58,065 nucleotides of DNA, taken from a virus. Each line of letters opens with the position of its first letter. Positions within the stretch are counted from its first letter, which is position 1. The stretch spans positions 1 to 58,065 of IMG/VR virus record IMGVR_UViG_3300008108_000078, one strand, 5' to 3'. Shown here one piece after another: positions 1 to 58,065 of this stretch. Both the position numbers and the translations under genes were made by a program. The notes beneath the pieces were generated by a model. That model did not search any database. It saw only the letters and a program-made list of their open reading frames with translations, and was not told the DNA's origin.

Positions 1-192
1 AATCCAGGACACGGCGGAAATAGTTTCTTTGGAGGGTCTACACCAGGTGTACACTATACTAGTAGATCCCAAGATAACTCTGCGTTTGGTGCAGGAGGCA
101 CAGGATCTAATTTCTATAACAACGGTGCCAATAATTACGACAGAGGTTTTGATGGTCAAACCGGTGTTTGTGTAGTTTACGAATATAAGTAA
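1..192 (+). CDS. Glycine-rich tail fibre/adhesin, C-terminal fragment (5' end outside window)
   Basis: An open frame enters from the left edge and ends in TAA at 190-192. The 63 visible residues are Gly/Asn/Ser-rich (GHGGNSFFGGS near the start) and finish with TGVCVVYEYK. The two following genes end the same way (GICIVYE plus two residues), so this is the tail end of a third paralogue in a tandem family. It is probably the C-terminal glycine-rich receptor-binding part of a tail fibre. Function is inferred from composition and paralogy; the start and N-terminal domain are not visible. Confidence 0.75.
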   Translation, partial: NPGHGGNSFFGGSTPGVHYTSRSQDNSAFGAGGTGSNFYNNGANNYDRGFDGQTGVCVVYEYK

Positions 193-198
193 AATATT

Positions 199-1704
199 AT
201 GCCAAAAATTAAAGTTAAAACATCAACAACTGCATCAGCTGTTCCAGCTAATGGATCCCTAGAACAAGGGGAAATAGCTGTTAACTTAGCAGACAACAAA
301 ATTTACATGGGAAATGCTTCAGGCAATCCGGTATTAATGGGAGATAGCCTTGGTAGGCAAGATTCAAATGCTGTTATAATTACTGGCGGCTCAATTAACA
401 GTACAACTATAAGTGCAACTACAGGAAATTTTAGTTCTTTAGGCATGTCTTCTGAAAGAATATGGTACGATGAAGGCACAAATGCAGGAGCGTTTACAGC
501 CAATTGGAACGATGCAACTACAACTAACATGCCAGAATTTGGCGGGTTAGGGAATGTTACTGCACACGGTTGGACTGCTGGTCCTAGAAGCTACACTTTA
601 AATCTAAATGGAATTCCAACCCACACCGAAGTCAGATATCAAGTCTTTTGGCATCATGTAGATAGTATTGATAACGAAGCAAATGAATTATATACTACAA
701 ATAGTGCAGGATCGGAAGTTTTAAGAGTTGCATTCACAAGAACTAGCGGAACACCACCAAGTTACTCAACAATAGCAAGTGGAACAACAGTTAGATGGCA
801 TGCAAATCGTTGGTACTCAACTGCTCCGTGGGGAGGTGTAGGTAGAAATGTTGAACAAGGAGCCGGCAATGGATATATTGTAATGGATACTGGTTGGTAT
901 GCACATACTCCTAGTACATTTACTGCTAGACATTTTACTGGTGTTGATCAAGCTCAGTCAGACGAAGCAGTTTATCTTTCACATGTAAGACTTTGGATTA
1001 GAGGCGGCACTAGTACAGTAACAAGTATATCCACTTCGACTGCCTTAGATACCAGTGCAACAACCCTAGCAACACAAGGTGCAATCAAATCGTACATTGA
1101 CACAAACATGTCAGGTTTGGTAAAAAATGTCTTTACATACACCAGTGGTACAAACACCTACACAAAAAGCGGTACAGATGTTAAAAGAATAAGGGTCATT
1201 TGTATTGGTGGAGGTGGTGGTGGACGAGGCTATGGCGAAAGTGGTGGCGCAGGCGGCTACGCTGAACGAACACTTGACGCGGCCAGCATTTCTACTGTAA
1301 CTGTCACAATAGGTGGTGGTGGCGGAGGTGGTGGCTATTTTGGTTACAGCCCAGCAGGCGGAACTACTAGTTTTGGCAGTTATCTAAGTGCATCTGGCGG
1401 CTTTGGTGCTAACAATCACGGATCACACATTGGCGGACACGGCGGTATTGGATCGCAAGGCGACGTAAATTCTTATGGTGGCGGCGGCATGGGTCACAAC
1501 AACGGACGGAATAACCCCTCTAATTCAGCAGTAGGTCGAGGCGGCGGCAGTTTCTTTGGAGGATCTAGAAATAGTCATCATAGTGCTTCTCGACCAGCAG
1601 ACCACGGAGCACCAGGTGCGGGTGCTTCTGGATCGGTCGGTGATTCAGGCGGTGCTGGTTCGGACGGCCGTACAGGAATTTGCATAGTTTATGAACTAAG
1701 GTAA
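199..1704 (+). CDS. Tail fibre protein with C-terminal glycine-rich adhesin domain
   Basis: 501 aa. The N-terminus (MPKIKVKTSTTASAVPANG, then GEIAVNLADNKIYMGN) is the short attachment module seen at the start of many T4-like phage fibre proteins. The middle (about 80-300) is a Thr/Ser-rich beta-type region with a lectin-like look. From about residue 310 (KNVFTYTSGTNTYTKSG) the protein becomes a glycine-rich domain with runs such as GGGGGGRGYGESGGAGGYAE and GGGGGGGGYFGYSPAGG, ending TGICIVYELR. Such domains resemble the polyglycine adhesin tips of some T4-like phages and probably bind the host surface. It begins 6 bases after the previous stop and is followed 6 bases later by a paralogue. Fibre assignment is fairly secure; the receptor is unknown. 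Confidence 0.8.
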   Translation: MPKIKVKTSTTASAVPANGSLEQGEIAVNLADNKIYMGNASGNPVLMGDSLGRQDSNAVIITGGSINSTTISATTGNFSSLGMSSERIWYDEGTNAGAFTANWNDATTTNMPEFGGLGNVTAHGWTAGPRSYTLNLNGIPTHTEVRYQVFWHHVDSIDNEANELYTTNSAGSEVLRVAFTRTSGTPPSYSTIASGTTVRWHANRWYSTAPWGGVGRNVEQGAGNGYIVMDTGWYAHTPSTFTARHFTGVDQAQSDEAVYLSHVRLWIRGGTSTVTSISTSTALDTSATTLATQGAIKSYIDTNMSGLVKNVFTYTSGTNTYTKSGTDVKRIRVICIGGGGGGRGYGESGGAGGYAERTLDAASISTVTVTIGGGGGGGGYFGYSPAGGTTSFGSYLSASGGFGANNHGSHIGGHGGIGSQGDVNSYGGGGMGHNNGRNNPSNSAVGRGGGSFFGGSRNSHHSASRPADHGAPGAGASGSVGDSGGAGSDGRTGICIVYELR

Positions 1705-1710
1705 GGAAAA

Positions 1711-2658
1711 ATGCCAAAATACAAATTTAAAAATTCAAATACAGCATCAACTGTTCCTAGCTCTTTAGTAGCAGGAGAAGTTGCATTTAATCTGTCAGAC
1801 GGAAGAGGTTGGCAAGGAAATAGTGCAGCATCAGTTACAAAAATTATAGACACAGTTGGTAAACAGGCAGCAAATAATGTAGCTATAACCGGAGGTTCTC
1901 TTGCTGTAACTAGTGTTGGTGCTACAGCTCAGGCCGCAGCAGTTGCAACTTCAACTACAATTGGCGGAACAGCATTGGCTAATATATCTTCAGATCCAAG
2001 ATCTGTTGCCACAAACGCTGTTTTAACTAATTATGCAGCTCAAAATTTAGCAGTTGAAGCTGGATCAAAGTTAAAAAATGTCTTTACATACACTGGCGGA
2101 ACAAATACCTATACAAAAAGCGGCGATGATGTTAGAATAATACATGTAATAGTCTGCGGAGGTGGCGGTGGTGGCCGTGCGTATGCCGAATCAGGCGGCG
2201 CCGGCGGGTACGCTGAAAGAGTAATAGATGCTACTGGTATAACAACTGTTACAGTAACAGTTGGTGGCGGCGGAGCAGGCGGGGCATATTTTGGATTTAG
2301 CCCCGGCGGATCTACAACTAGTTTTGGAGGATTTGTTTCAGCACCAGGAGGTGGTGGCGCAAATGCTCACATACAGCATAATGGTGGTTTAGGTGGACTA
2401 GGATCAGGCGGACAACTAAATGTGTGGGGAGGTGGCGGTGGTGGCCACAACAATCAAGATCAATATAACGGTAACGGTGCTCCCGGACACGGTGGAGTAA
2501 GCTTCTTTGGCGGCTCTCAACCTAGTGGGCACGGTGGTCAACAACCATCAGATGTAGCAGCTTGGGGTTCAGGTGGAGTAGCAACTAACCCAGCCCATAA
2601 CGGCCAAGGCGGCAGAAATGGCAAGGGCGGAATTTGTATTGTTTATGAATATAAATAA
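1711..2658 (+). CDS. Glycine-rich tail fibre protein, shorter paralogue
   Basis: 315 aa. It has the same plan as the preceding gene: an N-terminal attachment module (MPKYKFKNSNTASTVPSS, GEVAFNLSDGRGWQGN), a short Ala/Thr linker, then the joining segment KNVFTYTGGTNTYTKSG at about residue 122 and a glycine-rich C-terminal domain ending GICIVYEYK. It lacks the roughly 200-residue middle region of its neighbour. DNA around the joining segment is nearly identical in the two genes, pointing to recent duplication or recombination between modules. The start has an upstream AAGGAAAA ribosome site. Likely a fibre or fibre-tip adhesin; which of the tandem copies is displayed cannot be told from sequence. 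Confidence 0.78.
   Translation: MPKYKFKNSNTASTVPSSLVAGEVAFNLSDGRGWQGNSAASVTKIIDTVGKQAANNVAITGGSLAVTSVGATAQAAAVATSTTIGGTALANISSDPRSVATNAVLTNYAAQNLAVEAGSKLKNVFTYTGGTNTYTKSGDDVRIIHVIVCGGGGGGRAYAESGGAGGYAERVIDATGITTVTVTVGGGGAGGAYFGFSPGGSTTSFGGFVSAPGGGGANAHIQHNGGLGGLGSGGQLNVWGGGGGGHNNQDQYNGNGAPGHGGVSFFGGSQPSGHGGQQPSDVAAWGSGGVATNPAHNGQGGRNGKGGICIVYEYK
2650..2657 (+). promoter_or_regulatory. Late-promoter-like box TATAAATA
   Basis: Exact match to the T4 late promoter -10 element. It lies across the last codons of the fibre gene (Tyr-Lys-stop), 19 bases before the ATG at 2677. Because TATAAATAA also encodes the conserved YK-stop ending of this family, the match could be coding coincidence. Confidence 0.4.
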
Positions 2659-2676
2659 AAAATAGGAATTAGGAAC

Positions 2677-3072
2677 ATGAAAAGAGCATTAGTTGATAAA
2701 AGATTTTGGACTGTATGTCAAATACTAGGACCAGACGAAAACGAGTTTGAAACAACCTCAGATTTTATCTGGGTTGACTGCCCTGATAATTGCGAATCAG
2801 CCTGGGGATACGACGAAGCCACAAAAGAATTCACAGACCCACATGCTCATGCTAGGGACGAATTTGGCAATCCAATTGAACCATTTTACATGCAAAGAAT
2901 GAGAGCATATCCTCCCATGGGAGATCAACTAGATATGTTGTTTAAAGAAATAAGAGATACTGGTACAATTTCTTCGGACGGACAATGGTTCCAATCCATC
3001 CAGACTGTCAAAGATACTGTTCCTAAACCAGGTGCAGAAGGTGATCCTGGAAATTACCTTCCTCCTACCTAA
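2677..3072 (+). CDS. Conserved phage tail-associated protein (unknown function)
   Basis: 131 aa with an AGGAAC ribosome site. The N-terminal half is acidic and aromatic (WVDCPDNCESAWGYDEAT). The C-terminal half carries MRAYPPMGDQLDMLFKEI and DGQWFQSIQTVKDTVPK, a signature I associate with small proteins next to phage fibre genes (AYPP.GDQLD followed by VKD.YPK). These are often annotated as fibre assembly or hypothetical proteins. It follows the fibre genes by 18 bases and is the last plus-strand gene before the convergent oxygenase string. A fibre-assembly chaperone role is only a guess from position. Confidence 0.65.
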   Translation: MKRALVDKRFWTVCQILGPDENEFETTSDFIWVDCPDNCESAWGYDEATKEFTDPHAHARDEFGNPIEPFYMQRMRAYPPMGDQLDMLFKEIRDTGTISSDGQWFQSIQTVKDTVPKPGAEGDPGNYLPPT

Positions 3073-3669
3073 TCACCATACACCAAAGTTAACTACACAT
3101 CTGTGTCCGGTAGTTGGCCTAGTGCTAGTATGATAACGAGAGCCATCAAATACGATGGCTCTTCCTTTTTTAGGTGTAATACTCTTAAAAATTTGTAAAT
3201 TTTCTTTTTTAAGATCATCGGGCGGAATGTCTCTAAAAGTTTTGTCATATATTACAGTATCTCCGTCGCTGTCTGTAACATAATATAGAACTACAATATG
3301 ACTAACTTCTCTATCAACATGCGGATGGTCTAATGCACTTTCTAAATTTGGCAGTGGAATAGTTAAAAAACTTCTTGCAGCAATAACTTCGTTTACATGA
3401 AATTTAATTTTTTCGCAAGCATTATATACAATAGGTAAAACTAGTCCGTATCCAGGACTGATAATTCCAGCAGTCCTGTCATAGAATTTATGAGCAAATG
3501 CAGGTTTAGCAACTGCTACATTTAATTCGTTAAATTTTTCATTGTCAAATGTTATATCTCTCATATAATGCCAAGTTATATTATTTCCCAGCATCTGAGT
3601 TTCTATCAAATCTTGATATTGTTTAGGAACAATATCATCTAATACAACAACGTCGTCTATTATAAGCAT
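3073..3669 (-). CDS. Predicted 2OG/Fe(II)-dependent oxygenase
   Basis: 198 aa. A double-stranded beta-helix oxygenase signature is present: HPHVDRE with His117 and Asp119 as metal ligands, a strand pattern through VVLYYVTDSDGDTVIYD, then the distal ligand in SRYHTSTRP (His180) and Arg190 in GHRCVVNFGVW as the expected 2OG carboxylate ligand. All iron and co-substrate residues therefore appear intact. It is the last gene of the long minus-strand string, overlapping the upstream gene by 10 bases, and meets the plus-strand gene 2677-3072 end to end with no gap. Substrate unknown. Confidence 0.8.
   Translation of the reverse strand: MLIIDDVVVLDDIVPKQYQDLIETQMLGNNITWHYMRDITFDNEKFNELNVAVAKPAFAHKFYDRTAGIISPGYGLVLPIVYNACEKIKFHVNEVIAARSFLTIPLPNLESALDHPHVDREVSHIVVLYYVTDSDGDTVIYDKTFRDIPPDDLKKENLQIFKSITPKKGRAIVFDGSRYHTSTRPTTGHRCVVNFGVW
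3139..3170 (+). terminator. Intrinsic terminator for the fibre genes, inside the opposing gene
   Basis: A 9-bp stem AGAGCCATC / GATGGCTCT (3139-3147 with 3154-3162) has a 6-base loop and is followed by TCCTTTTTT. In the plus direction it would end transcripts from the fibre genes. It lies within the 3' part of the minus-strand oxygenase gene. Confidence 0.65.
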
Positions 3670-4241
3670 ATTGAATTAAATGAAATAACTATCCTTGGTT
3701 GCGTTCCTTGATACACGTCGGCATCGTGTAGCAACATACTAGGAAATAAAACTAAATTTCCAGGAGAACAATTAACAGTAAAATGTTCATCGGCAAATTC
3801 TAAACCAAGTTTTCTTTCCATGTAATAAGGCAAGTACCAGTTATTACTTCCTCCTTTATTGTTTTCACTATCAACATAAAAAATACCAGACCAAGTTGAA
3901 CCAGGGTGATGATGGGGTTTGTGATACCCGCCACATCTAGTAACATGTGCCCAACTTTCGGTAATTACTGTTCTGTAATTAGTGTTGTTAAAATTATTAA
4001 TTAATGCAGTAGATTCTTGTATCAACCATAATTTTAAATTATTAATATCTGTTTGTTTTTCTAAAAAATCAAACGATGACTCCCATAAATTTAATTTGGC
4101 ATTAACTGCTATATTAGATTCTACAGTATTAGGGATTTCAGCTTTAAGGCAAGTCTCGACTATTGTTTTCTTATTATCCTCAAATTCTTTCCATGTACTT
4201 GTAAGTAAAGGAATTTTTCCTAATAGCGTAAATTGTCTCAT
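3660..4241 (-). CDS. Predicted 2OG/Fe(II) oxygenase (2OG-FeII_Oxy_5-like)
   Basis: 193 aa. The C-terminal half has the pattern of the putative oxygenase family found in many T4-like phages: YHKPHHHPGSTWSGIFYVD (His107-112 cluster), then GNLVLFPSMLLHDADVY with distal His172, and Arg183 in QPRIVISFN. The N-terminal half is a helical region with no clear motif. It overlaps the genes on either side by 10 and 4 bases, consistent with translational coupling. The family is widely predicted but few members have known substrates, so the call is family level only. Confidence 0.72.
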   Translation of the reverse strand: MRQFTLLGKIPLLTSTWKEFEDNKKTIVETCLKAEIPNTVESNIAVNAKLNLWESSFDFLEKQTDINNLKLWLIQESTALINNFNNTNYRTVITESWAHVTRCGGYHKPHHHPGSTWSGIFYVDSENNKGGSNNWYLPYYMERKLGLEFADEHFTVNCSPGNLVLFPSMLLHDADVYQGTQPRIVISFNSICL

Positions 4242-4969
4242 TTATCTATCTCTAAATCTTTAGATTCTAAAATGTATTTTACTTTATTTTTAATAAAACT
4301 TCTCCAACCAAATCTTGATAGTTTGTTTAAATTAAGAAGATTAGAAAATCTTTTATGATCTTTTTCAGTATATGATTTAGACTCTGCGTGTATAGTTTCT
4401 CTTTTATAAGGAATCACTTGCACTAACGGATCACCCATTTTAATTAATGTATCTTTTTTTTCAAAAAACATTAGATTTATAGGATTGCGATTTAGCATAC
4501 TATCTGTATCAACTATTGCGGGTAATGCTTGATAATTTTTATTGTGATAAAAATAAGGCAACCACATTAGGCCATACCCTTGTTCGGTTACAATACTCCA
4601 GGGGCTATTTAATTTAATAGACATTCGTAATTCAAACTGATTGCCAATAGTATCTCCTATCTGTTCCGAAGAATGAATTTCATACCCGTAATCAGTATTG
4701 CTCATTTCTATTTTTACAGAATCCTCAAAAAAAGATACTTGTATATCGCACCATGCAGGAATGATATAACCTGCTTTTGTATAATTTGATATAGCCGGGC
4801 ATTGCCTAATTGTTAACTGACTTGCAGATTTACTGTGGTCAAAAGGACAAATCTCACCAACCGGCAGATTTTTAAATTCGTCAGGAAAGTATTTTTCTGC
4901 CGGAATAACTGGAGCATAGTTTCTTATAGCCCAATCAGGACAACTAAATGTTATTTGATTATTACTCAT
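4238..4969 (-). CDS. DUF6065-like conserved phage protein, copy A
   Basis: 243 aa from the ATG at 4969; an upstream TTG at 4975 is also possible. Features: an N-terminal CPDWAIRNYAPVIPAEKYFP, the segment IRQCPAISNYTKAGYIIPAW at about 60-80, a middle beta-rich stretch (GNQFELRMSIKLNSPWSI, GYGLMWLPYFYH), and FEKKDTLIKMGDPLVQVIPY near 175-190. The layout of CPA, a D-rich strand, then a G-P-V/A motif before the C-terminus is shared with 11335-12036. It resembles DUF6065, a family of unknown function with an F-x-x-G-x-P-(I/V) motif. It sits inside the oxygenase/halogenase string. No catalytic motif was recognised. Confidence 0.65.
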   Translation of the reverse strand: MSNNQITFSCPDWAIRNYAPVIPAEKYFPDEFKNLPVGEICPFDHSKSASQLTIRQCPAISNYTKAGYIIPAWCDIQVSFFEDSVKIEMSNTDYGYEIHSSEQIGDTIGNQFELRMSIKLNSPWSIVTEQGYGLMWLPYFYHNKNYQALPAIVDTDSMLNRNPINLMFFEKKDTLIKMGDPLVQVIPYKRETIHAESKSYTEKDHKRFSNLLNLNKLSRFGWRSFIKNKVKYILESKDLEIDK

Positions 4970-5552
4970 TGGCAAATATATCCACTGATATTGTCAGTGT
5001 CATAACTAGCCTATTTTCTTGACTAGAATTTATTTCAGTTTTATGATGTAAAAATCCAGGGAAAAAGATCACATCATTCTGGTTAACTTCTAAAATAGTC
5101 CAGTCATTTTTGTTATTTTTTGGAAAACCAGAAAATGTATATTGTAACGGATCTTTAAACATTATATTTCCGCCTAATTTAGGTTGTTTTAAATAGATAA
5201 CAATATTTTGATGACACATTGCATGATCATGCTCATCTGTCCATGCGCCTGGGGGATGTAAGTTTACCCAGCTTCTGTGTACACGTCTTGGACGGTCGAC
5301 AAAATTAGATGTATCCCACACTATTTTACTTTGTTGAATTAACCACTCTTTTAGATCTTTACAAACAGGATCATTAATTAAGTTGTTTATAGTACTGTAT
5401 GTAGACTTGCCACCGTTTTTTTCTAAATTATGATTTGAATTTTCATTAAAGTATGTCAAAAATTTACTAGAAATATTTGTTAAATCTCCGGGATAAACAG
5501 ATTTATGTATTAAACTAGGCCAAAGATTTATGTGTTCGATTGATGACGTCAT
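4962..5552 (-). CDS. Predicted 2OG/Fe(II) oxygenase
   Basis: 196 aa. The metal-binding pattern is in TDEHDHAMCHQNIVIYL (His108, His110) and IFFPGFLHHKTEI (His169/His170), with Arg181 in NRLVMTLTIS as the likely 2OG-binding residue. KNGGKSTYST at about 45 matches NGGVSTYST in the paralogue at 12237-12956, so these two form a subgroup. It overlaps the downstream gene by 8 bases and begins 1 base after the upstream gene's stop. Iron and 2OG residues look complete; the substrate is unknown. Confidence 0.72.
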   Translation of the reverse strand: MTSSIEHINLWPSLIHKSVYPGDLTNISSKFLTYFNENSNHNLEKNGGKSTYSTINNLINDPVCKDLKEWLIQQSKIVWDTSNFVDRPRRVHRSWVNLHPPGAWTDEHDHAMCHQNIVIYLKQPKLGGNIMFKDPLQYTFSGFPKNNKNDWTILEVNQNDVIFFPGFLHHKTEINSSQENRLVMTLTISVDIFANE

Positions 5553-5553
5553 A

Positions 5554-6141
5554 TTATTCTACCAATTCGATCCACGTTGACATAATGTATTTTGTTCCAG
5601 ACAGCGGAGGATTTCCTCGATGAGTGTGTGTATAACTTGCAGGCGCAATAATCATTGTTCCCCGTTTTGGCGGGATTCTTACAGACTGATATAAAAATTC
5701 TGTTTCCCCACCATGTTCAATATCATTTAGATATAGCAACACAAATGCCAGTCGTCTTGCTGTTCCTATGTTTGCATGTTCACAATGCCATACATGATAG
5801 CCTTGCCTAGGTTCTGTTTTTTGTATTTTTACAGATTCACTTATGGCTTGTTTTGATATACTATTCAAAACTCCAATTTCATTAGAATACGATAAAAAAT
5901 TAGCTCTAATTGATTGATTAAATTCTTTTAAAATATTACTGTTGATATTAATTATAAAATCGTCAACCTCGTTTTCAACAAAATACTTTTCGTCGTCTTT
6001 GTTAATTTTTAAAGCACCGTCGTGTTGCTGTCGATTTAACGTTCTCCCTTCAGATTGCATTCTTTCAAAATGTGCAATCGCTCTATTACAGAAATCATCT
6101 GTTACAGAATTTGAATAAACTTTTATAAAAAAATCATTCAT
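5554..6141 (-). CDS. Prolyl-4-hydroxylase-like 2OG/Fe(II) oxygenase
   Basis: 195 aa. This copy looks like the prolyl 4-hydroxylase alpha-subunit fold: GYHVWHCEHAN (His119-x-Glu121 in the HxD position), RRLAFVLLYLND, the typical EHGGETEF at about 142-149, then a distal THTHRGNP (His172/His174) and Lys184 in SGTKYIMSTW, where the family has its basic 2OG ligand. Glu in place of Asp in the first dyad is a variation to note. It overlaps the upstream halogenase by 8 bases. Hydroxylation of protein side chains is the family norm; the target is unknown. Confidence 0.78.
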   Translation of the reverse strand: MNDFFIKVYSNSVTDDFCNRAIAHFERMQSEGRTLNRQQHDGALKINKDDEKYFVENEVDDFIININSNILKEFNQSIRANFLSYSNEIGVLNSISKQAISESVKIQKTEPRQGYHVWHCEHANIGTARRLAFVLLYLNDIEHGGETEFLYQSVRIPPKRGTMIIAPASYTHTHRGNPPLSGTKYIMSTWIELVE

Positions 6142-7723
6142 ATTTGTTTTTTAAATATTGATATAATGTCGTAGCAGAATCAGCAAATTCGTTTCTTTTG
6201 GCTAGGTCAGCATCCCATTTGTGCCAACATATATCCTTTAAGTAAGTCACGTACTCTGTATTAGCATTCCTAAACAACGTTCTTTTTAGTAAACTACTAT
6301 CAATTGGAAACAGATTCATTCCTGTGGCAATCATCATAGATCCGCCCATTTCTATATCATATAAATGACTTACAAATTTTCTATGTATTAGACTGTCTAT
6401 TCCGTAAGTTGCATAAACACCTAACTGCATAGTTTTAGGATAATTACGTTTTTGAGCAGCTTGCCAATAAGGTGTTTGATCTCTGTGACTCATGGCATAA
6501 TGTAAGGCTACAAATTCTGCAAACGCTCTAAAATCTCCTCTACATGCTTCGTTAAAAGCAGTTTTATCAAACTGACTTACAGAGTTTCTATTAAGTATTG
6601 CAACCAGTTTTAATAAAAATTCATGAACTGTATACAAACCGTTAGACTCTAATGGTTCAATAAAGCCGGCAGCAAGTCCAATTCCACAAACATTTTTGTG
6701 ATAAATTTCTTTGTGTATTCCTACTCTCATCTTAATGTTTTTAAATTCTAAAGAGTCAATAACAGATTTAGGAATTGGAACTTCTCTTTCGTTTTCTAAA
6801 TATTGTTTAAATTCTTCAAGAGCAGCATCGTCAGAAATAAATTTATCACTATAAACATATCCAGTACCAGTACGACTCCATAATGGAATGTTCCAAACCC
6901 ACCCATTTCCTATAGCTGTGCAATTAGTAAATGGCTCTAGTTCTTTCTCTTTATCTTGAAACGGGATACGTGTTGCCCATGCGCTGTTGTTAGGTAATAA
7001 ATCATTATAACTTTCAAACGGTGTGTGTAATGCTTTATCTAACAATATAGATTTAAAACCGGTGCAATCTAAGAATAAATCAGCAGTAACTATATCACCG
7101 TTATCTAATACTAAAGACTGAATTCCGTCGTCTTCCACTTGTACAGACAACACTTCTGCTTGAATGTGTACAACTCCTTTTGGAATAGCGTATGAATCTC
7201 TTAACCATGCACCAAACTTTGCCGCATCAAAATGATAAGCAACATCTCTATCAAAATTCCAGCCTGGTATTTCGTTGTTTTTATTATCGGTAATTTTATT
7301 TTTATTAACTAATGCCATGGCTGGAAAGAATGTATCGGCAAAATTTGAGACAGGTATCTCAGGTTGCATTGCTTTTCTTGTGTACCAGTCATTAACTCCG
7401 TAAGGAAAGAATTTATTGTCAAATAGCGGGACTCCAAACGGGTAATGAAATGCCCCAGCATTTTCTTTGTAAAAATTAGTGAATTTGATGCTCATTTTAT
7501 AACTAGCATCACATTGTTTCATCCAGTCGTCGTCTTTTATGTCGAGGTCATGCAGCCATTCGTTTATCTGCCCAATAGTACTTTCGCCTACGCCTACAGT
7601 TGGGACGTTAGGGCTTTCGATTACATAAATTTCTTTGTTTGGAAAATTTTTAATTAGCGTTGCTGCGCTCATCCATCCGGCGCTGCCGCCGCCTACTATA
7701 ACAATTTTATTAACAATACTCAT
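6134..7723 (-). CDS. Flavin-dependent tryptophan-halogenase family protein 1 (motifs intact)
   Basis: 529 aa, the usual length. N-terminal FAD-binding motif IVIVGGGSAGWMSA (8-21) and VGVGEST (43-49). Lys76 in SYKMSIKF sits where PrnA/RebH carry the catalytic lysine. WVWNIP at 275-280 is the WxWxIP motif that separates halogenases from flavin monooxygenases. The AAGFIEPLESNG segment (351-362) contains the conserved glutamate region. Such enzymes use reduced FAD, oxygen and halide to halogenate aromatic substrates, and a cyanophage member (VirX1) is known to iodinate diverse small molecules. No flavin reductase gene is seen in the window. A 30-base gap separates it from the upstream gene. Halogenase activity is likely; the substrate is unknown. 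Confidence 0.88.
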   Translation of the reverse strand: MSIVNKIVIVGGGSAGWMSAATLIKNFPNKEIYVIESPNVPTVGVGESTIGQINEWLHDLDIKDDDWMKQCDASYKMSIKFTNFYKENAGAFHYPFGVPLFDNKFFPYGVNDWYTRKAMQPEIPVSNFADTFFPAMALVNKNKITDNKNNEIPGWNFDRDVAYHFDAAKFGAWLRDSYAIPKGVVHIQAEVLSVQVEDDGIQSLVLDNGDIVTADLFLDCTGFKSILLDKALHTPFESYNDLLPNNSAWATRIPFQDKEKELEPFTNCTAIGNGWVWNIPLWSRTGTGYVYSDKFISDDAALEEFKQYLENEREVPIPKSVIDSLEFKNIKMRVGIHKEIYHKNVCGIGLAAGFIEPLESNGLYTVHEFLLKLVAILNRNSVSQFDKTAFNEACRGDFRAFAEFVALHYAMSHRDQTPYWQAAQKRNYPKTMQLGVYATYGIDSLIHRKFVSHLYDIEMGGSMMIATGMNLFPIDSSLLKRTLFRNANTEYVTYLKDICWHKWDADLAKRNEFADSATTLYQYLKNKYE

Positions 7724-7753
7724 GTTACTCCAATCTAATGTATATAATAATTA

Positions 7754-8401
7754 TCACATTGTAGAGTCTACTATAACATTTCCTGAAATTGTTATTCTAT
7801 GCTTGTCTGAAGATAAAAATGGATAAACCAAATGTTTCATTTGAGACGGAAAAAATAAAACAGTACCTTCATACTTGCTTTCTGCAAAAAACGGTAACAT
7901 AGTAATTTCCCCAAATACATTTGTATAGACAAAATTAAACGTTGTTGCTAACGGGTAATTAGAGCTAGAAACACAAGGCATCTCCATCTCTGTTTTTAAA
8001 TCATACGGAATGTTTACCCAAATAACAAAACTAAAAACACCAGTATGATCATGTAACGGATTGTATTCGGTTTTCTTTTGAAAATTAACCCATATAGGAT
8101 CCAACTTAAAAGATATTGTTTTTACAGACGGATGTTTTCTTAGAATTTCAGACTTATAGTTCCAGGCAAGCATATATTCGCCTGCCATTTCAAGCACAGT
8201 AGATTCTATAAGTGTTTGACACCTATCTAAATAAAATTGATATTCTAAATGGCCTGCTAGATTTTTTTGAATTTTAGGATGGTCTTCAATTGCATTTTCA
8301 ATAAGTGCAACTTCTTCTTTAATTTTTAAAAGAATATCATCAGGTATAGTAGCTATAGAATAGCCATAATTTGGAAACGCTTTATGTTCAATTTTCATCA
8401 T
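7754..8401 (-). CDS. Predicted 2OG/Fe(II) oxygenase
   Basis: 215 aa. The oxygenase pattern is PIWVNFQKKTEYNPLHDHTG with His117/His119, FSFVIWVNIPYD, then GTVLFFPSQMKHLVYPF with His190, and Arg202 in KHRITISGN. The N-terminal 100 residues are helical. It lies between halogenases 1 and 2, with the start overlapping the upstream stop (ATGA-type, 4 bases). Two start ATGs are adjacent (MM) and either could be used. This W-(V/I)-N-x-(Q/M)-K-x-x-(E/D)-x-N-P-x-H-x-H type is common in T4-like phages of marine bacteria. Function beyond the family is unknown. Confidence 0.78.
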   Translation of the reverse strand: MMKIEHKAFPNYGYSIATIPDDILLKIKEEVALIENAIEDHPKIQKNLAGHLEYQFYLDRCQTLIESTVLEMAGEYMLAWNYKSEILRKHPSVKTISFKLDPIWVNFQKKTEYNPLHDHTGVFSFVIWVNIPYDLKTEMEMPCVSSSNYPLATTFNFVYTNVFGEITMLPFFAESKYEGTVLFFPSQMKHLVYPFLSSDKHRITISGNVIVDSTM

Positions 8402-9882
8402 TTAGAAAAATTAACAACAGTACATGAGTTTCTAGATTTTAAAATTTCTAAACATTCTCTATGAGGAATCATAGTTTGTTCTTCAATAAACTTTTTAAAA
8501 TCTTTTTGTAGTTCGTTTATAGAAAACAACATGTCTTCATTTTGTTGCGACATCATATTTTTTATGCTTTCTGCATCAAGCATTTTTAAACCGTGCATGA
8601 CTAATAACCAATTTACTTCTCTAAAAAGCAAATATGGTTTAGTAAAGAACGTTGTATTAGGCCCAGACATTTTAAAATGCTCTAATGTTTGCTGATTAAA
8701 TTCAGTTAATTTTAAATTTTTACAATCCTTCCAAAAAGCAGAATCACTTCTGTTAGTTATATAATGCAATTGAACAAAGTCAATAATATTTTTAGCTACG
8801 TCTTCAAAATCAGAATTATATTTGTCAATTAATGGCTGATTGCCGTGTTCATAGTTTACTAAAGAGTTAGCAATGCCAAATGCTTGCTGAATAGAAGTTC
8901 CTATACTACTTGCCTCTAACGGTTCAACAAAACTTCCTGCAAGTCCAACAGAAATGCAATTTTTAATCCAAAATTTATCTACATATCCTGCTGTAAATTT
9001 AAATGTTTTAGCAATATTAATAGGAGAGGAAAAAACTGATTGTGCTTCTGCTATGGCTTGTTCGTCTGTAATAAATTTATCACAATATACATAACCATTA
9101 CCAAATCTATCAATAGTTGGTATTCTCCACATCCAACCAGAACTCATTGCAGTACTAAGGGTGTGTGAAGGAATATCTTCTATTTTTTCTGTAGGAAATG
9201 CAAACGCACTATTCATTGGTAGATAGTCAGAACAGTCTACCCATGTTGCACCTAATTTAGAAGATATGACACGTTTAAATCCACTACAGTCAATAAAAAA
9301 ATCTGCTGAATATTTTCCAGATTTGCCAACTAGTTCTGAAACATGACCTGTGTTATCTAAGATAACATCGTCTATTGTATCATCAATAATTTTTATATCT
9401 CTGATTAAACATTGCTTAATAAGATAATCGTTAAGTTTCATTGTATTGAAATGAAACTGATTAACGGTTCCCTCCAATGGCTCGTAATGAACTGATTTAT
9501 GAAGGTTATCAGGAATAATATCGTGATGTGTTTTTCCTTCAGCAATCATACCTAAATAAATGTTATTAGGACCATTATAGCTTTCTTTTAAAAAATGACC
9601 ATGGACACTATGAAAATAATAGTCATCGTCTCCATTCCAATTTATAAATTTTATACCAGATTTAAATGTTGCATCTGTTTCTTTTAATAATTCTTGGATT
9701 GAAATTCCTGCAACCTGCATAAAGCGAGCCCAATGTTCAGTTGACCCTTCTCCAACTCCAATAATGCCAATGTCAGATGATTTTACTATTGTAATATCAA
9801 GTTTTCTGTAGATAGATTTTAATATAATTGCGTTAACTAGTCCACTAGTCCCACCGCCAAGAATTATTAATTTGTTAATCAT
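8398..9882 (-). CDS. Flavin-dependent tryptophan-halogenase family protein 2
   Basis: 494 aa. FAD motif LIILGGGTSGLVNA (5-18), GVGEGSTEH instead of the usual GVGES-T, Lys74 in ATFKSGIKF at the catalytic-lysine position, the WxWxIP motif as SGWMWRIP followed by FGNGYVYCDKF, and VGLAGSFVEPLEASS for the conserved glutamate region. All core halogenase motifs are present with minor variation. It overlaps the downstream oxygenase by 4 bases and the upstream gene by 8. It is clearly diverged from protein 1, so the array is not a recent tandem duplication. Likely a functional halogenase with its own specificity (inference). Confidence 0.85.
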   Translation of the reverse strand: MINKLIILGGGTSGLVNAIILKSIYRKLDITIVKSSDIGIIGVGEGSTEHWARFMQVAGISIQELLKETDATFKSGIKFINWNGDDDYYFHSVHGHFLKESYNGPNNIYLGMIAEGKTHHDIIPDNLHKSVHYEPLEGTVNQFHFNTMKLNDYLIKQCLIRDIKIIDDTIDDVILDNTGHVSELVGKSGKYSADFFIDCSGFKRVISSKLGATWVDCSDYLPMNSAFAFPTEKIEDIPSHTLSTAMSSGWMWRIPTIDRFGNGYVYCDKFITDEQAIAEAQSVFSSPINIAKTFKFTAGYVDKFWIKNCISVGLAGSFVEPLEASSIGTSIQQAFGIANSLVNYEHGNQPLIDKYNSDFEDVAKNIIDFVQLHYITNRSDSAFWKDCKNLKLTEFNQQTLEHFKMSGPNTTFFTKPYLLFREVNWLLVMHGLKMLDAESIKNMMSQQNEDMLFSINELQKDFKKFIEEQTMIPHRECLEILKSRNSCTVVNFSK

Positions 9883-11344
9883 ATAGTTTTTTCCATTCTT
9901 CTGTTGATAAACAATCTTTTGTTATCAAATTTATTTCGTTTCGCAACTGATTGTATTCGGTTGTGACTTTTTCTAATATGTTTTCGTGTTTAGAATTTAA
10001 AATATTCTTCAACATTGTTTTATCAACTAAATTATAAGCCTGTAATACAACCGCATAATTTTCTAAAGAGTATGCAACTCCAAAATCATAAAAATTTCCA
10101 TTTTTAATAGCATCTAATTTAGATTGTAAAGATTCAGGAATAGAACTAATGGACAAATGCCTATTCCAAAATTCTGTGTCATTTTTTCTATTTCTATAGT
10201 GTAAAGAAATAAAATCTACCGTATCATTAACAATATCTTCGTATGCAGAATTAAACCTGCTTTGTCCGTGCAAATGAGTTTGCTTGCAAGGGCTCCATGT
10301 TTCAGAAAGTATTCGCAACATCATGGCTATCATAGTGTGTCCGCCAGACCCAAGCGGTTCTAAAAATCCAGAACTGAGTCCTATAGCAATTACATTTTTC
10401 TGCCAAGGATTCATGGCCATTTCAGGTACCCACGATGCCTTTGCAACTAAATCAACAGTTTTACCAAGTTTGCGTTCAGCTTCTAATTGTGCTTGTTCTG
10501 AAGATATTAGAGATTCATCGTAGACATATCCATTCCCACTTCTTGATTGTAAATCAATATTAAATCTCCAACCATAATCCATTGCAATCATGTTGCTATA
10601 GGGCTGTAAGTTTGATTTGTCCCACCAAGCAATAACACTATTAGCTGTAAAATATTTAGAAAAATTTTTAAATTTAATTCCTAATTCTTTTTTTAACAGC
10701 AGTTGATTAAATCCGCTACAGTCAATAAAAAAATCAGCTTCAATGTCTTGATTTTCTAAAATTAATTTTTTAATACCAGTTTCGTCTTGTAACGATGATT
10801 TATATTTTGATAGAACTAGTTTTATATCTAAAGATAATCCTATGTTTTTAAAATAATCAGCGTTCTTTCTGCTATCAAAATGATACATAGGTCTAACTAC
10901 AAATCCGTTTGCAGTAAATGGTGTCAATCTATTTTCTAACAGAGCTCCTGAAACGGTAGTTTTGTGTAAAGGTATATCTGCAGCTAACAATCCTTTAAGT
11001 AAGACATTGTCAGTTCCAAATTCAGGATTGTAATAATCCCACCGATTTCTGTAAGAAGAAAAAAGAGGCTGTATAAATGTAGTGTTGTTTGCACCCCACC
11101 CTACAAATTTACCTCCTAATTTTGGTAATGCATCAACTTTTTTAATCCAGTCGTTTGTGTCAATGTCTAAAAAATCTAACAAATCAACAAAAGGCGCTGT
11201 GCAACTTTCTCCGGCTATGATTGGCGGGTGTTTTGGATCTTCTATAACTGTAATATCTAAGGACGGCCAAACTTTTTTGAAAAAAATAGCTGATAGCCAG
11301 CCACTTGTTCCGCCACCTAGTATAGCAACAGTTTTTACATCCAT
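9875..11344 (-). CDS. Halogenase-family flavoprotein 3 with altered catalytic motifs
   Basis: 489 aa from the ATG at 11344, chosen because TTGAGG lies 8 bases upstream; a farther ATG at 11386 would overlap the previous gene by 52 bases. The FAD motif VAILGGGTSGWLSA and AGESCTAP are present, and Lys75 (ALPKLGGKF) occupies the catalytic-lysine position. However, the WxWxIP site reads GWRFNIDL, and the EPLES segment reads FLEPLGSGG, replacing the glutamate with glycine. The flanking SRSGNGYVYDE is conserved, so the alignment is clear. The fold is a tryptophan-halogenase-type flavoprotein, but halogenation may be lost or changed, for example to a monooxygenase or non-catalytic partner. Confidence 0.8.
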   Translation of the reverse strand: MDVKTVAILGGGTSGWLSAIFFKKVWPSLDITVIEDPKHPPIIAGESCTAPFVDLLDFLDIDTNDWIKKVDALPKLGGKFVGWGANNTTFIQPLFSSYRNRWDYYNPEFGTDNVLLKGLLAADIPLHKTTVSGALLENRLTPFTANGFVVRPMYHFDSRKNADYFKNIGLSLDIKLVLSKYKSSLQDETGIKKLILENQDIEADFFIDCSGFNQLLLKKELGIKFKNFSKYFTANSVIAWWDKSNLQPYSNMIAMDYGWRFNIDLQSRSGNGYVYDESLISSEQAQLEAERKLGKTVDLVAKASWVPEMAMNPWQKNVIAIGLSSGFLEPLGSGGHTMIAMMLRILSETWSPCKQTHLHGQSRFNSAYEDIVNDTVDFISLHYRNRKNDTEFWNRHLSISSIPESLQSKLDAIKNGNFYDFGVAYSLENYAVVLQAYNLVDKTMLKNILNSKHENILEKVTTEYNQLRNEINLITKDCLSTEEWKKLYD

Positions 11345-12036
11345 CGTTTTGGCCTCAATTTGTTTATGGCGTTGTGTATTTTCCAACTAAGTTTAGGCAT
11401 ATAATGTTTAAGAGTTAAACAACTGTTAACTGCATGTTCTAATTTTTCTGTTCTTTCTATTTGTTTAAGTACAAATTTATCACTTGGATTGTCAGACCTA
11501 AATCTAATGTAGGCCATTGGTTGACCTCGTTTTAAAATAACTTCATCTTCTAACATCTCAATAGTAGTTACAATAGGTCGCTGCCAAGAGTAAATGTTAA
11601 ACATACCTGGAATGAGTCTCCAAGAATGATCAATGTGATTAAATGGGGGAATAAATTCTACATAAACAGGTTGATCCGCTACAAATACAAAACTATTGCT
11701 AATGGCTACAATGGGTCTACCATTGTCAGGATCAAAATCACCCCAATGAGTTCTTACCATTGCATCAGCAGCATCTTTGGGTAAATTTGTGCTGATTACT
11801 TTGTTATATTTGTCCCAGTGTAAAACTAAATCTACTGTATTTTTTAACACAAATGTATTTTTTACATATTTTACAAATGCAGGACATTGATGATAACGAG
11901 AAGTTGAGTCGTTCCAAGTATCTAGTGGCTCTAGATCAAAATAGGCCAAATCAACCCACCCATAATAGTTAAGTGCAGTATTTGTAGTTCGAATATTTTT
12001 TTCAAACCACGGACAAAAACCAATTTTAATAGTCAT
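11335..12036 (-). CDS. DUF6065-like conserved phage protein, copy B
   Basis: 233 aa. It shares layout with 4238-4969: YHQCPAFVKYVKNTFVLKN at about 48-66, a central strand region (FVFVADQPVYVEFIPP), then WRLIPGMFNIYSWQRPIVTT and DEVILKRGQPMAYIRFRS, matching the LIKMGDPLVQVIPY motif of the other copy. The C-terminus is basic (NKLRPKRWM). It is translated just upstream of the altered halogenase, overlapping it by 10 bases. The two copies each sit next to halogenase or oxygenase genes in the same string, so a role linked to those enzymes is plausible. No enzymatic motif was recognised. Confidence 0.65.
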   Translation of the reverse strand: MTIKIGFCPWFEKNIRTTNTALNYYGWVDLAYFDLEPLDTWNDSTSRYHQCPAFVKYVKNTFVLKNTVDLVLHWDKYNKVISTNLPKDAADAMVRTHWGDFDPDNGRPIVAISNSFVFVADQPVYVEFIPPFNHIDHSWRLIPGMFNIYSWQRPIVTTIEMLEDEVILKRGQPMAYIRFRSDNPSDKFVLKQIERTEKLEHAVNSCLTLKHYMPKLSWKIHNAINKLRPKRWM

Positions 12037-12244
12037 AGTTAGATGACCAAAATCCTTGCGGGCAGCTACCGGCTTTTAAAGCGCACTTAGCACTTACTGG
12101 ACTGCCTACAATTTTACATATACCCTCGTTTTTGTTTTCATATGCATAACAATTTTTACAAATTTCCATTCTTTGTTCGTATATTTGCATAGAAACGCGA
12201 AGCACTCTTTCGTCTAAGTGCATCTGTCTTGGTTTTTTAATCAT
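12026..12244 (-). CDS. Small Cys-rich, probable zinc-binding protein
   Basis: 72 aa. Six cysteines in zinc-ribbon-like spacing: CKNCYAYENKNEGICK (CxxC then C), followed by SAKCALKAGSCPQGFW. The pattern resembles small phage and prophage proteins with a CxxC...C...C-P-x-G-x-W ending. The N-terminal third is a basic helix (KKPRQMHLDERVLRVSM). It overlaps the genes on either side by 8 and 11 bases. Zinc binding is inferred from the spacing; the role is unknown. Confidence 0.65.
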   Translation of the reverse strand: MIKKPRQMHLDERVLRVSMQIYEQRMEICKNCYAYENKNEGICKIVGSPVSAKCALKAGSCPQGFWSSNYDY

Positions 12245-12956
12245 TTTTTAAACTCCGTTTCATATGATCTAGAATAAATTCTAAATTTAAAATTTTATTT
12301 TGTAACTGATCAATTTCACTAGTATGTGGTTGATAGTCTATTACATAGTTGCTGTCTGACGAAAGATATTTTCCAGAGTAATTAATGTTGTAACTCATTA
12401 CAATTCTAGGGTGATTAGAAAGATTTTCTTTTGTCTTATGTCTAATCCATCCCGGAAATAATATTAAATCTCCTGTCGAAACTGGAATAGAAGTTTCTAT
12501 TTTATTTTCAATAGCAACTCCATACGGTATATGGGTTAGTCCATATTCCATTGGATTTATTAATACTAAGTCTCCAGAGTTTTTTTCGGCTTTTATGTAT
12601 AATGTAGCAACTATTGGATATAAACTATGAGAATGTTCTACTGTAAGACTATTATTATAATGTATATTTGACCAACATTGGTCAATCCTAGGTTCTAACC
12701 TAGGATCAATATCTAATATTTTCCAATATAATTTAGTATGTTGTAGAACAATATCTGATACTGTTTTTGAATATTCTTCTAGATGTAAATTACAGTCAGT
12801 GGAATAAGTGCTCACTCCACCGTTCATTTCTAAATTACTAGTTTTAGGGGAAGATTGCTTTAATTTAACCTGTAGATTTTCTTCAAGATTACTAGTATCT
12901 ATTTGATCTAAAATATTAACTTTATATATTGGTAAAGAGAATAAATTGATAATCAT
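12237..12956 (-). CDS. Predicted 2OG/Fe(II) oxygenase with C-terminal coiled coil
   Basis: 239 aa. EMNGGVSTYST at about 43-53 and TVEHSHSLYPIVATLYI (His108, His110) precede TGDLILFPGWIRHKTKE (His173) and Arg184 in HPRIVMSYN. The oxygenase part ends near residue 195. A heptad-like helix follows (IDQLQNKILNLEFILDHMKR), a coiled coil that most neighbours lack, suggesting oligomerisation or docking to a partner. It belongs to the same subgroup as 4962-5552. Iron ligands look complete; the substrate is unknown. Confidence 0.72.
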   Translation of the reverse strand: MIINLFSLPIYKVNILDQIDTSNLEENLQVKLKQSSPKTSNLEMNGGVSTYSTDCNLHLEEYSKTVSDIVLQHTKLYWKILDIDPRLEPRIDQCWSNIHYNNSLTVEHSHSLYPIVATLYIKAEKNSGDLVLINPMEYGLTHIPYGVAIENKIETSIPVSTGDLILFPGWIRHKTKENLSNHPRIVMSYNINYSGKYLSSDSNYVIDYQPHTSEIDQLQNKILNLEFILDHMKRSLKND

Positions 12957-12962
12957 CGCGCT

Positions 12963-13550
12963 TTATTCCAAGTACCATTTTTTACTCACAAAAGTTTTAA
13001 AAGAAAGATATGTTCTAAGTTTTTTGCAATCTCTATTAGGTGCAAGGCCCCTGTGAGGTATGTTACTATCAAAAACTAAACAAGTATTGGGCATTGGGTA
13101 ATAGGTTGCAATAACATTTCCGGCTTGATCAAAAAACTGAAATTCTCCTCCCCATTCTGGATTCCATTCCTGATTAGGGAAAAAACAAAAAGTCATAAAT
13201 CCGTCGCCCATGTCGTTAAACTCTACTTCTTTATCAGTGTGTATTCCGCCATCTAACCCAAATGTTTTTCCTCCGGCAATAGCACTATAAAGTTTAAATT
13301 GATATTTTTTGGTACTAGGCTCAAGTTCATTTAATTTATTAATGATTTCGTAAAACGCCTGTTCTCCTACCATGTGATACAATGTTAAATCGGCTTGCCA
13401 AAACATTGTTGTATCCTCGTCCCAAACGTCAGGATTTGTAACTCTGCCATATTGCCAAATTGGTTTTTTCAATTCAGCAACAATGTTTACAAATGTATCA
13501 TTTCTCAGTACATTTTCTAAATAAAATATTTCAGACATGGGTTTGTTCAT
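12963..13550 (-). CDS. Predicted 2OG/Fe(II) oxygenase
   Basis: 195 aa. A clear facial triad: GGIHTDKEVEF with His104 and Asp106, FCFFPNQEWNPEWGGEFQFF (the GGE(F/L)xF strand), and VFDSNIPHRGLAPNRD with His166, then Arg179 in KLRTYLSFK. This is a classical HxD...H...R arrangement. The first ATG follows the upstream stop directly (TAATATG). An internal ATG 12 bases later is an alternative start. The substrate is not predictable. Confidence 0.78.
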   Translation of the reverse strand: MNKPMSEIFYLENVLRNDTFVNIVAELKKPIWQYGRVTNPDVWDEDTTMFWQADLTLYHMVGEQAFYEIINKLNELEPSTKKYQFKLYSAIAGGKTFGLDGGIHTDKEVEFNDMGDGFMTFCFFPNQEWNPEWGGEFQFFDQAGNVIATYYPMPNTCLVFDSNIPHRGLAPNRDCKKLRTYLSFKTFVSKKWYLE

Positions 13551-13551
13551 A

Positions 13552-14184
13552 TTAGTTGATATCCTTATTGTGTCTATTTATGGCCTGTTTTGCCATATTT
13601 TTAGAATTTTGATTAGACCATTCTGGGAAATTATGCTCCTCCGCTGCTAGGCTAGACAGCAAATTTGTGTCTAAATCGTGTTTGTAATTTGCATAACTGC
13701 CATGTTTTTTAACATAATGAAGAAATGCTTGATACTGATACTGTTGCCCTTGCATGGGGTGTCTAAAATGCATAATTTCAGTTCCTTTGTACAGTAGCAC
13801 ATCACCAATGTCTAAGTCAACACTTATAACTTGTCCGTTATCTACTAACCAAAATGGCCATATGTATTTTTCATAATTCAACGTTAACGTAAGACTAATT
13901 TCACAACTTGGTCTATCAGTGTGTGGTGGAAGACTATCATTTTCTTGATATATCCTAGCATATGAATAGCATGGATATAATTCTTCTCCTACTATTGTTT
14001 CAACATTTTTTTGTATTTCTACTAATTCATCATTAAATATTCCGTAAAACGCAGGACTTAACGTACACAACGGATCGGGATTTCGATATACTCCTTGGCC
14101 AAATAATGTATTAAGCCTGTTGGTCATCTCTACACATTTTTCTTTTTCAAAGAAATTTTTTAAAATCTTATAATTTTCTTTCAT
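13552..14184 (-). CDS. Predicted 2OG/Fe(II) oxygenase
   Basis: 210 aa. YARIYQENDSLPPHTDRPSC carries His88 and Asp90; LDIGDVLLYKGTEIMHFRHP carries the distal His139. A basic residue at the usual 2OG position is less obvious than in the neighbours (QYQAFLHYV follows). The C-terminal 50 residues are polar and probably helical. The YxRxYxxxxxLxxHxDRxxCE pattern is common in phage and bacterial oxygenases of unknown substrate. It overlaps the upstream gene by 17 bases. Confidence 0.7.
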   Translation of the reverse strand: MKENYKILKNFFEKEKCVEMTNRLNTLFGQGVYRNPDPLCTLSPAFYGIFNDELVEIQKNVETIVGEELYPCYSYARIYQENDSLPPHTDRPSCEISLTLTLNYEKYIWPFWLVDNGQVISVDLDIGDVLLYKGTEIMHFRHPMQGQQYQYQAFLHYVKKHGSYANYKHDLDTNLLSSLAAEEHNFPEWSNQNSKNMAKQAINRHNKDIN

Positions 14185-14755
14185 TTTGGCTAAGAGTTAT
14201 ATTAAACGATAAACTAATTCTTTTATGACTTGTATTATTATGAAACACGGCATGTTCTAAAAAACTTGGAAATAACAAAATCTTTCCAACTTCTGGTTTA
14301 TAGTTAACAGCGTTATCAATATTGTAAGTTAGCTTATGAAATCTATTAACTAAAGAAGGATTTCTAAAAACAATATCTCCGTCATCACCAGAAGTTTGGT
14401 GATAATAAACACCAGACATGTCACTATCGCCGTGCAAATGATAATGTTGAAAAGAATGTTCGCCTCCTATATTACACCACGATTCTCTAACATTAATGTT
14501 TAAATTAGAATAGTTTAATCGTATTAAGAATTCCCTACAATGTTTTTTTATTTCTTCTAATAGAATTGGTGTTTCAGATAAAACGTGTTCGTAATTACCA
14601 TACTTAAAAGTAGTTGAAACTGTGTCTCCCCAAGGATTTACAAGCCGTGCTCCATGTAAAGTAGACACATACTCTGAAACTTCTTTTTGAATTGAATCTA
14701 TATTTTCAACAATAGCAAAATATATAGGAGTAGGAAAAAAATATTCAACTGGCAT
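14168..14755 (-). CDS. Predicted 2OG/Fe(II) oxygenase (2OG-FeII_Oxy_5-like)
   Basis: 195 aa. It begins with YFFPTPIYFA, the typical short N-terminal strand of this family. Key motifs: SFQHYHLHGDSDMSGVYYH with His106 and His108, GDIVFRNP, then GKILLFPSFLEHAVFHN with His168, and Arg179 in SHKRISLSFN. The full set of expected ligands is present. It overlaps upstream by 11 and downstream by 17 bases. Substrate unknown. Confidence 0.78.
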   Translation of the reverse strand: MPVEYFFPTPIYFAIVENIDSIQKEVSEYVSTLHGARLVNPWGDTVSTTFKYGNYEHVLSETPILLEEIKKHCREFLIRLNYSNLNINVRESWCNIGGEHSFQHYHLHGDSDMSGVYYHQTSGDDGDIVFRNPSLVNRFHKLTYNIDNAVNYKPEVGKILLFPSFLEHAVFHNNTSHKRISLSFNITLSQNERKL

Positions 14756-15371
14756 TGGATTCTATTGACAAGTTAAAAGGAATACTTATTTTATTTTTTA
14801 ATTGTTTATGACTATCATATCCATGATATACATTAGATTTAAACAATACTAATCTTCCAGGAACACAGTCATATGAGATTTTAGAATAATTCATCGGGTT
14901 ATGAACCCAAGGTTTAACCGGTTCGTATGCATCTCTGTAAGGCGAACCAAAACATATCTTTGCACCTGGCGGAGCATCTACATAAAATACTCCGCTTATA
15001 GCAGCCCTGCCAACAGTACTATGAATATGTTGAGCATGATAATCATATGGACCAATAGAATTTAACCACATGTTTGTAAAAGCCAGTTGATTCTCTTTTA
15101 AAGAAGGATATCCTAATACTTCACAAAATAGTAATGTTTGTTTTCGAATAGCTAAACATAAATCAGAAAATCTAACATCATTGTATAAATGACCGTATAC
15201 GTCATGCCAAAAAGAAGTATGCAGACTACTTTCACCAAACGGATGAGGATCCTTTTCAATGTCTTTAAACATTTCCAAAGCAATCTGTTCGTAGTCGGCA
15301 AGTTTATCCATGCAGTTAAGGTCTGAATAATAGACCAATGTTGGAAACCACGAATCAATATAATGTGTCAT
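14745..15371 (-). CDS. Predicted 2OG/Fe(II) oxygenase (2OG-FeII_Oxy_5-like)
   Basis: 208 aa. It starts with DSWFPTLVYYSD. The core motifs are YHAQHIHSTVGRAAISGVFY (His115, His117), a strand IC-FGSP with P-x-D-A insertions, and GRLVLFKSNVYHGYDSH (His183). Lysines 192/194 (LKNKISIPFNLS) replace the usual arginine. It overlaps neighbours by 4 and 11 bases. The family assignment is good; the basic-residue change may affect co-substrate binding. Confidence 0.75.
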   Translation of the reverse strand: MTHYIDSWFPTLVYYSDLNCMDKLADYEQIALEMFKDIEKDPHPFGESSLHTSFWHDVYGHLYNDVRFSDLCLAIRKQTLLFCEVLGYPSLKENQLAFTNMWLNSIGPYDYHAQHIHSTVGRAAISGVFYVDAPPGAKICFGSPYRDAYEPVKPWVHNPMNYSKISYDCVPGRLVLFKSNVYHGYDSHKQLKNKISIPFNLSIESNAS

Positions 15372-15955
15372 TTAAATCTTGGCCCTACGACCCAGGAAAC
15401 TAAACTTTTTCTTAAACCTTCTGTTACCGGAGTTACTTCGTGAATTACATAACTGGGGAATACAATTAAAGTTCCTTTAGTTTTAGGAGCAATTACTGGA
15501 TCCTTTGTTGAAAATCTATAAAATAATAATTCACCTCCTTGGTAGTCGGCTTCATCCGAAAGTTGAATAGTTAAACTTAATTTTCTAAAAAGATTATATT
15601 TGTAACCGTCGTCGCTGTGTGGTTTGTAATGACCTAGTGTATCTGAATGGTATTCAGCGTACTGTAAGTCTTCCATTTCTGTTAAATCGTATCTGTAAAA
15701 TCTGTCATTCAACTGTTGAATAATATTTGAAAGTTTCATGTAAAGATCTTTGGATTCTTCGTTAGTTTCAATCCAAGAAATTTTATTCTTACGAATTTCT
15801 TCGTTAGAAATTCCGGCTTCTAAAGTGCCATCGCCCTGCATAGTACTTTTGCTAGCCAGCATTTCTACTAATTTTATTTCATCATCGGTAAGAACGCCTG
15901 GTGCGTATGCAAATGGTTCATTTGCGTAATTTAAATCTTTTATAAACCAGCTCAT
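15368..15955 (-). CDS. PKHD/prolyl-hydroxylase-type 2OG/Fe(II) oxygenase
   Basis: 195 aa, the closest in the string to classical PKHD-type (PiuC-like) hydroxylases: LGHYKPHSDDGY with His113 and Asp115, LSLTIQLSDEADYQGGELLF (the D-Y-x-GGEL strand), then GTLIVFPSYVIHEVTPVTEG with His172 and Arg182. PiuC-like proteins end similarly with H-x-V-x-P-V-x-x-G-x-R. The family hydroxylates small molecules or protein side chains; the substrate here is unknown. It overlaps both neighbours by 4 bases, suggesting coupled translation. Confidence 0.85.
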   Translation of the reverse strand: MSWFIKDLNYANEPFAYAPGVLTDDEIKLVEMLASKSTMQGDGTLEAGISNEEIRKNKISWIETNEESKDLYMKLSNIIQQLNDRFYRYDLTEMEDLQYAEYHSDTLGHYKPHSDDGYKYNLFRKLSLTIQLSDEADYQGGELLFYRFSTKDPVIAPKTKGTLIVFPSYVIHEVTPVTEGLRKSLVSWVVGPRFK

Positions 15956-16524
15956 TGTTTCAATCCTGTATCAAAACTAACCACATATCGTTGATTAGAA
16001 AAATTATTTTCAGTGTAATGCATCAGCCAACTAGGAAACAATATTAAATCTCCCAGTGCTACTTTAAAATTAAAGGCTTGTCTGTTGTATTCAGTTAATC
16101 TTGTTGAAATTTCATTAACCTTAAAAGGTTGACATGGGTTATCAAATATTAACTCGCCCGAATCGTCATCTGCTTTGCTATAAAAAACACCACTTATTAG
16201 ACTAAGTTCGTGCCTATGAGGTTTAATTGTGCTGCCATCTCTGTATATGTTACACCAACTATAAGTTATTTTACAAGGATGCAATCCTAATTGATCAGCA
16301 TAAAGATCTACACATTCCTGTATAGCATTTTTAAGATCTAAATTAGAATCTAAAAAAGAAGATGAGTTGCTTCTTAAACCTTTACCATTAAACAACTTAT
16401 GATAAGTGTTAACAAGTTCAGTTTCTTCAATTTTTTTACTAATTTCTTCTAAGTTAGCTTTGCCTAACAAATTATAAACATTTATAACGGTTGGAAATAA
16501 CCAACATTCTGCTTTTTTAATCAT
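15952..16524 (-). CDS. Predicted 2OG/Fe(II) oxygenase (2OG-FeII_Oxy_5-like)
   Basis: 190 aa. WLFPTVINVYN at the start, TIKPHRHELSLISGVFYSK with His103 and His105, GELIFDNPCQPF, then GDLILFPSWLMHYTENN with His169, and Arg179 in NQRYVVSFD. All ligands expected for this family are present. It is the first oxygenase transcribed after the Nudix gene and starts 1 base after that gene's stop. Substrate unknown. Confidence 0.78.
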   Translation of the reverse strand: MIKKAECWLFPTVINVYNLLGKANLEEISKKIEETELVNTYHKLFNGKGLRSNSSSFLDSNLDLKNAIQECVDLYADQLGLHPCKITYSWCNIYRDGSTIKPHRHELSLISGVFYSKADDDSGELIFDNPCQPFKVNEISTRLTEYNRQAFNFKVALGDLILFPSWLMHYTENNFSNQRYVVSFDTGLKQ

Positions 16525-16525
16525 T

Positions 16526-16975
16526 TTAAATTAAGTCCACTAAATCAAATATTGTTTGTAATTTTGTTCTAATAGTTTTATTACTAAAACTATTTCTCAA
16601 ACCTTGATGCAATGGTTTAGGAGCGTAATCAACATTTACCCATGCGTAGCCGGTGTGTTCTTGGCTGAGAATGGGAATAAATTCGTTGTCTATTACACAG
16701 AGATATGTGTGAAAATTAAAAACTTTGTCGTTTGATACAAACGTCTCTAATGGTATAGTTTTGATTATGTGGGGAGTTGTGCCTACTTCTTCAGATACTT
16801 CTCTTTGAAGTCCTTGCCAGGGATTTTCATGTTGTAGGTTAGTGCCACCTACTAATCCCCAAGTACCAGCATGTTTGCCTTCGGCTTTTTGTAACAGTAA
16901 AAATCTTCGTGTAGATTTAGCGTAGAATAATGCTCCGCTACATACAATCTTATCTGTTACAGTTCTAATCTCCAT
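16526..16975 (-). CDS. Nudix hydrolase
   Basis: 149 aa. A complete Nudix box GGTNLQHENPWQGLQREVSE continues into EVG, matching G-x5-E-x7-R-E-U-x-E-E-x-G at about 42-65. It is preceded by the usual GALFYAKSTRRFLLLQKAEG strand-loop. Nudix enzymes cleave nucleoside diphosphates linked to another moiety (oxidised dNTPs, NADH, nucleotide sugars, capped RNA); the specificity here is not readable. The C-terminus includes HTGYAWVNVD. It overlaps the end of the gp15-like gene by 19 bases and leads the oxygenase string, so it is probably expressed late with it. Confidence 0.88.
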   Translation of the reverse strand: MEIRTVTDKIVCSGALFYAKSTRRFLLLQKAEGKHAGTWGLVGGTNLQHENPWQGLQREVSEEVGTTPHIIKTIPLETFVSNDKVFNFHTYLCVIDNEFIPILSQEHTGYAWVNVDYAPKPLHQGLRNSFSNKTIRTKLQTIFDLVDLI

Positions 16976-18417
16976 TCGCCCGCCCTATACTCGCCTTCAA
17001 ACGATTTAGCCCAAAATACACCATTCCAGACGTACTGGACCCCAGTATATATATTCGTTTGATATATGAGTGTGTCGGATTCTTGAGTAGAATTAAAAAT
17101 TATATACCAATTTGTATTATCAAATTCTATAATATCGTTTGCATAGGCAACTAGATTCCCCCAAGCACTAGCTGGTTGAGTGTTATTTTCGTTGCCTATA
17201 TCTTCTATAATTAAGTATCGAGTACCTGCTACTGGTGACTCTGGATTATAGGTCAGGGGATTAATAATTGCATCAAATGTTCCTGGGCTTGCTGGCCTTA
17301 AGTTATTTGTTCCGTAGTCGGCATCAGTGTCCAAATTACCGTCGCTATCAATTCCTGTATTCGTATTAAGTGTATCTGCGTCCCAGGATACTTGTAGGAT
17401 TGTTGGATCTAGTGGACTTATTGCCACTGTGCCTATAACTTCTGTTCCGTTTGATTGAGTTAAGTACAATGAACTTGATCCTGCTGTGTACTTTCCAGGA
17501 TATTTGTCAAAAAGTGCTTGCCATTCAATTGGCGTTCCTTGACGAACAGGTATATCCAGTGTTGGTTCTCTAGGCACGCTGCTTTCTGATTTATTCAATA
17601 AAATTACTTGATTGTTATAAACTTGAACATTGTAATCTGTAATAGTAGCAGATTCGCGAGTTAACAACTGCCCCATAGCAATATCTGGACCCGCTAATGG
17701 CTGACCTAATCCTTCTATGTAAGAATTATTGTTTACATTTGCACCGTCATATAAACTTGTAATAATTTTAGTAATAACTCCAAGATGCTTAACTTTAACT
17801 GGAGGACTAATCCATATAGGAGTTTCTAACTGTAGTGTTGCAATATCAATAGGACTATCAGTACCTACTGGAACACTACGACTAGACCATGTTGTCTGTG
17901 TTAGATTTAAAATTGAAAGGCTTGTCCAGTCAACATAATTGTCGGTTGTCTGTAGTTCAAGGCTTGGATTAAACAATACTAGTATTTGTTCTAGTAACTG
18001 TAATTTTTGTTCAGTATTTGCAGTCCATATATCACACTTCATAGTTAACTTAAAAGGCGTTGGCATCAAACGCTCAACAGTATAGTTGCGTCCTTGTCCA
18101 GAAGTGTACACTGGATTATTTGGATCAGCGTCATTTATTTCGCGTTCTCTTACATGAACTTTGCCTACAAAAGTAGAGTCACTCATTCTAGTCATGTCTA
18201 AATCTAAACCAGAAATATAAACAGCAATTCTTGGCACACTACTAATTTTGTTTTCACTGTTTTGACGAACAATACTTGCCGCCTGCCTATCGGCATCTCC
18301 GTACATAACCGGAACACGAACAAGAGTTCCATCTCCGTATTTGACTGTAAAATTACTCAACACACGAATAGTTTGAGTTAAGTACCTTCTTATTTGTCCG
18401 TCATAAAAAAATTGCAT
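16957..18417 (-). CDS. T4 gp15-like tail terminator / sheath-stabilising protein, enlarged
   Basis: 486 aa. The N-terminal 230 residues follow the layout of T4-type gp15 (FYDGQIRRYLTQTIRVLSNF, VPVMYGDADRQAAS, SSVPRIAVYISGL, TPFKLTMKCDIWTAN, LLEQILVLFNP, then a strand of the type TLQLETPIWISPP). It follows gp14 directly, as expected. The C-terminal half is extra and includes a beta-type segment (AGTRYLIIEDIG, YVWNGVFWAKSFEGEYR) like modules in gp14 and the sheath of this phage. gp15 caps the tail below the neck and stabilises the sheath end. The length is well above the roughly 270 residues usual for gp15, so the assignment is tentative. Confidence 0.62.
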   Translation of the reverse strand: MQFFYDGQIRRYLTQTIRVLSNFTVKYGDGTLVRVPVMYGDADRQAASIVRQNSENKISSVPRIAVYISGLDLDMTRMSDSTFVGKVHVREREINDADPNNPVYTSGQGRNYTVERLMPTPFKLTMKCDIWTANTEQKLQLLEQILVLFNPSLELQTTDNYVDWTSLSILNLTQTTWSSRSVPVGTDSPIDIATLQLETPIWISPPVKVKHLGVITKIITSLYDGANVNNNSYIEGLGQPLAGPDIAMGQLLTRESATITDYNVQVYNNQVILLNKSESSVPREPTLDIPVRQGTPIEWQALFDKYPGKYTAGSSSLYLTQSNGTEVIGTVAISPLDPTILQVSWDADTLNTNTGIDSDGNLDTDADYGTNNLRPASPGTFDAIINPLTYNPESPVAGTRYLIIEDIGNENNTQPASAWGNLVAYANDIIEFDNTNWYIIFNSTQESDTLIYQTNIYTGVQYVWNGVFWAKSFEGEYRAGEWRLEL

Positions 18418-19829
18418 TATAAATCTGCCTTTGGTCTAAGAGCTTTAGATAAACTCTGTCGTTGTGCTTCTCTATTCTTGCAAAGACTAATCTTCCAAGT
18501 GCCTGTATGAGGAATAATTTGTTGCTCATCGCTAATTACAGGAAGTTCAATGCGAATTTTACCAGCGTTATTAGTTATCATGCTAGTATAATCTTCAATA
18601 GTAAAACCTATTTCCGTTGTTTCTAATTTTAATACCAGATATACTGCACCTGTTAAATCTAAATAGTTAATATTGGTGTCAAATTCAATATCGCCTTCGT
18701 CTAACTTCACCCAATCAATCGCAGTTGCTTGATTGTAGATATAAGAAGTATTATTAATAAATCCAGTTTTAAGAGTTTGACGAGTATCGTTGTTAGTCAT
18801 ATTCATACGCACAGCATCTTCTACTTTAATCCAACGTGTGCCGTCAAAGCGGAATAATCTGTTGGGCATAAAATCTGTACGTAGGAAAAAATCATCTGGA
18901 CCTGGTGCTTCGGGAAACTGTATGCCGTGGCCAAAATCATATCCGTTTTGCGGGAACCCATCTCCAACTAGATAACCAGTGTAACCAGTTCTGACAGGAC
19001 GAGCATTGCTTTCTAGTGCAGTAATACTTGTTATAGATGCATCTAGTTCAGTTGTATCTGAAGTATTAAGTACAGTTTTTCCTTTTTCATCAACTGCCAA
19101 AGTATAAAACTGTCTTGTTTCATATCCACTCTTAGGAGCATCTGCTTCTGCTTGTTGAACAACAGCATCGTTAATCACAAGTTCTTGTGTTCTCATACTT
19201 AACAAATCACGCAGAGTTTTATCGCTTGGATTACCGTACGCATCAGTTGCTGGCTTATCTAAAATATCTGCGAATTGTTGTGCATCTAGTAATTTCTTGC
19301 AACGTAATCTATACAAGTGAGGATACCATGTTGCACTAAATCCTTCGCTAGCACGGCCAACATCTTCAATTACGTAATATCTTGGCAGAGCAATGTCGTA
19401 ATCATTTAATGCAAATTGGTCTTTTAAATGAGGTAATTCAATAACGTCACCTGATAAGGGTTTACGTCCAACATATTCAATAAAATTATTAATGTGGACC
19501 GTCATAAAAATTATATCATTGTCAATGAATAATCCAAATTGACTTAGGTTAAAATCAATATTTGCAACATTATAGAGCCCGCGAATTTTGTAAATTTCTT
19601 CGCTGTATTTTCTGTCTCTATTTTCTAAAAATAACAAATCTTGAATGTTTGTTTCTTTGACAGCATCGTACACTGGTTGATCTGCTGTACCTTCGTCTTT
19701 TAGTTTAGGACCTAGATACTTGTGCAAATAAACATCTGTACCGCCAACCTGAAACATCTCAGAAATTGAGCGATCTATAAATTTGTAGTCTTGCCCTCGT
19801 TCGGGCTTATATAAGGATAATCGTGGCAT
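18417..19829 (-). CDS. 14: Neck protein gp14
   Basis: 470 aa from the ATG at 19829 (MPRLSLYKPERG). The recognisable gp14 features of T4-like marine phages are the N-terminal neck segment with FMTVHINNFIEYVGRKPLSG, then PRYYVIEDVGRASEGFSATW and YPHLYRLRCKKLLDAQQF at about 165-215. It forms part of the head-tail connector with gp13. Between about 290 and 350 there is an inserted module (PGPDDFFLRTDFMPNRLFRF, DGTRWIKVED) like those in the sheath protein. An upstream in-frame ATG at 19892 would run into the opposite gene and is rejected. No Shine-Dalgarno is visible; a late box lies 5 bases upstream. Confidence 0.85.
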   Translation of the reverse strand: MPRLSLYKPERGQDYKFIDRSISEMFQVGGTDVYLHKYLGPKLKDEGTADQPVYDAVKETNIQDLLFLENRDRKYSEEIYKIRGLYNVANIDFNLSQFGLFIDNDIIFMTVHINNFIEYVGRKPLSGDVIELPHLKDQFALNDYDIALPRYYVIEDVGRASEGFSATWYPHLYRLRCKKLLDAQQFADILDKPATDAYGNPSDKTLRDLLSMRTQELVINDAVVQQAEADAPKSGYETRQFYTLAVDEKGKTVLNTSDTTELDASITSITALESNARPVRTGYTGYLVGDGFPQNGYDFGHGIQFPEAPGPDDFFLRTDFMPNRLFRFDGTRWIKVEDAVRMNMTNNDTRQTLKTGFINNTSYIYNQATAIDWVKLDEGDIEFDTNINYLDLTGAVYLVLKLETTEIGFTIEDYTSMITNNAGKIRIELPVISDEQQIIPHTGTWKISLCKNREAQRQSLSKALRPKADL

Positions 19830-19834
19830 AATGA

Positions 19835-19842
19835 TATTTATC
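19835..19842 (-). promoter_or_regulatory. Late-promoter-like box GATAAATA for the gp14-oxygenase string
   Basis: On the minus strand GATAAATA is followed by TCATT and then the gp14 ATG. It is the only promoter-like signal I see at the head of the 16.7-kb minus-strand string. The short distance would give a leaderless or near-leaderless transcript. Confidence 0.55.
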
Positions 19843-19846
19843 GCTA

Positions 19847-19854
19847 GATAAATA
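19847..19854 (+). promoter_or_regulatory. Late-promoter-like box GATAAATA for gp13
   Basis: On the plus strand GATAAATA is followed by TAGTAGGAGAAC and the gp13 ATG at 19872. It is arranged divergently with the minus-strand box 4 bases away, so gp13 and gp14 would be divided by back-to-back late promoters. Confidence 0.55.
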
Positions 19855-19871
19855 TAGTAGGAGAACTTAAA

Positions 19872-20666
19872 ATGGCAGATATATACCCGCAAGATCCTGG
19901 GCTTTCTGATAGCACAATAGAGCGAAACAAAGCATTTGACTATGTTCGCAATATGCTAGGCGACGGCATGGTCGAAGTAGAATTAGATCCAAAACATTAC
20001 GAAACAGCATTAGATCGTGCGCTAACTAAATTTCGTCAGCGTAGTAGCAATGCAGTGGAAGAAAGTTACATGTTTTTAGAACTAATTCAAGACGTGAACG
20101 AATACAGACTGCCAGATGAAGTTATCGAAGTTCAGAGTATTTTTAGACGTGCAGTGGGTTCTCGTAGCGGTTTGGGTGCAGGCGGAACATTGTTCGAGCC
20201 GTTCAACTTGGCGTACACAAACAGCTACTTGTTAACTGGTAGTATGATGGGCGGACTAGCAACATATGAAATGTTTGCTGGATATCAAAAATTAGTAGGA
20301 CGTATGTTTGGTGCTTACATAGAATTTAAATGGCGTCAAACTAATCATATACTAACCATACTGCAACGTCCTTTTGCAGCAGGTGAACAAGTACTGTTAA
20401 GAACTCATAACTTCCGTCCAGATTTCATTTTACTACAAGACATCTATGCAAAGCAGTGGTTGTACGACTACACATTAGCAGTATGTAAACTAATGCTAGG
20501 CGAAGCTCGTAGTAAATTTGGAAATATTGCCGGACCTGGTGGATCAGGAATACAACTTAACGGTACTGCACTTATGACCGCAGGCCAACAAGAAATCGAA
20601 AAACTTGAAAAAGAAATCAACGATATGGTTCCAGGCGGTACACCGCTAACATTTGTAATTGGTTAA
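19872..20666 (+). CDS. 13: Neck protein gp13
   Basis: 264 aa. Strong resemblance to gp13 of T4-like phages: NKAFDYVRNMLGDGMVEVEL near the N-terminus, LDRALTKFRQRSSNAVEESY, the Asn/Gly-rich centre, then HILTILQRPFAAGEQVLLRT, the end of the core AKQWLYDYTLAVCKLMLGEA with RSKFGNIAGPGG, and LEKEINDMVPGG. It forms the neck with gp14, joining head and tail. Ribosome site AGGAGA 8 bases upstream. It is transcribed away from gp14, unlike T4 where 13 and 14 are adjacent and co-directional. Confidence 0.9.
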   Translation: MADIYPQDPGLSDSTIERNKAFDYVRNMLGDGMVEVELDPKHYETALDRALTKFRQRSSNAVEESYMFLELIQDVNEYRLPDEVIEVQSIFRRAVGSRSGLGAGGTLFEPFNLAYTNSYLLTGSMMGGLATYEMFAGYQKLVGRMFGAYIEFKWRQTNHILTILQRPFAAGEQVLLRTHNFRPDFILLQDIYAKQWLYDYTLAVCKLMLGEARSKFGNIAGPGGSGIQLNGTALMTAGQQEIEKLEKEINDMVPGGTPLTFVIG

Positions 20667-20673
20667 AAATATC

Positions 20674-20702
20674 TTGACCTTGTAATAAACCTGTTATATA
20701 CT
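20674..20702 (+). promoter_or_regulatory. Sigma70-like promoter for dNMP kinase
   Basis: TTGACC at 20674-20679, 17-base spacer, TATACT at 20697-20702, followed by AGGAGAGCTCT and the ATG at 20725. Each hexamer differs from the consensus at one position. Confidence 0.7.
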
Positions 20703-20724
20703 AGAGCTAACTTAGGAGAGCTCT

Positions 20725-21408
20725 ATGATTATAGGCGTGTGTGGTTTTATTGGTTCTGGCAAAGATACAGTTGCCGATTATCTAGTTAATTTTCATGGCT
20801 TTAGGCGAGAAAGTTTTGCTAATAGCTTAAAAGATGCTGTTGCCCATGTATTTGGTTGGGACAGAACTATGCTAGAAGGCCGCACAAAACAAGCACGTGA
20901 ATGGCGCGAACAAGTAGATCCGTGGTGGGCTAACCGCTTGAATATGCCCAACTTAACTCCAAGACTAATGCTACAACTATGGGGCACCGAAGTATGCCGC
21001 AGAGGCTTTCATGATGATATTTGGATTGCTAGCCTAGAAAATAAACTACGCAATAGCACAGACGACGTTGTCATTAGCGATTGTCGCTTTCCTAATGAAA
21101 TTAAATCAATTAAAACTGCCGGTGGCGTTGTAGTACGTGTTATCCGAGGTGAAGAACCTGAGTGGTACGAAGATGCTATTAATGCTAACCGTGGAGAAAA
21201 CGGTAATTTCTCATGGGCTACTAGTCGTAGTAGGCTTGAAAAACTAGGCATTCACGCTAGCGAAACAGCGTGGGTTGGAACTAAGTTTGATGCTATCCTA
21301 GACAACAACGGCAGTATTGATGATCTGTATGCAAAAATTAGAGATCTGGTATCAGATCCCCTTGACGCCAACGAACGCCCTCTTTATGCAGGACTCGTTG
21401 GCAATTAG
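20725..21408 (+). CDS. 1: Deoxynucleoside monophosphate kinase (T4 gp1-like)
   Basis: 227 aa. P-loop GFIGSGKDT at 7-15; LMLQLWGTEVCRRGFHDDIW (about 76-95) matches the gp1 family around the substrate site; then DVVISDCRFPNEIKSIK with the Asp-Cys-Arg-Phe motif. The enzyme phosphorylates dNMPs to feed phage DNA synthesis. It has its own sigma70-like promoter, in line with early expression. Its last 71 bases overlap the 3' end of an opposing HNH gene. Confidence 0.9.
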   Translation: MIIGVCGFIGSGKDTVADYLVNFHGFRRESFANSLKDAVAHVFGWDRTMLEGRTKQAREWREQVDPWWANRLNMPNLTPRLMLQLWGTEVCRRGFHDDIWIASLENKLRNSTDDVVISDCRFPNEIKSIKTAGGVVVRVIRGEEPEWYEDAINANRGENGNFSWATSRSRLEKLGIHASETAWVGTKFDAILDNNGSIDDLYAKIRDLVSDPLDANERPLYAGLVGN

Positions 21409-21664
21409 CACATATTGTTTTAAGGTTGTTATGGCGGCAATTGTTTAAGTCGCCATCTACATGAAACACATTAAACACTTCTCGGTGATTGCTTTTAAAC
21501 CCGCACTTATCGCAAGTGTTTTTTATTTTATAGCCAGCACTTTGCCACCGAGGTGCAGTTATACCTCGTAGACAGTACCCACAACGTTTTCTATAAAACG
21601 CTTTTCCTTCCTTGTAGTAATTGATTGCTACAGGATGTCTTCCGCATAAACAAAGTGGCCTCAT
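21338..21664 (-). CDS. HNH-type zinc-binding nuclease-like protein
   Basis: 108 aa. Cysteine pairs CLCG, CGYC, CDKCG and CANC, with VFHVDGDLNNCRHNNLKTIC forming the H-N-N part of an HNH motif (His-Val-Asp-Gly, then Asn-x-x-x-x-x-Asn-Leu-x-x-Ile-Cys). A two-zinc-ribbon protein of this type recurs in T4-like phages of marine bacteria. Nuclease activity is inferred, since a classic catalytic pair is not certain. It is antisense to the end of the dNMP kinase gene (21338-21408) and is the only minus-strand gene between the neck and terminase genes. Not obviously a homing endonuclease. Confidence 0.75.
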   Translation of the reverse strand: MRPLCLCGRHPVAINYYKEGKAFYRKRCGYCLRGITAPRWQSAGYKIKNTCDKCGFKSNHREVFNVFHVDGDLNNCRHNNLKTICANCQRVLHKEGVRWRQGDLIPDL

Positions 21665-21731
21665 ACGAATATTTAAGCCTTTTTAGGACCTTTTTCACGG
21701 TAGATATACCTGTCAAAAAGCCAAAATACAC

Positions 21732-21737
21732 TAAATA
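21732..21737 (+). promoter_or_regulatory. Late-promoter-like box (CAC)TAAATA for the tail sheath gene
   Basis: TAAATA lies 31 bases before the sheath ATG at 21769, with ATGGAGATC upstream of the start as ribosome site. Normal leader spacing, unlike several other TAAATA sites in this window. Confidence 0.45.
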
Positions 21738-21768
21738 CAATTAGAAATCGTATTCATGGAGATCATAA

Positions 21769-24700
21769 ATGGCTCAACTTAATTCACCGGGCGTAAGCGT
21801 AACAGTTATCGATGAAAGTTTTTATACATCGGCTGCACCTGGAACCACACCTTTAATTATTGTAACGTCTGAACAAGACAAATCAAATGGTGCATCAACA
21901 GGTACTGCTGTTGGTACTACTGCTATAAACGCAGGCAAAGTCTATCTAATGACTAGCCAAAAAGAGTTAGCAGATACATTTGGCACACCAATTTTTAAAA
22001 CTGACGCAAACAATAATCCAATTCATGCTGGAGAACAAAACGAGTATGGTCTTCAAGCAGCATATAGTTATTTAGGCGTAAGCAACCGTGCTTATATTGT
22101 AAGAGCGGATGTTGACCTTGGTCAACTAGATCCTAGTGCAGAAGCACCTTCAGGTGATCCTGAAGATGGTACTTTATGGTTTGACACAAGAAGTACAAAT
22201 TTTGGTATTTTTCAATGGAACAGCTCAGAAGCAACAGTTACTGGCGGGCAGACCTTTAGTAATAAAGTTCCTTTGGTAATTACAGCATCTAGCGACATTG
22301 ATGCAGGCGCTCCTAAGACTAGTATTGGAGCAGTTGGAGATTATGCACTTGTTTTACAAGATGCTGTCTACACCCTATTCTTTAAGAAAGGCAACACAGG
22401 CGGATCAGGACCTGCAACAGGAGCGTGGGTGGCAGTTGGAAGTTCTAACTGGATTAGAAGTTGGCCAGCAGCTCAAAGTTTAGCAACTCCTGCGGCACTA
22501 TTGGTTGGTGATACCCTTTCTATTACTGTAGACGGTAATACAAATAATTACACAGGACATACAACATTAAGTTCTCTAGTAACTGACATCAATACAACGA
22601 ACGAAGGTATTGGCGATGAGACCGATGCTCGCGGCATTTCTGCGGCAGTAATTAATGGTCGATTAGAATTGTACACAACTGGAGAAAACTTCAGTGTTAG
22701 CGGTACTGCTGTTGCAAAACTAAGACTAGTATCAGATGGTAGCGGTTCATGGGCAAGCTCAGGAACATTTATTGCACCTACTCTTAAAACAAGCCCGCAC
22801 TACACAGTTCCTACATTTAAACGTTCAGACAACAATTCGTCTGTTCAAGGATACCCAACTGGGTCTCTATGGGTTAAAACAACAGATCCTAATTTAGGTG
22901 CTCGTTGGAGAGTTAAAGTTTATAACGAAGCTATTAATAGTTGGGTTGATAAAACAGCACCGTTGTTTAGTTCAAATGCAGAAGCACTTAAAGGGCTAGA
23001 CTCAGCAGGTGGCGGTATTAACTTAACACAAAGCGCACTATTTGTAAAAACAAACGTAGACGAATCAGTAAACGGCCAAGGCAATGTTGTTAACGCAAAT
23101 TTCAAAATTTACGCTCGTAAGGTATCAGGCGCAACTGAAATTTCTTCAACTTCTTCTTTCACTGGATTTACAGCTGGTAGCAATGAGTTTACAATTCAGG
23201 AAACAGTTAAAGGAAAAGCAACACTTTCAGACGCTCTTACTGTTGAATTTACAGCATTAGGCGGTTCATCAAATGCCGCAGCTGATATTGACACATTTAT
23301 TGCTGCACTAACAGCTAAATTAAGCGATGCTACTTGGGCAACATCTCCAATTAGTTCAAGAGTAACTGTTTCTAAAACAACTACTGGAACAGTTTTAATT
23401 CGTCATAACGATGGCGGAGATATTGTATTTGATGAATCAACAGCAACTCCGTTAACAGATCTTTTCACTCCATATACTGTAGATGTAAACGGTGTTGGAC
23501 AAGGTACTGTTAATTTTTATGACAACAGCACTGGAAGCGGATATGTTGCATCTCTTTGGAGCCCATACCCAGCAATTTCTACCAGTTCAGACGCACCAAC
23601 TACAGAAGCACCAGATGGACAATTATGGTACAACTCTATGGTTGATGAAGTTGATGTGTTAGTTCACAACGGCGAAACATGGGTAGGTTATCAATACAAC
23701 GGTACTGGAATTTCTGCAATTACTTCTCCATATTATACAGCGGTAGAAGATGACAAAACTGATCCAAAAGGCCCAATCATAAGTGCCACAAAACCAAAGA
23801 CACAAACAGATGGTACTTCATTAGTATCTGGAGATTTGTGGGTTGACACCAGCGATTTGGAAAATTATCCTTCGCTTTACAAATACAATAAAGATTTAGG
23901 AAAATGGGTTGCAGTAGATACAGGCGACCAAACAACTGAAGAAGGAATTCTATTTGCAGACGCTCGTTGGGCTACATCAGGAGAATCTGCTGATTCTTCA
24001 ACAGTAATAGAACTGTTAGTTAGCGACTTTGTAGACTTCGATGCACCAGACCCTGCATTGTACCCACGTGGTATGTTGTTATGGAATTTACGTCGTTCAG
24101 GATTTAATGTTAAGAAATTTGTACACGATTACATTGATGTTACTGCTGATAACGTAAGACAAGACGGCGCTAGCATGGCAAATTATTATGCTAATCGTTG
24201 GGTTACTGAGTCTGGCAATCAAGCTAGCGGAGCAGGAACATTTGGCCGTAAAGCACAACGTAAAGTGATTGTTCAATCATTGCAAGCTCTTGTAAACAGC
24301 AATCAACAAATTAGAGATGAAGAAAGCCGTATATTTAATTTAATCGCTTGCCCAGGATATCCTGAATTAATTAGTGAAATGACAGCACTTAATTACGACA
24401 GAGGATTAACTGCGTTTGTTGTAGGAGATACTCCAGCAAGATTAACACCAGATGCAACTAGCCTCAATAATTGGGGCAAGAACGTTGCAGGTGCATTTGA
24501 AGACAATGACGACGGTTTAGTTACTTCAGACGAATATCTAGGAATTTTCTATCCATGGGGCTTTACTAGCGACAACATTGGTAATAACATTGTTGTTCCT
24601 CCAAGTAACATGATTTTACGTACTATTGCATTAAATGACCAAGTTAGTTATCCATGGTTTGCACCAGCAGGTACACGTCGCGGCGGCATTACTAATGCAA

Positions 24701-25188
24701 CAGCAGTTGGTTACATTACCAGCGAAGGCGAATTCCAATCTGTATCATTAAATACTGGACAACGAGACACTCTTGCTGATAGTAAAATTAATCCAATTAC
24801 ATTTATCACAGGAACTGGACTTGTTAACTACGGGCAATATACTCGTGCTAGAAACGCCAGTGCATTGGATCGTATCAATGTAGCTCGTCTAGTAGTTTAC
24901 CTACGTCGTCAGTTTGCACTATTGGCCAAACCATATGTATTTGAACCAAACGACAAAGTAACAAGAGATGAATTAAAAGGTGCTGTAGAAAGCCTACTTT
25001 TAGAATTAGTAGGACAACGTGCTCTATATGACTACATTGTAGTTTGTGATACAAGTAATAATACCCCAGCACGTATTGACAGAAACGAACTATATCTAGA
25101 CGTTGCGATTGAACCAGTTAAGGCAGTGGAATTTATCTATATTCCACTACGCTTGAAGAACACTGGCGAAATCAAGGGCCTAGCATAA
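21769..25188 (+). CDS. 18: Tail sheath protein gp18, enlarged by inserted modules
   Basis: 1139 aa against about 660 in T4. The N-terminus MAQLNSPGVSVTVIDESFYT and the sheath C-terminus (ARIDRNELYLDVAIEPVKAV, ending IPLRLKNTGEIKGLA) are typical gp18. The region about 730-1139 carries the conserved contraction core (VVPPSNMILRTIALNDQVSY, PWFAPAGTRRGG). Between about 120 and 720 lie repeated beta-type modules beginning (D/T)G-x-LW: DGTLWFDT, TGSLWVKT, DGQLWYNS and SGDLWVDT, each followed after 15-30 residues by W-(V/K). These probably decorate the sheath outside. The sheath contracts to drive the tube into the host. Identity is secure; the function of the insertions is unknown. Confidence 0.93.
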   Translation: MAQLNSPGVSVTVIDESFYTSAAPGTTPLIIVTSEQDKSNGASTGTAVGTTAINAGKVYLMTSQKELADTFGTPIFKTDANNNPIHAGEQNEYGLQAAYSYLGVSNRAYIVRADVDLGQLDPSAEAPSGDPEDGTLWFDTRSTNFGIFQWNSSEATVTGGQTFSNKVPLVITASSDIDAGAPKTSIGAVGDYALVLQDAVYTLFFKKGNTGGSGPATGAWVAVGSSNWIRSWPAAQSLATPAALLVGDTLSITVDGNTNNYTGHTTLSSLVTDINTTNEGIGDETDARGISAAVINGRLELYTTGENFSVSGTAVAKLRLVSDGSGSWASSGTFIAPTLKTSPHYTVPTFKRSDNNSSVQGYPTGSLWVKTTDPNLGARWRVKVYNEAINSWVDKTAPLFSSNAEALKGLDSAGGGINLTQSALFVKTNVDESVNGQGNVVNANFKIYARKVSGATEISSTSSFTGFTAGSNEFTIQETVKGKATLSDALTVEFTALGGSSNAAADIDTFIAALTAKLSDATWATSPISSRVTVSKTTTGTVLIRHNDGGDIVFDESTATPLTDLFTPYTVDVNGVGQGTVNFYDNSTGSGYVASLWSPYPAISTSSDAPTTEAPDGQLWYNSMVDEVDVLVHNGETWVGYQYNGTGISAITSPYYTAVEDDKTDPKGPIISATKPKTQTDGTSLVSGDLWVDTSDLENYPSLYKYNKDLGKWVAVDTGDQTTEEGILFADARWATSGESADSSTVIELLVSDFVDFDAPDPALYPRGMLLWNLRRSGFNVKKFVHDYIDVTADNVRQDGASMANYYANRWVTESGNQASGAGTFGRKAQRKVIVQSLQALVNSNQQIRDEESRIFNLIACPGYPELISEMTALNYDRGLTAFVVGDTPARLTPDATSLNNWGKNVAGAFEDNDDGLVTSDEYLGIFYPWGFTSDNIGNNIVVPPSNMILRTIALNDQVSYPWFAPAGTRRGGITNATAVGYITSEGEFQSVSLNTGQRDTLADSKINPITFITGTGLVNYGQYTRARNASALDRINVARLVVYLRRQFALLAKPYVFEPNDKVTRDELKGAVESLLLELVGQRALYDYIVVCDTSNNTPARIDRNELYLDVAIEPVKAVEFIYIPLRLKNTGEIKGLA

Positions 25189-25207
25189 TAATAACGGAGC
25201 ATACAAA

Positions 25208-25831
25208 ATGGCAATCGCAAGTTTATCAAAATTTACAGTACCTTTAGCAACTGATCAATCAGCTAGTGCTCAAGGTATGTTGATGCCGAAGTTAAAATAT
25301 CGCTTTAGAGTGATGTTTGAAAACTTTGGAGTTTCAACACCAACTACAGAACTAACAAAACAAGTTCAAGATGCAGCTCGTCCAAGTGTTACTTTTGAAA
25401 ACCAGAAAATTATGGTTTATAACTCAACTATTAACTACGCAGGCCGTCCAACATGGAATGAACTTACAGTTAAACTTCGTGACGATGTAACTGGTCAAGT
25501 TTCGAAACTTGTTGGTGAGCAAATGCAAAAGCAATTTGACTTCTTTGAACAAAGTAGCGCAGCTTCAGGCGGCGACTACAAGTTCTTAATGCGTGTTGAA
25601 ATGCTAGACGGCGGCAACGGAGCACAAACACCTAACGTTCTTGAAACATGGGAGTGCTATGGTTGTTATGTCAAAGCTGCAAACTATAACCAAATTGGTT
25701 ACGGTACTCAGGATATGTTAACCATTGATTTAACAATTCAACCAGATAACTGTATTCAAACATCAGGTGGAGCAAGTGCTCCTACTTCAAGACGTATTGG
25801 TACAGCAGCAACAGCAGCTGGAGCAAGATAA
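25208..25831 (+). CDS. 19: Tail tube protein gp19
   Basis: 207 aa. PKLKYRFRVMFENFG, the tube signature, then DAARPSVTFENQKIMVYNS, INYAGRPTWNELTVKLRDDV and LTIDLTIQPDNCIQ match gp19. It forms the inner tube through which DNA passes and lies 20 bases after the sheath gene with a GGAGCATACAA ribosome site. A strong terminator follows 7 bases after the stop. Confidence 0.93.
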   Translation: MAIASLSKFTVPLATDQSASAQGMLMPKLKYRFRVMFENFGVSTPTTELTKQVQDAARPSVTFENQKIMVYNSTINYAGRPTWNELTVKLRDDVTGQVSKLVGEQMQKQFDFFEQSSAASGGDYKFLMRVEMLDGGNGAQTPNVLETWECYGCYVKAANYNQIGYGTQDMLTIDLTIQPDNCIQTSGGASAPTSRRIGTAATAAGAR

Positions 25832-25838
25832 TAAAACT

Positions 25839-25862
25839 GGCCTACTTAGTAGGCCTTTTTTA
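25839..25862 (+). terminator. Intrinsic terminator after gp19
   Basis: Stem GGCCTAC / GTAGGCC with a TTA loop (25839-25855), followed by TTTTTTAT. It ends the gp18-gp19 transcript. Confidence 0.9.
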
Positions 25863-25896
25863 TAGGTAACCATTAACTACTCAGTTAATAACCATA

Positions 25897-25904
25897 GATA
25901 AATA
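25897..25904 (+). promoter_or_regulatory. Late-promoter-like box GATAAATA
   Basis: Five bases (TTTGT) separate the box from the ATG at 25910, and no Shine-Dalgarno is present. It follows directly after the gp19 terminator, so a new promoter is needed here. Confidence 0.6.
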
Positions 25905-25909
25905 TTTGT

Positions 25910-26896
25910 ATGGCATTCACACCTAATAATTTTTTATATTCTCCAAGCAACGTCACGTTGAAAGACTATCAACATGCGGCACGTATTTTTGTTGACGATC
26001 AATTTAGACTAGCTCCAAAACTTAAATTTTTATTTCATGTTGCCTTTAGCATTAATCCTGCGGCTTTACGCAACATAGATCTAGTTGAAAAATATAGAAA
26101 CGAAATTAATGTACTAGTAAAAGCAGTTGATCTTCCTCAGTTTAAAGTTAGTACTGACACACTGAATCAGTACAACAGAAAAAAAGTCATTCAAACAACA
26201 CACAAATACGAATCAATAAATGTTACGTTTCACGACGACAACATGGGTTTAATTAATCAGTTATGGCAAAATTACTATAGTTACTATTATGCAGACACTA
26301 ATAGTGCTAGTACCCCAGGCGCTTATAGAAGGAATGCAACTCGGAACTCAAATTTTATAACAACGCCTTATGGTCTAGACAATGGCAGTACAACACCATT
26401 TTTTAACTATATTACAATTTATCAAATGGCTCGTCACGAATATGTTAGTTATACGTTAGTTAATCCGTTGATTAATTCATTTAACCACAACAAACTAGAT
26501 TCAGCACAACCCGGCATTCATGATTTTACTATGGGAATTGCATTTGAATCGGTAGCCTATTCGTATGGTGAAGTGACAACAGGCGATCCAGATGGATTTG
26601 GCTTTCAACATTACGATCAAATTCCAAGCTCTTTACAAGCTGGAGATACTCCATCGCAAGCACTTTCTAGTTTCAACAGTGGTAGTTTAGATGGAACACA
26701 AGTATTAGATACTGTTTCTCAACAGATTAACACATATCAAAACACCAAAGAAAATCAAAATTCAGGAGCAGTAACATCTGCTTCAACACCTCAAACTAGT
26801 ACAAGCACTAGCGGGTTACAAGGATTCAATTTTCCCTCAGCTACAGTAAGTAATCCTCAAGCAGTGGTTGCTTCTCAGTCATCAATAGGACGATAA
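25910..26896 (+). CDS. Tail-tube-fold baseplate protein (gp54/gp48-like)
   Basis: 328 aa. The core (about 30-230) has a tube-like pattern: APKLKFLFHVAFSINP, EINVLVKAVDLPQFKVST, DTLNQYNRKKVIQTTHKYES, INVTFHDDNMGLINQLWQNY, IYQMARHEYVSYTLVNPLIN. It matches a conserved protein after gp19 in T4-like marine phages that is usually called a baseplate tail-tube initiator (gp54) or tube-cap protein. The C-terminal 100 residues are Ser/Thr/Gln-rich and probably disordered. It starts right after a late box. The fold call is good; the exact T4 equivalent is less certain. Confidence 0.65.
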   Translation: MAFTPNNFLYSPSNVTLKDYQHAARIFVDDQFRLAPKLKFLFHVAFSINPAALRNIDLVEKYRNEINVLVKAVDLPQFKVSTDTLNQYNRKKVIQTTHKYESINVTFHDDNMGLINQLWQNYYSYYYADTNSASTPGAYRRNATRNSNFITTPYGLDNGSTTPFFNYITIYQMARHEYVSYTLVNPLINSFNHNKLDSAQPGIHDFTMGIAFESVAYSYGEVTTGDPDGFGFQHYDQIPSSLQAGDTPSQALSSFNSGSLDGTQVLDTVSQQINTYQNTKENQNSGAVTSASTPQTSTSTSGLQGFNFPSATVSNPQAVVASQSSIGR

Positions 26897-26897
26897 C

Positions 26898-27260
26898 ATG
26901 GCAACAAATTTACCAGCCGAACAAAGCACAACTGTGGATGTAAGACAATTCTTTGATAAGTTTTATACAAATCAAATTACATTTCCTAGCAATCAAATTG
27001 ATGCCGTAGTTGGTTTCTTTGAGAAACACGGATTTGATGTTGAGAGTGCTAGAAGTACTAGTATTGTTTTACTCAATCAGGCCCGTGAAGATAATGTAAA
27101 CGTGTTTCAACTGATTGATACTCTTAAAACTTTATCAGATGTACAGTTAAGTCAGGTAGTGGCTCAAGTATTAAACACTTACAGAGAAAAAATAAGTGTC
27201 TTAGGATATCGCATTGCGTCTATTGAAGACGAATACGAAAGTAGAAACATTCTAGTATAA
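26898..27260 (+). CDS. Conserved T4-like phage protein, likely virion component
   Basis: 120 aa. Motifs VRQFFDKFYTNQITFPSNQI and SARSTSIVLLNQAREDNVNV, then LIDTLKTLSDVQLSQVVAQV and YESRNILV at the C-terminus. This sequence is conserved at the same place, between the tube-like protein and gp4, in related phages, but its role is not known to me. Helical prediction with no membrane segment. It starts 1 base after the previous stop and ends overlapping the gp4 start by one base. Confidence 0.75.
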   Translation: MATNLPAEQSTTVDVRQFFDKFYTNQITFPSNQIDAVVGFFEKHGFDVESARSTSIVLLNQAREDNVNVFQLIDTLKTLSDVQLSQVVAQVLNTYREKISVLGYRIASIEDEYESRNILV

Positions 27261-27688
27261 TGGCCAAATTTGCACGTGGAAAATTCAATATGAAACACCC
27301 AGAAAAATATGTAGGGAATAAAAGTCCTACATATAGAAGTTCATGGGAGCATAGTTTTATGAATTTTTGCGATGTAAATGAAAATGTACACAAGTGGGCC
27401 AGTGAAGCTATTCAAATTCCCTATAGAGATCCGTTAACAGGCCGTCAAACGGTATATGTACCCGATTTCTTCATCCAATATATTGATAAGTTTAACAAAA
27501 CACACATTGAGCTGATTGAGATTAAGCCAGCTAGTCAAACTATTTTAGAGCGTGTTGGAAAAAACAAATACAATCAAGCACAGTTTGTAAAAAATCAAGC
27601 TAAATGGGCCGCGGCTAATATATGGTGTAGACAACAAGGTATAAAATTCCGCATCATTAACGAAAATGACATGTTTCATCAAGCATAA
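27260..27688 (+). CDS. 4: Head completion protein gp4 (nuclease fold)
   Basis: 142 aa. FARGKFNMKHPEKYVGNKSP and YRSSWEHSFMNFCDVNE are the gp4/gp50 signature. VPDFFIQYIDKF with IELIEIKPASQT gives an Asp...Glu-x-Lys arrangement of the restriction-endonuclease type. T4 gp4 is needed to finish filled heads. It overlaps the preceding stop by one base and is followed 7 bases later by gp16, giving the order 4-16-17 near the packaging genes. Confidence 0.9.
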   Translation: MAKFARGKFNMKHPEKYVGNKSPTYRSSWEHSFMNFCDVNENVHKWASEAIQIPYRDPLTGRQTVYVPDFFIQYIDKFNKTHIELIEIKPASQTILERVGKNKYNQAQFVKNQAKWAAANIWCRQQGIKFRIINENDMFHQA

Positions 27689-27695
27689 GTAAAGT

Positions 27696-28190
27696 ATGAC
27701 CAAAAAACTTGAAGAATTACTAAATCTCCCTGACAGTAAAAAAATAATCAAGGACGAGGAAAAACAACAGGCTAAGATAGAAATAGCCAAAACTCAGCCT
27801 TTGCTTAGAGATGTGTCAGAATTTGATAAAATTGCGGCTGCATTGCCTCAAGTAAAAGGACTGGGTGATGTCAGTGACAGTGAATTCGATGCACTAGCCC
27901 AACGTGCTACAGATGCCTACGATGATTTGATGGACCTAGGTATGAATGTAGAAGCCCGTTATAGCGGCCGTATTTTTGAAGTTGCGGGCACAATGCTAAA
28001 AAATGCTATTGACGCAAAAGCTGCCAAAATTGACAAAAAACTTAAAATGATTGAGTTGCAACTTAAAAAACAGAAACTGGATCAAGATGCTGCCGGCGGC
28101 GAGGATCACGGTATCAACCTAAACGGCGACGGCGTTATCATAACGGATCGCAACAGCCTCATCGAAAAACTTAAAAATATGAATAAATAA
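27696..28190 (+). CDS. 16: Small terminase subunit gp16
   Basis: 164 aa. It has the small-terminase pattern of T4-like phages: an N-terminal helical region (KKLEELLNLPDSKKII), then DAYDDLMDLGMNVEARYSGR, IFEVAGTMLKNAIDAKAAKI and DKKLKMIELQLKKQKLDQ, the central coiled-coil hairpin that oligomerises. It recognises DNA and regulates the gp17 motor. Located between gp4 and gp17, though four genes separate it from gp17 here rather than adjoining it. Confidence 0.85.
   Translation: MTKKLEELLNLPDSKKIIKDEEKQQAKIEIAKTQPLLRDVSEFDKIAAALPQVKGLGDVSDSEFDALAQRATDAYDDLMDLGMNVEARYSGRIFEVAGTMLKNAIDAKAAKIDKKLKMIELQLKKQKLDQDAAGGEDHGINLNGDGVIITDRNSLIEKLKNMNK
28184..28189 (+). promoter_or_regulatory. Possible late-promoter-like TAAATA box
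   Basis: AATAAATA overlaps the gp16 stop codon, 18 bases before the ATG at 28208, with ATCAGGATT as ribosome site. Could be coincidence in an AT-rich stop region. Confidence 0.35.
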
Positions 28191-28207
28191 CATATCAGGA
28201 TTACAAT

Positions 28208-28831
28208 ATGAGATCATTTACAGAATACCTAATGGAAGGCAAGAAAGTTTACGAATTTAAGGTAAAACTTGCCGGTGACTACAAAAACGCTGCAGATGCT
28301 ATTAAACTAGCACTAGCACCTTATAAAGTAGAAAGTTGTTCAGCGGGCAAACGTTTGCCCATAGCAGAAACCCACAGCGATTTCCCCAATCACAAAAATG
28401 TAAATGTTACAATTTTTGATGTTTGTACAGCTTATCCAACAAACAGCGCAACAGTACGTGCTGCTATTGCTGATAAATGTCGTTGCACATTAGAGAGTGT
28501 TAAAGTGCGTACACCAATGGAAGAAGCTGAGATTGCTCTTAATCATGCCAATGATGAAAAAAGCGGAGAAGCGTTGTTAGGTAAAGACTATGATGCAACT
28601 TCAGAAGGCCAAAAACTAGTTGGTGAAAAACAAAAAATGAGTTTGTTAAAACAATTAACAAAAGACAAAAAAACGCTTGAGCAATATACAGGTGTTAACG
28701 ATTCTATCTTAGCTAAGAGCGCACCTACAAGCGAATCAGCTGCTTCAGATAGCAGTAAAATTAATTCAAAGAGCCCGGTTGGCAGTACGAAAGTTAAAAA
28801 GCCAACAGCCAAAACTGTTGGAGTAAAATAA
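28208..28831 (+). CDS. Conserved phage protein, unknown
   Basis: 207 aa. The N-terminal 100 residues look like a folded alpha/beta domain (VYEFKVKLAGDYKNAADAIK, NVNVTIFDVCTAYPTNSATV, RAAIADKCRCTLESVKVRTP). The remainder is Lys/Ser/Ala-rich and likely disordered. It occurs between the terminase subunits in related phages; I do not recognise a function. The start FTEYLMEGKK resembles the short N-terminal helix of proteins packaged in T4-like heads, but a cleavage site is not clear. Confidence 0.7.
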   Translation: MRSFTEYLMEGKKVYEFKVKLAGDYKNAADAIKLALAPYKVESCSAGKRLPIAETHSDFPNHKNVNVTIFDVCTAYPTNSATVRAAIADKCRCTLESVKVRTPMEEAEIALNHANDEKSGEALLGKDYDATSEGQKLVGEKQKMSLLKQLTKDKKTLEQYTGVNDSILAKSAPTSESAASDSSKINSKSPVGSTKVKKPTAKTVGVK

Positions 28832-29361
28832 TGAACTTTCAAGACTTATTATCAAAATTAAAAACCTTAGACGAATCGGGTCAAGGTGTTATGGCGCCAC
28901 CAAGCGAGCCAGAGTTACCTGAATGCGGTGACATGGATGGCGAGCCTAACAAAATGGCCGGCGGTGATTTATTAACTGGTGAATGCGGTACTAGCATGAT
29001 GCCTATGAGCGCACCTAAACAAAGCGATTCAGTAACTATGAACGTTAGCATGAACGGCAGCGGTTCTGGCGGTATCAAAGACCTATTAGACATTCTGAGA
29101 AACATTGAAAAAAGTGGCGGAGATATGCCTGCTGGACACGATGATGACGATGTATTATTTGGCATTGGAAAAGAAGGATTTGACGATGCAACTACTGTGC
29201 CCGATCCGCAAGTAGCAGGTATGGGTGCAGTAATACCCACAGGCGATGATATGTTTAGCAAAGGTAAAGAAGCGCCTAAAGTAAACGGTGGTGGCAATCC
29301 AATGCGCGAAGCCTTAATTGCCAGATTATCAGAAAAATATCAAACAATTAAAGGAAACTAA
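28831..29361 (+). CDS. Conserved Gly/Met/Asp-rich phage protein, unknown
   Basis: 176 aa. A short N-terminal helix (NFQDLLSKLKTLDESGQG) is followed by low-complexity Gly/Pro/Met sequence with two Cys-Gly pairs (LPECGDMDG, LTGECGTSMM), a central GSGSGGIKDLLDILRNIEKS and an acidic DDDDV. The C-terminus NPMREALIARLSEKYQTIK is helical. Probably a flexible virion or scaffold-associated protein. The start overlaps the upstream stop by one base (TAATG). Function not recognised. Confidence 0.65.
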   Translation: MNFQDLLSKLKTLDESGQGVMAPPSEPELPECGDMDGEPNKMAGGDLLTGECGTSMMPMSAPKQSDSVTMNVSMNGSGSGGIKDLLDILRNIEKSGGDMPAGHDDDDVLFGIGKEGFDDATTVPDPQVAGMGAVIPTGDDMFSKGKEAPKVNGGGNPMREALIARLSEKYQTIKGN

Positions 29362-29362
29362 T

Positions 29363-29764
29363 ATGTCTTCACTAGCAGAACAAATTAAAGAACTGCAACT
29401 TAAATTGCAGGCAATACAAGAAGCAGAGGTAGCTGCGTTTCAACCCACTGGTAGCGATGCAGTAGGGTCAATTGCCAGTACCGATGCGCCGCCCGCACCG
29501 GCACCAGTGCCCCAATCAGCTGGAGAACAGATTCCAACAATAGAAGCACCAACATTTAGCCAAGCATACGCACAGGCTAAAAAACAAGGATTAAAGAAAT
29601 TTAAATGGTGTGGTGTGTATGCAGTTAAAGATAAAGTAAGACCGCAACCAGTTCCACCAAGACCAAAACCAAGACCGCCAGAAGCAACACAGGATTTCCA
29701 AGTAACAAATCCAATGGGCGACTTCGATCCTACAGCGTTCAGCGGACAAGCTGCTGCTCGGTAA
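29363..29764 (+). CDS. Small protein with coiled coil, Pro-rich linkers and an F-W-C-Y motif
   Basis: 133 aa from the ATG at 29363, which has AAAGGAAAC upstream; an earlier ATG at 29318 lies inside the preceding gene. N-terminal helix LAEQIKELQLKLQAIQEAE, a Pro/Ala linker, then TFSQAYAQAKKQGLKKFKWC, continuing GVYAV, and a basic Pro-rich tail (VPPRPKPRPPE). The central motif recurs in 31428-34370 and 50924-51880. Likely virion-associated given its position just before gp17. A strong terminator follows. Confidence 0.65.
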   Translation: MSSLAEQIKELQLKLQAIQEAEVAAFQPTGSDAVGSIASTDAPPAPAPVPQSAGEQIPTIEAPTFSQAYAQAKKQGLKKFKWCGVYAVKDKVRPQPVPPRPKPRPPEATQDFQVTNPMGDFDPTAFSGQAAAR

Positions 29765-29783
29765 TATCTTTGCAGTTATATCA

Positions 29784-29810
29784 AAAGGGGCTCTTTGGAG
29801 CCCTTTTTTT
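29784..29810 (+). terminator. Intrinsic terminator before gp17
   Basis: Stem GGGCTC / GAGCCC (29788-29793 with 29798-29803), flanked by AAAAG and TTTTTTT. It ends the gp4-gp16 transcript group. Confidence 0.9.
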
Positions 29811-29813
29811 ATG

Positions 29814-29819
29814 TAAATA
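29814..29819 (+). promoter_or_regulatory. Late-promoter-like TAAATA box for gp17
   Basis: TAAATA directly follows the terminator T-run and ends 5 bases (AAGTT) before the gp17 ATG at 29825. No Shine-Dalgarno is present. Confidence 0.5.
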
Positions 29820-29824
29820 AAGTT

Positions 29825-31417
29825 ATGGCAAAATCACTAGAAGGCGTCTTAATTAAAAAGGCGCATAAACAAGAAAAGTTTACAGAAGCGCAAGTTCAGG
29901 ACTTGCTAATGTGTGCCGACCCAGTTGAAGGTTACATGCACTTTGTCACAAACTTTTTTCATATACAGCATCCAACAAAAGGTAAGATAAAATTTGAACC
30001 TTTTGAATATCAAAATAGACTACTACACAGTTATCACGATTATCGTTTTAACATCAACATGATGCCACGTCAAAGTGGTAAGACTACTTGTGCTGCAGGT
30101 TACTTGTTATGGTATGCTATGTTTCATCCAGATCAAACTATTCTAGTAGCCGCACACAAATATACAGGTGCTCAAGAAATTATGCAACGTATTCGTTACG
30201 GATATGAATTGTGTGCCGATTATGTTCGTTGTGGCGTTACTAGTTACAACAAGGGTTCAATTGAATTTGACAACGGCAGTCGTATTGTAAGTCAAACAAC
30301 AACAGGGACAACAGGTCGTGGTATGTCTATATCACTACTATACTGTGATGAGTTTGCGTTTGTACAACCTAATATTGCTGAAGAATTTTGGACTTCAATC
30401 AGCCCTACACTAGCAACTGGTGGTAAGGCTATTATTACATCAACTCCTAACAGCGACGAAGATACCTTTGCAAATATTTGGAAGGAAAGTCAAGATTTAT
30501 ACGACGAGTACGGCAATACACGAGAAGATGAGATTGGTCGGAATGGCTTTCATGGATTCCGTGCAGAATGGCACGAACACCCAGATCGAGATGAAAACTG
30601 GAAAAAAGAGGAACTAGGACGTATTGGCGAAGAACGATTCCGTCGTGAATACGGTTGTGAATTCTTGGTTTTTGACGAGACACTAGTAAGCTCGCTAAAA
30701 TTAATTGATATGGTGGGACGAGATCCGTTATTCAAGATGGGGCAAGTTAGATGGTATAAAAAACCTATACCAGGAATGCTTTATCTAGTAGCATTAGATC
30801 CTTGTTTAGGAACAGGTGGCGACTATGCCGGTATACAAGTTTTTGAATTACCCAGCTTTGTACAAGTCGCAGAATGGCAACACAATATCACACCTATACA
30901 GGGACAGGTTAAAATATTTAGAGACGTACTAAAACATATTTTAGAAGAAGTTGGACAAGACAACAGCAACAGCATTTATTATAGTGTAGAAAATAACACA
31001 GTAGGAGAAGCGGCGCTGGTTGTTATACAAGATCTTGGAGAAGACACATTTCCAGGAATGTTTGTAAGCGAGCCGCAACGAAAGGGCCATGTACGTAAAT
31101 TCCGTAAAGGATTTAACACAACGCATTCATCTAAAATTAGTGCCTGCTCAAGACTTAAATATCTAGTTGAAGAAGATAAAATGAAGATTTACAGTAGAAC
31201 GTTAATCAGTGAACTTAAAACATTTATTGCTCAGGGCGTCAGCTTCAAAGCCAAAGACGGACAGCACGACGACCTGGTTTCTGCGCTTCTTTTAGTGGTG
31301 CGTATGAGTGTGGTTCTAGCAGATTGGGATCCTAAGGTGTTCGAGCTTATGAGCGTAAATGACGAATTTAACGATGACTGGGAGCCACCGCTTCCGATAT
31401 TCGTTTCTGGTTTGTGA
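29825..31417 (+). CDS. 17: Large terminase subunit gp17
   Basis: 530 aa from the ATG at 29825; the in-frame ATG at 29795 lies inside the terminator hairpin. The ATPase domain has Walker A MPRQSGKT (80-87) and Walker B LLYCDEFAFV (171-180), followed by IITSTPNSDEDTF as the coupling motif. The nuclease domain starts with the acidic VALDPCLGTGGDYAG and ends with HDDLVSALLLV. gp17 translocates DNA into the prohead and cuts concatemers. All signature residues are intact. Confidence 0.95.
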   Translation: MAKSLEGVLIKKAHKQEKFTEAQVQDLLMCADPVEGYMHFVTNFFHIQHPTKGKIKFEPFEYQNRLLHSYHDYRFNINMMPRQSGKTTCAAGYLLWYAMFHPDQTILVAAHKYTGAQEIMQRIRYGYELCADYVRCGVTSYNKGSIEFDNGSRIVSQTTTGTTGRGMSISLLYCDEFAFVQPNIAEEFWTSISPTLATGGKAIITSTPNSDEDTFANIWKESQDLYDEYGNTREDEIGRNGFHGFRAEWHEHPDRDENWKKEELGRIGEERFRREYGCEFLVFDETLVSSLKLIDMVGRDPLFKMGQVRWYKKPIPGMLYLVALDPCLGTGGDYAGIQVFELPSFVQVAEWQHNITPIQGQVKIFRDVLKHILEEVGQDNSNSIYYSVENNTVGEAALVVIQDLGEDTFPGMFVSEPQRKGHVRKFRKGFNTTHSSKISACSRLKYLVEEDKMKIYSRTLISELKTFIAQGVSFKAKDGQHDDLVSALLLVVRMSVVLADWDPKVFELMSVNDEFNDDWEPPLPIFVSGL

Positions 31418-31423
31418 TAAATA
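31416..31423 (+). promoter_or_regulatory. Late-promoter-like box GATAAATA
   Basis: It overlaps the gp17 stop codon and ends 4 bases (TAAC) before the ATG at 31428. No Shine-Dalgarno is present. Confidence 0.55.
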
Positions 31424-31427
31424 TAAC

Positions 31428-34370
31428 ATGGACTCAAATTTAAACAAAATAGCGCAAGATTTGTATGGAAAAATACAAACTCGCTTTAAAGACATTAATA
31501 TCGGTGACGAAAACGCCGAAGTATTGAGCAAAAAGGAAGATATTCCTAGAGCCCGTTTTTTCGAATTTGAATACGAAGAAGACGGCGAATCACTAGGAAC
31601 TATTGCCATTACGCTTGATCCTGAAGACGGAATTGTCATGCAAGTAAGTGGCGATTTAGTCGACGACGAAAGCAAAAGTACTAGACACAGAGCTTTTAAA
31701 TTCATTAGAGGCTTTAGACAATTTGCTAAAGATAGACTTTTAAATTTTGATGTACAAAATATCGGAAAAAGTAATCTTGATAAAAGAGATTATGAATTTC
31801 AGGCCAAACGTAAGGAAATGCCAATTATGCCCGCAATTATGGAAAATAAACTCTATGGTAATAACAGGGTAAGTTACCAAGATTTAGGTGACACACGTCT
31901 TATTATTAAACACAGCCAACAAATCAACATGGATTTGCCCGCTGGCAGGACTATGCATATTGAAAGCATTTATATTGAAAATAATCAAGGCGAACGATTT
32001 AAATATCCTTATAGACACATTAATGGTGCTCGCGCTCTTGCAGAGCACATTGGTCATGGCGGAAATCCTTATGATAACATTGGCCGTCATATTTGTGGTT
32101 TGAGTGAAGAACTAGCTGGATTAAGAAAATTTAAAGGGTATGTTAGCCGCCAAGAACAATTGAGCGAAGCAATGTCTTCAGTTACTGAGCGTGTTATTAA
32201 TCGCATTGAAGAAATTAAAGAAACAATCAATAAATTACAAAGAACTTCTTACTATGAAGAATTTGTTGAAAATTTCCAAGAACAAGATGAACAAATGATT
32301 CCAGAAGAAGTTCAAAACGATTTAATTGACCGTTTAACTATTCGTACATTTAATGAAGAATTAAAATCAGTATTTCCATATATCTATAAATTTGTAGACG
32401 AAAATGAATTACCAGTTGTTGAATTAACAGCAGACGATATTCTTGAAGATAACAATGAGAAATGTGACGACTGTGGAGAACCAGTTGCAGATTGCGAATG
32501 CCCAGGACACGAACATAAAACCGACGAGTCATTTGATATTGAAAAACAGTTTGAGTCTTATATTGACGATTTAGTAAATGAAGATAAAAACGAAATTCTA
32601 AGCCCAAACGAAGGTGCAAAGTCAGCTGCTATTGAAAAATTAAACGATATATTGGCACAAAATTTGCAAGTAGGGCCTAACGGCGACAACGCTGTTATGA
32701 CGCTAAAAGGTCTAATCGATCATCCTTCGTTTATCGAAGCAGTCAAATCAGTTCCTGCTGAAACTGACTTAAATGATATTATTCGAGGTTGGATAGAAAC
32801 AGAACACGAAGATTTGTTAGACCAACTTACTTTTCCATCAGACGAAAATGCGTCAGCACCTGAGGCACCGCCAGAACCTGCTCCAGCGGAACCTGCTCCA
32901 GCACCTGCGGAACCTGCACCACCAGCGCCAGCAGCCGGAGAAGTTCCTCCTGAATTAGCAGAACCTGCGGCAGATGCCGGGCTTCCAGCAAATCCTGCTC
33001 CTCCAGCACCTGTCGCTGAGGCAAAGAAAGACGACAGTCCTCCTTGGGATGTTGATCCAAAAGATAAAAAATCTAAACCTGTAACTCCAGGAAAGCACGG
33101 ACAAGGATATAGTCAAGCACGACATCTTGCACGTCAGGGCATGGCCAATGCAATGAAAAAAGCTAAAGATGCTGGTGCAACTTTAGAAACACAACTTGAT
33201 TTAGGCGATGGTATTAAGACTATTGCTGAAATTATTAAAGATTGTGGAATGAAACCTACAGATTTTGGTTTTGAAACTCCAACAGAAGGCGGCTTAGAAG
33301 GAATGTTAAAATTTGTAAGCGGCTTTTATGATACAAAAACTGGCAAGTTTCCGCTTGGAGCAATGCGTATTAAGATTAAACTAAAGAAAGCATTTGAAGA
33401 CGGAATGTTTGACGGAGCAACAGAAGAAGATCTAATTAAAGTTCTAAAATTTATTGACATGAAGGATCCAGGCGGAGATGAGTCTGATCGAATCATGCAA
33501 CTAGCTGGAATTGAAAAAAAAACTGGTAGGACAGGATTTGACGTCGGTGCGTTAGAAGACCAAATGAATCAAATGTCTTTGCAGTTTAATGAATCGCTTA
33601 AAGAATATGTGGCGGTTCAACCTAATACTCAAAATGCAAGCCAAGTACCGTCGGCGGCAGAACCTGCTGCAACAAACACAGCACCAGCTAGTAGTATGAT
33701 GTCTGGCAGAGATATTATGGGGCGCCCTGTAATGAAAGGCAGTCCAAACGATATTACTAGCAATGGAGCAACTCCTCCAGCACCTGCTCCGGCACCTGCT
33801 GATGCGCCACCCGCACCTGCTCCGGCACCTGCTGATGCGCCACCCGCACCTGCTCCAGCACCTACAGCTCCAAAAAATAGAGATTCTATGACATTTGGTC
33901 AAGCATTTGCAGATGCTCGTAAATTAGGAGAAAAAACTTTTCCTTGGAGAGGTAAGCAATACGGTACTCAACTAGCATCACAACAAGTTGCTACACAACC
34001 TGGCGAACCTAAAACTGCATATAGAGATCCGGATCAAGGAGGTCAGGGAGGTCAGAACGCTTTATGGTTAAATCAAAAATTTCCTAAGGCACAGCCTGGT
34101 CAAGAATATTGGGTAAAAGGTACTAGATACGAAAAAGGTGCCGATGGATGGTATAGAACTTTTGAAAAGAGTGATTGGTTTGCTAAACCTATCAATCGTC
34201 AAGCTTCTAATTTAGGCTATACTGGACCAACTGACGATGCTTCAATGCAAGCGTGGGTTGCAAAAAATAGACCAAAGCAACAGGTAACTCAAGCAGATAT
34301 TCCAATATATGAAGAGTCCACTGGTTATGACGAAGTTCAACGATTAATTAGTTTAGTACACCATAGATAA
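31428..34370 (+). CDS. Large conserved virion-type protein with Pro/Ala-rich linkers
   Basis: 980 aa from the ATG at 31428, which follows a late box; a longer in-frame start at 31359 lies inside gp17. The N-terminal 330 residues form a conserved domain (FFEFEYEEDGESLGTIAITL, FKYPYRHINGARALAEHIGH and GGNPYDNIGRHICGLSEELA). A Cys cluster CDDCGEPVADCECPGH follows near 346-361. Two Pro/Ala-rich linkers separate further helical domains. SMTFGQAFADARKLGEKTFP near 820 and a C-terminal helix (DEVQRLISLVHHR) complete it. Similar proteins follow gp17 in T4-like marine phages and are taken to be structural; the function is unknown. Confidence 0.75.
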   Translation: MDSNLNKIAQDLYGKIQTRFKDINIGDENAEVLSKKEDIPRARFFEFEYEEDGESLGTIAITLDPEDGIVMQVSGDLVDDESKSTRHRAFKFIRGFRQFAKDRLLNFDVQNIGKSNLDKRDYEFQAKRKEMPIMPAIMENKLYGNNRVSYQDLGDTRLIIKHSQQINMDLPAGRTMHIESIYIENNQGERFKYPYRHINGARALAEHIGHGGNPYDNIGRHICGLSEELAGLRKFKGYVSRQEQLSEAMSSVTERVINRIEEIKETINKLQRTSYYEEFVENFQEQDEQMIPEEVQNDLIDRLTIRTFNEELKSVFPYIYKFVDENELPVVELTADDILEDNNEKCDDCGEPVADCECPGHEHKTDESFDIEKQFESYIDDLVNEDKNEILSPNEGAKSAAIEKLNDILAQNLQVGPNGDNAVMTLKGLIDHPSFIEAVKSVPAETDLNDIIRGWIETEHEDLLDQLTFPSDENASAPEAPPEPAPAEPAPAPAEPAPPAPAAGEVPPELAEPAADAGLPANPAPPAPVAEAKKDDSPPWDVDPKDKKSKPVTPGKHGQGYSQARHLARQGMANAMKKAKDAGATLETQLDLGDGIKTIAEIIKDCGMKPTDFGFETPTEGGLEGMLKFVSGFYDTKTGKFPLGAMRIKIKLKKAFEDGMFDGATEEDLIKVLKFIDMKDPGGDESDRIMQLAGIEKKTGRTGFDVGALEDQMNQMSLQFNESLKEYVAVQPNTQNASQVPSAAEPAATNTAPASSMMSGRDIMGRPVMKGSPNDITSNGATPPAPAPAPADAPPAPAPAPADAPPAPAPAPTAPKNRDSMTFGQAFADARKLGEKTFPWRGKQYGTQLASQQVATQPGEPKTAYRDPDQGGQGGQNALWLNQKFPKAQPGQEYWVKGTRYEKGADGWYRTFEKSDWFAKPINRQASNLGYTGPTDDASMQAWVAKNRPKQQVTQADIPIYEESTGYDEVQRLISLVHHR
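33780..33861 (+). repeat. Perfect 33-base tandem repeat coding a Pro/Ala linker
   Basis: Two identical 33-base units (33780-33812 and 33813-33845) plus a partial third. Each unit adds 11 residues (APAPAPADAPP type), so the frame is preserved when units are gained or lost. It lies in the linker before the F-W-G-Y motif of the large virion-type protein. Confidence 0.9.
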
Positions 34371-34374
34371 CAAT

Positions 34375-35202
34375 ATGGATCTGCTTACAGTAACTTGTAG
34401 TCACGACAAGTTACAAATGCTGTTACAAGCAGAAAGCATACAAAAATTTTTAAGTCCTTGTACTCACTGGGTTGTAATAGACGACCCAGTAATTTCTATA
34501 GAAGAGTGGTCATCTCTATTATCTCCGTATTATACAAAACACAAGCTAATAATAGTTGATGGATTCAAAATAAATTCTAATTTTAATAATAACAAAGGCG
34601 GATGGGTACGACAACAGTATCATAAATTTGCTGCTTTTGAGTACATTAAAAACGACTACCTAATACTTGACTCAAAGAATTTTTTTATTAAAGAAACTAA
34701 CATTGATGAATGGAATTCAACAATAGGCAACGGTTCACAAACAGATTTCTATAATAATCATAACTGGGGTGATACAGTAATAGAATACGCAAAGTATCTT
34801 GACGTTCCTGTAAATTTTCAACATCTATCAATTTTAACTCCTTTTGTTTTTCACAAAAATATTTTAGAAACTATTCCAGATTATCAGAAATTTTTAGATT
34901 ATTTTTCTAATCAGTCAGTCATCGAAAGTGAATTTATGCTTTACTCTACACTACTGTACAAACTAGATAAGTTCCCAAAAGAATTTGAAAAAATGCCAAA
35001 ATTTTGCCTACTCACCAGTGATTTTAATTTAAAAGCAGATCAGCTGTTACCTTATTTTTTTGATAAAGAACATGTGAAGGTGGCTGGCATACACCGTTCG
35101 TTATTATATCAGTTCAATTACGAAAACAAAGTATTTCTTTCTAGCTGGCTCAACAAAAAGGGGCTGTTTGTTAATGTTTTTGGTGAAAAAATCCACATTT
35201 AG
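34375..35202 (+). CDS. DUF6492-type glycosyltransferase-like protein
   Basis: 275 aa. LLTVTCSHDKLQMLLQAESI at the N-terminus, then the family hallmark GGWVRQQYHKFAAFEYIKND with YLILDSKNFF (about 74-103), where LDS is in the place of a DxD-like metal-binding motif. The middle includes HLSILTPFVFHKNIL. DUF6492 proteins are predicted GT-A-fold glycosyltransferases. It may glycosylate a phage or host surface component; donor and acceptor are unknown. It starts 4 bases after the preceding gene, so it may share the late transcript. A terminator follows. Confidence 0.7.
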   Translation: MDLLTVTCSHDKLQMLLQAESIQKFLSPCTHWVVIDDPVISIEEWSSLLSPYYTKHKLIIVDGFKINSNFNNNKGGWVRQQYHKFAAFEYIKNDYLILDSKNFFIKETNIDEWNSTIGNGSQTDFYNNHNWGDTVIEYAKYLDVPVNFQHLSILTPFVFHKNILETIPDYQKFLDYFSNQSVIESEFMLYSTLLYKLDKFPKEFEKMPKFCLLTSDFNLKADQLLPYFFDKEHVKVAGIHRSLLYQFNYENKVFLSSWLNKKGLFVNVFGEKIHI

Positions 35203-35231
35203 AGCAATATTTCTCTTGCTCTGCTAAATAA

Positions 35232-35262
35232 AAACGCATACAATAACACGTATGCGTTTTTT
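35232..35262 (+). terminator. Intrinsic terminator upstream of gene 32
   Basis: 10-bp stem AAACGCATAC / GTATGCGTTT (35232-35241 with 35250-35259), with its T-run extending to 35262. A second short hairpin, GTTGAAA / TTTCAAC (35263-35278), follows directly and lies in the leader of gene 32. Confidence 0.85.
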
Positions 35263-35323
35263 GTTGAAAGGTTTCAACAAATAAAGGCAAATAAAAGCAA
35301 AGGCATATTAAAGGAGAAATATT

Positions 35324-36298
35324 ATGGCAACTTTGGCTGAAATTAGAGCAAAACTTAAGGCATCTGAATCAAAAGGTTCAGGAGAAAGAACAAGCGGAGA
35401 CAATTCAATATATCCGTTTTGGAATCTCAAAGAAGGCGGTGAATCCGTACTTCGTTTCTTACCCGATGGTAACACTGACAACACATTTTTCTGGGTTGAA
35501 CGTGCAATGATCAAACTGCCATTCGCTGGCGTCAAGGGTGAATCAGAAAGCAAACCAACTATTGTACAAGTACCATGCATGGAAATGTATGGAGACTCTT
35601 GCCCAATCCTGAATGAAGTTCGCGGTTGGTTCAAGGACCCAGCATTGGAAGATATGGGTCGTAAATACTGGAAAAAGCGTTCATACATTTTCCAAGGCTT
35701 CGTTGCTGAAGATGGTCTGAAAGAAGAAAGTCATCCAGAAAATCCAATTCGCCGATTTATCATCGGCCCACAAATTTTCCAACTGATTCGTTCAGCATTG
35801 GTTGATCCAGAGTTGGAAGACTTGCCAACAGACTTCGTACACGGACTTGATTTCCGTATGAAGAAAGGTAGCAAGGGCGGATATGCTGACTACTCAACAT
35901 CAAGTTGGGCACGTCGTGAGCGTCCATTGAATGACGAAGAACAAGCGGCTGTTAAGCAATACGGCTTGTTTAATCTAAATGATTTCTTACCTAAAAAGCC
36001 AACTGAGATTGAGCTCAAAGTAATGAAAGAAATGTTTGAAGCATCAGTTGACGGCGAACCGTTTGATATGGATCGTTGGGGACAGTACTTTAAACCCGCA
36101 GGTATGGGTCAATCTACAGGCGACCCAGTTAAGTCTACTCCTAAAGCAGCTGCACCAGCAGCAAGCGATGACTATGATGATGAGCCAGCACCAGTAGCAA
36201 AGTCTACTCCTGCTCCTGCTCCTAAAGCAGAAGAATCAAGCGGCGGTGATAGCCGTGCCCAAGATATCTTGGCAATGATTCGCAATCGTCAGAAGTAA
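35324..36298 (+). CDS. 32: Single-stranded DNA-binding protein gp32
   Basis: 324 aa. N-terminal LAEIRAKLKASE (cooperativity region) and YPFWNLKEGGESVLRFLPDG start the OB-fold core, then WVERAMIKLPF. VPCMEMYGDSCPILNEV is a reduced form of the T4 zinc region; only two cysteines are in place, so zinc binding is doubtful. ARRERPLNDEEQ and an acidic, Pro-rich C-terminus (DDYDDEPAPVAKS) end with AQDILAMIRNRQK. The acidic tail binds replication partners. Ribosome site AAAGGAGAAAT. In T4, gp32 represses its own translation through its leader; hairpins in this leader are compatible but unproven. Confidence 0.95.
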   Translation: MATLAEIRAKLKASESKGSGERTSGDNSIYPFWNLKEGGESVLRFLPDGNTDNTFFWVERAMIKLPFAGVKGESESKPTIVQVPCMEMYGDSCPILNEVRGWFKDPALEDMGRKYWKKRSYIFQGFVAEDGLKEESHPENPIRRFIIGPQIFQLIRSALVDPELEDLPTDFVHGLDFRMKKGSKGGYADYSTSSWARRERPLNDEEQAAVKQYGLFNLNDFLPKKPTEIELKVMKEMFEASVDGEPFDMDRWGQYFKPAGMGQSTGDPVKSTPKAAAPAASDDYDDEPAPVAKSTPAPAPKAEESSGGDSRAQDILAMIRNRQK

Positions 36299-36309
36299 TA
36301 AACACGGCT

Positions 36310-36338
36310 TGGGCCTCTACAACTTAGTTGTACGCCCA
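36310..36338 (+). other. Two-part hairpin downstream of gene 32
   Basis: Outer pairs TGGGC / GCCCA (36310-36314 with 36334-36338) and inner pairs TACAAC / GTTGTA (36318-36323 with 36327-36332) with a TTA loop. No T-run follows, so it is not a standard terminator. It may protect or punctuate the transcript between gene 32 and the next small gene. Confidence 0.6.
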
Positions 36339-36365
36339 GGTTCTCACACCTATTAGGAGAATAAC

Positions 36366-36557
36366 ATGACAAAATTAGCAAAATTAGCAAAGGTAAACGA
36401 AAACATCAGCATCAATCGTTATGACAATGGTTGGATGGTTGAAATTGGCGGCCGTAATAAAAAAGAAGATTGGTCTAATACAAAGACGCTGTGTAACACA
36501 GAAGATGAAGTAATCGCTCTAATTAAAGAGTGGAATACATTACCATTGGATCAATAA
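36366..36557 (+). CDS. Small conserved phage protein between gp32 and UvsX
   Basis: 63 aa. SINRYDNGWMVEIGGRNKKE with DWSNTKTLCNTEDEVIALIK is a recognisable small family in T4-like marine phages; the function is unknown. Ribosome site TTAGGAGAATAAC. It ends 2 bases before the UvsX start, so it is likely co-transcribed with uvsX. No motif for enzymatic activity. Confidence 0.78.
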   Translation: MTKLAKLAKVNENISINRYDNGWMVEIGGRNKKEDWSNTKTLCNTEDEVIALIKEWNTLPLDQ

Positions 36558-36559
36558 TT

Positions 36560-37618
36560 ATGGCAAATAAAGCATTCGATTTATCAAAATTTAGAAAAAC
36601 CCTAACTAAAAGCATTGATGGGTTAGGTGTTGGGTTTAATGATCCAACAGATTGGATTAGCACAGGTAATTATACTCTTAACTATCTAATCAGCGGCGAT
36701 TTTCACAAAGGCGTACCACTTGGTAAAGTTACTGTATTTGCAGGTGAATCCGGTGCAGGTAAGTCATTTATCTGTTCTGGAAACTTAGTACGTAATGCAC
36801 AACAACAAGGCATCTATGTTATCCTAATTGATAGCGAAAATGCTCTTGATGAAAGTTGGTTACACGCTTTAGGTGTAGACACTAGTGAAGATAAACTACT
36901 CAAGCTCAATATGGCTATGATTGATGATGTGGCTAAAACTATCCACGAATTCATGAAAGAGTACAAAGAAATGACAGAACGTCCTAAGGTCTTGTTTGTC
37001 ATAGACTCGTTGGGTATGTTACTTACTCCAACTGATATTAACCAGTTCGAAGCAGGTGACCTTAAAGGCGACATGGGCCGTAAACCTAAAGCATTGACAG
37101 CACTAGTTCGTAATTGTGTAAACATGTTTGGATCTTACAACGTTGGAATGGTATGTACTAATCATACATACGCAAGTCAAGATATGTTCGACCCAGACGA
37201 CAAAATTTCAGGTGGACAAGGTTTTGTCTATGCGTCAAGCATTGTTGTTGCTATGAAAAAACTCAAACTTAAAGAGGATGAGGATGGTAACAAAGTTTCT
37301 GAAGTAAATGGTATTCGTGCCGCATGTAAGATTATGAAAACACGATATGCTAAACCTTTTGAAACTGTACAAATTAAGATTCCATACGAAACTGGTATGA
37401 ATCCGTATAGTGGTATGGTTGACTTGTGTGAAAAACAAGGTATTTTAAAACAAGAAGGCAATAGACTCAAGTGGGTCGATCCTGAGACTGGAGAAGAGTT
37501 CAAATTCTACCGAAAAGAATGGAAAGATGATAAATTAGATATGATAATGGAAAAATTTCATATCAAATCTAATACAACACCTACTGTTCCCGAGGAGAAT
37601 GAAGAACATGTTGAATGA
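36560..37618 (+). CDS. uvsX: UvsX RecA-like recombinase
   Basis: 352 aa from the ATG at 36560 (MANKAFDLSKF); an in-frame ATG at 36530 lies inside the upstream gene. Walker A GESGAGKS at 62-69, ILIDSENALDESWLHALG, Walker B VLFVIDSLGMLLTP, and the L1/L2 region (DPDDKISGGQGFVYASSIVV). It forms filaments on single-stranded DNA for recombination-dependent replication and repair. Identity is secure. Confidence 0.95.
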   Translation: MANKAFDLSKFRKTLTKSIDGLGVGFNDPTDWISTGNYTLNYLISGDFHKGVPLGKVTVFAGESGAGKSFICSGNLVRNAQQQGIYVILIDSENALDESWLHALGVDTSEDKLLKLNMAMIDDVAKTIHEFMKEYKEMTERPKVLFVIDSLGMLLTPTDINQFEAGDLKGDMGRKPKALTALVRNCVNMFGSYNVGMVCTNHTYASQDMFDPDDKISGGQGFVYASSIVVAMKKLKLKEDEDGNKVSEVNGIRAACKIMKTRYAKPFETVQIKIPYETGMNPYSGMVDLCEKQGILKQEGNRLKWVDPETGEEFKFYRKEWKDDKLDMIMEKFHIKSNTTPTVPEENEEHVE

Positions 37619-37841
37619 AAGTCAAATTGGTGATATTTGGTTGCTATTTGCAGACTATATTGATAAAAAACAATTAGAAGTTGCGGCCGAACGTTATGTC
37701 GAATTGTTAGCAGACTATGGAGTAAGTGATCGAGTGTTTCAAAGTGCAATGGGCGTTGATCATACGCTCGATCAATCTATAGAATACTACTTAGACGAAG
37801 ACGACGAAGACGAAGACGATTATAAAGAACTGGATTTTTAA
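37608..37841 (+). CDS. Small acidic conserved phage protein
   Basis: 77 aa from the ATG at 37608, chosen because GAGGAG lies 10 bases upstream; the ATG at 37599 would be too close to it. LLFADYIDKKQLEVAAERYV with ELLADYGVSD is a conserved signature; the C-terminus is very acidic (YYLDEDDEDEDDYKELDF). It overlaps the end of uvsX by 11 bases and joins the next gene as TAATG. The acidic tail resembles DNA-mimic or partner-binding tails, but the function is unknown. Confidence 0.72.
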   Translation: MLNESQIGDIWLLFADYIDKKQLEVAAERYVELLADYGVSDRVFQSAMGVDHTLDQSIEYYLDEDDEDEDDYKELDF

Positions 37842-38296
37842 TGGGTTGGTACGCTAAAATTTCAAAAGACATCTCGCATATTCCGGATGCAGTAGAGTAC
37901 TACAAGACCGAATTAGATGCTGCAAAAATTGAATGCCGTATAACGGGAAATATTGAAAGAGCAGCAGCAGGCTTGCCTGGTATTGTGGAACAGCGGTTTA
38001 GTCAGCTTCAAGAAATTGAAGCAATTTTAGAATACCTTAACATTGAACTTCGAAGACTTAAAAGCAGTCATTTTCGAAAATATCTTGAAAACTATCAACG
38101 TGCTCTAAGTAGTCGTGATTGTGAAAAATTTGTTGAAGGCGAGGCAGACGTAGTTGATTTTGAAAAAATTATCAACGAATTTGCCTTACTTCGTAACAAG
38201 TGGTTAGGCATTACTAAAGGCTTAGATCAAAAACAATGGCAAATTACCAATATTGTTAAACTTCGTGTTGCAGGGATGGAAGACGCTACCTTATGA
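37841..38296 (+). CDS. Conserved protein in the position of UvsY
   Basis: 151 aa, helical. MGWYAKISKDISHIPDAVEY, GLPGIVEQRFSQLQEIEAIL, EYLNIELRRLKSSHFRKYLE, SSRDCEKFVEGEADVVDFEK, then LLRNKWLGITKGLDQKQWQI followed by TNIVKLRVAGMED. Size, helical content, location after uvsX and the C-terminal I-x-x-I-x-x-(L/M)-R pattern are like the recombination mediator UvsY, but I do not see convincing sequence identity. A mediator role is a hypothesis. Confidence 0.6.
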   Translation: MGWYAKISKDISHIPDAVEYYKTELDAAKIECRITGNIERAAAGLPGIVEQRFSQLQEIEAILEYLNIELRRLKSSHFRKYLENYQRALSSRDCEKFVEGEADVVDFEKIINEFALLRNKWLGITKGLDQKQWQITNIVKLRVAGMEDATL

Positions 38297-39036
38297 AGAT
38301 AGTCCTTGTCACAGGAGGCTTCGACCCATTGCATAGCGGACATATACGATATTTTAAAGAAGCAAAAGCATTGGGAGATATGCTAATTGTTGGATTGAAC
38401 AGCGATGATTGGCTAGAACGTAAAAAAGGCCGTGCATTTATGCCTTGGAACGAAAGGCTTTGCATTATTAACAATCTATCTATGGTTGATGAGGTCTACA
38501 CATTTGATGATGAAGACAACTCTGCCCGTCATTTTATAAAACAAGTAAGAGCTCATTATCCAGAAAGTCAATTGATTTTTGCCAATGGCGGTGATCGCAC
38601 ACAAGCAAACATTCCAGAAATGGATTGCACCGATAAAAACTTATATTTTGCATTTGGCGTTGGCGGCGTTGACAAAATGAATTCCAGTAGATGGATTTTG
38701 CAAGAATGGAAAGCTCCTAAGACAGAAAGACCATGGGGCTACTACCGTGTCTTGCACGAGATACAAGGAACCAAGGTAAAAGAACTTACAGTGATGCCTG
38801 GTAAAAGTTTAACCATGCAGAGACACCAACATCGAGCAGAGCACTGGCATGTATCAGAAGGTCGATGCGTAGTAAATTTTGGTGATGGTGAGCAAGAACG
38901 TACCTTACATCAGTTCCAACATATTCCTGTTGGTCATTGGCATCAACTTACTAATCCGTTTAACGAACCTTGCAGGATTGTAGAAATACAATACGGCGAT
39001 CGCTGTGATGAAAGTGACATCGAACGACAAAACTAA
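38293..39036 (+). CDS. Cytidylyltransferase-like and cupin fusion protein
   Basis: 247 aa. N-terminal domain (1-130): VLVTGGFDPLHSGHIRYFKE with the HxGH nucleotidyltransferase motif, GLNSDDWLERKKGRAFMPWN and SQLIFANGGDR, as in TagD/RfaE-type transferases that activate sugar phosphates. C-terminal domain (about 135-240): ERPWGYYRVLHEIQGTKVKE, SLTMQRHQHRAEHWHVSEG, IPVGHWHQLTNP, the metal-binding cupin of type II mannose-phosphate isomerases (ManC C-terminal domain). The joined enzyme probably makes or modifies a nucleotide-activated sugar. It starts within the upstream stop (ATGA). Confidence 0.82.
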   Translation: MKIVLVTGGFDPLHSGHIRYFKEAKALGDMLIVGLNSDDWLERKKGRAFMPWNERLCIINNLSMVDEVYTFDDEDNSARHFIKQVRAHYPESQLIFANGGDRTQANIPEMDCTDKNLYFAFGVGGVDKMNSSRWILQEWKAPKTERPWGYYRVLHEIQGTKVKELTVMPGKSLTMQRHQHRAEHWHVSEGRCVVNFGDGEQERTLHQFQHIPVGHWHQLTNPFNEPCRIVEIQYGDRCDESDIERQN

Positions 39037-39056
39037 TTTGCCCAAAAGGTAGACCG

Positions 39057-39089
39057 TAGGCCTTAAATAATATTGAGGCCTATTTTTTT
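39057..39089 (+). terminator. Intrinsic terminator after the fusion gene
   Basis: Stem TAGGCCT / AGGCCTA (39057-39063 with 39076-39082) followed by seven Ts. It ends the gene 32-uvsX transcript group. Confidence 0.88.
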
Positions 39090-39098
39090 CTATAAGTA

Positions 39099-39127
39099 TT
39101 GACTTTTGTCAAATTTTTGTTTAATAT
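39099..39127 (+). promoter_or_regulatory. Sigma70-like promoter upstream of 39134
   Basis: TTGACT at 39099-39104, 17-base spacer, TAATAT at 39122-39127. It stands right after a terminator, and the start codon follows 6 bases later (39134), so the transcript would be nearly leaderless. Confidence 0.65.
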
Positions 39128-39133
39128 AGTGTT

Positions 39134-40312
39134 ATGACACAAATAGATAAAATTTTAATTAAAATTTTGAATTTACCTGATAATGATTTAATGTTAGTGC
39201 CTAGACGCGAATTGAAGATTCTAAAAAATCTTGGAAAATTAGTTTCGTCACCGCATTTTATAACAGAAAATCAAGGCAAATTATTAATGAAAATTTTAAA
39301 CGAAAATTTGAGAAATTTTAACGGAATTTCAGACGAAATTTCCGAGTCCTTACTTACACCCTCTTGGTCAAGAATCTTTAGGCCGGTTGATAAAACTAAA
39401 AAAATATACTTGTCGACTGACAATTCTACAATAGTTATGGAGTTTGCATACTCTAGTGTAATACGCAAGGTTTTACAGTCAATCTGGCGAGACCTTGGTA
39501 ACATATCACAAGAAACTTCTGGTAAAATTTATAACATCGAACTCACTGAAAAAAATATTGTAAAATTAGTTGACACCTTTAAACCTCTTGAATTTGAAAT
39601 TGACGAGAAAATTGAAAATTTTTACAAAATTATAAAATCTTGGTCAGAAACTGAAATAAAAAATAAATTCTTGCTCAGCAACTTTGATCATTCTAATTTT
39701 CAAAAATTGATTACTAGTGACCTTGGTATCGATACTCCTATCTCAGATGACACCATTGCTGACCGAAGTGTGCGATACCAGTATTTTTTAGAAAATCCCA
39801 AAAAAACACCAGAAAATTTGACCGAAATTTTGGCCTATAGGAAAAATACTAAAGTTTGGATCAATAAAAATTCCTACTCGTTAGAAGAGATTTTAAGTTC
39901 ATTGAAACAAATAAAAAGACTACCTGTGCTTGTTATATTCGATTGTAATGACCATAAAAAATGCTATGAAGAATTGGTAGATCTTCACAAGAGTTTAGAA
40001 AAAACTGAAATTTTTGAAAATATTGGAATTTACTTTCGCCTTGACAATGATGAAGGTGGATCGATGTTCAACAAATTTATAGCCGAAAACAAATACAATG
40101 CTCAGTTAGATGAAACAACAACTATTGTTGGAGTACAAAATGGAAAAATACCTAAATTTTTCCTAAAAAGCCCTTGGAAGCCAATGAGTGTAATAAGCAT
40201 TGGTTCTTCACTTAAACAAACAAAAACTGCGGTATATGCAAATTGTTGCGACCTAATAATTTCATACACAGAGCAAGAACCTATTATTGAGAACAAAGTA
40301 CTATGGGAGTAA
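39134..40312 (+). CDS. Conserved phage protein upstream of UvsW, unknown
   Basis: 392 aa, Lys/Asn/Ile-rich. The N-terminal half is helical (LPDNDLMLVPRRELKILKNL, ENLRNFNGISDEISESL). The C-terminal third is alpha/beta (LPVLVIFDCNDHKKCYEELV, TTIVGVQNGKIPKFFLKSPW, CCDLIISYTEQEPIIENKV). No ATP-binding or nuclease motif is evident. It overlaps the UvsW start by 10 bases, so the products are probably made together; I recognise it only as a companion of uvsW in related phages. No close T4 counterpart recognised. Confidence 0.72.
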   Translation: MTQIDKILIKILNLPDNDLMLVPRRELKILKNLGKLVSSPHFITENQGKLLMKILNENLRNFNGISDEISESLLTPSWSRIFRPVDKTKKIYLSTDNSTIVMEFAYSSVIRKVLQSIWRDLGNISQETSGKIYNIELTEKNIVKLVDTFKPLEFEIDEKIENFYKIIKSWSETEIKNKFLLSNFDHSNFQKLITSDLGIDTPISDDTIADRSVRYQYFLENPKKTPENLTEILAYRKNTKVWINKNSYSLEEILSSLKQIKRLPVLVIFDCNDHKKCYEELVDLHKSLEKTEIFENIGIYFRLDNDEGGSMFNKFIAENKYNAQLDETTTIVGVQNGKIPKFFLKSPWKPMSVISIGSSLKQTKTAVYANCCDLIISYTEQEPIIENKVLWE

Positions 40313-41772
40313 AATTAGTCATCCGAGACGAAGTCAACATTAAATTTGAGGGACTTCCGCTAGACGCTCGTAAAAAACTAGTATCAACCTTTAAATACGT
40401 CGACCCAACAGCTCGATATCGACCTGCCTATAAATTAGGACGTTGGGACGGTACCATAAGTCTATTTGGTCTTGGCGGCAATGGGTATCTTAATCAATTG
40501 GAAAAATGCTTTGAGGTATTAAATTCAATTGGCGTTGAAATAGACGAGTTAGAAGATTTAAGAACTCCTGTAAAAATTAATTTCACTCCTGTTACAAATT
40601 CTTATTGGGCGGACATGGGAAAAGTGTGGCCGGAAGGTCACAGATTTGCAGGTAATCCTATCACCTTAAGAGACGACCAAGTTGAAATCATTAATAGATT
40701 TTTTACAAATACACAAGCATTACAAGAAGTAGCTACAGGCGCAGGAAAAACTATTATGACTGCTACTCTTGCACATTGTTCTGAAAAATACGGACGTACT
40801 GTGACCATTGTTCCAAACAAAGATCTTGTCACACAAACTGAAGAAGATTTCATCAATGTTGGATTAGATGTAGGTGTTTACTTTGGTGACAGAAAGATGA
40901 TTGGCCACACGCATACTATTTGTACTTGGCAAAGTCTCAATGTACTAGATAAGAAAAGTAAAAACTGGGATTTAGAAGAAGCACTTTCGTTAGCTGAGTT
41001 CTTACACGATGTTAAAACCGTTATTGTAGACGAAGTACATATGGCAAAAGCCGAAGTATTGAAGAACCTGTTGACTCATAACTTCTCAAGTACTCCGATT
41101 AGATGGGGGTTAACTGGTACAGTACCTAAAGATGAATTTGAAGCTGAACCAATTTTTGCTAGCATTGGTCCAGTTATAGGCGGTATAAAGGCATACGAAT
41201 TGCAAGAGATGGGCATACTATCTAATTGCCATGTTAATGTTGTTCAAATGATAGATTTGCCTGAATTTAAAAGCTATGCGGAAGAATTAAAATATCTTGT
41301 CACTAATAAAGAACGAATAACCTATATAAGCAAACTAATTCAAGGTATCTCTGAATCAGGTAACACACTTATCTTAGTTAATAGGATTGATACAGGAAAA
41401 TTTTTAACAGAATTATTGCCAGAGGCGGCATTCATTTCAGGCGAAGTAAAAGGCAAAGAACGTAAAGAGGAATATAAAGAACATGCAACAACTGATAACA
41501 AGATTACTGTGGCGACTTACGGCGTGGCCGCTGTTGGTATTAATATCCCAAGGATTTTTAATCTGGTTCTTCTTGAACCCGGAAAGAGCTTTGTCCGCGT
41601 TATACAAAGCATTGGGCGAGGCATTAGAAAAGCAGAAGACAAAGACTTCGTACAAATCTGGGACCTTACTAGCACCTGTAAGTACGCCAAACGTCACCTC
41701 ACGCAGAGGAAGAAATTTTATAAGGAAGCCAAATATCCGTTTACTCTTGAAAAAACGGATTGGCAAAAATAA
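40303..41772 (+). CDS. uvsW: UvsW helicase
   Basis: 489 aa. The N-terminal domain (YRPAYKLGRWDGTISLFG) is the UvsW-specific DNA-binding region. Superfamily 2 helicase motifs follow: ATGAGKT at 144-150, DEVH at 243-246, GLTGTVP, and the C-terminal VATYGVAAVGINIPRI with QSIGRGIRK. UvsW unwinds R-loops and branched DNA and moves phage replication from origin-dependent to recombination-dependent initiation. All motifs intact. Confidence 0.95.
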   Translation: MGVKLVIRDEVNIKFEGLPLDARKKLVSTFKYVDPTARYRPAYKLGRWDGTISLFGLGGNGYLNQLEKCFEVLNSIGVEIDELEDLRTPVKINFTPVTNSYWADMGKVWPEGHRFAGNPITLRDDQVEIINRFFTNTQALQEVATGAGKTIMTATLAHCSEKYGRTVTIVPNKDLVTQTEEDFINVGLDVGVYFGDRKMIGHTHTICTWQSLNVLDKKSKNWDLEEALSLAEFLHDVKTVIVDEVHMAKAEVLKNLLTHNFSSTPIRWGLTGTVPKDEFEAEPIFASIGPVIGGIKAYELQEMGILSNCHVNVVQMIDLPEFKSYAEELKYLVTNKERITYISKLIQGISESGNTLILVNRIDTGKFLTELLPEAAFISGEVKGKERKEEYKEHATTDNKITVATYGVAAVGINIPRIFNLVLLEPGKSFVRVIQSIGRGIRKAEDKDFVQIWDLTSTCKYAKRHLTQRKKFYKEAKYPFTLEKTDWQK

Positions 41773-41778
41773 GGAATT

Positions 41779-42285
41779 ATGCAAATATTAACATTAGAGA
41801 ACAAAACTTTTAGTTTAAACAATTTACCAGATGAAGTAGATGAAAACACAAGATTTGCCGTCTTGGATAATTCGGATGCTAAAGAACCAGACTTCTTTTT
41901 TATGCCGTTAATATTTTTAGAATCATTTAATAGTCCAGCAATGGTACTAAAAATAGGTGACGACGAAGTAACAATGCCAATAGACTGGTCAATAGCAGTA
42001 GGAGACAGTTCAAGCTCCAATGATATAGAAATATTACCGTTAACAAGTTTAAACAATCGGGGATTCGAAGCAATGATTTTTAATCCGTTGAGTAGTTTTA
42101 GACTAGAATTTAAAAAAATTGAAATCGTAAATTTTTATAATGACGTCAAATGGTATTTTCCTAAAATGAAAAACGGACAGCTATTGGCAGTTCCAACTCG
42201 CTTTCAAGAAAAACCAAACTGTGCATACTTTGTTAAAGAAATTTCAAGACAAAGCGAAATCATTCAACTAGATAAAATATTATGA
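41779..42285 (+). CDS. Conserved phage protein, unknown
   Basis: 168 aa. Signature: EPDFFFMPLIFLESFNSPAM, VTMPIDWSIAVGD, DIEILPLTSLNNRGFEAMIF with NPLSSFRLEF, and VKWYFPKMKNGQLLAVPT. Beta-rich, with no recognisable catalytic motif. The same family sits next to uvsW in T4-like marine phages; the function is unknown to me. Ribosome site AAGGAATT. The stop overlaps the start of the next short gene. Confidence 0.72.
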   Translation: MQILTLENKTFSLNNLPDEVDENTRFAVLDNSDAKEPDFFFMPLIFLESFNSPAMVLKIGDDEVTMPIDWSIAVGDSSSSNDIEILPLTSLNNRGFEAMIFNPLSSFRLEFKKIEIVNFYNDVKWYFPKMKNGQLLAVPTRFQEKPNCAYFVKEISRQSEIIQLDKIL

Positions 42286-42422
42286 TTGACAAAGAATGGT
42301 TAACAAAAATAGAAATAGCCTACAAGGCTTATCCATATCCTAGTAAAGAAATAGAATCATTTATACAATGGATCTATAAACAATATGGAATAGTTCAGGA
42401 GAAAAAAGATGGGCAGTCTTAA
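42282..42422 (+). CDS. Short conserved phage protein (46 aa)
   Basis: 46 aa, too short for usual ORF cut-offs. It starts within the preceding stop (ATGA) and overlaps the next gene by 14 bases. The sequence includes MIDKEWLTKIEIAYKAYPYP, SKEIESFIQWIYKQYGIV. The tight coupling on both sides and balanced, structured composition support translation. Function unknown. Confidence 0.65.
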   Translation: MIDKEWLTKIEIAYKAYPYPSKEIESFIQWIYKQYGIVQEKKDGQS

Positions 42423-42702
42423 ACCTGGTGCAACATACATATACGAACGTAACAAAGATACCGTATATGCTAGAGAATTTGGTGCTGATCCTAATACTAG
42501 ACAAGTAGTTGGATGGAAATACGATAAGGATCATCCAAACTTCGATCCTAGGACTGGCGATGGTAGGCCGCTACACGATCACCTAATGGAAGACAAACTT
42601 TGGGGCGAAATTCGGAGAGAAGCACGTACCAATTCTACTTTACAAAAGGCCTTAGATCGTGCTATAATGATATACAGACTCAGCAAGGATAAACCACTAT
42701 GA
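42409..42702 (+). CDS. Small conserved phage protein, unknown
   Basis: 97 aa. GSLKPGATYIYERNKDTVYA, REFGADPNTRQVVGWKYD, PRTGDGRPLHDHLMEDKLWG, EIRREARTNSTLQKALDRAI. Well-formed ribosome site CAGGAGAAAAAAG. It resembles a small conserved family in T4-like marine phages; no function is known to me. It overlaps the next gene by 4 bases, so it is co-translated with the isolated oxygenase gene. Confidence 0.72.
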   Translation: MGSLKPGATYIYERNKDTVYAREFGADPNTRQVVGWKYDKDHPNFDPRTGDGRPLHDHLMEDKLWGEIRREARTNSTLQKALDRAIMIYRLSKDKPL

Positions 42703-43325
42703 CTTTAAAAGTTGCATATTTTGCGCCAACTGTAATGGCGTTAGATGAAATTCCTCCAGGCACATTTAGCCAAATTTATAATTTATCCGATACTCTTCAT
42801 AGCCACCCCGAACTAAATGATTCAGGAAATCCTACCATAAGTATTCGCGGAGGCCAACAAATTCAAGTTTATCCTAATGAATTAGAGCTTGATGTTTCGT
42901 GGCTTGTAAAATATCTTGAAGAAATTTGTGTTGGATATATGGAACTTGTATCTGCACAAAGCGGAACAGAGGAACTTAAATATTGCAAACCTATTGTAAA
43001 CAGTATTTGGACTATACGACAAGGTCCAGGACAATATCAAGAAATGCATAGTCATCCGGCTGGGAATTTAAGTGGAAACATCTATATACAGACTCCGGAT
43101 TTAGAATTAAATAGTTTGCCAAGCGACGGTCAGGTGTTATTTAGAATGTCGCAGACTAAAGACATTACAAAGTTTATTATGAACGATACTTGGAAATTTA
43201 CACCACAACAAGGCATGGTAGTACTTTTTCCTAGTCATATACCACACACCGTATATCCGTGGCGCGGAACTGGATATCGAACAGTTATGGCATTTGATGC
43301 TGTGTTGAGGCCTAAGGATGAGTGA
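42699..43325 (+). CDS. Isolated 2OG/Fe(II) oxygenase in the replication region
   Basis: 208 aa. IRQGPGQYQEMHSHPAGNLS with His117 and His119, GNIYIQTPD, GMVVLFPSHIPHTVYPWRG with distal His183, then Arg194 in TGYRTVMAFD. All ligands of the family are present. Unlike the twelve copies in the minus-strand string, it is embedded among replication genes and overlaps neighbours by 4 and 8 bases, so it would be expressed at a different time, probably early or middle. The substrate is unknown and may differ from those of the late copies. Confidence 0.75.
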   Translation: MTLKVAYFAPTVMALDEIPPGTFSQIYNLSDTLHSHPELNDSGNPTISIRGGQQIQVYPNELELDVSWLVKYLEEICVGYMELVSAQSGTEELKYCKPIVNSIWTIRQGPGQYQEMHSHPAGNLSGNIYIQTPDLELNSLPSDGQVLFRMSQTKDITKFIMNDTWKFTPQQGMVVLFPSHIPHTVYPWRGTGYRTVMAFDAVLRPKDE

Positions 43326-43797
43326 AAAAATTGAATTAAAAGAGAAAATTTCTGCGGTTGACCAGAATGTGCGTGAACTATGGGATGCCATGGATCCTGA
43401 ACAACAAAAAAGCCTTAAATCAGAATTTTTTATTCTTAATCGTTACATAAGCAATGCAAAATCATCTAATACAGAAATTCAACAACATTTTGTTTTAACT
43501 GTTAACGAATATTTTAATAAGCACTGGAACATTCTTCAAAAGCATCCAAAACTTCTTTGGTTGTTATTGTGTATGTGCAGCTATGACGGTAAAAATCAAT
43601 TTTATCATGAATGGATTGGGCATAAAAAGAAAACAGGTACTAATAGTAAAAAGGTAAAATTTTTAACAGAAATATACCCTAATAAAAAAATTGATGAAAT
43701 TGAACTACTGTCGTCTATTGCAACTGACAAAGAGATAAAAGACCTTGCTCGAAAATATGGCATGGATGAACCAACTATTGCAAAAAAGTTTAAATGA
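43318..43797 (+). CDS. 62: Clamp-loader small subunit gp62-like
   Basis: 159 aa. The layout matches gp62 of T4-like marine phages: SEFFILNRYISNAKSSNTEI near 37-56 (FxxNRxxS), a helical centre with HPKLLWLLLCMCSYDGKN, WIGHKKKTG, and a C-terminal segment with LLSSIATDKEIKDLARKYG. gp62 works with gp44 to load the sliding clamp; genes 44 and 45 are not in this window. The assignment rests on pattern and length rather than on strong identity. Confidence 0.6.
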   Translation: MSEKIELKEKISAVDQNVRELWDAMDPEQQKSLKSEFFILNRYISNAKSSNTEIQQHFVLTVNEYFNKHWNILQKHPKLLWLLLCMCSYDGKNQFYHEWIGHKKKTGTNSKKVKFLTEIYPNKKIDEIELLSSIATDKEIKDLARKYGMDEPTIAKKFK

Positions 43798-44486
43798 TGA
43801 ATCTTGTTAGCCAGCCTTATGTTTGTCAGTACTGTAATCATAAGTTTACAAAAGAAAAAACTTTAGCTGTGCATGTATGCGAACAGAAACGCAGGGCGTT
43901 GGCCAAACATGAAAGACATGTTGTCTTAGGCTTTGATACCTATAACAAATTTTATAAACTGACTCAAAATTCAAAAGGCGACAAGACGTATGATGAGTTT
44001 GCACGTAGTCCTTACTATAATGCTTTTATAAAATTTGGAAGTTTTGTTTCGAATGTAAATCCTTTATATTTTGACAAGTTCATTGACTATGTAATTAAAT
44101 CTGGAGTTAAGCTCGACCATTGGTGTCGAGATGAGTTATACGACAAATATGTTATAGATTTAATTAAAACAGAACCGGTTGAAGTAGCACTAGAGCGCAG
44201 TATTAAACATATGATGGAGTGGGCTGATGCAAACAAAAGCGTCTGGAATCATTATTTTTTATATGTTAGTTTAAGTCGAGCTACGTATGATATCAAGGAC
44301 GGAAAGGTCAGCCCGTGGTTGTTGTTAAACAGCACGAACGGCAAAGAATTACTTAAGAAACTGAGTGATGAACAGCTAGCTGCAATAAGTAATGTTATAG
44401 ACTTGCAATTTTGGATCAATAAATTTAAAAAGTTGCCTGCTGACACAGAACTTGTACGCCAAGTCGTTAAGGAATCTAACATATGA
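43794..44486 (+). CDS. Conserved phage protein with N-terminal C2H2-type zinc finger
   Basis: 230 aa. YVCQYCNHKFTKEKTLAVHV with the next Cys gives a C-x2-C-x12-H-x-C finger at about 9-30. Then EQKRRALAKHERHVVLGFDT, a helical body with YDEFARSPYYNAFIKFGSFV, LDHWCRDELYDKYVIDLIKT, and a C-terminal GKVSPWLLLNSTNGKELLKK. The family recurs in T4-like marine phages near replication genes; a DNA- or protein-binding role is plausible. It overlaps gp62 by 4 bases (ATGATGA). Confidence 0.7.
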   Translation: MMNLVSQPYVCQYCNHKFTKEKTLAVHVCEQKRRALAKHERHVVLGFDTYNKFYKLTQNSKGDKTYDEFARSPYYNAFIKFGSFVSNVNPLYFDKFIDYVIKSGVKLDHWCRDELYDKYVIDLIKTEPVEVALERSIKHMMEWADANKSVWNHYFLYVSLSRATYDIKDGKVSPWLLLNSTNGKELLKKLSDEQLAAISNVIDLQFWINKFKKLPADTELVRQVVKESNI

Positions 44487-44680
44487 CAAATCCAGCTAAT
44501 CATGTAAGTGGTAACCCAGATGCAATGCAACTTGACCTCCAAGTGATTGTTTCTGAAGAAGACAATTCAGTGTATGTAAAATTTACAGGTTTTGAAACAA
44601 TAGAAGAAGCTGACAAATACGCAGATCATTTAACAGAACATTTGCCACTGTTACTGTTTGAAAGCGAGATAAAACATTGA
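44483..44680 (+). CDS. Small acidic phage protein, unknown
   Basis: 65 aa. DAMQLDLQVIVSEEDNSVYV, KFTGFETIEEADKYADHLTE: a short alpha/beta protein, acidic, with no recognised motif. It overlaps both neighbours by 4 bases, so it probably forms part of a coupled set. Confidence 0.6.
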   Translation: MTNPANHVSGNPDAMQLDLQVIVSEEDNSVYVKFTGFETIEEADKYADHLTEHLPLLLFESEIKH

Positions 44681-44865
44681 GAAAATTAGTAGACGGAACT
44701 AAGGCTAAAGAATTGAAAGAACCTGTTACACTCACAGTCTATACAAAATGTCCAGAAAAATGGATGTTAGTTGACAAAGAAACTGGAGAAGTGTATATTG
44801 GATATGCGACTAAAGGAAAGAATAGTTGGAAGAAAATTGACCAATGGAGTGGTAAGGATGCCTGA
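44677..44865 (+). CDS. Small phage protein with TTG start, unknown
   Basis: 62 aa. The start is TTG overlapping the upstream stop (TTGA). KELKEPVTLTVYTKCPEKWM with LVDKETGEVYIGYATKGKNS is a compact beta-type sequence. It ends 8 bases inside the DnaE-like gene. Coding is likely because of the coupling, but the TTG start lowers certainty. Confidence 0.55.
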   Translation: MRKLVDGTKAKELKEPVTLTVYTKCPEKWMLVDKETGEVYIGYATKGKNSWKKIDQWSGKDA

Positions 44866-45436
44866 TATCGATATTGACTTTGCAGATAGAACACATGCTC
44901 TTGACAAGTTTAAACATGTTGTTGCGGCTATTGAAGAACATGGCACTTTTAAAAAGCACAATACTGGTATCTATTGTACTTCTGTGCCATACAATCCAAT
45001 AACGGGACTAAGTACAATAGATTATAAAACAGCAGAAGAGCGTGGTTATTTTAAAATAGACTTTTTAAATGTCGGTGTCTATGAGGGTGTAAAAGATAGA
45101 GCACATCTTAAACAATTGATGGAGACAGAACCATTATGGGATCTACTAGAACAAGACGACTTTACCCAACTCCTGTTCCATGTGAATGGGCATGGGTCTA
45201 TTCTGAGACAAAGCAAACCAAGATCTATAGAGCAATTGGCAGCAGTACTAGCAATGATCAGACCCGCGAAACGTTATCTGATTGGGAAAGATTGGACTAC
45301 GGTGATGACGGAAGTGTGGACGAAGCCAGAGAATGATGAATACTACTTTAAGAAGGCACATGCTATTGCTTATGCACATGTAGTAGTGGTACAGATGAAT
45401 TTAATTTGTGAAAATATAAGTTACGGGTACAGTTAA
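44858..45436 (+). CDS. Small DnaE-like protein (C-family DNA polymerase motif)
   Basis: 192 aa from the ATG at 44858, with GGAG 9-12 bases upstream. It starts with PDIDIDFADR (2-11), the motif holding catalytic aspartates of bacterial DNA polymerase III alpha, followed by GLSTIDYKTAEERGYFKIDF, AAVLAMIRPAKRYLIG and YYFKKAHAIAYAHVVVVQMN, the latter like the DnaE FxKSHAxAYA segment. Full DnaE is about 1100 aa, so this is a stand-alone fragment-sized relative. Similar proteins occur in T4-like marine phages. Polymerase activity is doubtful; a structural or regulatory role is possible. Confidence 0.75.
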   Translation: MPDIDIDFADRTHALDKFKHVVAAIEEHGTFKKHNTGIYCTSVPYNPITGLSTIDYKTAEERGYFKIDFLNVGVYEGVKDRAHLKQLMETEPLWDLLEQDDFTQLLFHVNGHGSILRQSKPRSIEQLAAVLAMIRPAKRYLIGKDWTTVMTEVWTKPENDEYYFKKAHAIAYAHVVVVQMNLICENISYGYS

Positions 45437-45807
45437 CGAGTTTTACGCACTAACTGTACGCTTTTACGTTTAACACGTTTTAATGTTAAATTCATTAAAT
45501 TCACAACTGGTCCTAATATTACCCTAACATCTTTGCTATTGAATGTTTTAATAGCGTAGGCAAAGGGTTGTATTTGATCTTTACAAATAATACTAATAGG
45601 AAATTGGCGGTTGCTTTCCCACCACCAAGTTTCTCCTATTTCTAGGAAAACAGTCCGTTCTTCTAAGCTCTTTATAGAGTTAAGGTCGTAAAAGCTGGTT
45701 ACGAATTGATCTTGATTTATTATGATGCCAACGTACTCTTCTTCACCGTAGTTTAGCACACTAATAAAGGGCAAATTTTGTTCTATGTTATCTCTTAATT
45801 TTGCCAT
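45433..45807 (-). CDS. Conserved phage protein, unknown
   Basis: 124 aa on the minus strand, overlapping the end of the DnaE-like gene by 4 bases. NYGEEEYVGIIINQDQFVTS with FYDLNSIKS, LEIGETWWWESNRQFPISII, AYAIKTFNSKDVRVILGPVV, and a basic C-terminus (LKRVKRKSVQLVRKTR). I recognise this as a conserved single-copy family in T4-like phages of marine bacteria; the function is unknown. It stands alone as a minus-strand gene in a plus-strand region. Confidence 0.72.
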   Translation of the reverse strand: MAKLRDNIEQNLPFISVLNYGEEEYVGIIINQDQFVTSFYDLNSIKSLEERTVFLEIGETWWWESNRQFPISIICKDQIQPFAYAIKTFNSKDVRVILGPVVNLMNLTLKRVKRKSVQLVRKTR

Positions 45808-45812
45808 AAATA
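45805..45812 (+). promoter_or_regulatory. Late-promoter-like box CATAAATA
   Basis: 20 bases before the ATG at 45833; it overlaps the start codon of the opposite gene. Consistent with late expression of the structural-type protein downstream. Confidence 0.45.
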
Positions 45813-45832
45813 TGTAATAAGGGTTTGTCCAA

Positions 45833-46918
45833 ATGCAAAAAATTTCAAGTTATTTATATCCAAATAGAATTGAACTACTGGCTAATTTGGCAGGCTTTTC
45901 AACGGAGTATACAAACGTGTATCAGAGAACAGTAAAAATTTACAACGGTATAGATAATACCTTAGAGTTTGATATAAAAAATGCAGATCAAAAACGTATT
46001 GATTTAAGTACACTATCTGCAATAGAATTAAACGTCATGGACTCTTCTGGCCAAGCACTTGCCAATAGCCCGTATACAATAGTTCCGTTAAATCAAACAA
46101 CATTAAAAGGCCTGGCTTCAGTAACTATCCCTCAAGAAGATCTTGCAGAACTGAGCGAACAGTTTTTAAAATATAGTGTAACTGCTGCTAAAAACGGCCA
46201 AGATGTTATACTATATGGAGATAGTAGATTTGGTGCCGTTGGCACAATTGAACTAGTTGGAAATGCATTACCTGTATTCAAAGATGACAGAATATACAAA
46301 ACATTTACCGCAGAAATAGATTTAAAGGGACATCCTGTATATCATAGTACTGCCATTCCAGCAACATTTTATGAAGCTGAAAAAACAGCCACACTAGATT
46401 TTGATGTAACACTTTCTGGATTTACAGGCAGCGTTTGGTTAGAAGGAACAGAAGAGAGCACAATAAGAACCGAAGCATGGAAGGGTGCAGAATACCTAAG
46501 CTCGTATACCTTTGCAGATTTTACCGGTACATGGTCTGTTCCTAACCAGGATATCGCTAATTACAAATATTTTAGAATAAGCTACACTACTCCAAGAGCA
46601 AATGGCGTTGGTGCAAGTTTTAGTGTTAAGTTAAACAGTAATGCTTATGAAGTAACTGTGCGTACTGGCGGCACAGGTTATGCTGTTGGCAGTCAAATAA
46701 AAGTATTAGGTAGTGTTTTGGGCGGTGTTGATGGAATTAACGATTTGGTTTTGACAGTTACTGGTGTAGATGGCGTCAGTGCCAATTACCCGTCCAGTTA
46801 TAGTGTTAGTTCTATCTCGTCTGTGTCAGGAGCAGGTACAGCTGCGAATGGTACTGCCACATACATCGTAACGGGCACAAATATTACCGGAACTGTTGAC
46901 AAAATAACTGTTAGTTAA
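45833..46918 (+). CDS. Probable virion structural protein
   Basis: 361 aa, beta-rich. The N-terminus (ISSYLYPNRIELLANLAGFS, TEYTNVYQRTVKIYNG, IDNTLEFDIKNADQKRID) is conserved among structural proteins of T4-like marine phages. The rest is Thr/Ser/Gly-rich with a C-terminal repeat-like tail (GGTGYAVGSQIKVLGSVLGG, GAGTAANGTATYIVTGTNIT), as in baseplate or fibre-linked proteins. A late box lies upstream, unusual among replication genes. The exact role is unknown. Confidence 0.65.
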   Translation: MQKISSYLYPNRIELLANLAGFSTEYTNVYQRTVKIYNGIDNTLEFDIKNADQKRIDLSTLSAIELNVMDSSGQALANSPYTIVPLNQTTLKGLASVTIPQEDLAELSEQFLKYSVTAAKNGQDVILYGDSRFGAVGTIELVGNALPVFKDDRIYKTFTAEIDLKGHPVYHSTAIPATFYEAEKTATLDFDVTLSGFTGSVWLEGTEESTIRTEAWKGAEYLSSYTFADFTGTWSVPNQDIANYKYFRISYTTPRANGVGASFSVKLNSNAYEVTVRTGGTGYAVGSQIKVLGSVLGGVDGINDLVLTVTGVDGVSANYPSSYSVSSISSVSGAGTAANGTATYIVTGTNITGTVDKITVS

Positions 46919-46925
46919 GTATAAT
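46896..46925 (+). promoter_or_regulatory. Consensus sigma70-type promoter for the primase gene
   Basis: TTGACA at 46896-46901, 18-base spacer, TATAAT at 46920-46925. Both hexamers match the bacterial consensus exactly. The -35 lies in the last codons of the upstream gene, and the ATG is 6 bases after the -10. Confidence 0.75.
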
Positions 46926-46931
46926 AGTGCT

Positions 46932-47909
46932 ATGAGCCTCATAGCCGATACACTACTACAATTCTTACCTGGCAAGCGTAAACAAACTCCAAGCGGTTGG
47001 ATCAGTTTTAACGCACCTTGTTGTCAAGACAAAAGACAACGTGGCGGCTTCATTATTAACGGTGGAGATGCTGTTAGTTATCATTGTTTCAATTGCGGAT
47101 TCAAAGCAAGTTGGCAACCTGGTAGAACAATAAGTCAAAAAATGAACAAGCTCATGCGAGATTTGAACATGCCCGATGATGTTATTAGTCAACTACGACT
47201 TGAAGCACTACGTTTAAATGAAAACTCAAACGCAACTGTAAGACAAGTTGTTCCTACATTTGAGGCTAGAGCATTACCGCCAGATACACGACCAATTAAT
47301 GACTGGCTGGATGAAATGCCAGAAAAGTTAGTGCCGGTATTAGAATATGTTGCTGAACGTAAAATGTATCTAGACTATTATAATTTTCACTGGACTCCTA
47401 AGATTGGTTTTAGTAACAGACTAATCGTACCGTTCTATAAAGATGGTGTTTGTGTAGGATATACTGCCCGAGCAGTTAATGATGCTAAACCTAAATATAT
47501 AAGTGAGCAACAACCTGGCTATGTGTTTAATTTAGATGCACAACACAATGATAGACAGTTCGTGATTGTTTGTGAAGGGCCATTTGATGCGATAAGTATT
47601 GATGGGTGTGCGTTACTAGGTGCTGAAATTAAAGACAGTCAAAACTGGTTACTTAAACAGTTAGGCAAAGAAATCATTCTAGTACCCGATAAGGATCATG
47701 AAGGTCCTAGAACAGTAGAACAAGCAATTGAGTACGGATGGTCAGTTAGTATGCCTGATTGGCCAGATGGAGTTAAAGATGTCAATGATGCTTATATAAA
47801 ATTAGGAAGATTAGCAACTCTTTGGTTGATTACTGCGGCTAAAGAGTCAAACAGTCTTAAAATACAACTACGAGCTAAGAAATGGTTTAGAGATGAAGAA
47901 ACTAATTGA
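46932..47909 (+). CDS. 61: DNA primase gp61-like
   Basis: 325 aa. The N-terminal zinc-binding part has NAPCCQDKR and YHCFNCGFKASW (cysteines at 30-31, 52, 55 and a histidine at 51). A Toprim domain follows with VIVCEGPFDAISIDG and ILVPDKDHEGPRTVE supplying the acidic metal-binding residues. It makes RNA primers for lagging-strand synthesis with gp41, which lies nearby at 48954. Between them are a 33-aa gene and a carbamoyltransferase gene. Confidence 0.88.
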   Translation: MSLIADTLLQFLPGKRKQTPSGWISFNAPCCQDKRQRGGFIINGGDAVSYHCFNCGFKASWQPGRTISQKMNKLMRDLNMPDDVISQLRLEALRLNENSNATVRQVVPTFEARALPPDTRPINDWLDEMPEKLVPVLEYVAERKMYLDYYNFHWTPKIGFSNRLIVPFYKDGVCVGYTARAVNDAKPKYISEQQPGYVFNLDAQHNDRQFVIVCEGPFDAISIDGCALLGAEIKDSQNWLLKQLGKEIILVPDKDHEGPRTVEQAIEYGWSVSMPDWPDGVKDVNDAYIKLGRLATLWLITAAKESNSLKIQLRAKKWFRDEETN

Positions 47910-47994
47910 ATTTTTTAAACAATGGCGCTATTGGCGTCAACGCCGACAACGTTTAAAAGAGTTGGCGGAAAAAGATCCATACATTTACAAATGA
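47893..47994 (+). CDS. Very short basic phage protein (33 aa)
   Basis: 33 aa: KKLIEFFKQWRYWRQRRQRL followed by KELAEKDPYIYK. It overlaps the end of the primase gene by 17 bases and joins the next gene as ATGA. Strongly basic amphipathic helix. I recognise similar short genes in T4-like phages at this site, which supports translation; the function is unknown. Confidence 0.6.
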   Translation: MKKLIEFFKQWRYWRQRRQRLKELAEKDPYIYK

Positions 47995-48935
47995 GCTACT
48001 GGGGAATAAATGCGCTGAATCATGGATCTAGTTTGGCAGTATTTGCCGAATACGACCTCAAGTCTTGGCAAGTCAGCAAAGAAAACACCTTGCCTAGCGA
48101 AGTTATTAAACAGGCGCTCAATCAAGGCGGCCCTGACAAAATATTTTGGTATGAAAGACCCTGGGTTAAAAAAGCAAGACAGCTATACGCTGGACAATAT
48201 CGTACAGCATTTAATTTAAACACGTTACCTGGTAGATATCTTAAACAAACTCGGTTGGATTATGCCGATGTTTACTATTCGCCCCATCATGCCAGCCATG
48301 CAGCTGCTGGATATTATACTAGTCCATTTAATCATGCGGCTATTGTAGTATTAGATGCTATTGGTGAATTTGAATGTGCTACTATATGGGAAGGGAAGCA
48401 CGGCGAGTTACGTAAGGTTTGGTCTAAAAGTTATCCACATAGTTTAGGATTATTTTATAGTGCCTTTACTAAACTTTGCAGTTTAGAACCAATTAAACAA
48501 GAACATTTACTACAAGAAATGGCATTGAACGGTGATCCTACTAGATATTATTTTGATGTTAAGGAGTACATGGGAACATTGATACATGCTCACAAAAATC
48601 TACACAGAGGAGTGTTAGATTGGCCACATGATATCAATAACATCAAAGATCAATGTGACATTGCAGCCGCCGTCCAAGAAGTTTTTACCGAGCAAGTTGA
48701 TAGCATAATGCGTGTGGCTAAAGAATTAACCGGTGCTGACTGTTTAGTATATATGGGCGGCTGTGCTATGAATAGTGCAGCTAATAAAATTGTAGTTGAA
48801 CCAAAATTTAAGTACACATGGAGTTTGCCACAGCCTGGAGACCCTAGTAGTAGTATTGGTGCCGTACTTTATCACACAAAATGGCGTGTAGATTGGCGTT
48901 ATGATATAGCCAAGCATATTGCTATTAACACTTAA
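47991..48935 (+). CDS. Short carbamoyltransferase (NodU/TobZ family, N-terminal part only)
   Basis: 314 aa from the ATG at 47991, inside the preceding stop; an in-frame ATG at 47922 lies in the previous gene. YYSPHHASHAAAGYYTSPF (His99, His100, His103) is the metal-binding motif of the Kae1-like domain; IVVLDAIGEFE, SYPHSLGLFYSAFTKL, MGGCAMNSAANKIVV and DPSSSIGAVL follow. Full family members are about 550 aa with a C-terminal YrdC-like domain, which is absent here. The Kae1-like domain transfers carbamoyl from carbamoyl-AMP; without the YrdC part the source is unclear. Possible targets are sugars or nucleotides. Confidence 0.8.
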   Translation: MSYWGINALNHGSSLAVFAEYDLKSWQVSKENTLPSEVIKQALNQGGPDKIFWYERPWVKKARQLYAGQYRTAFNLNTLPGRYLKQTRLDYADVYYSPHHASHAAAGYYTSPFNHAAIVVLDAIGEFECATIWEGKHGELRKVWSKSYPHSLGLFYSAFTKLCSLEPIKQEHLLQEMALNGDPTRYYFDVKEYMGTLIHAHKNLHRGVLDWPHDINNIKDQCDIAAAVQEVFTEQVDSIMRVAKELTGADCLVYMGGCAMNSAANKIVVEPKFKYTWSLPQPGDPSSSIGAVLYHTKWRVDWRYDIAKHIAINT

Positions 48936-48947
48936 AGAGCGTATAAT
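48919..48947 (+). promoter_or_regulatory. Sigma70-like promoter for the helicase gene
   Basis: TTGCTA at 48919-48924, 17-base spacer, TATAAT at 48942-48947, ending 6 bases before the ATG at 48954. The -35 lies in the end of the carbamoyltransferase gene. Confidence 0.6.
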
Positions 48948-48953
48948 TAATAG

Positions 48954-50387
48954 ATGAAACAAAATACTGATTACGGTTTTGAAATACAAAAAGTTTATTT
49001 AGAAATGATGTTGGCAGATGCAGCAACATTTAGTCGTTGCCAAGCAATTTTTGATCACACACTATTTGATCGTAAACTGCAAAATTCTGCTGATTTTATT
49101 AACAATTATGTCAAAGAACATAGTGTAGTTCCAACGGAAACCATTGTCAATGCAGCTACTGGTTCTGATTTTAAAGTCCCGCATGATTTGAGAGAAGAAC
49201 ATTTTGATTGGTTACTTACCGACTTTGAAACTTTTATTAGACACAAAGGTCTTGAAAAGGCAATTCTCGAAAGTGCCGACATGCTGGAAAAAGGTGAGTA
49301 TGGTAGTGTAGAAGAAAAAATTAAAAAGGCTGTGCAAATTGGTCTACAAAAAGACATGGGTACAGATTACTTTTTAGATCCTCGTTCAAGATTAATGCGT
49401 ATTAAAGATAAAAACGGACAGATTAGTACTGGATGGAAAGCCATTGATGATAAACTGTTTGGTGGCATGAATCGAGGAGAGTTGAATATCTTTGCAGGTG
49501 GATCAGGTGCAGGTAAGTCGTTATTCTTGGCTAACTTAGGTTTGAACTGGGCACTACAAGGGTTGAATGTAATATATCTAAGTCTTGAACTTAGTGAAGA
49601 ATTAGTATCCATGCGTATGGATGCTATGCTAACTGGCATGCCAACTAAAGATGTGTTTAAGAACATAGACGATGTTGAAATGAAGGTTAGGATGATTGGT
49701 AAAAAATCAGGGCAGTTTCAAGTCAAGTATATGCCGTCTGGGAAGACCGTAAATGACATACGTTCGTATATGAAAGAGTATGAAATCAAAATGGAACGTA
49801 AAGTAGATGTACTATTAGTAGACTACTTGGACTTGCTGATGCCTATTGGCAAGAAAATCTCTGCAGAGAACTTGTTTGTCAAAGACAAATATGTGTCTGA
49901 AGAACTACGTAATCTGTCCATGGAGAAACAATGCATTTGCGTTACAGCGGCACAGTTGAATCGTGGAGCAGTTGAAGAAGTAGAGTTTGACCACAGTCAT
50001 ATCTCGGGAGGTTTAAGTAAGATTCAGACAGCAGATAATGTGTTTGGTATCTTTACCTCTAGAGCTATGCGTGAACGCGGACGCTATCAAATCCAATTAA
50101 TGAAAACACGTAGTTCAAGTGGTGTTGGGCAGAAAATTGATTTAGAGTTTAATATAGATAGTTTGCGTATTACTGACCTAGCTGATGAAGATAGTTACGG
50201 TTCCGGTGCCCCTAGCGCAGGTTCAAGTTTACTCAATCAAATAAAACAAAGGCAAACAGTTGTTGATCCTACTACAGGAGAAGTTGATCCTAACAGTTTG
50301 GGCCAAGCACCAAAAGTTAAAGCCAATGTTGAAAGCACAAAATTAAGAGAACTTTTGAATAATTTACCAAGTGACGATGTAGTGTAA
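48954..50387 (+). CDS. 41: Replicative helicase gp41 (DnaB-like)
   Basis: 477 aa. The N-terminal helical domain includes DFINNYVKEHSVVPTETIV. The RecA-like helicase domain has GWKAIDDKLFGGMNRGELNI, Walker A GGSGAGKS (182-189), VIYLSLELSEELVSMRMDAM, and Walker B VDVLLVDYLDLLMPI. It unwinds DNA at the fork with the gp61 primase. The C-terminus is Ser/Pro-rich, then KLRELLNNLPSDDVV. Confidence 0.95.
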   Translation: MKQNTDYGFEIQKVYLEMMLADAATFSRCQAIFDHTLFDRKLQNSADFINNYVKEHSVVPTETIVNAATGSDFKVPHDLREEHFDWLLTDFETFIRHKGLEKAILESADMLEKGEYGSVEEKIKKAVQIGLQKDMGTDYFLDPRSRLMRIKDKNGQISTGWKAIDDKLFGGMNRGELNIFAGGSGAGKSLFLANLGLNWALQGLNVIYLSLELSEELVSMRMDAMLTGMPTKDVFKNIDDVEMKVRMIGKKSGQFQVKYMPSGKTVNDIRSYMKEYEIKMERKVDVLLVDYLDLLMPIGKKISAENLFVKDKYVSEELRNLSMEKQCICVTAAQLNRGAVEEVEFDHSHISGGLSKIQTADNVFGIFTSRAMRERGRYQIQLMKTRSSSGVGQKIDLEFNIDSLRITDLADEDSYGSGAPSAGSSLLNQIKQRQTVVDPTTGEVDPNSLGQAPKVKANVESTKLRELLNNLPSDDVV

Positions 50388-50392
50388 TCTAG

Positions 50393-50421
50393 TTGTAATA
50401 AGGTTTTCTTAGTGTTATAAT
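50393..50421 (+). promoter_or_regulatory. Sigma70-like promoter for 50456
   Basis: TTGTAA at 50393-50398, 17-base spacer, TATAAT at 50416-50421. A TAAATA sequence overlaps the -10, so both early and late use are possible. The ribosome site GGAGAAAATC precedes the ATG at 50456. Confidence 0.6.
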
Positions 50422-50455
50422 AAATATACGCATATAATAACCGCTGGAGAAAATC

Positions 50456-50899
50456 ATGGAGCTGCACCACATCAAGGACATTAACGATCCGTTCGTTAAA
50501 GTTATCAAAGACGACCCTGTGCGTCCGCACATTCCTCTTGAACAAAGAGTAAATGATCTAGCGGAAATAATGATTCTCAAAGCAGGTGAAGAAGTACTAG
50601 CGGCTACTTGTATGCAATGGTTACGCGACATTCCAGAAGATGAGCAGGATCTTATTAAACTGGCAGAAACTCACGATGTTGCAGTATTTTATACCATCTG
50701 GAGTTATGCACCTGGTGCTGGTGCTCAATTGCTTCAAGCCGCTGCAGACTGGCTTAAAAAAGAATATAAAGATATTCGAGCTATTGTTACGTTAAGCCCA
50801 CAAACAGAAATGGCTAAAAAATTCCATCTTAAAAACGGTGCAAAGATTCGTAGAGAAAATCCTACATCAGTTAACTACGAATATTACAGTAAAGAATAA
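50456..50899 (+). CDS. GNAT acetyltransferase-like conserved phage protein
   Basis: 147 aa. VFYTIWSYAPGAGAQLLQAA (about 81-100) is reminiscent of the acetyl-CoA-binding loop Q/R-x-x-G-x-G/A of GNAT enzymes, and IVTLSPQTEMAKKFHLKNGA resembles the GNAT motif A-x-x-F-x-x-x-x-G. The N-terminal part has DINDPFVKVIKDDPVRPHIP. It recurs in T4-like marine phages. Acetyltransferase activity is inferred. Flanked by a promoter and a terminator, so it is a single-gene unit. Confidence 0.68.
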   Translation: MELHHIKDINDPFVKVIKDDPVRPHIPLEQRVNDLAEIMILKAGEEVLAATCMQWLRDIPEDEQDLIKLAETHDVAVFYTIWSYAPGAGAQLLQAAADWLKKEYKDIRAIVTLSPQTEMAKKFHLKNGAKIRRENPTSVNYEYYSKE

Positions 50900-50900
50900 A

Positions 50901-50925
50901 AAAGCCGCACTAAGCGGCTTTTTTT
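50901..50925. terminator. Bidirectional intrinsic terminator between convergent genes
   Basis: Stem AAGCCGC / GCGGCTT (50902-50908 with 50914-50920), T-run on the plus strand and A-run upstream. It serves the genes ending at 50899 (plus) and 50924 (minus). Confidence 0.85.
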
Positions 50926-51880
50926 ATTTGTAGTTTCTTGGAATGTTTGGATCGTAGTTACTACCGGCTCGTTTGTCGCCTTTGAGCATTTGATTGCGTA
51001 GCATACGACTGAACGTAGCAATTTGTTCTGGACTATGTGACTTGGGATCTAGCTGATAACCAATAGTACCATTAGCAAGACCTGCCAATACTTTTTTCAC
51101 ATCCTGCTCAGTATAAGGAATGTCCGACGGTTGTGTATTTACTTTACCTGTAGTATAGATACCACACCATGCAAATGTTTCACATCCTGCTTTGACAGCG
51201 GCCGCAAATGCTTGATTAAAGTTGGACATGTATTTGATACGAGCTTGATCTTCAATAGTACATTTTTGTGGTGCACCGTCCATTGGCTCAGATCTTGCTG
51301 GTTCGGCTGGCAACGGATCTAATGCTGTACCTGTAGCTGAATTAGAATTAACAGGAGTTGCAACAGCAGGCTCAGCTGCTGGAGTTGCAGCCACTGGTGC
51401 CGAATCTGGCTCACCGTACTGAACATTCCAGATTTCTCCAGTACCACTACGTACAACATTGCCCTGACCATCAACAGCTGCTGAAATAATTTTCTTGCCG
51501 TTTCTAGGATCAATGTCACCAATCTTTAATTCATCTAATCTTGCCGCACGTCTTAGTGATTCAAGTGCTTCTCTAACTGCTGACGGTTTGATAACATTAT
51601 TACCGCCTAGATAACTCCACTGGTCTTGAGCTGCAGGCTGTGTTCGAACAGGATTTGATGATGCCTTTTTAGTGCTGTAGATTTGGCAAAATCTGAACTT
51701 TTTACCAGGACCTAATTGTTTAAGAGCCTGCTCTTTGGCTTTTGCAAGTCCGTTGGCTTTAATTTCTGGAATACCATCCTGTGGCTTGTAAGCATCAATG
51801 TTTGTAGCAGCTTGGGCAGGAGCCTCGGCTTCTTCTATAGAACGCAGTCGGTTAATAAAATCGTGAATTGAGTGGGTCAT
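50924..51880 (-). CDS. Probable virion-associated protein with repeated F-W-C-Y motif
   Basis: 318 aa. The N-terminal HDFINRLRSIEEAE resembles short N-terminal helices of other virion-type proteins here. QALKQLGPGKKFRFCQIYST and MSNFNQAFAAAVKAGCETFA with WCGIYTT carry two versions of a motif found also in 29363-29764 and 31428-34370. Pro/Ala/Thr linkers separate the segments. A late box lies upstream with an AAGAGAT ribosome site. Function unknown. Confidence 0.68.
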   Translation of the reverse strand: MTHSIHDFINRLRSIEEAEAPAQAATNIDAYKPQDGIPEIKANGLAKAKEQALKQLGPGKKFRFCQIYSTKKASSNPVRTQPAAQDQWSYLGGNNVIKPSAVREALESLRRAARLDELKIGDIDPRNGKKIISAAVDGQGNVVRSGTGEIWNVQYGEPDSAPVAATPAAEPAVATPVNSNSATGTALDPLPAEPARSEPMDGAPQKCTIEDQARIKYMSNFNQAFAAAVKAGCETFAWCGIYTTGKVNTQPSDIPYTEQDVKKVLAGLANGTIGYQLDPKSHSPEQIATFSRMLRNQMLKGDKRAGSNYDPNIPRNYK

Positions 51881-51897
51881 AATAATATCTCTTGTGT

Positions 51898-51905
51898 TAT
51901 TTATC
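51898..51905 (-). promoter_or_regulatory. Late-promoter-like box GATAAATA
   Basis: On the minus strand, 17 bases before the ATG at 51880, with an AAGAGATATT ribosome site between. It is divergent from the box at 51923-51928. Confidence 0.55.
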
Positions 51906-51922
51906 TTGTCGACGTTATTGGG

Positions 51923-51928
51923 TAAATA
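51923..51928 (+). promoter_or_regulatory. Late-promoter-like TAAATA box for the tail fibre
   Basis: GGTAAATATACTAG, 24 bases before the ATG at 51953, with a CCAGGAAT ribosome site. Confidence 0.5.
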
Positions 51929-51952
51929 TACTAGTTAACCAGGAATTTTACC

Positions 51953-53731
51953 ATGTCAGTTCAACGCAGTATACGATTACAGGCAAAAACACAAGAAAGT
52001 CTAAATGCTATTGGTGGTAGTTTGGGTGAAGTTTTTTACGACCGAACTAGACAGACCCTACGACTCATGGACGGCAGTCAAAAAGGCGGATTTACCATAG
52101 CCAACAGAGATTGGGTAGACAGCAGACTAGACTGGGCCAACATACAGAATAAACCAACCATTCCTGTTTTTAGTGCTGTGGCGGTTTCAGGCAGTTACAA
52201 CGACTTGTCTAATAAGCCATTGATTTTTTCGGGCAGTTATAACGACCTAACAGACAAACCTGTTATAGGCACAGCCACAACAACCAGCTTGGGCTTGGTC
52301 AAAGTAGACGGTACTACTATTAGTATTTTAGATGGCGTTATCAGTTCAGTGGGCGGTGGCACAACCATCAACGCCATCAGCGACATCGGAGATGTACAAG
52401 CCACAGGGGCCAATGCACCCACTAACAATCAAGCATTGTTATGGAACACAGCGGCCAGCAAGTGGCGTCCTACAACTGTAAACGCAGCTTTTGTTGGCTT
52501 AGGTAACGTGACCAATGAAAGCAAGGCCACCATGTTTACCAACCCAACATTTACAGGTACAGTAAACTTGGGCGCAGGTATTGTCAATCTACCAGCAGGG
52601 TCAACAATTGGCGGCAGCGCCGTGGCCACTACAGGTTTGATCACATTCAGCGGATCAACAATCAGTACCAGTGTCAGTTCAATTACCCTGGCTAAAAGCA
52701 CCAGCATCACAGGCAACTTGACTGTCAGCGGTGTTATAGGAGCCAGTATTAATGCGCTCAGTGATGTGGACACAGCATCAACTCCGCCTACTACAGGCCA
52801 GGTGTTAAAGTGGGATGGCACAGCTTGGAAGCCAGCAGCTGATATTGCAGCAGGCGGCAGTAACGTAGATGCCGACACCCTGGACGGTAATGATGGCACT
52901 TACTATTTGGACTACAACAACTTTACCAACACGCCGGACTTGACTGTGTATGCTCCCTTGGACACGCCCACATTCACCGGTGTTGAATTTACGTTTCTAG
53001 GTCTAACAGCAACAGGATTTACTGGTACCAGTACTACTTTAGTAACCAGCGAAAGCCCTACATTTACTGGCACAGTCTCAGGCATAGACAAATCAGCAGT
53101 GGGCCTGGGCAATGTGACCAATGAAAGCAAGGCCACAATGTTTACCAATCCCACATTCACTGGCACAGTCTCGGGTGTAACAGCCACAATGGTTGGCTTG
53201 GGCAATGTAACCAATGAATCAAAAACCACCATGTTTGAAAACCCCACATTCACTGGCACAGTCTCAGGTGTGTCAAAAAGTGCAGTGGGCTTGGGCAATG
53301 TGGAAAACACCGCACTCAGCACATGGGCCGGCAGCAGCAACATAGTGACTGTTGGTACTTTGACCAGTCAACTGCGAGTAAACAATCAAGGCGGTTTGGG
53401 CTATGCAACAGGACAAGGTGGTACAGTCACACAGGCCACCAGCAGAACAACAGCAGTCAGCATCAACAAACTGTCAGGTGTAATTACTCTATTCAACGCC
53501 ACAGCAGCTGCAGGTACATTCAGCTTTGTAGTCAACAATACTCTAGTGGCAGTTACAGATTTAATAGTGGTCAACAAAGTAACAGGCACCAACGCAGCCA
53601 ACGTGTACATTCCACAGGTAACACAAGTTACCAACGGCACATTCCGTATCAGCGTTTACGTGCCCAGCGCAATTGGTACTAACGACCAACCACAAATTAG
53701 CTTTCTAGTGCTCAAGGGCGTGACTGCTTAA
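51953..53731 (+). CDS. Tail fibre protein with internal repeats
   Basis: 592 aa. The N-terminal module (RSIRLQAKTQESLNAIGGSL, GEVFYDRTRQTLRLMDGSQK) is of the attachment type. It continues with fibre-shaft motifs WANIQNKPTIP and SGSYNDLSNKPLIF. Then near-identical repeats VGLGNVTNESKATMFTNPTF occur around residues 181-205, 383-408 and 412-436, each linked by TGTVSG; a related unit starts VGLGNVENTAL. The C-terminal 130 residues form a separate beta domain (VNNTLVAVTDLIVVNKVTGT, VYIPQVTQVTNGTFRISVYV) common to phage fibres. G+C is visibly higher than in the oxygenase string. Likely part of the long or short tail-fibre system. Confidence 0.82.
   Translation: MSVQRSIRLQAKTQESLNAIGGSLGEVFYDRTRQTLRLMDGSQKGGFTIANRDWVDSRLDWANIQNKPTIPVFSAVAVSGSYNDLSNKPLIFSGSYNDLTDKPVIGTATTTSLGLVKVDGTTISILDGVISSVGGGTTINAISDIGDVQATGANAPTNNQALLWNTAASKWRPTTVNAAFVGLGNVTNESKATMFTNPTFTGTVNLGAGIVNLPAGSTIGGSAVATTGLITFSGSTISTSVSSITLAKSTSITGNLTVSGVIGASINALSDVDTASTPPTTGQVLKWDGTAWKPAADIAAGGSNVDADTLDGNDGTYYLDYNNFTNTPDLTVYAPLDTPTFTGVEFTFLGLTATGFTGTSTTLVTSESPTFTGTVSGIDKSAVGLGNVTNESKATMFTNPTFTGTVSGVTATMVGLGNVTNESKTTMFENPTFTGTVSGVSKSAVGLGNVENTALSTWAGSSNIVTVGTLTSQLRVNNQGGLGYATGQGGTVTQATSRTTAVSINKLSGVITLFNATAAAGTFSFVVNNTLVAVTDLIVVNKVTGTNAANVYIPQVTQVTNGTFRISVYVPSAIGTNDQPQISFLVLKGVTA
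52490..53320 (+). repeat. Internal repeats of the fibre gene
   Basis: The unit coding VGLGNVTNESKATMFTNPTF recurs at about 52494-52553, 53100-53159 and, with changes, 53190-53249, with a shortened version near 53285. They are in frame and alternate with variable spacers; recombination between them could change shaft length. Confidence 0.75.
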
Positions 53732-53734
53732 TCA

Positions 53735-53823
53735 CAGCGAAGCTGCGCGAAAATTCCGCACTCGCGAAGCGCCGGAAAATTCTCCAGCCGCGAAGCGGTA
53801 ACGGCGCAACGCAAATCAGCGTT
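53735..53823 (+). repeat. Array of short GAA-loop hairpins after the fibre gene
   Basis: Three small inverted repeats, each with a GAA loop but different stems: CAGC-GAA-GCTG (53735-53745), CGC-GAA-GCG (53763-53771), CCGC-GAA-GCGG (53788-53798). Between them GAAAATTC occurs at 53749-53756 and 53775-53782. The loop spacing is 26-27 bases. A fourth hairpin AACGC / GCGTT (53808-53812 with 53819-53823) follows. No T-run is present. Confidence 0.7.
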
Positions 53824-53838
53824 CAGTTAGCCCTGCCC

Positions 53839-53846
53839 CATAAATA
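53839..53846 (+). promoter_or_regulatory. Late-promoter-like box CATAAATA
   Basis: Seven bases (TTATATT) before the ATG at 53854; no Shine-Dalgarno. Confidence 0.5.
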
Positions 53847-53853
53847 TTATATT

Positions 53854-54114
53854 ATGCCGCGCACATACTATCTACCAGAGTTGCATGACTTTGAATATAT
53901 AGCTAGGGCACCATGGCCCATAATTACCAACCGTCATCAGCAGTTGGATTGGATAGCGGCTGTTGATGAACTGGAAGCCTGGTTAAATCGCTATATAGGT
54001 CATCACTATGCAGAATGGGCTTATCACAATGGCACTACTGTTGACTACTGGACAGCCTGCATAGCATTCAAGCGTGAACGCAACAAGACCTTATTCTTAT
54101 TAACATGGACTTAA
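53854..54114 (+). CDS. Small phage protein, unknown
   Basis: 86 aa rich in Trp, Tyr and His. YYLPELHDFEYIARAPWPII, DWIAAVDELEAWLNRYIGHH, YAEWAYHNGTTVDYWTACIA. No domain recognised. It follows a late box directly and overlaps the next small gene by 10 bases. Composition and the coupled neighbour support coding. Confidence 0.6.
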   Translation: MPRTYYLPELHDFEYIARAPWPIITNRHQQLDWIAAVDELEAWLNRYIGHHYAEWAYHNGTTVDYWTACIAFKRERNKTLFLLTWT

Positions 54115-54230
54115 AACAGCTAGAATCTATAATAGACAATGACTGGTACTACTGCCTAGCAGTCACAGTCATGTTGGTAGCAGCATTTGACTTGGGTTTA
54201 ATCATAGGTTTTATTTGGCTAGCCCTGTAG
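54105..54230 (+). CDS. Small single-span membrane protein (41 aa)
   Basis: 41 aa. The N-terminal MDLKQLESIIDNDWYYCLA is followed by one hydrophobic segment (VTVMLVAAFDLGLIIGFIWL) long enough to span a membrane. It overlaps the upstream stop by 10 bases. Could be a small inner-membrane or lysis-related protein; there is no specific evidence for a holin. Confidence 0.5.
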   Translation: MDLKQLESIIDNDWYYCLAVTVMLVAAFDLGLIIGFIWLAL

Positions 54231-54426
54231 CAAGATCTAAGCTAGGATCTAGTCTAGGACATGAGTCTGCATAGCGCAGTAAGAACTCTGTTAACAGTGG
54301 TCCTTCTGGAACCCAAAAGCGTGTGCGATTCAAGTGTACTTCATATTCAAATCCCCGTTGCTGTATATAACGAAAAATTTCGCCAACTTGAGGATTGAGT
54401 GTAAGTACATAAAATTCTTGTTGCAC
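54211..54426 (-). CDS. Small phage protein, unknown
   Basis: 71 aa. EFYVLTLNPQVGEIFRYIQQ, RGFEYEVHLNRTRFWVPEGP, LLTEFLLRYADSCPRLDP. Well-mixed composition with alternating hydrophobic pattern, consistent with a folded alpha/beta protein. It converges on the membrane-protein gene (20-base overlap). Not recognised. Confidence 0.55.
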   Translation of the reverse strand: MQQEFYVLTLNPQVGEIFRYIQQRGFEYEVHLNRTRFWVPEGPLLTEFLLRYADSCPRLDPSLDLATGLAK

Positions 54427-54432
54427 TAAATA
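54426..54432 (+). promoter_or_regulatory. Late-promoter-like box CTAAATA
   Basis: Five bases (TTTAC) before the ATG at 54438; no Shine-Dalgarno. Confidence 0.5.
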
Positions 54433-54437
54433 TTTAC

Positions 54438-55094
54438 ATGAAAATACACGAGCTTGAAGAAAATGCGGCTATAACACAGTTTCTAGCACGTATGGCACAG
54501 AACATGGCCAAAACAGCTGGAAAGACCCCGGCAGACGATGCAGCTAGAGCAGCAGCAAAAACTGTGCCTGCAACAGCTAAGGCAACCACAACGCTAGCGG
54601 ATCGAATAGCTGAACGAGCAGCGCAACAGGGCGTCAAGCTAGAACCATTAATGGCTAAAGTATGGGATCAAACTGCCAACAAGTTCGTAGAACGTGCAAT
54701 ACCCATAGTCAATCACGATGGTCGTGCTATAGTGGTTGTAAACATAAATGGACAGCGTGTGCCATACTATTTGAGCAGTGGTAGTGTGCCCAAGGAAGGT
54801 GTAGTACCGGGCAAATGGTATCCTATATTTGGAGTGGGTCCAGATGGTTGGATCAACAAAGCAGCTAATGTAGGCACGTACTATAGTAGACCAGCACTGA
54901 AACAGGCTGCACTACAGTTGGATAGTGCAGTGGGCGACATTAGAGCACAGTTGGGCAACATGCGAGACTTTGGAGTGGGGAAAACAGCATTTGCATCAAT
55001 TAACCAAGGACTTAGTCCAGTAACTTACGAGCAGGGCATAAAGGGTGCATTGAAAGAACCAGCATATGAACTGTTCAAGCGTATAGGCAGTTAG
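54438..55094 (+). CDS. Phage protein of unknown function, possibly virion-associated
   Basis: 218 aa. Ala-rich helical N-terminus (AAITQFLARMAQNMAKTAGK), then a beta segment IVNHDGRAIVVVNINGQRVP with YYLSSGSVP, GKWYPIFGVGPDGWINKAAN, and a helical C-terminus. No enzyme motif. Preceded closely by a late box. The N-terminus MKIHELEENA resembles the short N-terminal leaders of other structural proteins in this phage. Confidence 0.62.
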   Translation: MKIHELEENAAITQFLARMAQNMAKTAGKTPADDAARAAAKTVPATAKATTTLADRIAERAAQQGVKLEPLMAKVWDQTANKFVERAIPIVNHDGRAIVVVNINGQRVPYYLSSGSVPKEGVVPGKWYPIFGVGPDGWINKAANVGTYYSRPALKQAALQLDSAVGDIRAQLGNMRDFGVGKTAFASINQGLSPVTYEQGIKGALKEPAYELFKRIGS

Positions 55095-55273
55095 TTGAGA
55101 TAGCTAATATAAACAGCTAGAGCAGCAAGCAGCACAATAGCGTAAATCCAACCGTAAGTATCCCAATGACCTAACTCTTGGCGTGTATAGCGCCTATAGT
55201 AGCAGTCATAGTCGGGATCATAATAGTAGGTCTTGTCCTCAACTGTTATAGTCTTTTCATCAAGTGTTGTCAT
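55091..55273 (-). CDS. Small Tyr-rich protein with C-terminal membrane segment
   Basis: 60 aa from the ATG at 55273; a start at 55303 is possible but adds an unlike leader. TYYYDPDYDCYYRRYTRQEL is strongly Tyr/Asp-rich, then WDTYGWIYAIVLLAALAVYI forms a single hydrophobic segment, a tail-anchored arrangement. It overlaps the plus-strand gene stop by 4 bases. Function unknown. Confidence 0.6.
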   Translation of the reverse strand: MTTLDEKTITVEDKTYYYDPDYDCYYRRYTRQELGHWDTYGWIYAIVLLAALAVYISYLN

Positions 55274-55481
55274 ATAGATATATAGCCCGAAAGGGTCCTG
55301 CAAGGTAAAAAAATTGGTGCGCGAAAAAATATAAAGAAGTACTTATAGATTCATGGTGGTGATTTCGCACCTATATGGGGTGAAAATTTTGGTTGCGCTG
55401 TTGTATTTTTGCAACAAATTTCAAATATATACTCTGACCCCCCCTCGATGATTTCGAATATTTTTTTTCGAATTCTCAATC

Positions 55482-55525
55482 AAAAAAAACCCCAGGACAC
55501 CGGGAGCGAATCGGATATCCTGGGG
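55482..55525 (-). terminator. Intrinsic terminator of the AAA+ ATPase gene (hairpin A)
   Basis: On the minus strand an 8-bp stem CCCCAGGA / TCCTGGGG (55490-55497 with 55518-55525) is followed by eight Ts (complement of 55482-55489). The loop contains the 18-base sequence also found in hairpin B. Confidence 0.8.
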
Positions 55526-55586
55526 CCCCTAGCAACCTAGGGCTCAAACTGAGTCAGCTACCGGGAGCGAATCGGATCACTGACTC
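55490..55586 (-). ncRNA. Twin hairpins with different stems and an identical 18-base loop
   Basis: Hairpin A stem 55490-55497/55518-55525 (CCCCAGGA/TCCTGGGG); hairpin B stem 55551-55557/55580-55586 (GAGTCAG/CTGACTC). Both enclose ACCGGGAGCGAATCGGAT (55499-55516 and 55560-55577), identical at all 18 positions; the 61-base offset is exact. A third small hairpin CCCTAG-CAAC-CTAGGG (55527-55542) lies between. They lie downstream of the minus-strand ATPase gene. Whether it is an independent RNA or a 3' untranslated element is unknown. Confidence 0.55.
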
Positions 55587-55600
55587 TCTTGTCTACGCTC

Positions 55601-56482
55601 TTAGTGGCGCATACAAGTTACTGCTGCTACAGCCTGCCAGTTAGCAGGCATGCTCTTACGCAAGTCCGCAACCTTAAGTACCATACGCAGACTAAGCTCA
55701 CGCATCTTGTTCTTGTTAGCTTCAATGAAGTCTACTACTTCCTGCTTCTCTGTGTCTTCAAAGCCATAGTCATCCAACATGCCACAGTCACGTACCACTT
55801 GCTTGATACGCAGCAGCTTCTCACGTGTAGTGTCAATAGTCAAGTCCAAGTAGTGGCAACGGCTTTCCAATGCTTCCAAGTGGTCACGCAGCTTCTTGCT
55901 CTTGACGTGGTCGAACTTGATGTTACTGATGAAGATTGCTCCACCTTTGAATTCAAAGCTGTTGGGCACACCCTCTTGGCGTAACAGTCTGCTGTCAGTG
56001 TTCCAGTGGATCATGCGCTTCTTACCACTGTCCAGCGCAGCCTTTAGAATGTTCAAGCTAAGGTCATCCAGCAGTACTGAGTCACAGTCATCAAACACTA
56101 GAATGCTCTTGCGGTCGCTGAACTCATACAGCTTCTTGTACAAGCCAATGGCTGACATTGCGCCCTTGACTACTTCATACTTCTTGAGCTTGCTGTCGTT
56201 GGCTACATCAGCAAACACATCATGCTTGCCCAAGACCTTTTCAACTCCAAAGCTCTTGCCCACGCCGGGAGGGCCAGTGACAATCATAGCACGTACATCA
56301 CCCTTTTTCACAGCACGGGTCATGTCTTCCAAGATGTCAAAACGTTGACCCAAACGCAGCATAATCTGCTCGTCAGTCTCTGTCAGGACCTTTTCAATAG
56401 GTTCCATCTCCAGGCTTGCTGTCGTGCCTGCACTAGTTTTGGGTTGCTTTTTCATTGCGCTCAAAGTCATTACTCTTGCCAT
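55601..56482 (-). CDS. AAA+ ATPase
   Basis: 293 aa. Walker A GPPGVGKS at 70-77, Walker B SILVFDDCDS at 126-135, sensor-1-like GGAIFISNIKFD, and a C-terminal helical region (EANKNKMRELSLRMVLKVAD). Single AAA+ module, remodelling or loader type; the partner is unknown. G+C is near half in the lines I counted, unlike the halogenase region. It has its own promoter and an AGGAGCGGAAC ribosome site. Confidence 0.85.
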   Translation of the reverse strand: MARVMTLSAMKKQPKTSAGTTASLEMEPIEKVLTETDEQIMLRLGQRFDILEDMTRAVKKGDVRAMIVTGPPGVGKSFGVEKVLGKHDVFADVANDSKLKKYEVVKGAMSAIGLYKKLYEFSDRKSILVFDDCDSVLLDDLSLNILKAALDSGKKRMIHWNTDSRLLRQEGVPNSFEFKGGAIFISNIKFDHVKSKKLRDHLEALESRCHYLDLTIDTTREKLLRIKQVVRDCGMLDDYGFEDTEKQEVVDFIEANKNKMRELSLRMVLKVADLRKSMPANWQAVAAVTCMRH

Positions 56483-56510
56483 AAGTTCCGCTCCTGTGTG
56501 TAAAACATTA

Positions 56511-56539
56511 ATTATACTGTCAAAGGGTCAGCTTGTCAG
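56511..56539 (-). promoter_or_regulatory. Sigma70-type promoter for the AAA+ ATPase
   Basis: Minus strand: CTGACA (56534-56539), 17-base spacer, TATAAT (56511-56516). The -35 overlaps the end of the upstream gene. The spacer contains ACCCTTTGAC. Confidence 0.75.
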
Positions 56540-56721
56540 CCTTTTTGATGCACTGACCAAACATGCGCTCTGCCCATGAACTGTGCTTCAATCATGGCCT
56601 GCGCCTGCTGTGGGTGCAGACATTGCACCGCTTGTGTTAGATTCTGCAGGTCCGTAGTGGTTCTAGAGTGCGCTGCATCTTCATAGATCGTAAAGGTCAC
56701 TTCCCAAGTAGGATAGTCCAT
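56536..56721 (-). CDS. Small phage protein, unknown
   Basis: 61 aa from the ATG at 56721, which joins the upstream stop as TAATG; a longer frame from 56853 would run inside the upstream gene. DYPTWEVTFTIYEDAAHSRT, LQNLTQAVQCLHPQQAQAMI: beta strand then helix. No function recognised. Confidence 0.6.
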   Translation of the reverse strand: MDYPTWEVTFTIYEDAAHSRTTTDLQNLTQAVQCLHPQQAQAMIEAQFMGRAHVWSVHQKG

Positions 56722-57047
56722 TAGTCCAACCTCGATCCTGAGTAAGCGTTGAGACCTAAGCTGCGCAAGTAAGTAGCCATTGCGTCCGCACCCGCTTCTT
56801 TGATGTCGATGTTCTGCACTGGCAGGTCGCCTGGGTTCCACATGCTCAAGCATTTTGGTTTGTAGTCCTTGCGGAAGCCTGCCTTAATCAGCTCTTTGGC
56901 CTGCTTGCTGTTAGTACGGTCCACGTAGACGTCTACCCAAGCAAAGCCACATGCGAATGCATCCTTGCGTCCCATCTTGTTGTACATGTCTACTGACGCT
57001 GCGTAGGCAATACCTTTTGCTTCAAGTACTTGTTCTGCTGTAATCAT
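56721..57047 (-). CDS. Small phage protein, unknown
   Basis: 108 aa from the ATG at 57047, preceded by GGAGCGAACT; an ATG at 57059 lies upstream of that ribosome site. ITAEQVLEAKGIAYAASVDM, FACGFAWVDVYVDRTNSKQA, KELIKAGFRKDYKPKCLSMW, NPGDLPVQNIDIKEAGADAM. A compact alpha/beta protein with a conserved look, seen in other phages, of unknown role. It heads a two-gene unit with the 61-aa gene. Confidence 0.7.
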   Translation of the reverse strand: MITAEQVLEAKGIAYAASVDMYNKMGRKDAFACGFAWVDVYVDRTNSKQAKELIKAGFRKDYKPKCLSMWNPGDLPVQNIDIKEAGADAMATYLRSLGLNAYSGSRLD

Positions 57048-57080
57048 AGTTCGCTCCATAATTGCGTTGTTGAAGTATGT

Positions 57081-57109
57081 ATTATACAGTCAAATTACAA
57101 GGGTGTCAA
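57081..57109 (-). promoter_or_regulatory. Consensus sigma70-type promoter
   Basis: Minus strand: TTGACA (57104-57109), 17-base spacer, TATAAT (57081-57086). Exact match to the bacterial consensus. It overlaps the end of the upstream gene and drives 57047-56536. Confidence 0.8.
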
Positions 57110-57373
57110 CATGCTGAGAGGCACGTTGTAGGTAACATTCTTGCTGGGAATGAACACGTCTGCTTTCTTCAGTTTGATCTTGCGGACCTTACCAATAACC
57201 ATTCCACCCAGTTTGGCATGAGTGATTTTAACATCACTGCCAACCTTGAGAGCAAAGCCCACGTTACGAGCAGTTTTGGCTGCTGCGAACTTGACAGCAT
57301 CGCGGATTGATTCCAGCTGCTCGGCAGTGAAGTCGCCTGCGATGATTGCGCTGTTGATTGCTTTAATGTCCAT
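57095..57373 (-). CDS. Small conserved phage protein, unknown
   Basis: 92 aa. An N-terminal helix (AINSAIIAGDFTAEQLESIR, DAVKFAAAKTARN) precedes a beta part (KVGSDVKITHAKLGGMVIGK, VRKIKLKKADVFI) that looks like a small SH3/KOW-type barrel. Similar small proteins occur in many phages; nucleic-acid binding is a guess. Ribosome site ACAGGAGCGAAAA. Confidence 0.68.
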   Translation of the reverse strand: MDIKAINSAIIAGDFTAEQLESIRDAVKFAAAKTARNVGFALKVGSDVKITHAKLGGMVIGKVRKIKLKKADVFIPSKNVTYNVPLSMLTPL

Positions 57374-57402
57374 TTTTCGCTCCTGTGTGTGTTTAAGCTG
57401 CT

Positions 57403-57431
57403 ATTGTATTACCAAAGGGTGGGATTGTCAA
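57403..57431 (-). promoter_or_regulatory. Sigma70-type promoter
   Basis: Minus strand: TTGACA (57426-57431), 17-base spacer, TACAAT (57403-57408). Drives the 92-aa gene; the -35 overlaps the end of the upstream gene. Confidence 0.75.
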
Positions 57432-57618
57432 CCGGACGCTTGTCGCCCTGATCTGCTTGGCGCATCATCAGTACGCCGCAACCCATGATGCTCAAGCCCA
57501 GCAATCCAAACAACAGACTGTCTAGGAGTGGACCATCGGTTTCAATGGTGCCCACTGCACCAAAGGTCAAGAAGAATCCTGAAATGATAAGAAATGTACT
57601 GGCTTTAATTTTAATCAT
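57409..57618 (-). CDS. Small membrane protein with two hydrophobic segments
   Basis: 69 aa from the ATG at 57618 (GGAGCTTAAT upstream); it could be extended to 57645 but that lies in the neighbouring gene. ASTFLIISGFFLTFGAVGTI and LLFGLLGLSIMGCGVLMM are two probable membrane helices, followed by a polar tail (RQADQGDKRPVDN). I recall similar small membrane proteins in other phages; the role is unknown. Confidence 0.7.
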   Translation of the reverse strand: MIKIKASTFLIISGFFLTFGAVGTIETDGPLLDSLLFGLLGLSIMGCGVLMMRQADQGDKRPVDNPTLW

Positions 57619-57619
57619 A

Positions 57620-58015
57620 TTAAGCTCCATAGTGAATAGCGTCAAGGTCTGCTGAACGTTCAGCGTAGTCTGCTTCCTTAGCTGCTTCTAGCAGGCAAAG
57701 TTCTGCATAGTCGATGGTGGGCTCTGCAAACACAACTTTACCATCATACTCCATCTGGCTGCGCTCGAACCAGCTGAGGTAGTTGTCTTCTTCAATGTGG
57801 GTACCAATAACAGTACTGGTACTGCCGTTGTCGCTCCACTGGACTTCTTGGCCCAGCATGAACAACACGCGGTTCACATCCACATTGCGGGGGATGCCGG
57901 TGACCTTGTACTCACTGCCGCCCTTGGCCTTCCAGTACTGTGGGCACTCACCCTTGCCGTCCCAATCGTGGGCGCCATAGTTCTCCATGTACTGCGTGTC
58001 GATTACTAGCATCAT
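57620..58015 (-). CDS. Conserved phage protein, unknown
   Basis: 131 aa. LVIDTQYMENYGAHDWDGKG, ECPQYWKAKGGSEYKVTGIP, GQEVQWSDNGSTSTVIGTHI. This family starts almost identically in many unrelated phages, which suggests a transferable early gene. The C-terminus is acidic/helical (AEPTIDYAELCLLEAAKEAD). Ribosome site AGGAGCGAATCTT. A TATAAT box lies 35 bases upstream near the window edge. Confidence 0.75.
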   Translation of the reverse strand: MMLVIDTQYMENYGAHDWDGKGECPQYWKAKGGSEYKVTGIPRNVDVNRVLFMLGQEVQWSDNGSTSTVIGTHIEEDNYLSWFERSQMEYDGKVVFAEPTIDYAELCLLEAAKEADYAERSADLDAIHYGA

Positions 58016-58049
58016 AAGATTCGCTCCTGTTTTGTTAGTGTATGTGTAT

Positions 58050-58055
58050 ATTATA
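58050..58055 (-). promoter_or_regulatory. Probable promoter -10 box at the window edge
   Basis: Minus-strand TATAAT in the same position relative to the start as in the other early promoters of this block. The -35 would lie outside the window. Confidence 0.5.
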
Positions 58056-58065
58056 GCGTCTTTGG

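Follow-up and report, generated by a model that had tools for sequence, protein, structure and literature searches.

Aquatic phages commonly carry halogenases and 2OG oxygenases, which are mostly classed as auxiliary metabolic genes for reprogramming the host. One of these enzymes, the halogenase VirX1 of cyanophage Syn10 (PDB 6QGM), has been characterized as a stand-alone biocatalyst whose scope in vitro is broad, and its review names no pathway (PMC8407142). VirX1 is identical to Syn10 CPUG_00131, which lies inside an adhesin-halogenase locus. Like the locus of the near relative Syn9, it comprises Gly-rich adhesins, a small gene termed here orf3, two halogenases, a DUF6065-like gene and a string of 2OG genes. 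The jumbo cyanophage S-SSM6a has a 10-gene cluster with an amino-acid halogenase and several 2OG enzymes, which Iyer et al. 2021 took for a pathway to a metabolite or capsule (PMC7824862). In S-CREM1 (OP535465, ~54.5-64.8 kb) an adhesin, orf3, a halogenase and a DUF6065-like gene are followed by a run of eight 2OG genes plus a JmjC gene. They were published as auxiliary metabolic genes, and the halogenase was assigned to antibiotic protection (PMC9964418). The Gly-rich tips of the gp38 type, found in Salmonella phage S16 and the hafunaviruses, are positioned at the fibre end and govern host range, according to excerpts of two accounts (PMC6851490; PMC8651126) that make no mention of tip-modifying enzymes. 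A precedent for tip modification is the bacterial flavoprotein QhpG, which adds two hydroxyl groups to a residue of a polypeptide chain (PMC7876137). It acts on a protein, not on a free amino acid, and matures an enzyme cofactor.

The window examined here is the whole of a 58,065-nucleotide stretch of DNA from a large, uncultured phage (IMG/VR record IMGVR_UViG_3300008108_000078). Its enzyme cassette has three halogenase-family members and 12 oxygenases on a phage backbone different from that of Syn10, and the product of hal1 is a full-length VirX1 homologue (~40% identity). Both the window and S-SSM6a unite a halogenase with several 2OG enzymes, but the carbamoyltransferases, HemK-like methylase and sugar phosphatases of S-SSM6a are absent from the window cassette, as judged by Pfam and PHROGs. 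The window adhesins resemble the gp38-type tips in being Gly-rich (Gly_rich_2), a likeness of composition that may or may not extend to the polyglycine sandwich fold. QhpG and the third halogenase-family protein, hal3, are both flavoproteins with weak and partial similarity. What is new here is that the cassette is tied to the genes of receptor-binding tips. The adjacency of the enzyme block to genes for host-gripping proteins, across many distant phages, suggests that phages may chemically decorate their own attachment tips.

A placement of the phage among T4-like cyanophages (Kyanoviridae) was rejected: its relatives are PA5oct, Phosso and Atu_ph07, and psbA was absent from the 10 relatives examined. 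The terminase is 53% identical to that of PA5oct-group phages, and gp15 is closest to Phosso, the PA5oct group and Atu_ph07. Together, terminase and neck genes put the phage close to the PA5oct-type jumbo phages.

Organization of the enzyme cassette

The minus strand carries gp14, gp15 and a Nudix gene, followed by an enzyme block of 12 genes of the 2OG-oxygenase type, three of the Trp-halogenase family, two DUF6065-like genes and one Cys-rich gene (Table 1). All genes are present where a sequence-only reading of the window had put them, and its near-gapless string is real: the 20 junctions from gp14 to the final oxygenase are mostly overlaps, and the widest gap is 30 bp. The Nudix and gp15-like labels were also borne out (PF16724 is T4 gp15), and the gene labeled gp14 falls into a virion structural PHROG. 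The Nudix gene belongs to the conserved neck block and not to the cassette, because the gp15-Nudix order is kept in cassette-free relatives and in Pseudomonas phage Cassandra. The cassette is not a chance assembly, since many contigs repeat its gene order and, in all cassette genes that allowed the calculation, dN/dS relative to the nearest relative falls within 0.05-0.21. It is conserved and under purifying selection.

Table 1. Position, strand and supporting matches of the features in and around the cassette
Feature	Position	Strand	Match or remark
Third Gly-rich tip adhesin, C-terminal end, cut by window edge	1..192	+	frame-1 end ...GQTGVCVVYEYK and stop, as in tfB family
tfA, Gly-rich tail-fibre adhesin	199..1704	+	phrog_863 tail E=9e-36
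tfB, Gly-rich tail-fibre adhesin	1711..2658	+	phrog_863 E=5e-39; PF21722 Gly_rich_2 above cut-off
orf3, small protein, encoded between the adhesin and enzyme genes	2677..3072	+	phrog_1787 E=6e-19
ox1, 2OG-type oxygenase, HxD..H..R	3073..3669	-	phrog_274 3e-33; PF13640 below cut-off; motif invariant
Terminator-like hairpin	3138..3163	+	10-pair stem then T-run; consensus match only
ox2, 2OG-FeII_Oxy_5, HxH..H	3660..4241	-	PF13759 3e-17
dufA, DUF6065-like protein A	4238..4975	-	phrog_7084 4e-41; homologues match PF19541
ox3, 2OG-FeII_Oxy_5, HxH..H	4962..5552	-	PF13759
ox4, 2OG-FeII_Oxy_3, HxE..H	5554..6141	-	PF13640 2e-10
hal1, VirX1-like flavin-dependent halogenase (predicted)	6134..7723	-	PF04820 1e-106; best PDB match VirX1 2e-115
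ox5, 2OG-FeII_Oxy_5, HxH..H	7754..8401	-	PF13759 6e-10
hal2, Trp-halogenase-family flavoprotein, full motif set	8398..9882	-	PF04820 9e-99
hal3, divergent Trp-halogenase-family flavoprotein	9875..11386	-	PF04820 3e-74; WRFNID for WxWxIP
dufB, DUF6065-like protein B	11335..12036	-	phrog_17480 1e-13, phrog_7084 2e-7
Cys-rich 72-aa protein, DUF6171	12026..12244	-	PF19668 above cut-off
ox6, 2OG-FeII_Oxy_5, HxH..H	12237..12956	-	PF13759
ox7, 2OG-FeII_Oxy_3, HxD..H..R	12963..13550	-	PF13640 9e-8
CATAAATA, possible internal late-type box ~25 nt before ox7	13575..13582	-	position shared with L004, L005
ox8, 2OG-like by motif only (HxD..H)	13552..14184	-	phrog_2954 2e-42, PHROG name 'ferrochelatase'
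ox9, 2OG-FeII_Oxy_5, HxH..H	14168..14755	-	PF13759 7e-19
ox10, 2OG-FeII_Oxy_5, HxH..H	14745..15371	-	PF13759
ox11, 2OG-FeII_Oxy_3, HxD..H..R	15368..15955	-	PF13640 4e-14
ox12, 2OG-FeII_Oxy_5, HxH..H	15952..16524	-	PF13759 5e-18
Nudix hydrolase	16526..16975	-	PF00293
gp15-like tail sheath stabiliser	16957..18417	-	PF16724 2e-23
gp14-like virion structural protein	18417..19829	-	phrog_11591 1e-83
Late-type box GATAAATA before gp14	19835..19842	-	conserved in at least 31/39 related loci
Late-type box GATAAATA before gp13, inverted partner	19847..19854	+	such box in 19/39 related loci
gp13-like neck protein, divergent from gp14	19872..20666	+	phrog_211 head-tail adaptor

The late-type box claimed for gp14 was found and is kept upstream of this gene in most related loci. 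It is the GATAAATA variant of the T4-type late promoter box (TATAAATA type) and forms an inverted pair, spanning 19835-19854, between gp14 and gp13. Neither TATAAATA itself (2 found vs 6.2 expected) nor the GATAAATA variant (5 found vs 4.2 expected) is enriched in number; the GATAAATA copies are located at gene starts. The possible internal box CATAAATA is in the same place in two related loci (L004, L005), and a similar one is present in two others (L007, L008). The hairpin within ox1 could end the transcript of the adhesin strand. Matches to sigma-70-like promoters in the region are at chance level and those to terminators near it, so that they neither support nor refute a single transcript.

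Ten of the 12 oxygenases reach the Pfam gathering score (PF13759 or PF13640). Ox1 is slightly under the cut-off (24.4 vs 27 bits), and Pfam gives no match for ox8; both are members of PHROG families (E<=1e-32). The catalytic motifs described earlier hold for five oxygenases (ox1, 4, 7, 8 and 11), where HxD/E and a later His are conserved, and for hal1 and hal2 with their full set. In hal3 the set is incomplete, and the other seven oxygenases (ox2, 3, 5, 6, 9, 10 and 12) have, in place of HxD/E, an invariant HxH and later His, common to their PF13759-family orthologues. The motif of ox8 is invariant across 19 sequences. Its profile has no link to that of ox9-type oxygenases (hhalign probability 1.5%), and a PDB profile search with ox8 gave no match. 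Similarity between most oxygenase pairs in the window is weak or undetectable.

The flavoproteins score 358 (hal1), 332 (hal2) and 251 (hal3) bits over the whole PF04820 domain, the cut-off being 21, and all three have the GxGxxG flavin motif and a K79-like catalytic Lys. The WxWxIP motif is WVWNIP in hal1 and WMWRIP in hal2 and is absent from hal3. Thus the family assignment stands for all three (E<=1e-73), whereas the idea that all three are halogenases was rejected: hal3 is not to be assumed to halogenate and, going by its motifs, is best called a family flavoprotein. Translation of hal3 may in fact begin at an ATG further on. The NCBIfam matches of hal3 are weak (LodB, 8e-9) or very weak (QhpG, 0.03), and a scan with it gave one locus. 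Halogenation activity has been assayed for the homologue VirX1 (PMC8407142), and that of hal1 and hal2 is predicted.

The DUF6065-like label is reasonable at the family level, 6 of 39 aligned homologues matching PF19541 (best 1e-6); dufA and dufB themselves have no Pfam match. A dUTPase-like fold is predicted for dufA (AF2 model pLDDT 81; Foldseek to dUTPases E=4e-5). An NCBIfam search with the DUF6065-like, Cys-rich and adhesin proteins returned nothing informative. The DUF6171 Cys-rich protein was considered as a RiPP-like precursor and set aside; it is found mainly in one array lineage and in S-SRM01.

Linkage of the enzymes to tip adhesins

In relatives the Gly-rich tip adhesin occurs in three tandem copies, and orf3 is present in most adhesin-halogenase loci. 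Among 73 viral loci with the Gly-rich adhesin (query 1711-2658), 69 have the adhesin triplet together with a Trp-halogenase-family gene, a count that holds for the window's adhesin subfamily, whose motifs were used in the scan. The contigs of the other four end short of the halogenase position. 2OG genes are found at 53 of the 73. A full-length hal1-type gene is present at 65 loci, 38 of which differ at 90% identity. The adhesins accompany the complete enzyme array in all 16 records that have it, whereas none of seven halogenase-free relatives has them. The cultured cyanophages agree: six Kyanoviridae genera gave a strong adhesin match, and in each of them the halogenase is at most 1 kb from the adhesin. 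Phages of the six genera, as well as Syn10, a relative of one, share the same gene order. In a variant array, three tandem C1q-like tip proteins replace the Gly-rich triplet beside the halogenases, and the link is therefore to tips and not to one sequence. The linkage of halogenase and tip-adhesin triplet is near-obligate.

Several observations count against modification of the tips. Halogenases are found far from such adhesins in S-B64, in the third S-RIM44 copy, in the second Sf-CH11 copy and in P-SSM2, and five adhesin-halogenase loci (L176, L177, L185, L212 and L214) have no 2OG gene. Haloarchaeal viruses have no halogenase in the stretches examined. What they do have is a DUF6065-like gene close to a Gly-rich adhesin, which counts in favor of tip modification; Liu et al. 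2021 (PMC8651126) implicate this adhesin as the host-range determinant.

The enzymes themselves form a coherent set, as had been proposed: they co-occur in relatives in conserved order. Of the gp15 relatives whose downstream sequence extends for at least 5 kb, 21 have both halogenase and 2OG genes, 16 neither, three only 2OG genes and none only a halogenase. This exceeds chance, and remains significant after gp15 proteins at least 95% identical are dropped. The cassette is transferred as a unit among divergent backbones; in one related locus (L006) identity is 65-91% for most of the shared enzymes, compared to 51-54% for gp14 and gp15. Such transfer would also be expected if linkage within a variable tail locus were hitch-hiking, adhesins and enzymes traveling together by recombination of the interval while the enzyme targets are unrelated. 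The slot between neck and tail-fibre genes does accept other cargo, namely NAD-salvage genes in Phosso and large adhesins in cassette-free relatives. However, the link persists across three arrangements (convergent, mixed-strand and co-directional) and in virus families far apart, is restricted to particular tip types, and involves an adhesin that halogenase-free relatives lack. Hitch-hiking is thus considered unlikely.

Candidate targets of the enzymes

On balance, the cassette is interpreted as a module for tailoring tail tips, whose late-made enzymes would hydroxylate and halogenate the tips of the tail fibres; the chances of this are put slightly above even. Production of gp14 and gp15 would come late in infection and would extend, by read-through on a shared transcript, to the downstream enzymes, alongside the tip adhesins encoded convergently next door. 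Before or during assembly, the 2OG-type oxygenases would hydroxylate and the VirX1-like flavoprotein would halogenate residues of the tip protein. Several oxygenase families would give several types of modification, and the altered tips would differ in receptor binding or stability, presumably to the benefit of adsorption. Characterized JmjC_2 enzymes hydroxylate proteins, and the presence of a JmjC_2 protein in some related arrays counts for tip modification. The broader proposal, that phages of several families have dedicated multi-enzyme modules for halogenating and hydroxylating their own receptor-binding tips, and that VirX1-type viral halogenases have in the adhesin their missing natural substrate, is more tentative and falls a little short of an even chance.

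The sequence-only reading had preferred virion proteins or the released cell surface over host takeover. The first preference is supported by the position of the enzymes behind neck genes and a late-type box and by their link to tip genes. The released cell surface was rejected as a target, having no supporting linkage. Host takeover, in which oxygenases drain 2-oxoglutarate or alter nitrogen signaling and halogenases give antibiotic-like protection, has been proposed for cyanophages (PMC3037559, PMC2984593, PMC9964418, PMC9602691). Twelve diverse oxygenases with conserved metal motifs are unlikely to be needed for draining one metabolite, the cassette follows neck genes that have a late-type box in front, and the photosynthesis gene psbA (PF00124) was not found in the 10 relatives examined, making this explanation highly improbable.

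The enzymes might instead produce or modify a surface polysaccharide or a metabolite that is halogenated and hydroxylated, which is what Iyer et al. 2021 suggested for the S-SSM6a cluster (PMC7824862). VirX1 accepts many free aromatic compounds (PMC8407142), and the S-SSM7 halogenase is surrounded by carbamoyltransferases and sugar genes. However, no carbamoyltransferase, HemK-type methylase, sugar enzyme, ligase or transporter was found among the window cassette genes (Pfam, PHROGs), so nothing in the cassette builds a scaffold, and the fixed link to tip-adhesin triplets is left unexplained. A metabolite or polysaccharide product is therefore rather doubtful. Another virion protein could be the target in place of the tips, for example the very long fibre (>2000 aa) whose gene adjoins the adhesin triplet at many loci. 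The unusually tight partner of the enzymes is the triplet with orf3, which makes such a target quite improbable, although linkage alone cannot separate it from the tips.

If the enzymes act on tail tips, much of the auxiliary-metabolic-gene reading would be wrong. Host recognition would depend on non-standard residues hidden from the genome sequence, and phage host range would gain a chemical diversity that sequence does not reveal. The natural role of VirX1 would be directly testable in the cultured cyanophages Syn9, Syn10 and S-CREM1, and the modules would supply enzymes for halogenating or hydroxylating folded proteins.

The Trp content of the Gly-rich domain is 0.7%, which counts against tip modification in that the halogenated residue would have to be Tyr or His. 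The column of tfB Tyr193 is Tyr in 156 of 157 aligned tips and Asn in the single halogenase-free comparator; this column and that of Tyr167 are the first candidates for modification. Structure modeling of the Gly-rich adhesin did not resolve its fold (pLDDT 52), a further point against tip modification. A tblastn search with the adhesin gave no match, probably owing to low-complexity filtering. The Gly-rich domain is poor in Lys and Arg.

Gene content of the string and its late-type boxes

The minus-strand string that begins with the neck genes gp14 and gp15 is as compact as the sequence-only reading had claimed: the widest of its 20 gaps measures 30 bp. The twelve 2OG-oxygenase-type genes (ox1-ox12) and three PF04820 flavoprotein genes (hal1-hal3) of that reading are supported by Pfam and PHROGs, as are a DUF6171 gene and the Nudix gene. 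Most of the oxygenases show weak or no similarity to each other, the best pairs reaching 30-39% over partial length; they thus form a diverse collection, not the product of a recent amplification. The HxD/E...H motif is retained in five of the twelve. In ox2, ox3, ox5, ox6, ox9, ox10 and ox12 (2OG_Oxy_5), as in their orthologues in the PF13759 family, HxD/E is replaced by an invariant HxH...H. Judging by this motif, the metal site of these seven proteins may contain three or two histidines. Hal1, a homolog of the cyanophage halogenase VirX1, and hal2 possess every halogenase motif tested. Hal3 lacks the WxWxIP motif and is weakly similar to LodB and to QhpG, which dihydroxylates a residue within a polypeptide (PMC7876137).

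In the window (ox1, ox7 and ox8) and in cyanophage records alike, proteins with 2OG-oxygenase-type metal motifs go under the PHROG and GenBank names of 'DNA endonuclease V' (phrog_274) or 'ferrochelatase' (phrog_2954). These names are likely misannotations that mask 2OG strings in cyanophage genomes. A dUTPase-like fold is predicted for the DUF6065-like protein dufA (DUF6065 is PF19541). Its S-CREM1 homolog is annotated as a triphosphate nucleotidohydrolase, and some relatives have three tandem copies of the gene.

The late-type box proposed at gp14 was located as GATAAATA, with inverted copies between gp14 and gp13. Of 39 related loci, at least 31 retain the box upstream of gp14. A box is also present at the tail-tube gene. 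Both end just ~5 nt before the ATG, so the late messages of the two genes may be leaderless. Another possible box lies inside the string, upstream of ox7. A shared transcript of gp14 and the enzymes is plausible.

Coordinates of the features discussed
Feature	Sequence	Position	Strand	Remark
GATAAATA box	window	19829-19842 (box and gap to ATG)		gp14
GATAAATA box	window	25897-25910 (box and gap to ATG)		tail-tube gene
gp14, gp15, Nudix, ox12, ox11, ox10, ox9, ox8, ox7, ox6, Cys-rich, dufB, hal3, hal2, ox5, hal1, ox4, ox3, dufA, ox2, ox1	window	19829 to 3073	minus	gene order
DUF6065-like gene	window	4238-4975
Gly-rich tail-fibre proteins	window	1-2658		convergent to cassette, with orf3
Stop-bearing adhesin copy	S-CREM1 OP535465	54524-55291
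NAD-salvage set	Phosso (L132)	20577-27116
Cupredoxin-like motif proteins and subtilase-like genes	L036; L038	4196-7169; 1330-5500		second lineage
SGNH-hydrolase-like ORF and DUF6445 protein	L012	5005-5754 and 4470-5123
C1q-like tip triplets	L227; L228	13010-15912; 12721-15624		after 3269-3995-aa fibre, adjoining halogenase arrays

Conservation and movement of the cassette

A search with hal2 found 47 contigs. Most carry related strings that, where the contig extends far enough, adjoin gp15. The dN/dS ratio against one relative (L005) is 0.05-0.21 for every computable cassette gene, highest in ox6 and ox9; dufA (saturated) and ox4 (no counterpart in L005) are omitted. In a second relative (L006), gp14 and gp15 are 51-54% identical to those of the window, whereas the common cassette genes are mostly 65-91% identical, which indicates that the block moves between phage backbones. 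The exceptions are ox2, whose best match is just 31%, and ox1, ox4 and ox5, which lack an equivalent on this piece of the contig.

The window, a 58-kb virus record, has a terminase 53% identical to that of the PA5oct group, and gp15 is nearest to those of Phosso, the PA5oct group and Atu_ph07. Pseudomonas phage Cassandra has the same gp14-gp15-Nudix block and lacks the cassette. In the Sinorhizobium phage Phosso, a NAD-salvage set occupies the interval between gp15 and the tail genes. The ten relatives examined all lack psbA and so give no indication of a cyanobacterial host. A second lineage carries virion-type proteins with a terminal cupredoxin-like YRYQC..H..M motif, and subtilase-like genes, too, between gp15-Nudix and the array. 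One related array includes, amid its oxygenases, a DUF6445 protein and an SGNH-hydrolase-like ORF recognized by eye, without a Pfam match.

Tip adhesins at the far end of the cassette

The far end of the cassette faces the small gene orf3 and the Gly-rich tail-fibre tip proteins (adhesins). An adhesin profile matched all 16 complete-array records and none of seven halogenase-free relatives. Sampling from the adhesin side, within one motif-defined subfamily, gave 73 loci, with a halogenase in 69 and 2OG genes in 53; in the four loci without a halogenase the contig stops short of its position. The contigs share ancestry, 65 loci being reduced to 38 at 90% halogenase identity. Often the genes run from a >2000-aa fibre through three adhesins, orf3, a halogenase and a DUF6065-like gene to the 2OG genes and, in several loci, gp13. 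The adhesin-halogenase distance is <1 kb in six cultured cyanophage genera, and Syn10 CPUG_00131, which is identical to VirX1, lies within such a locus. Exceptions to the linkage occur, and linkage by itself is not function. S-CREM1 has, beside an intact adhesin, a second copy with five in-frame stops, possibly a decayed or frame-shifted paralog.

Cyanophage halogenases have been interpreted as antibiotic protection (PMC2984593, PMC9964418), phage 2OG genes as host reprogramming (PMC3037559, PMC9602691) and a related halogenase/2OG cluster as metabolite synthesis (PMC7824862). On the most parsimonious interpretation, the cassette enzymes would act on the neighbouring tip proteins. The literature searched yielded nothing relevant on phage tail-fibre hydroxylation; most subscription papers lay outside the search, and the absence of reports is therefore no proof of novelty.

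Of 157 aligned adhesin sequences, 156 have Tyr at the position of window Tyr193, where the sole halogenase-free comparator has Asn, and Trp is rare in the Gly-rich domain. Halogenation is therefore predicted on Tyr or His and not on Trp. The Tyr193 comparison, with its single outgroup, is only a lead.

Two related arrays (L227 and L228) have three tandem tip proteins in place of the Gly-rich triplet; one protein is above the C1q cut-off and the remaining ones align with it. Haloarchaeal hafunaviruses have a 25% Gly adhesin with a DUF6065-like gene nearby, and this adhesin has been implicated as the determinant of host range (PMC8651126).
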